A DNA stretch of 32,048 nucleotides from Bradyrhizobiaceae bacterium (GTDB lineage Bacteria > Pseudomonadota > Alphaproteobacteria > Rhizobiales > Aestuariivirgaceae). The stretch spans positions 1 to 32,048 of the forward strand of contig CANJMQ010000048.1 of the NCBI GenBank assembly GCA_947475225.1, read 5' to 3'. Below, in pieces: positions 1-32,048 of the stretch; position 1 is the first letter of the stretch, and each line of letters starts with the position of its first letter. The notes under the pieces are model-generated. The model did no database searches, was not told where the DNA came from, and saw only the letters and a program-made list of their open reading frames with translations. The position numbers and the translations under genes were made by a program.

Positions 1-1389
1 CTCCACACCCAGCACCCGGCGCACCTCCTCGATCTCCTCCGCCACCTCGCCATATTGCAGGTTGACGAAGGTGATGCCGGGGGTCGTCAGCAGCGGCGCA
101 AGGTCAATGAGGCGCAGGCTCTTCTCGGCGCCAATCTTCTTGTTGGCGCTCTTCCACGACAGCCCGCAAACCGGCTGCGCGGCGAGGAATGGATTGGCCC
201 TGCGCAACGCCTCGCGCCGCTCTCCATCAGCCACGAGGAAGGGCGAGCGCCGCATCGCGATCTTCACCTCGTCAAGCCCCAGAATCGCACCAAGATCACC
301 TATCGCCGCCTGCGCCGTGAACCGGCCGTCGAGCGGCTGCATCAGCGCTTCACTGTCGAGGATGCTGAACTCCGGGAAGGCGCGCTCATAGATGGTGCGA
401 AGCCGCCTGTCGGCAGCCAGCGTCACCGCCATTCCCCGGCCGGGAATGAGCGACATCAGCGAGGCATAGAAGATCTCGTCGCCGATCCCCTGCTCCGCCC
501 ACAGCAGAAGCCGCCCTCCCGGCGTGCCGTCCCATCGCGGGAGCTCGCTCCTCAGGGGTTGGCTGTTGAAGCCTGAGCTTCGCCAGCGCGCACCATAGAG
601 CGCGAAACCCTCGGCAAATCGCCCACGCCCCAGCAGCAGGTGTGACTTGTTGTGCGCAGCCTCCGCATAGTCGGGCTTCAATTTCAGCGCGGCATCAAAG
701 CTGGCGAGGGCCTCGTCGTCCCGCTTCATCTCGCCCAGCACATTGCCGCGATTGTAATGTGCCTCGGCATAGTCGGGCTTCAGGCCGATCGCCTCGTCAT
801 GGCAGGCCAGCGCCTCGTCGAGGCGCCCAAGCTCCTTCAGCGCATTGCCGCGATTGCTGTGGGCCTCCGAATAGCGCGGCTGCAGGCTGATCGCCCTGTC
901 ATAGCTGGCCAAGGCTTCATCGTGACGGCCCCTGTCCTTGAGCGCAATGCCGCGATTGTTGTGGGCCTCGGCCATGCGGGGGTCGAGCCGGATGGCCTCG
1001 TCATAGCGCGCAATCGCCTCATCCAAGCGCTTGAGATCCTTCAGCGCATTGCCGGCCTCGAGAAGACACTGGGCATCACCCGGCCTCAGCTGCAGCGCCC
1101 TGTTGAAGTTGTCGAGCGCCTCGCCGGGGTTGCCGAGTGTCAGCAGGGCATTCCCCAGATTGTAATAGGCCTCGGGGAAATTTGTCCTGATCGACAGCGC
1201 CTGCCGGATGTGGCCAATGCCCATCTGCACCTGACCACCCTGGATGCAGGTAAGGCCAAGCAGGTGCAGGCTGTCGAAGTGCCGGGGCTCCAGTTGCAGC
1301 ACCTGCCGGTAGAGCGCCTGCGCCTCGGCCAGCTGGCCACGCTGGTGCAGGCCAATGGCTCTCTGGAAAATGTCTTGCAGCAGGGCCAA
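1..1389 (-). CDS. TPR protein with C-terminal GT9/OGT-like domain (3' end outside window)
   Basis: The reverse frame is open from about 1389 to the left edge, giving 463 codons without a stop, so the C-terminus lies outside the window. The first ~270 residues are tandem tetratricopeptide repeats with the usual pattern (AEAHNNRGIALKDRGRHDEA, AEAHYNRGNVL). After them comes LYGARWR...PRWDGTPGGRLLLWAEQGIGDEIFY in pieces, the signature linking TPR arrays to a glycosyltransferase-9-like fold in many alphaproteobacterial TPR proteins. The start is uncertain: no ATG or GTG is in frame near the first repeat, and TTG at 1389 is the best candidate, with a weak ribosome site. It follows the TPR-sulfotransferase by 175 bp in the same direction, and the N-terminal repeats of the two are alike. 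Sugar donor and acceptor cannot be told; a role in protein or surface glycosylation is inference. Confidence 0.8.
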   Translation of the reverse strand, partial: MALLQDIFQRAIGLHQRGQLAEAQALYRQVLQLEPRHFDSLHLLGLTCIQGGQVQMGIGHIRQALSIRTNFPEAYYNLGNALLTLGNPGEALDNFNRALQLRPGDAQCLLEAGNALKDLKRLDEAIARYDEAIRLDPRMAEAHNNRGIALKDRGRHDEALASYDRAISLQPRYSEAHSNRGNALKELGRLDEALACHDEAIGLKPDYAEAHYNRGNVLGEMKRDDEALASFDAALKLKPDYAEAAHNKSHLLLGRGRFAEGFALYGARWRSSGFNSQPLRSELPRWDGTPGGRLLLWAEQGIGDEIFYASLMSLIPGRGMAVTLAADRRLRTIYERAFPEFSILDSEALMQPLDGRFTAQAAIGDLGAILGLDEVKIAMRRSPFLVADGERREALRRANPFLAAQPVCGLSWKSANKKIGAEKSLRLIDLAPLLTTPGITFVNLQYGEVAEEIEEVRRVLGVE

Positions 1390-1564
1390 TAGGCGGGTCC
1401 GATTCTTTGTCAGGCAGTTGATTGCACGTCCTCTAACACCGGCAACGGAAACCCGTCCAGCACGGCGAGCCCGATGCCGTTCGATACCCGCATGGCCGGC
1501 GCGAAGTCCGACATGGGCGGTAACGGCAGGCCGACTGAGACGGTGGACGGGGTATCGGCCGTCC

Positions 1565-3541
1565 TCAGGCGATCCCGAGCGACCGCTTCAGAGGTGCCAG
1601 ATGGGTCTCGTAGCGTCGCCATGCTTCCACCGAACTGCGGTAGACCGGCTGGCGCACCTGCCACTGCGAGGGCGTGCGCACCTGCCGCTCCTGGGCATGG
1701 TAGTCGAGGCAGGCGGGGTCCCATGGCAGCCCGACGAAATCCACCAGCGCGCGCGCCGAGGACCCGAGGTCGCCGACCGTTTCCTCATAGACGCAATCAT
1801 GGATCGGCAGCGGCAGCACGGCGCGCCAGTGTGCCATCAGGCCCTCATAGGCGCGGTAGTATTGGCCGAGCGTGGTCAGGTCTCGGTTGTAGCCGTGGCT
1901 GACGTTGAAGTCCTGCATGTACATCGACAGGCAGTTGTCCATGGCGTTGCGCCGGCAATGGATGACGTGCGCCTTCGGGAACATCAGGGCGATGAGCCCG
2001 AGAAGCTCGTAATTGTGGGGGCGCTTGTCGACGAGACGCAGCACGCCCGGCCCGGCATCCTGAAAGGCGTCGAGATAGCGCTCCGCAAGGCGGCGCGACG
2101 CCTCCGCATCAAGCGCCGCGACAGCGGCTGAAAAGTTCCCGGGGTCACTCAGTCCACCGCCCAGCGACTTCGAAATATCCGGCAGGTCCGGCAGTTCCCC
2201 GAAGCCTTGCGCCGCAGGGTGCGCGGAGAGGATCTGTTCGGTAAGCGTGGTGCCGGAGCGCGGCATGCCGATGATGAAGACCGGGCGCTCGTCGGTCACG
2301 CCGAAGCCCTGCCGCTTCGCAAAGAAGCCGGGCGTGAACAGTCCAGTCATCGCCGTGAAGCCGTCGCGGTGCCGCTGCAGGTGGAAGCTCGAGGGGCGGC
2401 ACAGCTTGCTCTCGGCGAAATGCGCCATGGCGAGGTCATAGGAGCCGGCGTCGTTGCTGATCTTGGCATAGCCATGGTGCAGATGCTCGCGCTGCTCGGG
2501 CGTCAGCCGGCCGTCGCGCAGCCTGTCGGTGATGGCTCCGAACAGCGGGTCACCCGCCTTGAATTTGCGTACGCCGGACAGGCCATGCAGGCTCCCGACA
2601 TTTCCGGGCTCGTCGCGCAGAATGGCGTCGAACAGCGCCTCGGCCTCGGCAAAGCGGCCCTCTTCTGCCGCGAGCTTCGCAAGTCCCAGGCGTGCCTCCA
2701 CGTAGCCAGGCCGAAGCGCCAGGGAACGCTCGAAGCATGCCGCCGCCGCGCCGGGCTTGCTCAATTCCATCATTGCCATGCCCTGCGTGGCATGGGCTTC
2801 GGCGTGGCGCGGGTCGATGGCAAGCGCGCGGCCAACCGACGCCAGTGCCTCCTCCGGGCGCCTCAGGGCGATGAGCGCGGCGGCGCGCTCGCGCCAGGCA
2901 TCGGCGAAGCCCGGGTTGATGGCGATGGCCTTCTCCGCGCTCGCCAGCGCCTCCTCAAAGCGGCCCAGGTGCTGCAGCACGAGGCCGCGGTTTGAGTGGC
3001 CCTCCACAGAGCCGGGGCTCAGAACCAGCAGCCGGTCGTAGCAGGCCAGCGCCTCGGCATGGAAACTCAGTTCCTTGAGGCAGCCGCCCAGGTTGTTCAG
3101 GATATCGGCGCGGGATGGCGCCAGTTCCGCGGCACGCCGATAGTCCGCCAGCGCGTCGTCCAGGCGGCCAAGTTCGCGCAGCGTGTTGGCGCGATTGTAA
3201 CGGGCATCGGCGAGGCGCGGATCCAGCGCGGCGGCACGCGTAAAGTCGGACAACGCGCGCTCGCCTTCACCAAGCCTCCGCAGCGCCACGCCGCGGTGGT
3301 TGAAGACGGAAGCGACGTCCTGGCGCATCGCCAGCGCCCGATCGAGGAACTGCCGCGCCGTGGCGTTGTCGCCAGCCTGCAGCGCGCAGAGGCCGCTCAA
3401 CTGCAGCGCATCGAAATTCCCGCGGTCAATCTCCAGAACCTGGGCATAATTCGCGAGCGCGTGGTCGAGCTGCCCCTTCTGCTGATGCGCGAAGCCGGCC
3501 TGCAGAAGCCGCCCGATGGTTGCCGCGGCCTGCCCGCTCAT
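1565..3541 (-). CDS. TPR-repeat sulfotransferase family protein
   Basis: This 658-residue protein has about ten or more tetratricopeptide repeats over residues 1-370, then a PAPS-dependent sulfotransferase domain (Sulfotransfer_3 type). The 5'-phosphosulfate loop is visible as IIGMPRSGTTLTEQILSAHP near residue 400, and a 3'-phosphate-binding stretch follows at VIHCRRNAMDNCLSMY. Fusions of this kind are common in alphaproteobacteria; the family transfers sulfate to proteins, sugars or lipids, and the acceptor here is unknown. The ATG at 3541 overlaps the stop of the upstream membrane protein in an ATGA arrangement, so translation is probably coupled. A second TPR gene follows in the same direction. 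There is no signal peptide, so it should act in the cytoplasm. Confidence 0.9.
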   Translation of the reverse strand: MSGQAAATIGRLLQAGFAHQQKGQLDHALANYAQVLEIDRGNFDALQLSGLCALQAGDNATARQFLDRALAMRQDVASVFNHRGVALRRLGEGERALSDFTRAAALDPRLADARYNRANTLRELGRLDDALADYRRAAELAPSRADILNNLGGCLKELSFHAEALACYDRLLVLSPGSVEGHSNRGLVLQHLGRFEEALASAEKAIAINPGFADAWRERAAALIALRRPEEALASVGRALAIDPRHAEAHATQGMAMMELSKPGAAAACFERSLALRPGYVEARLGLAKLAAEEGRFAEAEALFDAILRDEPGNVGSLHGLSGVRKFKAGDPLFGAITDRLRDGRLTPEQREHLHHGYAKISNDAGSYDLAMAHFAESKLCRPSSFHLQRHRDGFTAMTGLFTPGFFAKRQGFGVTDERPVFIIGMPRSGTTLTEQILSAHPAAQGFGELPDLPDISKSLGGGLSDPGNFSAAVAALDAEASRRLAERYLDAFQDAGPGVLRLVDKRPHNYELLGLIALMFPKAHVIHCRRNAMDNCLSMYMQDFNVSHGYNRDLTTLGQYYRAYEGLMAHWRAVLPLPIHDCVYEETVGDLGSSARALVDFVGLPWDPACLDYHAQERQVRTPSQWQVRQPVYRSSVEAWRRYETHLAPLKRSLGIA

Positions 3542-4377
3542 CGCTCTGTCACCGCAGCGCCAGAAGCGGCAGCAGGCCCTTCAGCCGTGGTCAGCGCCTT
3601 TGTGGCGGCGGCACTCACCGGCAGGCGCAGCTTGTCCCGCCTGACCATGTCATGGATGTCCACGGCATAGCTGCCGAGAAACAGCACGTAGCAGGCAATC
3701 ACCAGCACCTCGCATTGCGTATAGGCAACCCGCACGACATAGGCGCTGATTGGCAACGCATGATCCTTGAGCACGAAGAGGACGCCATAAAGAACCACCA
3801 GCCCGACGATGAGCATCGCAAAGCGGAAGCGGAAGCGGTGCATGGCGGAGCGAAACGGCCAGTCATGATCGGCGATGCCATGCTTGCGCTGCTCGCTGAG
3901 CAGAAGCCGGCACAGTGTCGCCGCGGCAAGGATGCTCAGGGCCTGGAAGATGAAGAAGACATAGCTGCCCAGCATGTGCATGTCGCGGTCGATGGCAAAG
4001 GTGAATTGTGTGGTCATCACCATGCCGGCCGAGGCGGCGAGTTGCAGAACCAGCACGAGCAACAGCAACCCATACATCAGGATACGCTGCCAGGGCCTCA
4101 GCGTGAGCCGCGAGATCGCCAGCAAGTAGGACAGGATGAGTATCGGGACAATTGCCAGGATGAGGGCCGTGATCACCAGGATCAGGTTGGCGAAGGGCGC
4201 GCCCACAACGGGATCGTTGATGGAGCGGCTGATGGTCGGCGGATCGTCGAAATAGTCGGGGTGGAGCGAGATGAAGGTGGACCGCGCCCACAGCACGAGC
4301 GGGATCTCGATCACCGGCACGAGAAATGCTGGCAGTGCAAGAAGCAGGGCAACCCGATTGCGGGTGAGGAGCGGCAT
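3538..4377 (-). CDS. polytopic membrane protein, possibly distantly DRAM/Frag1-like
   Basis: The 279-residue product has about six hydrophobic segments: near residues 8-30, 62-90, 98-120, 135-160, 186-207 and 220-245. Its C-terminal tail is hydrophilic and Ala-rich. The spacing of a long loop after TM1 with a conserved-looking SRSINDP, a charged-histidine segment before TM4 (DRDMHMLGSYVFF), and a final helix ending in a charged D-I-H-D patch recalls the Frag1/DRAM/Sfk1 six-TM fold. That is only a pattern impression and may be wrong. It is translationally coupled (ATGA) to the TPR-sulfotransferase, so a shared role, for example presenting or sensing a membrane substrate, is possible. No catalytic motif is visible. 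Confidence 0.75.
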   Translation of the reverse strand: MPLLTRNRVALLLALPAFLVPVIEIPLVLWARSTFISLHPDYFDDPPTISRSINDPVVGAPFANLILVITALILAIVPILILSYLLAISRLTLRPWQRILMYGLLLLVLVLQLAASAGMVMTTQFTFAIDRDMHMLGSYVFFIFQALSILAAATLCRLLLSEQRKHGIADHDWPFRSAMHRFRFRFAMLIVGLVVLYGVLFVLKDHALPISAYVVRVAYTQCEVLVIACYVLFLGSYAVDIHDMVRRDKLRLPVSAAATKALTTAEGPAAASGAAVTER

Positions 4378-4407
4378 GGGATCAGCAATTCTCGCGGTGG
4401 GATGGGA

Positions 4408-4699
4408 TCAAGACGGCACCGCCGCGCCGCCTTCTGCCGTGGTCATCCAGCGTTGCGGAACATGCTGGATGACGATGGAGTTGTTGCGCCGAGAGTCCGG
4501 CCCCGGCCCGCGGTTGATGCGGCCGTGAAGCTTGGGCTGGTAGTCGGCGCGCCCTGGCCCGATCGCGCTCGGCGAGGCTCCTGCAGCCCAAGGCGAGTTC
4601 ATCGGCCACATCGCGCAGCAGCGGCTTGCCCTCGGAAAAATCATGGATCTTCACGGCCGCAGCCACGGCAAGCAGGGAGGCCTCGATGGCGGTGATCAT
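4408..4699 (-). pseudogene. small frameshifted gene at the head of the operon
   Basis: Codon use changes frame inside this gene. From ATG at 4699 to about 4560 the frame beginning MITAIEASLLAVAAAVKIHD has almost all G/C third positions. From about 4560 to the stop at 4408 that quality moves to the next frame, which reads GRADYQPKLHGRINRGPGPD and ends EGGAAVPS. Joining the two needs a +1 shift near 4545-4575 and would give a protein of about 96 residues. Without the shift the first frame runs to a stop at 4382 through sequence with poor third-position bias. Either a one-base insertion has broken the gene, the sequence has an error, or the frames are joined in translation. No family was recognised. 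A good promoter lies just upstream at 4732-4760. Confidence 0.5.
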
Positions 4700-4731
4700 C
4701 GCGAAACTTCTGTACGTCCCTGCATGGCCTC

Positions 4732-4760
4732 ATGTTAAAAGACCGCCGTGCGAATGTCAG
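4732..4760 (-). promoter_or_regulatory. sigma70-like promoter for the 4.7-1 kb unit
   Basis: Read on the minus strand there is a -35 box CTGACA (4760-4755), a 17-base spacer and a -10 box TAACAT (4737-4732). This is a near-consensus vegetative promoter in an otherwise GC-rich region. Transcription would start near 4725, about 25 bases before the ATG at 4699. It is placed to drive the small gene, membrane protein, TPR-sulfotransferase and TPR-glycosyltransferase. Confidence 0.5.
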
Positions 4761-4842
4761 CGGGAAAATTCTTGAATAACAGCCGTTTTCCGGGGTCGGG
4801 GCGGGTCATCGACTGGCGCTGCGGCCGCCTGCGGGCAGCGCC

Positions 4843-5328
4843 GTGAAGGCCCGCTTCCGCGACATGGCCAATCCCGCCGTGGCGCTGGCGCTGAGCTTCG
4901 GCCTGGGGCTTGCGCCATGGATGCCGGGTACCTTCGGGGCGGCCGGCGCCTTCGTGCTCTTTCCGCTGGTCATGCACCTGCCGCTGGTCCTGCAGGGCGC
5001 GCTGGCACTGGCGCTGCTCGCCCTCGGCTGCGCCGTCTGCGGCCGCGCCGCCAGAGTGCTAGGCGGCGAGGATCCCTCGGCCATCGTCTGGGACGAGACG
5101 GTGGGCATGCTGATCACGCTGGTGCTGACGCCGGCGACGCCGCTGTCCTGGCTCGTGGGCTTCCTCGCCTTCCGCGCGCTCGACATCAACAAGCCCGGGC
5201 TCATCGGCGCGGCGGAGAGGCGCCTGCGCGGCGGCACCGCCATCATGGCGGACGACGCATTGGCGGGGCTCGCTGCGGCGGCCGTCGTGTGGCTGGTCGT
5301 GGCGCTGTCGCGCCTGGTCACGGGATGA
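4843..5328 (+). CDS. pgpA: phosphatidylglycerophosphatase A family phosphatase (candidate phosphatidylinositol-phosphate phosphatase)
   Basis: The 161-residue protein shows the PgpA motifs in order: GLGLAPWMPGTFG at 20-32, DPSAIVWDE at 77-85, FRALDINKPGLI at 110-121 and AIMADDALAG at 133-142. Four hydrophobic segments fit an inner-membrane enzyme. PgpA removes the terminal phosphate of phosphatidylglycerophosphate. Here it stands beside a DUF4833 gene and a CDP-alcohol phosphatidyltransferase, with an inositol-1-phosphate synthase 9 kb away. In Bacteroides a PgpA homologue in a similar neighbourhood dephosphorylates phosphatidylinositol phosphate (from memory), so that substrate is plausible. 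GTG at 4843 is taken as the start; ATG at 4864 is an alternative and neither has a strong ribosome site. Its 3' end overlaps the convergent DUF4833 gene by 11 bases. Confidence 0.88.
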   Translation: MKARFRDMANPAVALALSFGLGLAPWMPGTFGAAGAFVLFPLVMHLPLVLQGALALALLALGCAVCGRAARVLGGEDPSAIVWDETVGMLITLVLTPATPLSWLVGFLAFRALDINKPGLIGAAERRLRGGTAIMADDALAGLAAAAVVWLVVALSRLVTG

Positions 5329-5839
5329 AGCTCTCCTTCAAGAGCTCGCCCGTGTCGAGCGCATAACCATAGAGGTCGACGCGCGTCACGCTCGGCACGC
5401 TGCCGCTCTCATCGACCTCGAGGAAGGCATGGTCGAGGCGGCACGGCTTGCCCGCCACCTTGCCCTCGAGGCGCGGCCCGCCGCCGACGATCCGCAGGAG
5501 CGCCGGCCGCTTCGGATAGGAGATGACGCGCATCATGAAGCTTCCGGGCTTGCCCGGCACGGGATCGGACGTCACGCCGAAGGCGACGTTGCGCTCAAGG
5601 CTCGAGAGTTCCTTGCGCGCGCCGTCGTCGTTGAAGCGTCGCCAGAAGACGTCGACCGGCCGCTTCGCGTCGAGCTTGCCGTCACCATCGAGGCGCGCGG
5701 TATAGACGATGGTGTTGGAATTGAGCGAGCGCTGCACATAGAAGATCAGGTTCTCGTCCACCGGCACGGGAAAGCTCTCGGCGGCGGCGGGCAGCACCGC
5801 TGCGGCAAGCAGCAAGACTGCCGCCGCGAGCCGCCTCAC
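5318..5839 (-). CDS. DUF4833-like secreted/periplasmic protein
   Basis: The 173-residue protein starts with a signal peptide (VRRLAAAVLLLAAAVLPAAAE), with likely cleavage after AAA near residue 20. The body has FYVQRSLNSNTIVYTARLDG, PVDVFWRRFNDDG and MMRVISYPKRPALL, which I recognise as the DUF4833 pattern; no function is established for it. GTG at 5839 is chosen because it overlaps the TGA of the upstream phosphatidyltransferase (GTGA) and sits exactly at the signal peptide; the frame is open further upstream but that part is antisense-like. From memory, a DUF4833 gene also lies in the Bacteroides inositol-lipid cluster between the phosphatidyltransferase and the PgpA-like phosphatase, as here. 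A role in handling the lipid in the periplasm is inference. Confidence 0.72.
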   Translation of the reverse strand: MRRLAAAVLLLAAAVLPAAAESFPVPVDENLIFYVQRSLNSNTIVYTARLDGDGKLDAKRPVDVFWRRFNDDGARKELSSLERNVAFGVTSDPVPGKPGSFMMRVISYPKRPALLRIVGGGPRLEGKVAGKPCRLDHAFLEVDESGSVPSVTRVDLYGYALDTGELLKESFIP

Positions 5840-6435
5840 GCCCGCCCCTGCAGCAGTCTCCTGGCGCGCAGGAAGCGCTGCGCGGCGGTGATGTGCGTCA
5901 GGATGGCGAGCAGCCACAGCGCCCAGGGGATCACGTCGAAACGGCCAGCCAGCAGGCTCTGGCAGACGAGCGCGAGGCAGATGAAGAAGATCCGCTCCTG
6001 GCGCTCGAACAGGTCAGGCCAGGCGACATTGTCGACCGGCATTTCCATGGCGGCGCGGGCCTTCATGTAGCTCGTCAGGAACGCGCCGGAGAGCGCGAAG
6101 TAGCCCGCCACCCAGGCATCGCTCACATAGGCCAGCGCCGCCAGCGCGATCATTTCCTGGTAGCGGTCGACGATGGCGTCGAGATAGCCGCCGAAGGCCG
6201 AGCTCTCGTTGCGCAGCCGCGCCACCGCGCCATCGAGCGAATCGGCCGAGAAGGCGATGGCCAGCGTCACCGCGAACCAGAAGGGCGCGCGGTGCCAGAC
6301 ATAGGCGAGGCTGACGAGCGCGATGAGGCCGAGCCCCATCAGCGTCACCTGGTTGGCGGTGAAGACCCGCGCCAGCGGCCGGGCCGGCACCTCCCACAGG
6401 GGGTCGATGTATTTCTTGAACAGACCGTCAATCAT
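5836..6435 (-). CDS. CDP-alcohol phosphatidyltransferase (candidate phosphatidylinositol-phosphate synthase)
   Basis: The 199-residue membrane enzyme carries the complete CDP-alcohol phosphotransferase signature D-x2-DG-x2-AR-x8-G-x3-D-x3-D, with D65, D68, G69, A72, R73, G82, D86 and D90. The four aspartates bind the metal ions. About six hydrophobic helices are visible. The family moves a phosphatidyl group from CDP-diacylglycerol to an alcohol. With inositol-1-phosphate synthase, CDP-diacylglycerol synthase and a PgpA-like phosphatase nearby, the best guess is CDP-DAG + inositol-1-phosphate to phosphatidylinositol phosphate. A phosphatidyl-polyol made with the product of the adjoining kinase is an alternative. 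ATG at 6435 lies inside the end of the kinase gene (8-base overlap), so the two are probably translationally coupled. A longer open frame to 6783 is antisense to nothing real and overlaps the kinase. Confidence 0.85.
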   Translation of the reverse strand: MIDGLFKKYIDPLWEVPARPLARVFTANQVTLMGLGLIALVSLAYVWHRAPFWFAVTLAIAFSADSLDGAVARLRNESSAFGGYLDAIVDRYQEMIALAALAYVSDAWVAGYFALSGAFLTSYMKARAAMEMPVDNVAWPDLFERQERIFFICLALVCQSLLAGRFDVIPWALWLLAILTHITAAQRFLRARRLLQGRA

Positions 6436-7963
6436 CGGTGGATCTCTCGAAGGCATCGCGGAACCACGGCGCGTTGCGCTTGTAGGCATCATGGAACAGC
6501 CTGAAGCGGCCGTCGAAATAGGCCTGCCGCGCCGCGGCCGGACGATAGACGGTTTCAGACGAGCGGTCGAAGCTCCTGGCCGCCTCCCACACGCTGGCCC
6601 GCCAGCCGAGTGCTGCGGCGGCGATGGCCGCCGCGCCGCGCACGCCCGCATTGCGCGGGTCACGCGCCACCGCAATGTCGACGCCGAGGCAATCGGCGAG
6701 CGCCTGGCACAGCGTGGCATTGAGCGCCCCGCCACCCACCGCCCGCAGGAGATGCGCATGCTTCGTGCCCTTCTGCCTGGCAACCGACTGCCAGGCCCAG
6801 CGGGTGTTGAGGGCCACGCCCTCGATCACCGCCTGGCGGAGGCTTGCCCGGCCATGCTGCAGCGACAGGCCCAGGAAGGCGCCGCGCAGCCGGTTGTCGT
6901 CGACCGGCACGCGCTCGCCTGCGAGCCACGGCAGGAACAGCGGCGGCGTGAGGCCGGACTGCGGCGGCTCCGGCTCGCTTCCCAGCATGCTATCGAGCCA
7001 GTCGAGGCAGGAGCCGGCACTTTCCTGCGTGGCGATGAGCAGCGGCCGGTTGCCGAAGGGGCTGAGGATCGTCGCATAGCCCTCGCTGGCGCTGAGGCGG
7101 CGGCCCGGATAGAAGCCGCTGATCCACGAACTGGTGCCGAGCGAGATGTGAAGCTCGCCATCCTCCACCGCCCCGCTGCCGATTGCCGCGGCGCAGACAT
7201 CGCCCGCACCGGCAAATACCGGCAGGCCCGCGGGCAGGCCAAGTTCCGCTGCCGCCGTGGCAGTGAGCCCGCCGGGCGAGGCGGTTCCCTCCACGATGTC
7301 GGGCAGCAATTCGCGTTTCAGCCCGAAGCGCTCGACCAGCGTGCCGGACCAGCCCTCCCGGCCCTTCCGCGTGTCCATCATCCAGGTGACATTGGCGAGG
7401 TCCGCCGTGGTCACTGCCTGCCCGGTGGCCCGCAGCAGCAGCCAGTCCTTGACGTCGAGCAGCTTCCACGCCCGCGCATAGACCTCGGGCTCATGCCGCT
7501 TCAGCCACAGCATCTTGGCCGGCGGGTCCATGCCATTGAGGGATGGCGCGCCATTGGTGAGGCGGATCGAGGCCATGAGCTTGAAAAGCCCATAGCCGAA
7601 GAGCTTGGGGAAGCCGCCCATCACCTCGCGCGCAATGGCGGCCGCCCGCTTGTCGAGCCAGATCATGCAGGGACGGATCGGCTGGCCCTCGCGGTCAACG
7701 GCCACGACGCCGCACATCTGAGAGGCGATCACCATGCCCGCCGCACGCGCGCGCAGGTCCGGGCAGCTGTCGGAGAGCTTGCCGAGCGCCAGCCTGAGGG
7801 CCCGCCACCAGTCGCGCGGGTCCTGCTCGGCGCAGCCGGCACCCGGATAGGACACGGGATAGGGGTGGTCTGCGCAATGGAGGACGTCGAGATCGGGCCC
7901 GATCAGCCCAACCTTGAGGCTGCTCGTGCCCACGTCCACCGCAATGATAAGATCTTGTTTCAC
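6428..7963 (-). CDS. FGGY-family carbohydrate/polyol kinase (xylulokinase-like)
   Basis: The 511-residue protein has both actin-fold halves of FGGY kinases. The first phosphate loop is AVDVGTSSLKVGLIG near residues 8-22. FAGAGDVCAAAIGSGA and LHISLGTSSWISG lie near 250-285, and the C-terminal AVGGGALNATLCQALADCLG near 390-410 matches the FGGY C-terminal motif. Length is normal for the family, which phosphorylates sugars and polyols with ATP. The exact substrate cannot be read. The 8-base overlap with the phosphatidyltransferase suggests that the phosphorylated product, a sugar alcohol or cyclitol, feeds that enzyme; this is inference. It is divergent from the Stealth gene, with 66 bp between the starts. 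Confidence 0.88.
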   Translation of the reverse strand: MKQDLIIAVDVGTSSLKVGLIGPDLDVLHCADHPYPVSYPGAGCAEQDPRDWWRALRLALGKLSDSCPDLRARAAGMVIASQMCGVVAVDREGQPIRPCMIWLDKRAAAIAREVMGGFPKLFGYGLFKLMASIRLTNGAPSLNGMDPPAKMLWLKRHEPEVYARAWKLLDVKDWLLLRATGQAVTTADLANVTWMMDTRKGREGWSGTLVERFGLKRELLPDIVEGTASPGGLTATAAAELGLPAGLPVFAGAGDVCAAAIGSGAVEDGELHISLGTSSWISGFYPGRRLSASEGYATILSPFGNRPLLIATQESAGSCLDWLDSMLGSEPEPPQSGLTPPLFLPWLAGERVPVDDNRLRGAFLGLSLQHGRASLRQAVIEGVALNTRWAWQSVARQKGTKHAHLLRAVGGGALNATLCQALADCLGVDIAVARDPRNAGVRGAAAIAAAALGWRASVWEAARSFDRSSETVYRPAAARQAYFDGRFRLFHDAYKRNAPWFRDAFERSTDD

Positions 7964-8029
7964 AATGCGCCGGAAACGAATTGAGGCTAAGCAACGGTTA
8001 TCGGGATAATCGCTGGAAGGTCAATTCAA

Positions 8030-9016
8030 TTGTCGCAATCACCGGGCGAGGCGGCTGGCGCGGCGGATGCACCCATTGATGTGGTCATCACCTGGGTCGA
8101 TGACCAGACCCCCGGATACCGCGATCTGCTGAAGGCGCACGCCAACTCCGTTCCGGACCTTGACCCCTCCCGCACGCGGGACAACCTGGAGATCTTGCGC
8201 TACGGGCTGCGCGCGCTGGAGCGACACGCCCCCTGGGTCAACCGCGTCTTCCTGTTCACCTGCCGGCCGCAGGTTCCGGCCTGGCTCCACACCGCGCACC
8301 CGCGCCTCACCGTGGTCCACCACGACGAGGTGATCCCGGCGGCACTGCTTCCCACCTTCAACTCCTTCGCCATCATCAGCCACCTGCACCTGATCCCCGG
8401 CCTGTCCGACACATTCCTCTACCTCGAGGACGACATGCTGTTCCTGAGGGACGTGAGCCTTGCGGATTTCCGCGCCCCTGACGGCAGGCCGCTGGTGTTC
8501 GAGAAGGGACCCGTGACGCCGCGCCATGACACCATCCGCAACCCGGCCGCCGAACGTCCCTGGAACCTCGCGCTGGCCGAATCGAACCAGCTCCTCGACG
8601 CAGCCTTCGGCAGCACGCAGCGCGGCTACGTGAACCACGTGCCACTCCTCATCGACAGGCCGGCATGGAAGGAAATGACGGAGCGCTTTTCGCAGGCCTT
8701 CGATGTCACCTGCCGGTCGCGCTTCCGCGCCACGGGCAACGTCGCACCGGAATATCTCTATCCGCAGCTGATGCTGGCCGAAGGCCGGGCGGTGCGGGCC
8801 AGCCCGCAACTGCTGCGCGAGAGTTGCGGGTACATTCCGCTCGAGGATTTCTGGCCGGTCACCGCCCTCGCGCTGTGGCGGGCGCGGCAACGGCAGCCGA
8901 AATGGGTGACGCTGAATGACAATTTCGGCAACAGCCCGAGCCGCATCACCGAGCGCATGGCGCGCGACTTCCTGCGCCGCGCCGGCTCTCAGCCCTCGGC
9001 CTTCGAGCGGGCGTGA
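8030..9016 (+). CDS. Stealth family sugar-phosphate transferase
   Basis: The 328-residue protein shows the four Stealth conserved regions: CR1 IDVVITWVDDQTPGYRDLL near 16-34, CR2 from RDNLEILRYGLRALERHAPW to YLEDDMLFLRD (about 50-145), CR3 NHVPLLIDRPAWKEM near 205-220, and CR4 WVTLNDNFGNSP near 290-302. Stealth proteins transfer hexose-1-phosphate from a nucleotide sugar, as in bacterial capsule polymerases and the GlcNAc-1-phosphotransferase. The start is TTG at 8030, preceded by GGAAGG nine bases upstream. The last 28 bases overlap the 3' end of the convergent GT4 gene. It could add a sugar-phosphate to the glycolipid proposed for this region; the acceptor is unknown. Confidence 0.88.
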   Translation: MSQSPGEAAGAADAPIDVVITWVDDQTPGYRDLLKAHANSVPDLDPSRTRDNLEILRYGLRALERHAPWVNRVFLFTCRPQVPAWLHTAHPRLTVVHHDEVIPAALLPTFNSFAIISHLHLIPGLSDTFLYLEDDMLFLRDVSLADFRAPDGRPLVFEKGPVTPRHDTIRNPAAERPWNLALAESNQLLDAAFGSTQRGYVNHVPLLIDRPAWKEMTERFSQAFDVTCRSRFRATGNVAPEYLYPQLMLAEGRAVRASPQLLRESCGYIPLEDFWPVTALALWRARQRQPKWVTLNDNFGNSPSRITERMARDFLRRAGSQPSAFERA

Positions 9017-10143
9017 CGGGCCATCGCGGCGCGATAGAAGTCCTCGAAGTCGCCGATCCTCCGATGCACATCAAACTGCAGCGCATGGGCGCGCCCCCAT
9101 GCCGACAGCGCTGCCCGCTCGCCCGGATCGGCCAGAAGAGCGGCAATCCGCCGCGCCAGCGCCACGCCATCGCCAGGCGGCACCAGCAGGCTCGCACCCG
9201 GCCCCGTGAGGACGGTGCGGTAGCCCGCATTGTCCGCACCGATAATGGGCGTACCGCTGGCCAGCGCCTCGGCCAGCACGATGCCGAAACTCTCGCCGTA
9301 AAGCGCTGGTGATACGGCCAGCGTCGCCTCACTCAGCAAGCGCAGCTGCTCTGCCTGCGACGGCGATGGAATGAAATCGATCCAGTCCGCACCCAGCCGC
9401 TTCTGCATCGCCAGCACGACGTCGCGCAGGTCGCCATCGCCCGCCACCACGAGGCGCGGGCGGGCCATGCCGGCGGGCAGCGCCACGGTGCCGGAGGCAA
9501 GAAGGGACGCGGCGTCGAGCAGCACCTGCACGCCCTTGCGCGGCTCCAGCCGGCCGAGGAAGAGGATGGAGGGTCGCGCCGCCGTCACCTTTTCAGTGGC
9601 GAAGAACGACGCCAGATCGGTCACCGGCGGCAGCACCACGGGCGTCACGCCGGATGCGCCGGGCCGCAAGTGGGCGCGTGGCGCGTCCGACACCGCAATC
9701 GCTCCGTCAAGGCGCTGCAGCAGGTAGCGGCTCAGCACCTTGAAGAGGTTGCGCAGCATCGTGCCCGTCACGCCGGACGGCGGCGTGTCGTGGAAGGTGG
9801 CCACCCGGGTCACATCCAGCCGGCGGAACAGCTGCCAGGGCATCAGCGGGTCCCAGGGGGTGTGGAAGTGCACCACGTCCGGCTGCCACGCGCGCAGGGC
9901 ATCCACCTTGCGGGACAGGTCATCCGCCGCGGCCCACGTCACCTCGAAGCGGGTCCCGGCGAAGGCCACGCTGCGCATGGCGCCGAGCCGCCAGACGGCG
10001 GGCTGCGCGGGGCTGGGCGCTCCGGGCGCGATGATCAGTGTGTGGTGGCCGCGCTCGCTGAGGGCAGCGTCCAGTGCATGCATGTTGCGCTGGACGCCGC
10101 CGTGGCGGTCGGGGTCATAGGGGCAGACCTGAACAATTCTCAT
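8989..10143 (-). CDS. GT4 glycosyltransferase resembling PimA
   Basis: The 384-residue GT-B enzyme opens with MRIVQVCPYDPDRHGGVQRN, close in layout to the mycobacterial phosphatidylinositol mannosyltransferase PimA (MRIGMICPYS..PGGVQ). Other shared landmarks are VVHFHTPWDPLMP, VATFHDTPP, AIAVSDAPR, ILFLGRLEPRKGVQVLL and YGESFGIVLAEALASGTPII, with the E-x7-E pair near residues 282-290. GT4 enzymes use activated sugars with retention. PimA moves mannose from GDP-mannose to the inositol of phosphatidylinositol. The likeness is from memory and many GT4 enzymes share parts of it, but an inositol-1-phosphate synthase and phosphatidyltransferase in the same region make a phosphatidylinositol acceptor reasonable. 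It is followed on the same strand, 18 bases from the stop of the oxygenase gene, so both may be one transcript. Confidence 0.85.
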   Translation of the reverse strand: MRIVQVCPYDPDRHGGVQRNMHALDAALSERGHHTLIIAPGAPSPAQPAVWRLGAMRSVAFAGTRFEVTWAAADDLSRKVDALRAWQPDVVHFHTPWDPLMPWQLFRRLDVTRVATFHDTPPSGVTGTMLRNLFKVLSRYLLQRLDGAIAVSDAPRAHLRPGASGVTPVVLPPVTDLASFFATEKVTAARPSILFLGRLEPRKGVQVLLDAASLLASGTVALPAGMARPRLVVAGDGDLRDVVLAMQKRLGADWIDFIPSPSQAEQLRLLSEATLAVSPALYGESFGIVLAEALASGTPIIGADNAGYRTVLTGPGASLLVPPGDGVALARRIAALLADPGERAALSAWGRAHALQFDVHRRIGDFEDFYRAAMARHARSKAEG

Positions 10144-10161
10144 GACCGGGGCTGGGCCGCG

Positions 10162-10914
10162 CTAGACCTTGTATTCATAGACCTTGCCCGCTTCGCGCTC
10201 GCAGTCGGGCGGGAAGCTCTTGCGCTTGTCGGCGTAGTACTGCACGCGCCAGTCGCCTTCGGAGGCGCGGTTGTAGGTGATGTAGAGAACCCGCCGCGGG
10301 TCGGACGTGTTGTTGGGCGCGGAGCGGTGCGGCGCATAGGAATCAAAGAAGATCGCGTCGCCCGGGGCGGTTGGCACGGATATGAAGTCCATGCCGCGCA
10401 TCTGCCCGGCACTCAGCGGCTTCCACAGGTCGCCGATGAGCCCGCGGTCGTGGTGGCCCGCCACCATCTCGAGGCAACCGTTCTCGAGCGTGCAGGGATC
10501 GACGCTCACCATGGCGGTGATGTGAAACGCCGAATACTTGCCCCAGTCGGCCTGGGCATCCTGGTGCGGCTCGAAGCCAGCACCTCCCGGCAGCTTGAAA
10601 TTGATCTTCTCCTTGAACAGCACCGCGTCCTCGCCAATCAGCTGCGCGCTGACGCCGCGCAGTTGGGCGCTGTCGCACAGGCGGCGGAAGCCGTCATGAT
10701 AGGGACAGAAATTCTCGATGCGCTGCAGCAGGCGGGACCCGTCACCGCGCGACGTTTCGAAATACTTCATCGCCTGCCCGGGCGTCTCGGGCCAGGCCTC
10801 CACCTCATCCGTCCAGCGGATGAGATCGGCAAGCTCCCGGCCCGTGAAAAGACCCCGCGCGACAAAATAGCCGCTGCTCCGGAACTGGTCGAAATCCTGC
10901 TGGTTCAAGTCCAT
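10162..10914 (-). CDS. phytanoyl-CoA dioxygenase (PhyH) family Fe(II)/2-oxoglutarate oxygenase
   Basis: The 250-residue protein has the non-heme iron triad of PhyH enzymes: H117-x-D119 (in FEPHQDAQADWG) and H196 (DSYAPHRSAPNN), with R207/R208 placed to bind 2-oxoglutarate. Related enzymes hydroxylate acyl chains, small amines or 2-aminoethylphosphonate (PhnY). ATG at 10914 is chosen because the protein then starts at MDLNQQDFDQFRSSGYFVAR, the normal family N-terminus; the frame is open to 11175 but that part runs across the divergent nucleotidyltransferase. It is divergent from that gene and upstream of the PimA-like gene on the same strand. The substrate is unknown; a modified head group or acyl chain of the local lipid is possible. 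Confidence 0.85.
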   Translation of the reverse strand: MDLNQQDFDQFRSSGYFVARGLFTGRELADLIRWTDEVEAWPETPGQAMKYFETSRGDGSRLLQRIENFCPYHDGFRRLCDSAQLRGVSAQLIGEDAVLFKEKINFKLPGGAGFEPHQDAQADWGKYSAFHITAMVSVDPCTLENGCLEMVAGHHDRGLIGDLWKPLSAGQMRGMDFISVPTAPGDAIFFDSYAPHRSAPNNTSDPRRVLYITYNRASEGDWRVQYYADKRKSFPPDCEREAGKVYEYKV

Positions 10915-11014
10915 GAATTGACACGCCGCGATCTTGACTTGACAGTCGGTGATGCTACAGCCACGCCAAGCTTTGTCGAGCAATTTGTTTTCTCTTTCAG
11001 GCACGGACCGCAGG
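10915..11014. promoter_or_regulatory. divergent intergenic region with clustered TTGAC boxes
   Basis: This 100-base gap separates the minus-strand oxygenase and the plus-strand nucleotidyltransferase. On the plus strand it has three -35-like boxes: TTGACA at 10918, TTGACT at 10934 and TTGACA at 10939. None has a strong -10 partner at standard spacing; TACAGC at 10956 is the best. A plus-strand promoter here is likely but its exact position is not settled, and it argues against the GTG at 10949 as the start of the next gene. Confidence 0.3.
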
Positions 11015-11752
11015 GTGGCAATCGAGCAGGCACTGATACTGGCGGCAGGGCGCGGCGTCCGCATGGGGCCGCGCGGCCAGAACATTCCCAAGGGCTTCAT
11101 CGAGGTCGGTGGCACGCCGATCGTCGCGCGTTCGCTGTCACTCCTCGCCGCCGCAGGCATCCGTGAGGTCACCATCGTGACCGGCCATCTCGCCTCGTAC
11201 TACGATCAGTTGGCCCCGCCCGCCGGGCTTTCGCTCAGCTGCCTGCACAATCCGCTGTTTGCCGAGAAGGGCAGCTTCGAGAGCCTGCGCGTCGGCCTTG
11301 CCGCAATGACGGGCCCGTTCCTGCTGCTCGAGTCGGACATCCTCTACGAGGCCCGCGCGCTCGACGCCGTGCTTGACACGGGTCACGACGACCTGATCCT
11401 CGCCTCGGGGCCAACCGGCGCTGGCGATGAGGTCTATGTCTGGGCCGACCGCCACGAAGGCTCGCCGCGCTTTCGCGGCATGTCGAAGCAGCGCGCGGCG
11501 CACGCCGATGAACCCTTCGGCGAACTGGTCGGCATCCTGAAGATGTCGGAGCGCCTGGCGGGGGATCTCGCCGCGCACGCGGCGGAGGCGAAGCCCGACG
11601 CCGACTACGAAAGCGCCATCGTCCGCGCCGCGCGCCATCGTCCCATCACCTGCCACCGCATTGATGACCTGCTGTGGGGCGAGATCGACGACGAGGCAAT
11701 GCTGGCGCGGGTCGAGACGCATCTCTGGCCGCGCATCGTCAGCGCAGGCTGA
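11015..11752 (+). CDS. nucleotidyltransferase of the LicC/PntC (phosphocholine / aminoethylphosphonate cytidylyltransferase) sort
   Basis: The product, about 245 residues, is a sugar-nucleotidyltransferase-fold enzyme. It has the nucleotide loop LAAGRGVRM near 9-17, the catalytic lysine in PKGFIEVGG near 25-33, and FLLLESDILYE near 102-112, whose aspartate binds metal. NPLFAEKGSFESL and SGPTGAGDEVYV recall enzymes that activate phosphocholine or 2-aminoethylphosphonate with CTP (LicC, PntC). Inositol-1-phosphate cytidylyltransferase is another member of the fold, and a nucleotidyltransferase also sits in the Bacteroides inositol-lipid cluster. GTG at 11015 puts the start right at the family N-terminus; GTG 10949 or ATG 10952 would add 22 or 21 residues. 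It is convergent with the ABC transporter gene with a 10-base gap. Confidence 0.78.
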   Translation: MAIEQALILAAGRGVRMGPRGQNIPKGFIEVGGTPIVARSLSLLAAAGIREVTIVTGHLASYYDQLAPPAGLSLSCLHNPLFAEKGSFESLRVGLAAMTGPFLLLESDILYEARALDAVLDTGHDDLILASGPTGAGDEVYVWADRHEGSPRFRGMSKQRAAHADEPFGELVGILKMSERLAGDLAAHAAEAKPDADYESAIVRAARHRPITCHRIDDLLWGEIDDEAMLARVETHLWPRIVSAG

Positions 11753-11762
11753 AGCGGGAATA

Positions 11763-13439
11763 TTACGACGCCGCCTCGACCAGCGGCGCACGCGGCTGCT
11801 CGGTCATCCTGCCGTTCTCGAAGGTGATCACCCGGTCGCAGCACTCGAGCCAGGCGAGGTCGTGGGTGGAGACCACGATCGTCTTGCCCTGCTGCTTCAG
11901 CGAGGGCAGCAGCGTGCGGAAGAAGTAGTCGCGCTTCTCGGGGTCCTGGTCGGCGACGAACTCGTCGAGCACCAGCACGTTGCGATCCTCGAGCAGGGCG
12001 ATGGCGAGCGCCAGGCGTCGCCGTTGACCGGCCGAAAGATCAAGGCGGCTGATGCCCTCGCTCCTGATCTGCGTGACGCCGGTGAGGCCGACTTTCTCGA
12101 CCGCCTCGTCCGCCACCTCCGGCGTCACATGCTCGAGGCCGTAGAGCTGCCGGAACACGTGGAACTGCGTGAAGATCGCCGAGAACTGGGCGCGGTAGCC
12201 GTCCATGTCCTCGGGCGCGAGAACCCTGCCATCGACGGCGATCTCACCCGCCGTCGGCTCGAGCAGACCGCACAGCACGTTCATGAAGGTCGTCTTGCCT
12301 GAGCCGTTGCTGCCGACGAGAAACAGCACTTCGCCGGCATTGAGCTCTAAATCAAGCGGACCGAGCGCGAAGCTGCTGGTCTCTCGCGAGGCATAGCGCG
12401 TCTCGATGCCGCTGAGCGTGATCTTGCGGAAAGCCGGCGCCCTATCGACCACATTGTAGGTCGATGGCTTGTCCACAGCGCGCTCGATGGCATTAAGCTC
12501 GCGTGCCAAGTCATCGATGCGGAGGTAGGAGACGAGCGTCCCGATCACCGACGGGTAGCTGGCCACGATCTGCTCGAAGGGCGTGAGCGAGAACAGAACA
12601 AGGGTCAAGAGCTGGAAGGTGATAACAGACTCCGTCTTCACGAGGTAGGGCACAAGGAAGACGATGCCTGCAAGCAGCAGGAACTTCAGTCCATGCACGG
12701 CCGATTCACCGGTCTCGTAGATGATGTTCACCTTGATGAGCAGCTGGCGCAGCCGCTCCAGCACGCGACCGAGGTCACCCCGGAAGCTCTGCCGGCGCCA
12801 CTGGTGCAGCCGCAACTCGCGGAAGCCGCGCAGCATCTCCGAGACACGCTCGAAGTAGGCGACCTCGAGGCCACGCGCGTCATCGTTGAGCTGCGCCATC
12901 TTCTTCTGCTGTAGGTGATAGGAGAGCGAGCCGCCCACCATGACGAGGATCGCAAAGAAGCCGGCGATCCAAGAGTAGTAGAACACCTGCGGGATGGCGA
13001 TGCACAGGAAGATGACGGCCGGCAGCAGGTTGAGGACGGTGCTGGTAAAGCCCGCGACGGCGCTCACGTCGGTGGTGAGGATGTGATAGATCGTGCCGTG
13101 CTCGCGGCGGTCGATGAAGCTCGGCTGCGCCTTGAGGAGCCCGCCGATCAGCTTGAGCCTCACGCTGTTCACGACCTGCGTCGTCACCACCGTGACGAGG
13201 ATCTGGTAGAAGAAGGTGGAGGCGATCACCACGAAGAAGGTCAGCGCGAACATCGGCAGCCAGTAGGAAATGGTCACGTCGACGGGGGCGGCGGCTGCCT
13301 TGTTGACGACCATCATCACCCAGTCGCGCGACATGCCGGCAACCAGCGCGAGGAACATCGCGAGATACTTCAGCCGCTGCGGCGCATTCGACCACAGGAA
13401 CTTCAGCATGGGGATCAGTTGCTTGAAAAGACTGTTCAC
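11763..13439 (-). CDS. ABC exporter, fused permease-ATPase of the PvdE/SyrD (cyclic peptide export) sort
   Basis: The 558-residue half-transporter has six predicted membrane helices over residues 20-320, then an ATPase. Walker A GSNGSGKTT is near 373-381, the signature LSAGQRRRLALAIALL near 465-480, Walker B NVLVLDEF near 486-493, the D-loop DQDPE follows, and the switch histidine is in STHDLAWLE. The phrases YRAQFSAIFTQFHVF and VADQDPEKRDYFFRTLLPSL match the PvdE/SyrD subgroup, which moves peptide siderophores and lipopeptides across the inner membrane. No peptide synthetase is seen here, so the cargo is more likely a product of this region, such as a glycolipid; that is inference. Half-transporters of this sort act as homodimers. 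Confidence 0.87.
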   Translation of the reverse strand: MNSLFKQLIPMLKFLWSNAPQRLKYLAMFLALVAGMSRDWVMMVVNKAAAAPVDVTISYWLPMFALTFFVVIASTFFYQILVTVVTTQVVNSVRLKLIGGLLKAQPSFIDRREHGTIYHILTTDVSAVAGFTSTVLNLLPAVIFLCIAIPQVFYYSWIAGFFAILVMVGGSLSYHLQQKKMAQLNDDARGLEVAYFERVSEMLRGFRELRLHQWRRQSFRGDLGRVLERLRQLLIKVNIIYETGESAVHGLKFLLLAGIVFLVPYLVKTESVITFQLLTLVLFSLTPFEQIVASYPSVIGTLVSYLRIDDLARELNAIERAVDKPSTYNVVDRAPAFRKITLSGIETRYASRETSSFALGPLDLELNAGEVLFLVGSNGSGKTTFMNVLCGLLEPTAGEIAVDGRVLAPEDMDGYRAQFSAIFTQFHVFRQLYGLEHVTPEVADEAVEKVGLTGVTQIRSEGISRLDLSAGQRRRLALAIALLEDRNVLVLDEFVADQDPEKRDYFFRTLLPSLKQQGKTIVVSTHDLAWLECCDRVITFENGRMTEQPRAPLVEAAS

Positions 13440-13692
13440 GTTTCTGACGCTGGCTCTGCCCCGTTCATGCGATCTTGTCCGGCGTCGTCACCTTGCCGAA
13501 TTTCGCGGCACTTGATAGACACATGTGCGGGTGCCCACAATAGCCAGTTTTTTTGAGCGATCTCCCGGGCCGCCCCTAGGCGGTCGGGGCGCCAGCCGAG
13601 GTTCGCCACGTCCGGCAATATGCCGCCGGTGCCTTGGGCTTCGACACGGCCTCCTCCCCAAGGCCTCGTTCGACGGACGTTTCGAGGCCTGA

Positions 13693-14083
13693 GGCTTCAT
13701 CGGAGAATTCGTATACGCGCTCGAAATCCACCATGCTCTCGACGTTCTGTCCGGTCGCTTCGCGGCGCATCCGATCAGCATGCAGAATGTCTACGGCAAC
13801 AACACTTTTGACGCCGGCCGCAACACCGGAATCATCACCCGGAACGCCGATGGCGCACGCATGCGGCTCATGCAGAAAAGCCAGAACCACGACGGCGAAG
13901 GCCTCCAGCCCATGTGGATCACCGAACTCACGCCGAAGCGATTCGTGGAAATACACACTATATCAATCGATTGCCTTCCCGGCATCGAAACAGGCTTCCC
14001 CCTTCGATCACGCCTCGCGAGGCGGTGATGTAATCGCTTACGACACCCGCGACCACGCCAAGTGGCTGCCCCGCTCAATCTGA
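13693..14083 (+). pseudogene. possible decayed gene upstream of ino1, not recognised
   Basis: Between the ABC transporter and ino1 lie about 850 bases without a clear gene. A plus-strand frame open from 13693 to 14028 has G/C-rich third positions and protein-like content (MQNVYGNNTFDAGRNTGIIT, MRLMQKSQNHDGEGLQPMWI). After about 14000 the coding look passes to another frame, reading FDHASRGGDVIAYDTRDHAK and ending at 14083. No clear start with a ribosome site is seen. A reverse frame over 13576-13956 is also open but its composition looks like an antisense shadow. The simplest reading is a remnant with at least one frameshift. I do not recognise its family. The stretch 13440-13692 holds only a small hairpin (CCGCC-CCTA-GGCGG at 13570) and no gene I can support. 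Confidence 0.3.
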
Positions 14084-14123
14084 AATAAATTACATGCCCC
14101 AATTGTAGTCAGCGTTTCGTCAG

Positions 14124-14276
14124 CTTTGGTTGGCCAAAGTCGCGCCACTTCGCTACAATCCCAGCAAATCATCAACCAGCCGCCGGCGCGGGAGTGCAGC
14201 GCAGATCTGCGATCAGCCGCTTGTCTTGCCAGACAATCTGTGACAGTTGTCTGAATAACTCAAATATGAATACTTT
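14124..14276 (+). promoter_or_regulatory. inverted repeats and promoter candidate upstream of ino1
   Basis: Two perfect 6-4-6 inverted repeats precede ino1: CTTTGG-TTGG-CCAAAG at 14124-14139 and TTGTCT-TGCC-AGACAA at 14221-14236. A third TTGTCT copy at 14247-14252 can serve as a -35 box, with TACTTT at 14271-14276 as -10 after 18 bases. The repeat overlapping the promoter looks like an operator, but the regulator is unknown. The DNA around 14253-14280 is much more AT-rich than its surroundings, as expected for a promoter. Confidence 0.4.
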
Positions 14277-14291
14277 TTTGCGAGGGATACC

Positions 14292-15380
14292 TTGATTCGC
14301 ACGGCTATCGTGGGCGTTGGTAATTGCGCCAGTTCACTCGTTCAGGGTGTTCACTACTGCCGCGCCAAGGGCACGTCCGCCGTCGGTGTACCGTTTCCAA
14401 AACTCGGCCCTTACGTTCCGGGCGACATCGAATTCGTCGCCGCCTTCGACATTGACGGCCGCAAGGTCGGCCGGGACCTCTCGGAAGCCGTGTTCGCGGC
14501 CCCGAACTGCACCGCAGTCTTCCATTCGGACCTGCCCAGGATGAACGTCTCGGTGGGCCGTGGCCCGAGCCTCGACGGCATGACTGCCTTCCTTCACAAT
14601 CAGGCGCCGCAGCGCAGTTTCGTTCCGAGTGCCTCGCCGGAGCTTTCTGCGGCTGAAGTCGTGTCCGCCCTGAAGGCGGCGCGTACCGAAGTCGTCATCA
14701 GCTTCCTGCCCGTTGGATCGCAACAGGCGAGTGAGTTCTATGCGGGCTGCGCGCTGGAGGCGGGTGCTGCCTTCGTCAACGCCATCCCGGTGTTCCTCGC
14801 CAGCAACCCGACGTGGGCCAGCGCCTTCAAGCAGCGCGGCCTGCCGATCCTCGGCGACGACTTCAAGGCGCAGGTCGGCGCCACCATCGTCCATCGCACG
14901 CTCGCACACCTCTTCGACATGCGCGGCGCCGTGCTCGACCGGTCCTACCAGCTGAACGTCGGCGGCAACACCGACTTTCTCAACATGATGGATCACGACC
15001 GCCTGATCAGCAAGCGCGAGTCGAAGACGGAGGCCGTGCAGTCCGTCCTCGAGAACCGTCTGTCCGACGAGAATGTCCGCATCGGACCCTCCGACTACGT
15101 TCCGTGGCTCAATGACCAGAAGGTCGGCTACGTGCGCCTCGAGGGCCGGCTGCTCGGGGGCGTTCCGATGAACATGGAAGTGAGGCTCTCGGTGGAGGAC
15201 TCGCCCAATGCCGCCGCCATGGCCATGTCGGCAATCCGCTGCGCCAAGATTGCGCTCGACCGCAAGCTGTCTGGCGCCATCTGGGAGGCATCCGCCTTCC
15301 TCTTCAAGCATCCCCCGCGCCAGGTTCCCGATGACGAAGGCCACCGCCTGATCATCGACTTCGCCGAAGGCAGGCTCTGA
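14292..15380 (+). CDS. ino1: myo-inositol-1-phosphate synthase
   Basis: The 362-residue protein begins IRTAIVGVGNCASSLVQGVH, the NAD-binding loop of inositol-1-phosphate synthases of the short actinobacterial/archaeal kind. Further landmarks are EFVAAFDIDGRKVG, VVISFLPVGSQQASEFYAGC, FVNAIPVFLASNPTW, GLPILGDDFKAQVGATIVHR, LNVGGNTDFLNM and SKRESKTEAVQS; the lysines in the last two blocks are active-site residues in the family. The enzyme turns glucose-6-phosphate into inositol-1-phosphate using bound NAD. The start is TTG at 14292, with GAGGGAT about seven bases upstream. It heads a plus-strand operon with the SDR (9-base gap) and CDP-diacylglycerol synthase. Together with the phosphatidyltransferase at 5.8 kb it is the main reason to propose an inositol phospholipid pathway. 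Confidence 0.95.
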   Translation: MIRTAIVGVGNCASSLVQGVHYCRAKGTSAVGVPFPKLGPYVPGDIEFVAAFDIDGRKVGRDLSEAVFAAPNCTAVFHSDLPRMNVSVGRGPSLDGMTAFLHNQAPQRSFVPSASPELSAAEVVSALKAARTEVVISFLPVGSQQASEFYAGCALEAGAAFVNAIPVFLASNPTWASAFKQRGLPILGDDFKAQVGATIVHRTLAHLFDMRGAVLDRSYQLNVGGNTDFLNMMDHDRLISKRESKTEAVQSVLENRLSDENVRIGPSDYVPWLNDQKVGYVRLEGRLLGGVPMNMEVRLSVEDSPNAAAMAMSAIRCAKIALDRKLSGAIWEASAFLFKHPPRQVPDDEGHRLIIDFAEGRL

Positions 15381-15389
15381 CGCCCGACC

Positions 15390-16196
15390 ATGGCAGGGCA
15401 CGCAATCATCACCGGCGGCAGCAGCGGGATCGGCCTTGCAACGGCGAAGCTGTTGTCATCGCGCGGCGTCGCAGTCTCATTGATTGCCCGCAACCCACAG
15501 AAGCTCGCCGCCGCGCGCGAGGCGCTTGTCTCAGCCGGAAACGGCAAGGCCGCCGTCCAGACCTTCTCGGCCGACGTGCGCAACGCCGACGAATTGGGGC
15601 AGGCCATCACCTCGGCGAGCGAGGCCTTCGGCGCTCCCGACTGGGGTATCTCCTCGGCGGGCATCGTCATCCCGGGTATCTTCGTGAACCAGACGCTGCG
15701 CGACCACGAAGACCAGTGGCGGACCAACTACCTGGGATCGCTGCAGTTCACCCACTTCATCCTCCCCCACCTCGAAAAGGCGGCAAAGCCCAGGCTGGTG
15801 CTCATCGCCTCCGGCGCAGCGTTCGCCGGCCTCTACGGATACAGCTCCTACGGGCCAGCCAAGTTCGCGGTGCGCGGACTGGCGGAAAGCCTTCGCGTCG
15901 AACTCAAGCCGCGAAATGTCTCGGTGACGATTGCATATCCCTGCGATACCGATACGCCGCAGCTGCATGCCGAGCTGAAATTGCGCCCGAAGGTGACAAG
16001 CGAAATGGCCAAGGGCGGCGGCGTGATGAGCGCGGAGGCAGTCGCTCGGGGCATCATTGCGGCGGCGGAGCGTGGTGACTTCCAGGTAACCTTCGGCTGG
16101 CAGCTGCGCCTGCTCGCCCGCACCCACAGCCTGATTGCGCCGCTCCTCCGCAGCTACCAGGACTGGCTCGTCAGGCGGTCCGGCGACACGCCGTGA
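15390..16196 (+). CDS. SDR oxidoreductase resembling 3-ketodihydrosphingosine reductase
   Basis: The 268-residue protein is a classical SDR: cofactor loop TGGSSGIG at 8-15, N113 in NYLG, S141, and the Y154-x3-K158 pair in YGPAKFA. Three features point to the KDSR/Tsc10 branch rather than plain FabG: LIAR at 31-34 after the second strand, NYLG, and AYPCDTDTP at 182-190, where most reductases lack the DTDTP string. The length and hydrophobic C-terminal part (LLARTHSLIAPLL) also fit. That family reduces 3-ketodihydrosphingosine with NADPH. No serine palmitoyltransferase lies in the window, so it could instead be the ketoreductase of the ACP-dependent system encoded at 17-19.3 kb. It lies between ino1 and cdsA in one operon and its stop shares a base with the cdsA start. 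Confidence 0.85.
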   Translation: MAGHAIITGGSSGIGLATAKLLSSRGVAVSLIARNPQKLAAAREALVSAGNGKAAVQTFSADVRNADELGQAITSASEAFGAPDWGISSAGIVIPGIFVNQTLRDHEDQWRTNYLGSLQFTHFILPHLEKAAKPRLVLIASGAAFAGLYGYSSYGPAKFAVRGLAESLRVELKPRNVSVTIAYPCDTDTPQLHAELKLRPKVTSEMAKGGGVMSAEAVARGIIAAAERGDFQVTFGWQLRLLARTHSLIAPLLRSYQDWLVRRSGDTP

Positions 16197-17089
16197 TGCC
16201 GCAGATGACTGCGGCGCTGCTGGCGCAGGCCATCGCCACGGCCTTCGCGGCGGGGACCTGCCTTCTGCTCCTCCTCACGCTCATTCCGGCAAGCCGCTCC
16301 GTGGCTCGCCATCTCTGGCCCATCCTCGCCTCGGAGGCCGCCATCCTCGCGGCGGGGGTGCTGCCGTGGATGCTGCCGCCACTCGCCCTTCTCGCCATCC
16401 TGCTCGTCGCGGCGGGCCGCGTCGGCTTCGAGAGCGGCACCGTGCACGGATTGACGGCAGGGAGGCCATTCTCGGTGAGCCACGCCATTGCCCTCGTCGC
16501 GGTGAGCGCGCTTGCCTGGTTCTCGGGGACGGGAGCATTCCTGTGGACTGCAGGAGTGCTGCTCGCCGCGGCGTTGGCAACGACTTCCCTGAGGCCCGAC
16601 ACGTCGCTGGCGGGCAGCCTGGCGCGCTTCGCACTCTTCCCTCTGCTGCCGCTCGCCGCCTTCAGCCACGCCGCAAGCGAGCAACACCTGGCGCCCGTTC
16701 TCGTGCTTGCGTTCTTCCTCGTCGAAGTGTTCGACAGCTTCTCGCTGCTGGGCGGAAAGCTGTACGGCCGGACGCCGCTGGTGCCGCGCCTCAGTCCCCG
16801 CAAGACATGGGAGGGGCTGGCGACGGGTGGCGGAGCCCTCGCCATCGCGCTCCTCTCGCTCGTCGCCTGGCTCGGACTTCCGCTGCTGCCGATGCTTCTC
16901 GCGGGGCTCGTGGTGGTCGCCGCTGCCATCGCGGGCGACCTCCTCGGCTCGCTCGCCAAGCGACGCGCAGGCGTGAAGGACTACCCCGCCGTCATGGCCG
17001 TTCAGGGCGGGCTGCTGGACATCATCGACTCATGGCTCGTCGCCGGGCCCTGCCTCGCCGGGCTGGCGGCCCTCCTGGGATGGCTCTGA
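16196..17089 (+). CDS. cdsA: phosphatidate cytidylyltransferase (CDP-diacylglycerol synthase)
   Basis: The 297-residue integral membrane protein has about eight hydrophobic segments. Its C-terminal part holds the CdsA features: FSLLGGKLYGRTPLVPRLSP, SPRKTWEGLATGG, and GDLLGSLAKRRAGVKDYP followed by QGGLLDIIDSW, which corresponds to the signature S-x-x-K-R-x4-KD...GG-x2-D-x2-D. It makes CDP-diacylglycerol from phosphatidate and CTP, the donor for the phosphatidyltransferase at 5.8 kb. ATG at 16196 shares one base with the SDR stop (TGATG); GTG at 16193 would add one residue. Being next to ino1 it may be a second, pathway-dedicated copy. Its last 60 bases overlap the convergent MaoC-like gene. 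Confidence 0.9.
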   Translation: MPQMTAALLAQAIATAFAAGTCLLLLLTLIPASRSVARHLWPILASEAAILAAGVLPWMLPPLALLAILLVAAGRVGFESGTVHGLTAGRPFSVSHAIALVAVSALAWFSGTGAFLWTAGVLLAAALATTSLRPDTSLAGSLARFALFPLLPLAAFSHAASEQHLAPVLVLAFFLVEVFDSFSLLGGKLYGRTPLVPRLSPRKTWEGLATGGGALAIALLSLVAWLGLPLLPMLLAGLVVVAAAIAGDLLGSLAKRRAGVKDYPAVMAVQGGLLDIIDSWLVAGPCLAGLAALLGWL

Positions 17090-17464
17090 GCGCGCCACCA
17101 GCCGCGCCTCGGCGATTGCCACCAGGACGCCGCTCCCGGTCTTGGCGAGCAGCCTGAAACGAAGTCCGGCATCCGCGCCGTGGATCGGCCTCGCTGAAAT
17201 GGCAAGCGCGCTGCCGACGGGGGCTGGGCGCACGAAGCGCACCTGCAACTCGGCAATCTCATGATCGGCCACGCGCTCGAGAAATGTCTCAAAGCGGCCG
17301 GCGATGAACATGCCGTGCAGCACCGGCCCCTCGAGGCCAGCCGCGCGCGCCGCATCCCCCGAGAGGTGAATGGGATTGCTGTCACCCGAGGCGGCGGCGA
17401 AGGCCGTCACGTGTTCCGTCGTGACGGGAGGGATGAGTTCCAGCTCCGGAAGGATTGATGTCAC
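17030..17464 (-). CDS. MaoC-like (R)-hydroxyacyl dehydratase
   Basis: The 144-residue hotdog-fold protein carries the MaoC hydratase motif SGDSNPIHLSGDAARAAG near residues 25-42, with the catalytic D and H, then LEGPVLHGMFIAGRF. The family takes water from, or adds it to, hydroxyacyl/enoyl thioesters on CoA or ACP. GTG at 17464 is chosen because it overlaps the upstream stop (GTGA) and the domain starts soon after; the frame is open to 17503 inside the neighbour. Its last 60 bases run antisense to the end of cdsA, so the hydrophilic tail after about residue 124 (SEPSQEGRQPGEAGPGDEP) may be a late extension. With the adjoining hotdog protein, synthase and ACP it would complete the dehydration step of an acyl elongation cycle. 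Confidence 0.85.
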   Translation of the reverse strand: MTSILPELELIPPVTTEHVTAFAAASGDSNPIHLSGDAARAAGLEGPVLHGMFIAGRFETFLERVADHEIAELQVRFVRPAPVGSALAISARPIHGADAGLRFRLLAKTGSGVLVAIAEARLVARSEPSQEGRQPGEAGPGDEP

Positions 17465-17832
17465 GGAGCCACCAGCGCGATATCCGACGCAGACGTCAGG
17501 CACAGATGGCCGGACGGATCACTCAGGCGTTGTTCGATACGCAGGCGATCCGCGCCGGCCACAACCAGGCGAATGTCGCAGACGTAGTCTACCCCGGCCC
17601 GCAGTGGCTGCTCCGCACGGCACTCCTGTGCGACGTGAATGGGATGTCGGTTGCCGGCAATCTCCCTCACCGCCGCGAGGACAGGCTCAGACGACGCCGC
17701 GCGCAGAGCCAAGCCGAAGGGAACCCTCTCGCCCGCAGCGCCGAGGGCGCAACGGTAGGCCGCCACATCCTCCGGCGAGATGCGAAACCGGAAGGGCGCA
17801 ATGTCGACGCACTGCTCCTGGCCAGGCCTCAC
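17461..17832 (-). CDS. hotdog-fold protein, degenerate MaoC/FabZ-like dehydratase subunit
   Basis: The product, about 123 residues, reads like the partner half of a two-part MaoC dehydratase: FRFRISPEDVAAYRCALGA, VPFGLALRAASSEPVLAAVR, then NRHPIHVAQECRAEQPLRAG and a final strand pair. The H-P-I-H stretch corresponds to part of the hotdog motif, but the clear D-x-NPIH of the next gene is missing, so it may be structural. GTG at 17832 starts four bases after the ketoacyl synthase stop, with AAGG about nine bases before it; the longer open frame to 17964 only overlaps the synthase. It is coupled to the MaoC gene by GTGA. A heterodimer of the two products is inference. Confidence 0.7.
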   Translation of the reverse strand: MRPGQEQCVDIAPFRFRISPEDVAAYRCALGAAGERVPFGLALRAASSEPVLAAVREIAGNRHPIHVAQECRAEQPLRAGVDYVCDIRLVVAGADRLRIEQRLSDPSGHLCLTSASDIALVAP

Positions 17833-17836
17833 GGGG

Positions 17837-19051
17837 TCAGGCCTTGCGGATGATGAGGCTGGCGTTGATGCCGCCGAAGGCAAAGGAATTCGACATCGCC
17901 GCCGCCATGGTGACGGCGCGCGCCGCATTGGGCACGGGGTCTGGAATGCAGTCGCGGTCGGCACCCAGCCAATTGATCGTCGGCGGCGCGACGCCCTCCT
18001 GCAGAGCCCGCACCGTGATCACCAACTCGAGGGCGCCCGCCGCCCCCAGCGTGTGGCCGTGCACAGGCTTTGTGGAGGAGACCGCCAGCGTCTCGAGCCG
18101 CGCCCCAAAAATCCGCCGCAGCGCCTCGCTCTCCGAGCGGTCGTTGAGGATGGTCCCGGTGCCGTGGGCGTTGACGTAGCCGATGTCGGCGGCGTCGAGC
18201 CCGGCATCCAAGAGAGCCAACTCCATGGCGCCAGCGGCGCCCACGGCGTCGGGCCTCACGATGTCGCCCGCGTCACTCGTCGTGCCAAAGCCGGCGAGCT
18301 CGGCGTGGGGGCGCGCACCCCTCGCCCGGGCGGCATCCTCAGTCTCCAGCAGGAGCATGGCGGCGCCCTCACCGAGGCTCATGCCATCACGGCCCGCAGA
18401 GAACGGCCGGCAATCGCCGAGCGTCATCACACGCAGCGTCTCCCAGGCCCGGAAGGTGGCGGGCGTGATCAGGCACTCACTGCCGCCGACCAGCGCCCGG
18501 TCCGCCAGGCCCTGGCGCAGCAGCATCAGCCCGAGGCCAATGGCCTGGCTGGCCGAGGAGCAGGCGCTGGAGACGGCGAGCGACATGCCCCGCGCCCCGA
18601 AGGCCATGGAGAGGTGCGAGGCGGCGGCGTTGGGCATGACCTTCGGAATGGTCATGGGATCGGTCCGCTCCCGCGACTGGTAGAACTTGAAGTGCTCGAT
18701 GTCGGATGTGGTCGCTCCGCCGATGCCGCTGCCGACGAGGACCGCCGCCCGTGATCCCAGGGGTTCCGACGCGTCCCACGCGGCGTCCGCCAATGCCTCC
18801 CGCGCCGCGACGACCGCCATCTGTGCGAAGCGGTCGGTTGATCTCATGACGTCGGGGGGCAGGAGGCTCGCCGCATCGAAGTCAGAGAAGTGTGCCGCCC
18901 GCTTGACCAGCTGATTTGTGGTGCGCGGCAGGGCGAGGTCGCGGACGCCGCTTCGCCCGTCCCGTGCGGCGGCCCACAGGGCATCCACCCCAAAGCCCAG
19001 CGCGGTGACCGAACCCATGCCGGTGATGAAGACGCGCGGGCGTGAGGACAT
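17837..19051 (-). CDS. beta-ketoacyl-ACP synthase, FabF type
   Basis: The 404-residue thiolase-fold condensing enzyme has the full Cys-His-His triad: C in VSSACSSASQA near residue 164, H in NAHGTGTILND near 297 and H in KPVHGHTLGAAGA near 331. It starts VFITGMGSVTALGFG, typical of FabF. It joins malonyl-ACP to an acyl chain. ATG at 19051 shares one base with the ACP stop (TGATG), so translation is coupled to the ACP, its likely partner. With the dehydratases, the SDR and PlsC close by it looks dedicated to a special acyl product rather than housekeeping fatty-acid synthesis. A polyunsaturated or aryl-polyene-type system would need more synthases than are present. Confidence 0.92.
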   Translation of the reverse strand: MSSRPRVFITGMGSVTALGFGVDALWAAARDGRSGVRDLALPRTTNQLVKRAAHFSDFDAASLLPPDVMRSTDRFAQMAVVAAREALADAAWDASEPLGSRAAVLVGSGIGGATTSDIEHFKFYQSRERTDPMTIPKVMPNAAASHLSMAFGARGMSLAVSSACSSASQAIGLGLMLLRQGLADRALVGGSECLITPATFRAWETLRVMTLGDCRPFSAGRDGMSLGEGAAMLLLETEDAARARGARPHAELAGFGTTSDAGDIVRPDAVGAAGAMELALLDAGLDAADIGYVNAHGTGTILNDRSESEALRRIFGARLETLAVSSTKPVHGHTLGAAGALELVITVRALQEGVAPPTINWLGADRDCIPDPVPNAARAVTMAAAMSNSFAFGGINASLIIRKA

Positions 19052-19308
19052 CAGGACTGCGGTTTCACCAGGTGCGGCCGGAGTGCGGCGAGGAAGTCAC
19101 CGACGGTCTTGGCGTCAGAGAGCGACCCATCGACCGGGATGTAGGCTCCGAACTCCTCCTCCACCGCCATCAGGATGACGATGACGTCGGCCGAGGCGAT
19201 CCCGAGGCTGTCCAGCGTCGCGTCACGCGACAAACTGGAGCGGTCAATCAGCCCCTCCCGCGACACGATCGCGAGCAGCCGATCCTCGATTTCATCAGAA
19301 ACGTCCAT
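19051..19308 (-). CDS. acyl carrier protein, specialised
   Basis: The 85-residue acidic helical protein is of ACP size and pattern: helix I EIEDRLLAIVSREG, then DATLDSLGIASADVIVILMA and VEEEFGAYIPVD. Aligned by the helix II end (MAVEEEF), the phosphopantetheine serine falls in LGIASADV, so the usual D-S-L is A-S-A here, a mark of specialised carriers; the DSL a few residues earlier is probably not the attachment site. ATG at 19308 is chosen as the normal family start. The gene lies 111 bases after plsC and is coupled to the ketoacyl synthase. Such stand-alone ACPs serve sphingolipid, lipid A or hopanoid-like pathways in alphaproteobacteria; which applies here is not known. Confidence 0.85.
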   Translation of the reverse strand: MDVSDEIEDRLLAIVSREGLIDRSSLSRDATLDSLGIASADVIVILMAVEEEFGAYIPVDGSLSDAKTVGDFLAALRPHLVKPQS

Positions 19309-19419
19309 GCGAAGCGGAAAACCCCGGCAAGTGAAGAAGTTGGGAGGACGGCAATCTAGAAAGATGGGGTTCAACTGTCTATAGATCTTTACCAAAATGG
19401 ACCCCTTGGCCGTCGCCGA

Positions 19420-20172
19420 TCAGGGGGGCAGCTGGAGGAGCCTCGCCGTGGCCTCCTCGATGTCACCCTGGAGCCGTTCCCCGAAGGCGGCACGTGGCAT
19501 GCCGGGCTCGATGGGGGGTAAGAACTCGACCATGATGACGCCCGCACCCGGGGTAAGCGCCTTCGCCGGCCAGACCCTCCCGGAGTTGACCGCCACCGGT
19601 ATACAGGGCGCCTTCAGAACCGCGTAGAGCAACTCCACCCCTGCCTTGTAGTCCGGGGGAGCACCGACCTCTCGCCGCGAGCCCTCCGGGAAGATCAACA
19701 CCGGCCGCCCCTCCTCAAGTGCTTGCCGCGCAGCCGCCAGGAGCTGGCGCGCGGCATCGAGGTCACCCGACCGGTCGACCCCGATGTGGCCCAGGCGCCG
19801 CAATACCAAGCCGAAGAGGGGGATCGAGAGCAATTCCCGCTTCAGGATGATGGCGGGGTCACCGAGCTCATATTGCAGAATGAGCGTCTCGAACCCCGAC
19901 TGGTGCTTCGCGGCGACGAGAACCGGCCCCCTGGCGGCTGACAGATCTCCCAAAATGTCCCACCGGAGCCAGAAGATCTTCCGGAGGAGCCAGAGCACGA
20001 TGGCGAGGTAGGACCGTACGATTGCGCGCACACACCGCCGGGGGAGGAGAATTGCTGGAAGGAGAAGAGCATAGCTGGCGGTGAGCAACGACACCGAGGT
20101 CCAGAAAACTATAAGTCTTGGCAGATGCAATCGGGGTCCACATCCGGCGGCCGCTTGGTCAGGAATCGCCAT
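19420..20172 (-). CDS. plsC: 1-acyl-sn-glycerol-3-phosphate acyltransferase (PlsC family)
   Basis: The 250-residue membrane-bound acyltransferase has the first block as KHQSGFETL near residue 88-96 (H-x4-E in place of the usual H-x4-D), then GHIGVDRSGD, the third block LIFPEGSRR near 158-166 and a KAGVELL helix. One or two hydrophobic helices precede the catalytic part (IVFWTSVSLLTASYALLLPA). The family moves an acyl chain from acyl-ACP or acyl-CoA to lysophosphatidate, giving phosphatidate for CdsA. The E in place of D is found in some family members. It heads a minus-strand unit with the ACP, synthase and dehydratases, so those enzymes may supply its acyl donor. It is the last GC-rich gene before the IS junction. 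Confidence 0.9.
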   Translation of the reverse strand: MAIPDQAAAGCGPRLHLPRLIVFWTSVSLLTASYALLLPAILLPRRCVRAIVRSYLAIVLWLLRKIFWLRWDILGDLSAARGPVLVAAKHQSGFETLILQYELGDPAIILKRELLSIPLFGLVLRRLGHIGVDRSGDLDAARQLLAAARQALEEGRPVLIFPEGSRREVGAPPDYKAGVELLYAVLKAPCIPVAVNSGRVWPAKALTPGAGVIMVEFLPPIEPGMPRAAFGERLQGDIEEATARLLQLPP

Positions 20173-20408
20173 TTTCTATTACCATGAAAAAGGAACAATC
20201 ATGCGGGTTACGAAGGGTCGATTAGTGCCACAGACCATCTACATTATCTATTGACAGAGCTTAGAGCGGGCTACGACACATGATCCAAATCCACATCACA
20301 ACTGCTCTAAATGCTATACACATCAGAATTCTGGCCGTGGCGCGAGCCCCAAAGGCTGATCCAAGAATATGTAGAGCCCCGCGGCATCAAGTGGAATAGC
20401 CGGACGAT
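20173..20408. other. intergenic, no gene seen
   Basis: This 236-base stretch between plsC and the IS3 relic must contain the plsC promoter, but no clear -35/-10 pair stands out on the minus strand. Base composition drops here from the GC-rich left part to the AT-richer right part. Confidence 0.5.
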
Positions 20409-20868
20409 AAAAAGAAGCCGACTATTTAGTATTGTATTATTACTATCCTGGGCGAGAAGGAACAGGGGTTATTGACAGCGAAGGTCTATCTCCTACATGG
20501 GATCACCGGCGCCAGGTGGTTCTCCAATTGGAATGCCACGTATAGCCGCATGGATGTTTCTGATGCGTACCGCCTGACGATCCTACAGGACAGGAATGCA
20601 GAGCTAAAGGAGTTACTGGTCAAAGCCATGCCGGGCGTGACCATGTTGAAAGATCTCGGTGTGGAAAAATTTTACGCCCACTACGACGTATGGGGTCCTT
20701 GCTCCTCTCGTGACAACCTATGGAGTTAGCCAAGGGACGTTTGAGTTGGCAAGAGTACCCAGGAGCACGTTCCGGGACCGACGGATGGGCGATGCCGCTT
20801 TGCGTATGCGGTTGACGGATCTGGCGAGCGAAAAGCAGCCTGACAGAAATCTCATCCGCGTCGGTTAA
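20409..20868 (+). mobile_element. decayed IS3-family element (orfA and start of orfB)
   Basis: Translation from 20409 gives KKPTI*YCIITILGEKEQG, then LLHGITGARWFSNWNATYSR, MDVSDAYRLTILQDRNAELK and ELLVKAMPGVTMLKDL, a damaged copy of the IS3-family OrfA pattern (HGIS..TFYNWKAKYGGMDVSDA, LEDENAKLKKLL). It has an in-frame stop at 20427. From about 20735 another frame reads ELARVPRSTFRDRRMGDAAL and RMRLTDLASEKQ, the start of OrfB, ending at 20868. The DDE catalytic core is gone and no inverted repeats are left, so this is a dead relic. It lies just left of the IS5 element. Confidence 0.75.
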
Positions 20869-20930
20869 GCGATAAACTTTTTCGCAATTATTATGATATT
20901 GCTCCTCGGCATCAGTCGCTCTTATATCTA

Positions 20931-20947
20931 GGGCCAGGACCTATTAA
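20931..20947 (+). repeat. left inverted repeat of the IS5 element
   Basis: GGGCCAGGACCTATTAA; pairs with 21758-21774. Confidence 0.85.
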
Positions 20948-21003
20948 AGTTCTTGCGGATCATTTGACGGCTTGATTCAAGGCTTTTGTTGAGGGAGCAC
21001 GTG

Positions 21004-21764
21004 ATGAGCAAGCTGTTCTTACTGAGCAAGGCGCAGATCTCCCGCCTGAAGCCATACTTTCCGTTGACCCATGGAGTACCGCGTGTTGACGACCGGCGGG
21101 TGGTGAGCGGCATTGTCTATGTCATCCGCAATGGCCTGCAATGGAAGGACGCTCCGAAGCGTTATGGTCCCCACAAGACGCTCTATAATAGGTTCATCAG
21201 ATGGAGCAGGCTCGGAGTTTTCGACCGCACTTTTGCCAGCCTGGCGGCGGAAGGTCCAAGACCAGAACGCATCATGATCGATGCAACGCATCTGAAAGCT
21301 TAACGAACAGCGGCGAGCCTGCTTAAAAAGGGGGTGTTCGCCGGCGTACCGGCCGCACCAAGGGTGGTTTGAACTCCAAGCTACATGTTGTCTGCAACGG
21401 CGACGGCAAGCCACTCGCCATGCTGCTGTCCGAAGGTCAAATGAGCGACCATACCGGCGCGATACTTCTCTATCCGAGCCTGCCACCAGCAGAAACACTC
21501 ATCGCCGACAAGGGCCATGACAGCGACGAGTTCCGCGAAGCGCTGGCGGCCAGGGACATCAAGGCCTGCATACCACCGAAGCGAAACCGAAAGGTCCAGC
21601 CCGCCTTCGACAAGAAACTCTACAAGACCCGCCACAAGATCGAAAACATGTTCGGTAAACTCAAGGACTGGAGGCGCATCTGAACCCGCTACGACCGCTG
21701 CGCCCACGCCTTCTTCTCGGCCATCTGTATCGCAGCCAACTTCATCTTCTATCTCAATCAATGA
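21004..21764 (+). pseudogene. IS427-group transposase, broken by two stops and a frameshift
   Basis: The first part (MSKLFLLSKAQISRLKPYFP to IMIDATHLKA) is the normal N-terminal half with a DDE aspartate in IMIDATH. A TAA at 21301 stands where the family has a histidine codon (LKAHRTAASLLKKG). After a run of five G near 21329 the frame must move by -1 to give RRTGRTKGGLNSKLHV and the rest up to KLKDWRRI, which holds the second aspartate (ADKGHDSDEF) and the KIENMFGKLKDW block. A TGA at 21681 stands where an alanine codon is expected, before TRYDRCAHAFFSAICIAANF and the true end at 21764. IS427 elements often use frameshifting, but the two stop codons make this copy dead. ATG at 21004 has GGGAG seven bases before it. 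Confidence 0.88.
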
Positions 21765-21774
21765 GTCCTGGCCC
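21758..21774 (-). repeat. right inverted repeat of the IS5 element
   Basis: Reads GGGCCAGGACTCATTGA on the minus strand; pairs with 20931-20947. Confidence 0.85.
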
Positions 21775-21892
21775 TAGAACCTACATAGTGGTCATTGCAG
21801 GCTATTTTCTTCTCAAAAATGATACTGTAACGTAGCATTTCACAGACGTAATGATTTGGGTCCCGCATTCACTGGGCGAATACAGATTTTTT

Positions 21893-21912
21893 GGGCGCTG
21901 AGCGCCCGGAGG
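21893..21912 (+). promoter_or_regulatory. hairpin abutting the ribosome-binding site of the large fusion gene
   Basis: A GC-rich inverted repeat GGGCGCTGAGCGCCC (21893-21907) is followed directly by GGAGG (21908-21912), seven bases before ATG 21920. In the mRNA the hairpin would sit against the ribosome site. It is not a plus-strand terminator because the T-run precedes it. The ribosome site settles the ATG at 21920 over TTG at 21914. Confidence 0.45.
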
Positions 21913-21919
21913 CTTGACA

Positions 21920-24900
21920 ATGCAACAAGACCGCGGGGCAGATGGTCGCTCAACGTTCGAGTACAACTTTCCACTCCCCAAGGAACGAATGGAATTCACT
22001 GGGGAACGCTACGTGACCGGCATGATTGGACCGATTCAGTATGAGCACTATCATCGCTACTTGTTTGCGGCTCCGTTTTGTCGAGATCGATCAGTTCTTG
22101 ATATTGCATGCGGCGAGGGCTACGGATCGCATCTCCTTGCCCAATCGGCCCGACACGTCACGGGAGTTGACATAAATAACGAAGCAATAACTTTCGCGCA
22201 GAAGAACTACAGTACGGAAAATCTCCAATTCATAACGGGCAGTGCAACCGGCATTCCTCTCGCTGACGCCTCCATTGAGGTAGTTGTAAGCTTCGAGACA
22301 ATAGAACACTATTCGGATCACGAACGGTTTCTTGTCGAGGTATCTCGAATTCTGGTCCCTGGGGGTCTCTTCATCATCTCATCACCAAATCGAGATAGCT
22401 ATGGCGGCAAGAATAACAACCCGTTTCACAAAAAGGAACTCAAGCGGGAAGACTTTCGGTCACTTCTACAATCAAAGTTTAGCAATGTTGCTCTCTTTGA
22501 ACAGCGCTCTATGGATGGATCTGCGATTACGGGAGAGCAAGGAAACAAATACGATACTGAAGGTTTCGAAAACTACGCGGATTTAAAGTATCGCAGAACA
22601 AATGGTATACCAGCCCCATATTTCTTTATTGCCATAGCAACAAATGCTGCGTTGCCCACCATATCAAATAGCCTTCTATTCAGTGGGGGCTATTGGTCTT
22701 ATCTTCAGCAACGAATAGATGCACTTGAAGCTCAACTCAACTCAGCGACGCAAGACGTCGCAGCATTAAAAATCGAAAAAGCGGCCGTCGAAGAGTGGCT
22801 CGAGAAGGCGGAAAGTAGAAGTCGGGATCCCTGGATTTTCAAACTTCACATTGGAAACTGGGGGGCACTAAATACTATTGTTTCGAGCTGGAGAGAATGG
22901 AAAGTCAAACGAGCGTTTGACCGAGACTACTATCTCAAACATTATCCTGATGTCGCCAGTGCAGGTGTTGATCCGCTCAAGCATTTTTTAGAAAAAGGGT
23001 GGAGAGAGGGCCGCAACCCTACACCCTATTTTCGTACATCGTTCTACGCGGCAACCTATCCCGAGGTTCAGGAAGCAGGAGCCAACCCCTTTGTGCACTA
23101 TATACTGGAGGGTCGGCAGAAGGGCCTACGTCCAAATGAGGGCGCGCCAGATACTGACCGGAGATTGATTCTAGATCAGGTCACACCGGTTCCGCTTTTC
23201 AATGGTAGGCCACTTACCGAAAAGCCTGCACGTGTATTGGCATTCTATCTCCCACAGTTTCACGCTATCCCCGAGAACAACGCGTGGTGGGGAGAGGGTT
23301 TTACCGAATGGACAAACGTCAAAGCTGCGGTGCCGCAATTTCAGGGACACTATCAGCCGCATGTTCCAGGTGAATTGGGCTACTACAACTTACTCGATGC
23401 GAACGTGCAAGCTCGGCAAATAGAATTGGCAAAGCTGTACGGGATTGAAGGGTTCTGCTTCTATTTCTACTGGTTCGCAGGAAAGCGGCTTTTAGAAAAG
23501 CCTGTTGAAAATTGGCTGAACGACAAGTCTCTCGATCTACCCTTTTGTCTATGCTGGGCCAATGAGAATTGGACGCGAAGATGGGATGGACACGATAGCG
23601 AAATTCTGATCGCTCAAAATCACTCAGCAGAAGATGACATTGAGTTCATCAAGGCAGTGTCACCCTACCTGAGAGATCAGAGGTATGTGAGGGTCGACGG
23701 CAAGCCATTGCTCATCATTTACCGGCCAGGCTTATTGCCAGACATGAAGAAAACTGCGGCCCGCTGGCGACATTGGTGCCGTGGAAACGGGGTGGGTGAG
23801 TTGCATCTCGCCTACACTCAGTCTTTTGAGGAAAGTGACCCCGCGATCTACGGATTGGATGCCGCAATCGAGTTCCCGCCAGTGCGTCCCCAGGTTCCAC
23901 GAATTGATGGAAGAATTCGTCCCTTGGTTCGCGATTTTGGAATGAACCTGTTTGATTGGCGGGGATTTAAGGAGCGCAGCGATAACTACCAGGACCCCGG
24001 CTATGTACTCTATCGCGGTGTTTGCACAAACTGGGACAACACAGCGAGGAGGAAGGGCGCAGGCACAGCTTACAAGAACAGTTCTCCGACGCTCTTTAAG
24101 AAGTGGTTGATCAATGCACTCACAGATACCACAAAGCGCTTCAGTCGAAAATCCGAACGTTTGCTATTTATAAATGCGTGGAACGAGTGGGCAGAGGGTG
24201 CTCATCTAGAGCCCGATGAGCGCTACGGATATGCTTGGCTGCAGGCTACGCGCGATGCACTTCAAGTGGTGGCCAGCGAGAATACGTCAAGGAGAGTGAT
24301 CATTGTATCACATGACGCACACCCGCATGGCGCACAGTACTTAGCTCTACATCTCGCTCAAACAATCAAAGGACTTGGAATTGGTGTTGACTTGCTCTTG
24401 CTCGGAGGGGGCGTCTTGGTATCCCGTTTCGCGGAATACTCAACAGTCCACACGATAGATGTTCTGTCACTTTCTACGCAGAATGTTGCAAGGCTTCTCT
24501 CATCCCTAGTAGCCAACGGAGCCTCTTTGGCTCTTATCAACACGGCTGTTTCCGGAAGCCTCGTCCCCGCATTACATGAGGCCGGACTCCGCACGGTCGC
24601 ACTCGTTCATGAACTTCCTGGTGTTCTTCAGAGCTATGCCTTGCATGAACCATCTCGCTACATTGCAGACTTTTGCGATAAAGTCGTCTTTGCAGCGCCA
24701 CAGATCAGGAATGGTTTCGAGCGCTTTATAGGTCGCGAGCTCCAGCAGTCTATCATCCGGCCTCAAGGACACTACCACCGTGCTAATATCAGCGCTAACG
24801 ATCGTGCGAATGCCCGCATTTCAATCCGGAAGAAACACAACCTTCCATCTACGGCGCAAATTATACTCTCCGTTGGCTACGGGGATCACAGAAAGGGCCT

Positions 24901-26278
24901 CGACCTGTTTGTCGAGACTTGCATTAGAGCATCCCGTCTGAACCTCGACGCGGTTGCAATCTGGGTTGGTCACATCGATCAAAATCTGATGCAGTCAGTT
25001 CAGAAGCGGATTGCAGCGGAGAAACTTGAGGAGCGTTTCATATTTACAGGATTCGTCGAGAAACCTGTCGATTACTATGCTGCTGCTACCATTTATGCTC
25101 TTACGTCCAGAGAAGATCCGTTTCCTTCAGTTGTGCTTGAATCTCTTGAAGCGCAAGTACCGGTGGTCGCGTTTGCTGGCGCTGGTGGGATTGGAGAACT
25201 GCTCTCGAGAGATTGCGGAGTACTCGTGCCTCTCGAGAACTGTGAAGAAATGGCGATTGCAATTCAAGGCATTCTTAGTACTCCGCACGACGCCGAGAGA
25301 TTGGGCCTCAACGGCAAACGAATTGTGGAAAAGGACTTCGACTTTCGAGACTATGTCTTTGATCTGCTCTCATTCGGTGGATCTCCTGTCTCTAAAATCT
25401 CAGTAGTTGTGCCAAACTACAACTATGCCCGCTACTTGCGAGATCGACTAGATTCTATAGTGGCGCAAACGTTTAGCCCGTACGAGATCATTATCCTTGA
25501 CGACGCATCCACTGACGATAGTCTACGGGTAATTGAAGAATTCCAATCGAAATGCCCTATACCTGTAAAGGTTTTTGCAAATACCTCAAATTCCGGAAGT
25601 GTATTTGCGCAATGGAGGACGGGCGTGGGTCTTGCTAGGGGCGAACTAGTATGGATTGCTGAGGCCGATGACTTTTGCGATCCCAGTTTGCTTGAGAAAC
25701 TTGTTCCAGCGTTCAACAGAGCTGACGTGGTTCTCAGCTATTGCCAGTCGAAGCAAATCGATGAGAGAGATCTTATACTAAGCAACGACTACCTTGACTA
25801 CGTCGCGGACATAGATGCATCGCATTGGACCACATCTTTTGTTGAAGATGGGCATTATGAAATATCCAACAGTCTGTACATTAAAAATACGATTCCGAAC
25901 GTGAGTGGGGTGATATTCAGAAAGCGGGATTTATTGGAAGTACTTGTCGAATTTCGAGAGGATATAGACACTTACCGCTTTGCCGGAGATTGGATGACAT
26001 ACCTTCGATTGCTAGAGAGGGGAGCTGTGTCGTTTACGAAAGATTCGCTGAACTTTCATCGCCGACATTCTAGTAGTGTCACCTTGGCAAACCATTCAAT
26101 TGATCTTTTGCGAGAAATTGCCCGGGTGCAAAGCGATACCATTGAACGCTTCGACCTTGGACCAGCGGCCAAATCAAGAGCCGACCAATACATACAAGTG
26201 CTTATGGAGCAATTTGGACTTGGAGCAGATGAGGTTCTAGGACTTGCAGACCACCCAAATATCAACGGCCGAATGTAA
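21920..26278 (+). CDS. four-domain methyltransferase-WbsX-GT4-GT2 polysaccharide protein
   Basis: This 1452-residue protein joins four enzymes. Residues ~40-230 are a class I SAM methyltransferase (VLDIACGEGYGSHLL, FETIEHYSDHERFL, SRILVPGGLFIISSPN). Next come a short coiled coil (~270-305) and two copies of a linker motif (YYLKHYPDVASAGVDPLKHF, FYAATYPEVQEAGANPFVHY). Residues ~435-780 are a WbsX/GH99-like domain (AFYLPQFHAIPENNAWWGEG, FCFYFYWFAGKRLLEKP, CWANENWTRRWDG). Residues ~790-1150 are a GT4 domain (FIFTGFVEKPVDYYAA, TSREDPFPSVVLESLEAQVP). Residues ~1158-1400 are a GT2 domain (ISVVVPNYNYARYLRDRLDS, DDASTDDS, WIAEADDFCDPS). Such modular proteins build and cap or methylate O-antigen or capsule chains; sugars cannot be read. 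AT-rich codons differ sharply from the genes left of 20 kb. It heads the operon. Confidence 0.92.
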   Translation: MQQDRGADGRSTFEYNFPLPKERMEFTGERYVTGMIGPIQYEHYHRYLFAAPFCRDRSVLDIACGEGYGSHLLAQSARHVTGVDINNEAITFAQKNYSTENLQFITGSATGIPLADASIEVVVSFETIEHYSDHERFLVEVSRILVPGGLFIISSPNRDSYGGKNNNPFHKKELKREDFRSLLQSKFSNVALFEQRSMDGSAITGEQGNKYDTEGFENYADLKYRRTNGIPAPYFFIAIATNAALPTISNSLLFSGGYWSYLQQRIDALEAQLNSATQDVAALKIEKAAVEEWLEKAESRSRDPWIFKLHIGNWGALNTIVSSWREWKVKRAFDRDYYLKHYPDVASAGVDPLKHFLEKGWREGRNPTPYFRTSFYAATYPEVQEAGANPFVHYILEGRQKGLRPNEGAPDTDRRLILDQVTPVPLFNGRPLTEKPARVLAFYLPQFHAIPENNAWWGEGFTEWTNVKAAVPQFQGHYQPHVPGELGYYNLLDANVQARQIELAKLYGIEGFCFYFYWFAGKRLLEKPVENWLNDKSLDLPFCLCWANENWTRRWDGHDSEILIAQNHSAEDDIEFIKAVSPYLRDQRYVRVDGKPLLIIYRPGLLPDMKKTAARWRHWCRGNGVGELHLAYTQSFEESDPAIYGLDAAIEFPPVRPQVPRIDGRIRPLVRDFGMNLFDWRGFKERSDNYQDPGYVLYRGVCTNWDNTARRKGAGTAYKNSSPTLFKKWLINALTDTTKRFSRKSERLLFINAWNEWAEGAHLEPDERYGYAWLQATRDALQVVASENTSRRVIIVSHDAHPHGAQYLALHLAQTIKGLGIGVDLLLLGGGVLVSRFAEYSTVHTIDVLSLSTQNVARLLSSLVANGASLALINTAVSGSLVPALHEAGLRTVALVHELPGVLQSYALHEPSRYIADFCDKVVFAAPQIRNGFERFIGRELQQSIIRPQGHYHRANISANDRANARISIRKKHNLPSTAQIILSVGYGDHRKGLDLFVETCIRASRLNLDAVAIWVGHIDQNLMQSVQKRIAAEKLEERFIFTGFVEKPVDYYAAATIYALTSREDPFPSVVLESLEAQVPVVAFAGAGGIGELLSRDCGVLVPLENCEEMAIAIQGILSTPHDAERLGLNGKRIVEKDFDFRDYVFDLLSFGGSPVSKISVVVPNYNYARYLRDRLDSIVAQTFSPYEIIILDDASTDDSLRVIEEFQSKCPIPVKVFANTSNSGSVFAQWRTGVGLARGELVWIAEADDFCDPSLLEKLVPAFNRADVVLSYCQSKQIDERDLILSNDYLDYVADIDASHWTTSFVEDGHYEISNSLYIKNTIPNVSGVIFRKRDLLEVLVEFREDIDTYRFAGDWMTYLRLLERGAVSFTKDSLNFHRRHSSSVTLANHSIDLLREIARVQSDTIERFDLGPAAKSRADQYIQVLMEQFGLGADEVLGLADHPNINGRM

Positions 26279-26290
26279 GAGGTATTGACT

Positions 26291-27409
26291 ATGGGGGTAT
26301 TGATCTGTGATCCGAAGCGTGCGCTGGAATTGCTAGGGGGCGACCTTTATTCAGTGGTCAGGGAGGCAATTGATTCGGGATTGTGGCTCAACGGTCCCAA
26401 AACAGAAGCCTTTTGTAGAGATTTTGCGCTTTATGTTGGTGCCGCGCACTGCATCGGAGTAGCGAATGGTTCAGACGCCCTTGAAATCGCGTTTCGCACA
26501 TTGCTCGCAGAGCGGAAGCCATCAGGGCGAGAAGTTGTCACGGTGGCGAATGCGGGAGGCTATTCCAGCATAGCTGCCTTCTTAGCCGGCTTACAACCCG
26601 TCTATGCCGACATCGAATATACGAGTCAGCTTGCATGCATAGAATCCATTATGAGTTGTGTCAGTCCAGATACTGCATTTGTCGTTGCCACCCACCTCTA
26701 TGGAGGAGCGCTAGATGTACCTGCACTGCGAACTGAACTTGATCGCGCTGGCTATGCCGATGTAGCAATCGTGGAAGACTGTGCTCAGGCGCATGGAGCG
26801 CGCATCGGCTCCCGTCTCGTCGGAAACCTCGGCGACATTGCAACTTTTAGCTTTTATCCAACAAAAAATCTGGGAGCCTTCGGTGACGCTGGCGCAATAG
26901 TGACGAATGATTCCAATCTTTTCGCCACTGCAAGTGCTCTGAAGCAGTATGGTTGGGGTTCAAAGTACAACATTAAAAGTCCCCTGGGGCGAAATTCACG
27001 CATGGACGAGCTACAAGCTGCGATCCTCGCCGTCATGTTGCCCCATCTTGATGAGGCAAACGCAAGGCGTTTAGCCATATTGGAGCGATACGTTGAGGCT
27101 GTACCGAGAGGGACCATCGTCGTACGACCTAAGTCCGATACGGTAGCTCATCTGGCAATTCTCTTGACGCCGCAGCGTGATAGCTTGCGCGGTCACCTAG
27201 CCTCGCGAAATATTGGGACCGACATTCACTATCCCGTTTTGGATATCGACCAAGTCGGCTGGAAGGAGTTGCCTAAACGCGAAGGGCCCGACGGTCTTCC
27301 TGTCGCGAGAAAGAGCCTGTCGCAGTTGCTCACTATTCCATGTTTTCCCAGCATGATGGAGCAGGAAATTGATGAAGTTTGTGAGTCGCTGGCATCCTGG
27401 CGGGACTAA
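26291..27409 (+). CDS. DegT/DnrJ/EryC1/StrS sugar aminotransferase
   Basis: The 372-residue PLP enzyme has the family landmarks GVANGSDALEIAFRTL near 56-71, VEDCAQAHGA at 161-170 with the cofactor-binding aspartate, and the Schiff-base lysine K192 in FYPTKNLGAFGDAGA. Family members aminate keto-sugars on a nucleotide carrier. With the ketoisomerase/acyltransferase fusion two genes on, the likely reaction is 3-amination of dTDP-3-keto-6-deoxyhexose (as FdtB or QdtB). ATG at 26291 is chosen over TTG 26285 because AAGAGG lies eight bases before it. The gap to the preceding stop is only 12 bases, so they share a transcript. Confidence 0.92.
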   Translation: MGVLICDPKRALELLGGDLYSVVREAIDSGLWLNGPKTEAFCRDFALYVGAAHCIGVANGSDALEIAFRTLLAERKPSGREVVTVANAGGYSSIAAFLAGLQPVYADIEYTSQLACIESIMSCVSPDTAFVVATHLYGGALDVPALRTELDRAGYADVAIVEDCAQAHGARIGSRLVGNLGDIATFSFYPTKNLGAFGDAGAIVTNDSNLFATASALKQYGWGSKYNIKSPLGRNSRMDELQAAILAVMLPHLDEANARRLAILERYVEAVPRGTIVVRPKSDTVAHLAILLTPQRDSLRGHLASRNIGTDIHYPVLDIDQVGWKELPKREGPDGLPVARKSLSQLLTIPCFPSMMEQEIDEVCESLASWRD

Positions 27410-27436
27410 GGCATTAGGCTATGGAGTATCACCGCT

Positions 27437-28414
27437 ATGACTGCAGCATGCCCCCGTTCTCTTGTTGTGCCGGTTTATCGCAATGAGGAGAATATAGATG
27501 ATCTGATTGCAGCGTTAAACAGACTCAATCAGGACGTCGGTGGAATGGAGGTAGTTTTCGTTGTAGACGGGTCACCGGATGGTTCGGGTGAGGCTCTGTT
27601 GGCTGGCCGTCGGTTGATGCACTTTTCTGCACAGATTATTTTTCATAGCCGCAATTTTGGCTCCTTCACAGCTATCCGTACAGGGATTGAGTTTTCGCAT
27701 GGTGTGTTGATAGGCGTTATGGCGGCTGACCTCCAAGAACCACCCGAACTTATCCAAAGACTATTCGGTATTCTCGAGGAGGGACAAGCGGACATCGCTT
27801 TCGGACAACGAACGGGGCGACACGATTCTATTCTCAGAGATCTGCTTTCGAACGGTTTCTGGTGGCTATACCGTAAGATGGTCATACCCACTATCCCGAA
27901 AGGTGGCGTGGATATCTTTGCGTGTAACAGGAAGGTCGCCAACTCTGTTATGGAGTTTGCTGAACCGAACAGTTCACTGATTGCTCAATTATTTTGGGTT
28001 GGTTTTAGGCGCTGTTTCGTTCCCTACGAGAGGCGAGCGCGAGTCAAGGGCAAGAGTTCTTGGGGTTTTGCTCGGCGTATGCGCTATATGATGGATAGCA
28101 TTTTCTCTTTCTCCGACCTACCAGTTCTCCTCATTCTATGGCTGGGCTTGTTCGGGTGCATTGCAAGTGCAATCTTTGGTGTATATCTCGTGTTTGCGAG
28201 GTTGACGAATTTTATCACGGTTCCAGGCTATACCGCGCTCGCTGTTCTAATCACTTTCGCAACATCCGGAATACTCTTAGTGCAAGGCATCATCGGCGCG
28301 TACCTTTGGCGCACTTTCGAAAACACAAAGCGACGACCTCTTCGTGTAATCGATTATCGTGTAGAGCATCATTATGCTCTCATACTCGCCAGTGAAGAGA
28401 AGGAACACCAATGA
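27437..28414 (+). CDS. GT2 polyprenyl-phosphate glycosyltransferase, GtrB/DPM1-like
   Basis: The 325-residue protein begins with the GT2 fold: [56 protein letters not shown] and [15 protein letters not shown], whose D-x-D-like site is A-D-L-Q. Two hydrophobic helices follow (about 230-255 and 265-290). This layout is that of GtrB and dolichol-phosphate mannose synthase relatives, which load a sugar on undecaprenyl phosphate. The next membrane genes are GtrA-like and a glucosyltransferase II, completing a Gtr-type set. Its stop overlaps the start of the next gene (ATGA). Confidence 0.92.
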
Positions 28415-29388
28415 AATTTATTAAGAAGATTTTTGTTCACGATTATGGGATTTGTGAGAGTCCGCATGTTGGGGAGGGAACCCGCGTTTGGGCGTTCGCC
28501 CACGTTCTCCCCGGAGCCCGCGTCGGCCGCGACTGCAACATTTGTGATCATGTTTTCATTGAGAATGATGTTGAGATAGGTGACGAGGTCACGATCAAAT
28601 GTGGGGTTCAGATCTGGGACGGTTTGCGCATAAAAAACAGAGTTTTTATTGGCCCAAATGTATCTTTCAGTAACGACCTATATCCACGATCACGGCAGCT
28701 TCCGAAAGCCTTTCTGGTGACGACCATTGAGGATGACGTCTCCATTGGCGCCAACGCGACCATCTTGCCAGGTATTCGAATAGCTCGAGGAGCTATGGTG
28801 GGTGCCGGAGCAGTGGTCACACGTGACGTGCCCCCTTATGCTCGCATTGTTGGCAATCCGGCCAAGATCATTGGTTACGAGAATGTCGAAGCAAGTGCAG
28901 TTCCAGTTATCGACCCCCCATCCACGGCCAACGGTTATCATGCGGGAGAGGTAGGCAGCCGCCTCGACCTGAAAGTGGGGGGCTGCTTCCTAGAGCAATT
29001 GCCGCAGTTCTCGGACATGCGTGGCGGCCTCACGCCTCTGGAATTTGAAAGAGGAGTGCCATTTAAGCCAGCACGTATATTCTTGGTTTATGGTGTTTCA
29101 AGTGACCGTGTTCGTGGCGAGCACGCTCATCGCGAATGTGAGCAGTTCCTTGTTGCTGTGGCTGGAGGTGTATCTGCACTCGTTGATAATGGTATCCATC
29201 GCGTAGAGGTAAGGTTGGATAATCGAACTACCGGCCTTTATTTGGCTCCGATGGTTTGGGGAGTACAATACAAATTCACTCCTGATTGTGTTGTTCTTGT
29301 TATCGCTTCGCACCCTTACGACGCTAATGACTACATTCGTGATTACGAAGTCTTCCGACAAGCTGTTGTGAAGAATTTAAGGCCATGA
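28411..29388 (+). CDS. fused sugar N-acyltransferase / dTDP-sugar 3,4-ketoisomerase (WxcM-like)
   Basis: Residues 1-165 are a left-handed beta-helix acyltransferase with hexapeptide turns ([66 protein letters not shown]). Residues ~188-325 are a cupin of the FdtA/QdtA family ([38 protein letters not shown], the HAH motif being catalytic). FdtA-type enzymes turn dTDP-4-keto-6-deoxyglucose into the 3-keto sugar; the acyltransferase later acylates the 3-amino group. With the DegT enzyme the product would be a dTDP-3-acylamino-3,6-dideoxyhexose such as Fuc3NAc or Qui3NAc. WxcM of Xanthomonas has the same fusion (from memory). Start and stop overlap both neighbours (ATGA), showing tight coupling. 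Confidence 0.9.
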
Positions 29389-29783
29389 AGCTGGGTTTGT
29401 TTTTTTTGCATGGAACAGCTCTTAGTGCTGACGCTGTTAGATTTGTCGCGGCCGGTATCGTCAACACGATTTTGACCTTGTTGTTATACCAAGTGCTTGT
29501 CTTTAGATGCTCTGCTCAAACTTCGTATCTCTTGGCGTGGCTTATTGGCTTTCTTCTAGTCATATCATTCTATCCAAAAAGAGTTTTTGTCGATGGCCGA
29601 AAAGGCTTTCTCAGCCGCCTAGTATTCGGCGCAACCTATGGGGCGATCCTCCTTCTCGGAATGGTTCTCCTTAGCATCCTAGAATATTTGGGTCTCGGTG
29701 CGCGCTTGCCGATTTTTATCGTCGTTCCAGTGACAACTCTCGCGAACTTTTCGCTTGGCCGACTTATTTTCAGGCCCACCTGA
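29385..29783 (+). CDS. GtrA-like four-helix membrane protein
   Basis: The 132-residue protein has four hydrophobic helices and the GtrA pattern: [20 protein letters not shown] at the start, a second helix ending [19 protein letters not shown], and the final [17 protein letters not shown]. GtrA proteins are thought to flip undecaprenyl-phosphate-linked sugar across the inner membrane, or to help in it. It overlaps the preceding gene by four bases and lies between the GtrB-like and GtrC-like genes of the set. Confidence 0.88.
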
Positions 29784-29857
29784 AGCCATTATGTATCATT
29801 GAACCTGATACCAAGACCGCTCGTTTCGCTTGACTTTTTTGGTAGGGGATACTCGCA

Positions 29858-31393
29858 ATGAAAAAAAAGAGGGCCGACGGTCTGTCGAGGTATTCAGCAG
29901 CTGTTCCCTGGTTGTTCCTAATTTTCGTGGGGATGTATTTCTTTGATTTGGCAACGTTCCCTTTTTCCATTGATGAAGAGCAGTCAGCACTACGGACCGA
30001 TCCCTCGATCTGGATTTCGCAAGGCCGCTGGGGTGCCTACATCATTGAACTCCTCATTCTTCCTCAGCCCGCAATCCCTGTCGTACCTCTTGCTCTTTTT
30101 GGATTGAGTTCGGCAATTTCATACTGCCTGATATTGGATGTTCTGGGACGCAATGGAACGCTCAGAGCTTTTGACTATCTCACGTTTTCTATATTCTGTG
30201 CCTATCCAGTTTGGTTTTTTATTGCTGAGTTTTATACCAATATCGGCTCGATTGGAGTTGGCATGTTAGCATCAGCTGGGACGGTCTGGCTGTTTTTGCG
30301 TCAAGACAAGATGTTGCCTATTTCGCATCGAACACTGGCTGGAGTAGCGCTCGGCGCGTTTGCTGTTGGCATATACCAAGGCTTCGTAGCAGTATTGACG
30401 GTATTGCTTTGCGGCGGATTGTTGTTGCAGACAACGCTTGGAGTAGTCTCGCGCCCGTGGCCTCGGGCATTTGCCCTCGCGGCACTATGGGTTTTGATTC
30501 TTGTTTTATATATGGCATTAGATTTGGCGTTTCGTTTGCTTCCACATCCTTCAAATTCATATTTTGAAAGCCTTTGGAAACCCGGGCTGCTGGTAACGGA
30601 CACCATGGCTGTGCTAGTGGAAATTTGGCACCTCGCGTTGAGCGTCTACGGTGGATCAATGAACTTGGGTTTCGCACTTTGGGCTTCACCCGTGGTATTG
30701 GCGCTCGGATTGGCGTCAGCAATCTGGGGAAGACTTAGTCTCGACATGCCATCGGCATCCTTCATCATAGTATCGTTATTTGCCCTGCTAATTCTGCCCT
30801 TTGCGCCGGCTTTGGTTTCTGGCGGCAGCGCTCCTATACGTTCTCTGATTGCGGTCCCAGCAGTGATCTGGGTGTTCGCGATGCTGAGTAGTAATTCCTC
30901 TAGTAGTACCCTCCAGGGAGCATCAATAGTCGCGGTTGTCACCTTGGTTTGGCAGACTTTCGTTTTTGAAAATCGATATCAGGCGGTGGAGTACTTCTCT
31001 TCGCGCCGCGATCTCCAGATCGCCGGATCTCTAGGAGAGAAGGTACTTAGTTTACCAAGTTTCGACCCCCGGAAGACGTACTATCTTGTCGTCTACGGGT
31101 CTTATAATTTTCCATCAAAGGATAGTCTTGAGAAATCTACGACGATCGGTGGTTCATTTTTCGGGTGGGACGGCGGCAATCCTGGCCGCATGTCAGCCTT
31201 CTTAGGTCTCCTCGGATATCCCATTTTCAAGTATCCAATGCCAGAATTTGAGGCTCGCTACCTGCCATTGATTTCTAAGATGCCTGTCTTTCCAAAGCCG
31301 GGATCGGTGGCGCTAGTAGACGATGCCATCTTGCTCCGGTTGTCTGAAGAACCCAATTTTCAGGATTTGTCGGTCCTTGAGGATTTACAATAG
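29858..31393 (+). CDS. membrane glucosyltransferase, Glucos_trans_II (GtrC-like)
   Basis: The 511-residue protein has about ten to eleven hydrophobic helices. An acidic first periplasmic loop, FSIDEEQSALRTDPSIW followed by SQGRWGAYIIELL, fits the glucosyltransferase II family used in O-antigen modification, where the first loop acids are catalytic. The last ~120 residues are a soluble periplasmic tail. With GtrA and GtrB it would transfer a lipid-linked hexose to the growing or finished surface glycan. ATG at 29858 has AGGGG about eight bases before it, and the gap to gtrA is 74 bases. It is the last gene of the AT-rich operon; no clear terminator follows. Confidence 0.85.
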   Translation: MKKKRADGLSRYSAAVPWLFLIFVGMYFFDLATFPFSIDEEQSALRTDPSIWISQGRWGAYIIELLILPQPAIPVVPLALFGLSSAISYCLILDVLGRNGTLRAFDYLTFSIFCAYPVWFFIAEFYTNIGSIGVGMLASAGTVWLFLRQDKMLPISHRTLAGVALGAFAVGIYQGFVAVLTVLLCGGLLLQTTLGVVSRPWPRAFALAALWVLILVLYMALDLAFRLLPHPSNSYFESLWKPGLLVTDTMAVLVEIWHLALSVYGGSMNLGFALWASPVVLALGLASAIWGRLSLDMPSASFIIVSLFALLILPFAPALVSGGSAPIRSLIAVPAVIWVFAMLSSNSSSSTLQGASIVAVVTLVWQTFVFENRYQAVEYFSSRRDLQIAGSLGEKVLSLPSFDPRKTYYLVVYGSYNFPSKDSLEKSTTIGGSFFGWDGGNPGRMSAFLGLLGYPIFKYPMPEFEARYLPLISKMPVFPKPGSVALVDDAILLRLSEEPNFQDLSVLEDLQ

Positions 31394-31539
31394 GATAATT
31401 ATTATAGTTCGTTTGTATTAGTAAAGTACACCAATACATCTATGGGAGGCGTTCCGTCCAGCGAACTCACAACTTGACTGGACCGCCTTCACCAACCACT
31501 TTGGAATTGACCTGACCGGCATTTTCTGAACCAGGCGAA

Positions 31540-31851
31540 TTGAGAGAAGATAGCCTGGAAAGGAGAAAACCTAAGCCGAAGAAGAGTTTGGGAGCCGAGC
31601 AGATTGTCACCAAGCTGCGGCAGGTCGAGGTGCTGCAAAGTCAGGGCAAGAGCATTGCCGCAGCCTGCAAGGATGCGGGTCTGACCGAGCAGAGCTACTA
31701 CCGGTACCGGAGGGAATACGGTGGTTTGAACGTCGAGCAGGCCCGCAAGCTCAAGCAGCTGGAGCTTGAGAACGGTCGGCTCAAGAAGCTGGTGGCCGAT
31801 CTTTCGCTCGAAAAGCAGGTCCTGAAGGATATTGCGGAGGGAAACTTGTAA
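31540..31851 (+). CDS. IS3-family transposase OrfA
   Basis: The 103-residue protein is a full IS3-family OrfA: helix-turn-helix LGAEQIVTKLRQVEVLQSQG and SIAAACKDAGLTEQSYYRYR, then a leucine-zipper-like tail LKQLELENGRLKKLVADLSL. The start is TTG at 31540 in the absence of an ATG. Its sequence differs from the IS3 relic at 20.4 kb, so the two come from different subgroups. It needs OrfB, which is cut short here. Confidence 0.85.
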   Translation: MREDSLERRKPKPKKSLGAEQIVTKLRQVEVLQSQGKSIAAACKDAGLTEQSYYRYRREYGGLNVEQARKLKQLELENGRLKKLVADLSLEKQVLKDIAEGNL

Positions 31852-31994
31852 GCCCCGAGCGGCGCCGGCAGGCTGTTGATGCAGCGCAGGATAAATACCT
31901 CCTGAGCGAGCGCACAGCCTGTGACCTGCCACTGAACTTTCATCCAGCAGCTTTTAGAGTCTTGGCCTGTTGTATGCCCGGTTGGGCGGGTTGA
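31848..31994 (+). pseudogene. truncated IS3 orfB
   Basis: The -1 frame after orfA reads SPERRRQAVDAAQDKYLLSE and RTACDL, the normal start of an IS3 OrfB. After about 31930 it continues as unrelated sequence and stops at 31994. The catalytic integrase core is not there, so the IS was cut, probably by another insertion that starts near 31930. Confidence 0.65.
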
Positions 31995-32047
31995 GCAACA
32001 GGTTGGCATGCGGAGCCCCGGAGGGGCGTAGCGTGCCAGCCTGTTGC
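31995..32047. repeat. long stem-loop at the right edge
   Basis: Arms GCAACAGGTTGGCA (31995-32008) and TGCCAGCCTGTTGC (32034-32047) pair with one mismatch. Inside the loop, GCCCC-GGA-GGGGC (32015-32027) forms a smaller hairpin. A further CCTGTTG at 31966-31972 can pair with the left arm instead. It may be the terminal structure of the element that cut the IS3 orfB; the window ends before this can be told. Confidence 0.5.
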
Positions 32048-32048
32048 A

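Follow-up and report, generated by a model that had tools for sequence, protein, structure and literature searches.

A locus in an Aestuariivirga-related Rhizobiales bacterium very probably puts inositol phosphate on a membrane lipid that is most likely a sphingolipid

We performed profile searches with the translated genes of the window, a 32,048-nucleotide stretch of DNA from an Aestuariivirga-related Rhizobiales bacterium whose genome assembly is 88% complete. Seventeen genes were found at 4843-20172, and 16 of these had Pfam matches. The features are as follows.

3538-4377, minus strand: Frag1/DRAM/Sfk1 membrane protein, outside 4843-20172 (PF10277, 51 bits)
4843-5328, plus strand: PgpA-type phosphatase (PF04608, 120 bits; cut-off 28)
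5318-5839, minus strand: DUF4833 protein (PF16117, 102 bits; cut-off 23)
5836-6435, minus strand: PIP-synthase-like CDP-alcohol phosphotransferase (CDP-OH_P_transf, PF01066, 51 bits; cut-off 22)
6428-7963, minus strand: FGGY-family sugar/polyol kinase (PF00370/PF02782)
8030-9016, plus strand: Stealth-family transferase (Stealth_CR2 107 bits, CR3 32 bits)
8989-10143, minus strand: GT4 glycosyltransferase (PF00534/PF13439)
10162-10914, minus strand: PhyH-family oxygenase (PF05721, 79 bits)
11015-11752, plus strand: nucleotidyltransferase, probably a cytidylyltransferase (best solved relative 6pd1)
11763-13439, minus strand: ABC exporter, membrane and ATPase domains fused (PF00664/PF00005)
about 13580-14062, plus strand: broken GINT1-like glycosyltransferase relic (tblastn pieces)
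14292-15380, plus strand: myo-inositol-phosphate synthase (MIPS), mycothiol INO1 type (Inos-1-P_synth, PF01658, 118 bits; cut-off 27)
15390-16196, plus strand: SDR (PF00106; best solved relative TSC10, 8jat)
16193-17089, plus strand: CdsA paralogue with altered signature (CTP_transf_1, PF01148, 97 bits; cut-off 24)
17030-17503, minus strand: MaoC-type dehydratase (PF01575, 54 bits)
17461-17814, minus strand: small protein without Pfam match, by eye a partner hot-dog dehydratase subunit
17837-19051, minus strand: FabF-like ketoacyl-ACP synthase (PF00109/PF02801; Cys and two His motifs)
19051-19308, minus strand: acyl carrier protein, DSL motif (PF00550, 26-27 bits; cut-off 21)
19420-20172, minus strand: PlsC-type acyltransferase (PF01553, 64 bits)

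The genes named in the initial annotation, including those for PgpA, DUF4833, the CDP-alcohol enzyme, MIPS, CdsA, Stealth and the GT4, gave Pfam matches where they had been placed; the FGGY kinase, the TSC10-like SDR and the GINT1-like relic had been omitted.

The MIPS scored 412 bits against the NCBIfam model TIGR03450 (cut-off 638), and its best solved relative was 1gr0 (E 8e-114). The phosphotransferase carries the CDP-alcohol motif D-x2-D-G-x2-A-R...G-x3-D-x3-D, intact as first described (DSLDGAVAR...GGYLDAIVD). The residues named for the inositol-phosphate pocket of PgsA1 (PMC6506517) are R94, S132, Y133, K135, R137, R152, R155 and R195. All eight residues are kept in the phosphotransferase, as read from a phmmer alignment to 6h53, whose numbering has the same residues at these positions. 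The cluster phosphotransferase has an arginine after the fourth aspartate in 19 of the 19 DUF4833 genomes in which it was found; in the genome's six other CDP-alcohol enzymes this position holds K, K, F, I, F and F. Because the eight PgsA1 pocket residues are kept, and the diagnostic arginine is present in every cluster copy and absent from the six paralogues, the head group very likely contains inositol phosphate. Among these paralogues, PgsA-, ClsA/PgsA-, PS-synthase- and PC-synthase-like enzymes are recognisable. The best NCBIfam model for the cluster enzyme was archaetidylinositol phosphate synthase (120 bits, under the cut-off of 180), with the PIPSynth model at 79 bits (under the cut-off of 170); the former model was also the best, at weaker scores of 41 and 61 bits, for the two unassigned paralogues. 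The view that the enzyme is neither a PGP nor a PS synthase was borne out, since likely ones lie elsewhere in the genome and the inositol-phosphate pocket is kept. We propose that it is a PIP-synthase-like enzyme that would join inositol phosphate to a CDP-lipid. The PgpA gene is the only one found in the genome, and we propose that its product is a phosphatidylinositol-phosphate or inositol-phosphoceramide-phosphate phosphatase, the step performed by the Bacteroides PgpA homologue BT_1525 (PMC9246714). MIPS, PIP synthase and PgpA-type phosphatase stand together in the locus, as in a Bacteroides-type inositol-lipid cluster.

The nucleotidyltransferase has 6pd1, which we take to be PntC, as its best solved relative (E 7e-43), followed by the CTP:phosphocholine cytidylyltransferase 1jyk (E 5e-10), suggesting that it is probably a cytidylyltransferase. 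No match to PEP mutase was found in the genome. Such an enzyme could make CDP-inositol, from which the CDP-alcohol enzyme would move phosphoinositol to DAG or ceramide. The relation of the NTP transferase to IPCT and phosphocholine cytidylyltransferase is consistent with this route, which Heaver et al. 2022 (PMC9246714) proposed for an alternative cluster of Bacteroidetes (Prevotella, B. vulgatus). However, that cluster places an NTP transferase, a CDP-alcohol enzyme and a HAD protein by MIPS, and here the NTP transferase is present but no HAD match was found among the 20 window proteins scanned. The NTP gene is also absent from MIPS-keeping stretches of related genomes (G135 and families f27, f37 and f20), it adjoins a different CDP-alcohol enzyme in f41 and L012, and the phosphotransferase keeps its inositol-phosphate pocket. 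We consider the CDP-inositol route very unlikely.

The GT4 and the Stealth transferase (CR1 below cut-off) may glycosylate and decorate the head group, respectively. The GT4 had been called PimA-like, a label we do not retain; MshA is its best NCBIfam model, with 61 bits where the cut-off is 462, and PimA is not among the matches listed. The PhyH oxygenase, possibly a chain hydroxylase, occurs in three of the four DUF4833 genomes of this genus and is absent from the rest of the 25 related stretches described below. We propose that the ABC exporter is a lipid flippase. The GINT1-like relic was seen by tblastn as pieces that lie in two frames and lack the middle of the gene, and no GINT1_N match was found in this genome. 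The gene is open in relatives L008, L009, L010 and L029, with a GINT1_N Pfam match on the L029 copy. Since 65 of the 249 genomes of the order carry GINT1_N (nine of the 65 with DUF4833), the domain is too common to be more than weak evidence. The small protein at 17461-17814 is kept between the KAS and MaoC genes in L008, L009, L029, L122 and L125. PlsC was found in only three of the 25 stretches, all of this genus, with weaker relatives in L013 and L014.

The neighbourhood counts come from stretches of 25 related DUF4833 genomes in eight families, 15 of them from two families. MIPS is present in 22 of the 25 DUF4833 genomes compared to 55 of 249 genomes overall (Fisher 1e-13, kinship ignored). 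SPT-like AOS enzymes were found in 16 of the 25 stretches, LptF/G-type permeases in 19 and a ceramide-synthase-like acyltransferase in 12, and each of the four stretches without MIPS has at least one of these three. DUF4833 travels with SPT/AOS, LptF/G and MIPS in these counts. Among AOS enzymes of the second type, the single one tested (L013) is about equally near KBL and SPT. The FGGY kinase (10/25) adjoins the phosphotransferase where found, and in some genomes of f1, f27 and f41 the Frag1/DRAM/Sfk1 gene (5/25) is also next to the cluster. The claim that the genes travel together in relatives was upheld, the same set being co-located across several families. A chance assembly of genes was rejected on the same ground.

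In this genome the sphingolipid genes are at a second locus, on contig C29, apart from the inositol cluster. The C29 SPT matches a solved SPT at E 3e-132, and its neighbours are CerR-, AasR-, kinase- and LptF/G-like genes and an acyltransferase. Of the Caulobacter-type ceramide pathway, the four genes searched for (SPT, CerR, AasR and ceramide acyltransferase) are all on C29. SPT was found in none of the stretches from the four DUF4833 genomes of this genus, so in this genus the ceramide link rests on relatives. The SDR of the locus has the sphingolipid enzyme TSC10 as its best solved relative (8jat, E 5e-28) and, in NCBIfam, generic SDR models only, none above cut-off; matches in f20, f16 and f49 have only 27-32% identity. 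We propose that it is 3-ketosphinganine-reductase-like. SDRs are a broad family, and the CerR-like reductase on C29 would make such a role redundant.

These observations bear on the product. The initial annotation had read the locus as making glycosylated phosphatidylinositol from phosphatidate. Its core, that an alphaproteobacterium has a locus for making and exporting an inositol lipid, is supported by the pocket and the co-travelling genes, but the neighbourhoods favour a sphingolipid acceptor. In the DAG-based reading, the CdsA paralogue gives CDP-DAG, PIP synthase and PgpA act on it, GT4 and Stealth extend the product, and the SPT genes serve another lipid. CdsA, PIP synthase and PgpA would be enough for phosphatidylinositol, PlsC and the acyl-chain block adjoin, SPT is on another contig, and no AUR1-like enzyme was found in the genome. 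However, SPT/AOS, LptF/G and ceramide-synthase-like genes are inside the cluster in other families, sphingolipid genes are still present at DUF4833 loci without MIPS, and the CdsA paralogue is without the usual signature. We therefore regard the DAG-based product as unlikely and favour a glycosylated inositol phosphosphingolipid. With moderate confidence, we suggest that the locus directs the synthesis and export of an inositol-phosphate sphingolipid, which is probably glycosylated.

The CdsA C-terminal signature (PROSITE) is K-R-x4-K-D...H-G-G-x2-D-R. Both 4q2g and the genome's second CdsA, a stronger match on contig C20 with the usual signature, have HGG..DR. In contrast, QGG..D[I/V] replaces it in all 15 distinct paralogue motifs found. 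We propose that the paralogue is a CDP-lipid synthase, perhaps for CDP-ceramide. The paralogue (12/25) and an AUR1-like PAP2 enzyme (9/25) were never found in one stretch. Whole-genome searches with a Rhizobiales PAP2_3 protein found the AUR1-like enzyme in none of 11 genomes carrying the paralogue; it is present in nine of nine genomes of family f20 (Phreatobacter). In the present genome, at 88% completeness, no AUR1-like inositol-phosphoceramide synthase was found: a single PAP2_3 profile match fell below cut-off, and the Rhizobiales PAP2_3 protein gave no match. A possible, still tentative mechanism is that the paralogue activates ceramide-1-phosphate, made by the C29 kinase, to CDP-ceramide; the PIP-synthase-like enzyme would move phosphoceramide to inositol phosphate, and PgpA would finish inositol phosphoceramide without an AUR1-type step. 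This mechanism falls within the favoured sphingolipid explanation, and its probability is included there. Although unproven, it would explain both the absent PAP2 and the changed signature. The DAGK-type kinase gene adjoins SPT and has 27% identity to the kinase of the Roseomonas SPT locus, and NDP-activated ceramide was suggested by the Caulobacter authors (PMC11324152). On the other side, a literature search for 'CDP-ceramide' gave no paper and hence no support, the PAP2/CdsA-paralogue split tracks families and may reflect one or few events, the kinase gene was in none of the 25 stretches (a count of the stretches only), and the Roseomonas gene at the place of Caulobacter CC_1161 has no similarity to this CdsA.

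The DUF4833 protein has an N-terminal signal by eye and an AF2 model with pLDDT 92, which gave no match to PDB folds at E<=0.001; a literature search for DUF4833 found no paper. We propose that it is a periplasmic partner of sphingolipid export. Under the favoured sphingolipid explanation, MIPS would convert glucose-6-phosphate to inositol-3-phosphate, which the PIP-synthase-like enzyme would attach to a lipid activated with CDP; the extra phosphate would then be taken off by the PgpA-type enzyme. Ceramide would be supplied by the Caulobacter-type locus on C29 and a special acyl chain by the ketosynthase/ACP/dehydratase block. The GT4, Stealth protein, nucleotidyltransferase and oxygenase would decorate the product, and the ABC exporter, LptF/G-type permeases and periplasmic DUF4833 protein would move it outward. 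Of this scheme, the sequences show the gene identities, the inositol-phosphate pocket, the conserved neighbourhood and the existence of an SPT gene; a ceramide acceptor, the order in which the steps follow, decoration and export are inferences.

Inositol lipids are uncommon among bacteria. Sphingolipids that carry inositol are known from fungi, plants and gut Bacteroides. The route of attachment proposed here may be so far undescribed. The initial statement that such a system was undescribed in proteobacteria was nearly right, except that Heaver et al. 2022 (PMC9246714) saw an inositol-phosphoceramide-like lipid, with no known genes assigned to it, in Novosphingobium acidiphilum. The present locus, conserved among alphaproteobacteria, opens the question to gene deletion in cultured strains and gives DUF4833 a first functional context. 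The substrate of the CdsA subfamily may be some lipid other than phosphatidate. Two alternative ways to the same head group, by PAP2 transferase or by CDP-lipid, are suggested within one bacterial order. If true, the CDP-ceramide route would replace the AUR1-type transferase of known inositol-phosphoceramide makers and include a neofunctionalised CdsA, and DUF4833 would be a periplasmic component newly linked to sphingolipid export.

Fungi and plants make inositol phosphorylceramide and its glycosides. The locus resembles their system in its proposed product, its TSC10-like reductase and the GINT1-like gene of relatives, but the fungal and plant enzymes for most steps are of other families. 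The mycobacterial mannoside pathway offers a comparison for PgsA1, the MIPS type and the GT4. Relative to the PgsA1 system (PMC6506517), the locus has the same eight pocket residues, the same MIPS type and a GT4; it differs in a score under the PIP-synthase cut-off, a GT4 not recognised as PimA, and a Gram-negative host with sphingolipid genes. Caulobacter crescentus CC_1152-CC_1168, like C29, has SPT, CerR-, AasR-, acyltransferase-, ceramide-kinase- and second LptF/LptG-like genes, but its ceramide head group is phosphoglycerate, and PMC11324152 nowhere contains the word inositol. B. thetaiotaomicron BT_1522-BT_1526 (PMC9246714) likewise combines MIPS with a PIP synthase of the CDP-alcohol type and a PgpA-type phosphatase, in a host that also makes sphingolipid with SPT. 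In contrast to B. thetaiotaomicron, the present genome belongs to another phylum and no AUR1-like gene was found in it, its MIPS is nearest the mycothiol INO1 model, and its locus adds the CdsA paralogue, FGGY kinase, DUF4833, and decoration and export genes. The locus is clearly akin to the inositol-lipid synthesis of Bacteroides; what looks new is the proteobacterial version with its link to DUF4833, together with the CdsA subfamily.

The window comes from a 4.1-Mb draft genome that is 88% complete, and its myo-inositol-phosphate synthase (MIPS) has its nearest matches in Aestuariivirga litoralis (91%) and, closer still, in a MAG that carries the label Rhizobium sp. Q54 (93%). Across the cluster at 4843-20172, 16 of the 17 genes had Pfam matches, which bore out the genes listed in the initial annotation and the places assigned to them. 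That inventory had omitted an FGGY kinase, an SDR with the sphingolipid enzyme TSC10 as its closest relative of solved structure, and the decayed remains of a GINT1-like gene. The features discussed below are:

5836-6435, PIP-synthase-like CDP-alcohol phosphotransferase
6428-7963, FGGY kinase
11015-11752, NTP transferase
13580-14062, GINT1-like relic
15390-16196, TSC10-related SDR
16193-17089, CdsA paralogue

PlsC, ending at 20172, is the last gene of the cluster, and G+C drops from ~65% to ~50% past 20 kb. The ~50% G+C part (20200-32048) was either acquired as an island or created by a join in the assembly. It holds polysaccharide-type genes, including one for a multi-domain protein of 1454 aa, with transposase-like frames on either side (20986-21683 and 31540-31851; genes and frames identified by eye). 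Upstream of the cluster, 1-3541 encodes an adjacent pair of TPR-type proteins, the first recognised by eye and the second (1565-3541) with a sulfotransferase domain at its C-terminal end.

The locus is real and conserved. Among 26 loci retrieved via MIPS, close relatives retain, as far as their contigs reach, the MIPS-SDR-CdsA and PgpA-DUF4833 blocks, together with the PIP synthase-FGGY-Stealth-GT4, ABC and KAS-ACP-MaoC blocks. Loci such as those of Sphingomonas retain little beyond MIPS. Among 249 genomes of the order Rhizobiales, DUF4833 was found in 25 and MIPS in 55, and 22 of the 25 DUF4833 genomes had both (Fisher p 1e-13, a statistic that ignores relatedness; the 25 genomes represent 8 families, and 15 come from just two). 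The gene families were then tallied by tblastn over stretches of 16 to 40 kb in these 25 genomes, whose varying length and centre make absences soft. MIPS was found in 21, PIP synthase and LptF/G in 19 each, PgpA in 18, serine palmitoyltransferase-like enzymes (SPT/AOS) in 16, the ceramide-synthase-like acyltransferase and the CdsA paralogue in 12 each, FGGY and Stealth in 10 each, and the NTP transferase and an AUR1-like PAP2 in 9 each. Those SDR and KAS matches that fall below ~32% identity may be unrelated family members. Within the window's genus the cluster is patchy: two genomes (G104 and G228) had matches to neither MIPS nor DUF4833, and a third (G186) had MIPS without DUF4833.

The window's genome encodes seven CDP-alcohol enzymes. 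The one in the cluster scored 120 bits against the archaetidylinositol phosphate synthase model (cut-off 180) and 79 bits against the PIP synthase model (cut-off 170); being below both cut-offs, it appears inositol-like yet outside the curated families. The other six comprise one PgsA above its cut-off, ClsA/PgsA-, PS synthase- and PC synthase-like enzymes below theirs, and two unassigned enzymes with weak best matches to the archaetidylinositol phosphate synthase model (41 and 61 bits). In M. tuberculosis PgsA1, the inositol-phosphate site is surrounded by R94, S132, Y133, K135, R137, R152, R155 and R195, and R94 is conserved among inositol-phosphate-using enzymes (PMC6506517, in the excerpt available). 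Alignment to 6h53 revealed that all eight residues are identical in the window enzyme. The position of R94 is occupied by K, K, F, I, F and F in the six paralogues, and by R in all 19 DUF4833 genomes where the cluster enzyme was found (the window, loci L067, L069, L070 and L132, five genomes of family f41 and nine of family f20, taken to be Phreatobacter). Arginine was also present in the cluster enzymes of loci L012, L013, L031 and L032. Judged from sequence, this conservation of the pocket and of R94 is the strongest single evidence for the predicted inositol-phosphate head group.

The FGGY kinase adjoins PIP synthase in families f1, f27 and f41. In f41 and L012, the NTP transferase adjoins a CDP-alcohol enzyme of a third type, which has a relative on contig C102 of the window's genome; together the two might attach a phospho-alcohol to the head group. 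The nearest solved relative of the NTP transferase is 6pd1 (PntC); a self-made phosphonate head group is unlikely, as the window's genome has no PEP mutase match. In two Sphingomonas genomes, the genes for a CDP-alcohol enzyme, MIPS and an NTP transferase form a tight operon (L023:9252-11825 and L030:9246-11781). The best NCBIfam match of this NTP protein, over its first part, is the archaeal inositol-1-phosphate cytidylyltransferase fusion model, at 84-87 bits, far below the cut-off. A CDP-inositol route may be encoded here, and the operon is possibly relevant to the inositol-phosphoceramide-like lipid that has been reported from Novosphingobium.

The GINT1-like relic, between the ABC exporter and MIPS, survives as fragments in two reading frames and lacks its middle part; an open gene occupies the same place in four related loci (L008, L009, L010 and L029). 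GINT1 was dropped as strong evidence for inositol-phosphoceramide glycosylation because GINT1_N is common in the order (65 of 249 genomes, only 9 of them with DUF4833) and the window copy is a relic. In L028 and L125 the cluster has a PF04488 glycosyltransferase as a neighbour; SUR1, the yeast enzyme that adds mannose to inositol phosphorylceramide, is of the same family.

By eye, DUF4833 proteins carry a signal at the N-terminus, which in the Phreatobacter sequences is twin-arginine-like. The predicted structure is mostly beta and confident (pLDDT 92, nine sequences), with no PDB match at E<=0.001. In all six f41 genomes, an SPT-like AOS gene adjoins DUF4833 and MIPS. The Phreatobacter clusters contain SPT in six of nine stretches, 42-46% identical to the SPT of the window's genome, and the acyltransferase and LptF/G in all nine. 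Four DUF4833 stretches are free of MIPS (G205, G049, G086 and G006), and three of these have SPT/AOS, three the acyltransferase and two LptF/G. DUF4833 thus seems to mark sphingolipid loci, MIPS being a head-group module added in some. Counting against the sphingolipid reading, the stretches of the four DUF4833-bearing genomes of the window's genus contain no SPT, and an AOS of the f41 type, that of L013, is about equally near to KBL and SPT. An AOS tree was set aside (12 rows left after filtering, very long branches and a program warning). In two Rhizobiales MAGs, a fatty-acid desaturase with a sphingolipid Delta4-desaturase domain (PF08557; L031:7276-8232, and by tblastn L032:11156) lies beside MIPS and an AUR1-like PAP2 gene.

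How the head group would be attached to a sphingolipid may differ between families. In Bacteroides, the head group is put on ceramide by the AUR1-like enzyme BT_1522 (PMC9246714, in the part available). A PAP2_3 protein lies near MIPS in L028, L031 and L032, and whole-genome searches found it in all nine Phreatobacter genomes (one match with an internal stop) and in none of the 11 genomes of f1, f41 and f27. All of these 11 have the CdsA paralogue. The window's genome has a second, stronger CdsA elsewhere, with the signature HGG..DR as in 4q2g, whereas all 15 distinct paralogue motifs found read QGG..D[IV]; the paralogue had no match on plasmids. It would activate another lipid phosphate, most obviously ceramide-1-phosphate, given the kinase gene next to the SPT. 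The Caulobacter authors suggested an NDP-activated ceramide on other grounds (accessible portion of PMC11324152). A CDP-ceramide route via the CdsA paralogue is a hypothesis that we consider rather improbable. The split between PAP2 and the paralogue follows families and may reflect one or few events, and none of the 25 stretches contains a kinase gene.

The open-licence literature searched contained no description of the locus and no paper with DUF4833 or CDP-ceramide. The word 'inositol' is absent from PMC11334938, and the sections available of PMC10331486, PMC9386255 and PMC6445935 held nothing bearing on the locus. What our analysis adds to the initial annotation is a CdsA subfamily and a link to sphingolipids. 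Orthology of the window CdsA to Caulobacter CC_1161 was rejected, as the Roseomonas gene in that place has no similarity to CdsA; it has no Pfam match and by eye is Tam41-like. The ceramide locus of the window's genome, on contig C29, comprises an SPT (E 3e-132 to a solved SPT), CerR-like, AasR-like, DAGK-type kinase and LptF/G genes, and an acyltransferase 38% identical to that of Phreatobacter. This gene content resembles the Caulobacter phosphosphingolipid region, as described in the available part of PMC11324152, and also a Roseomonas plasmid.
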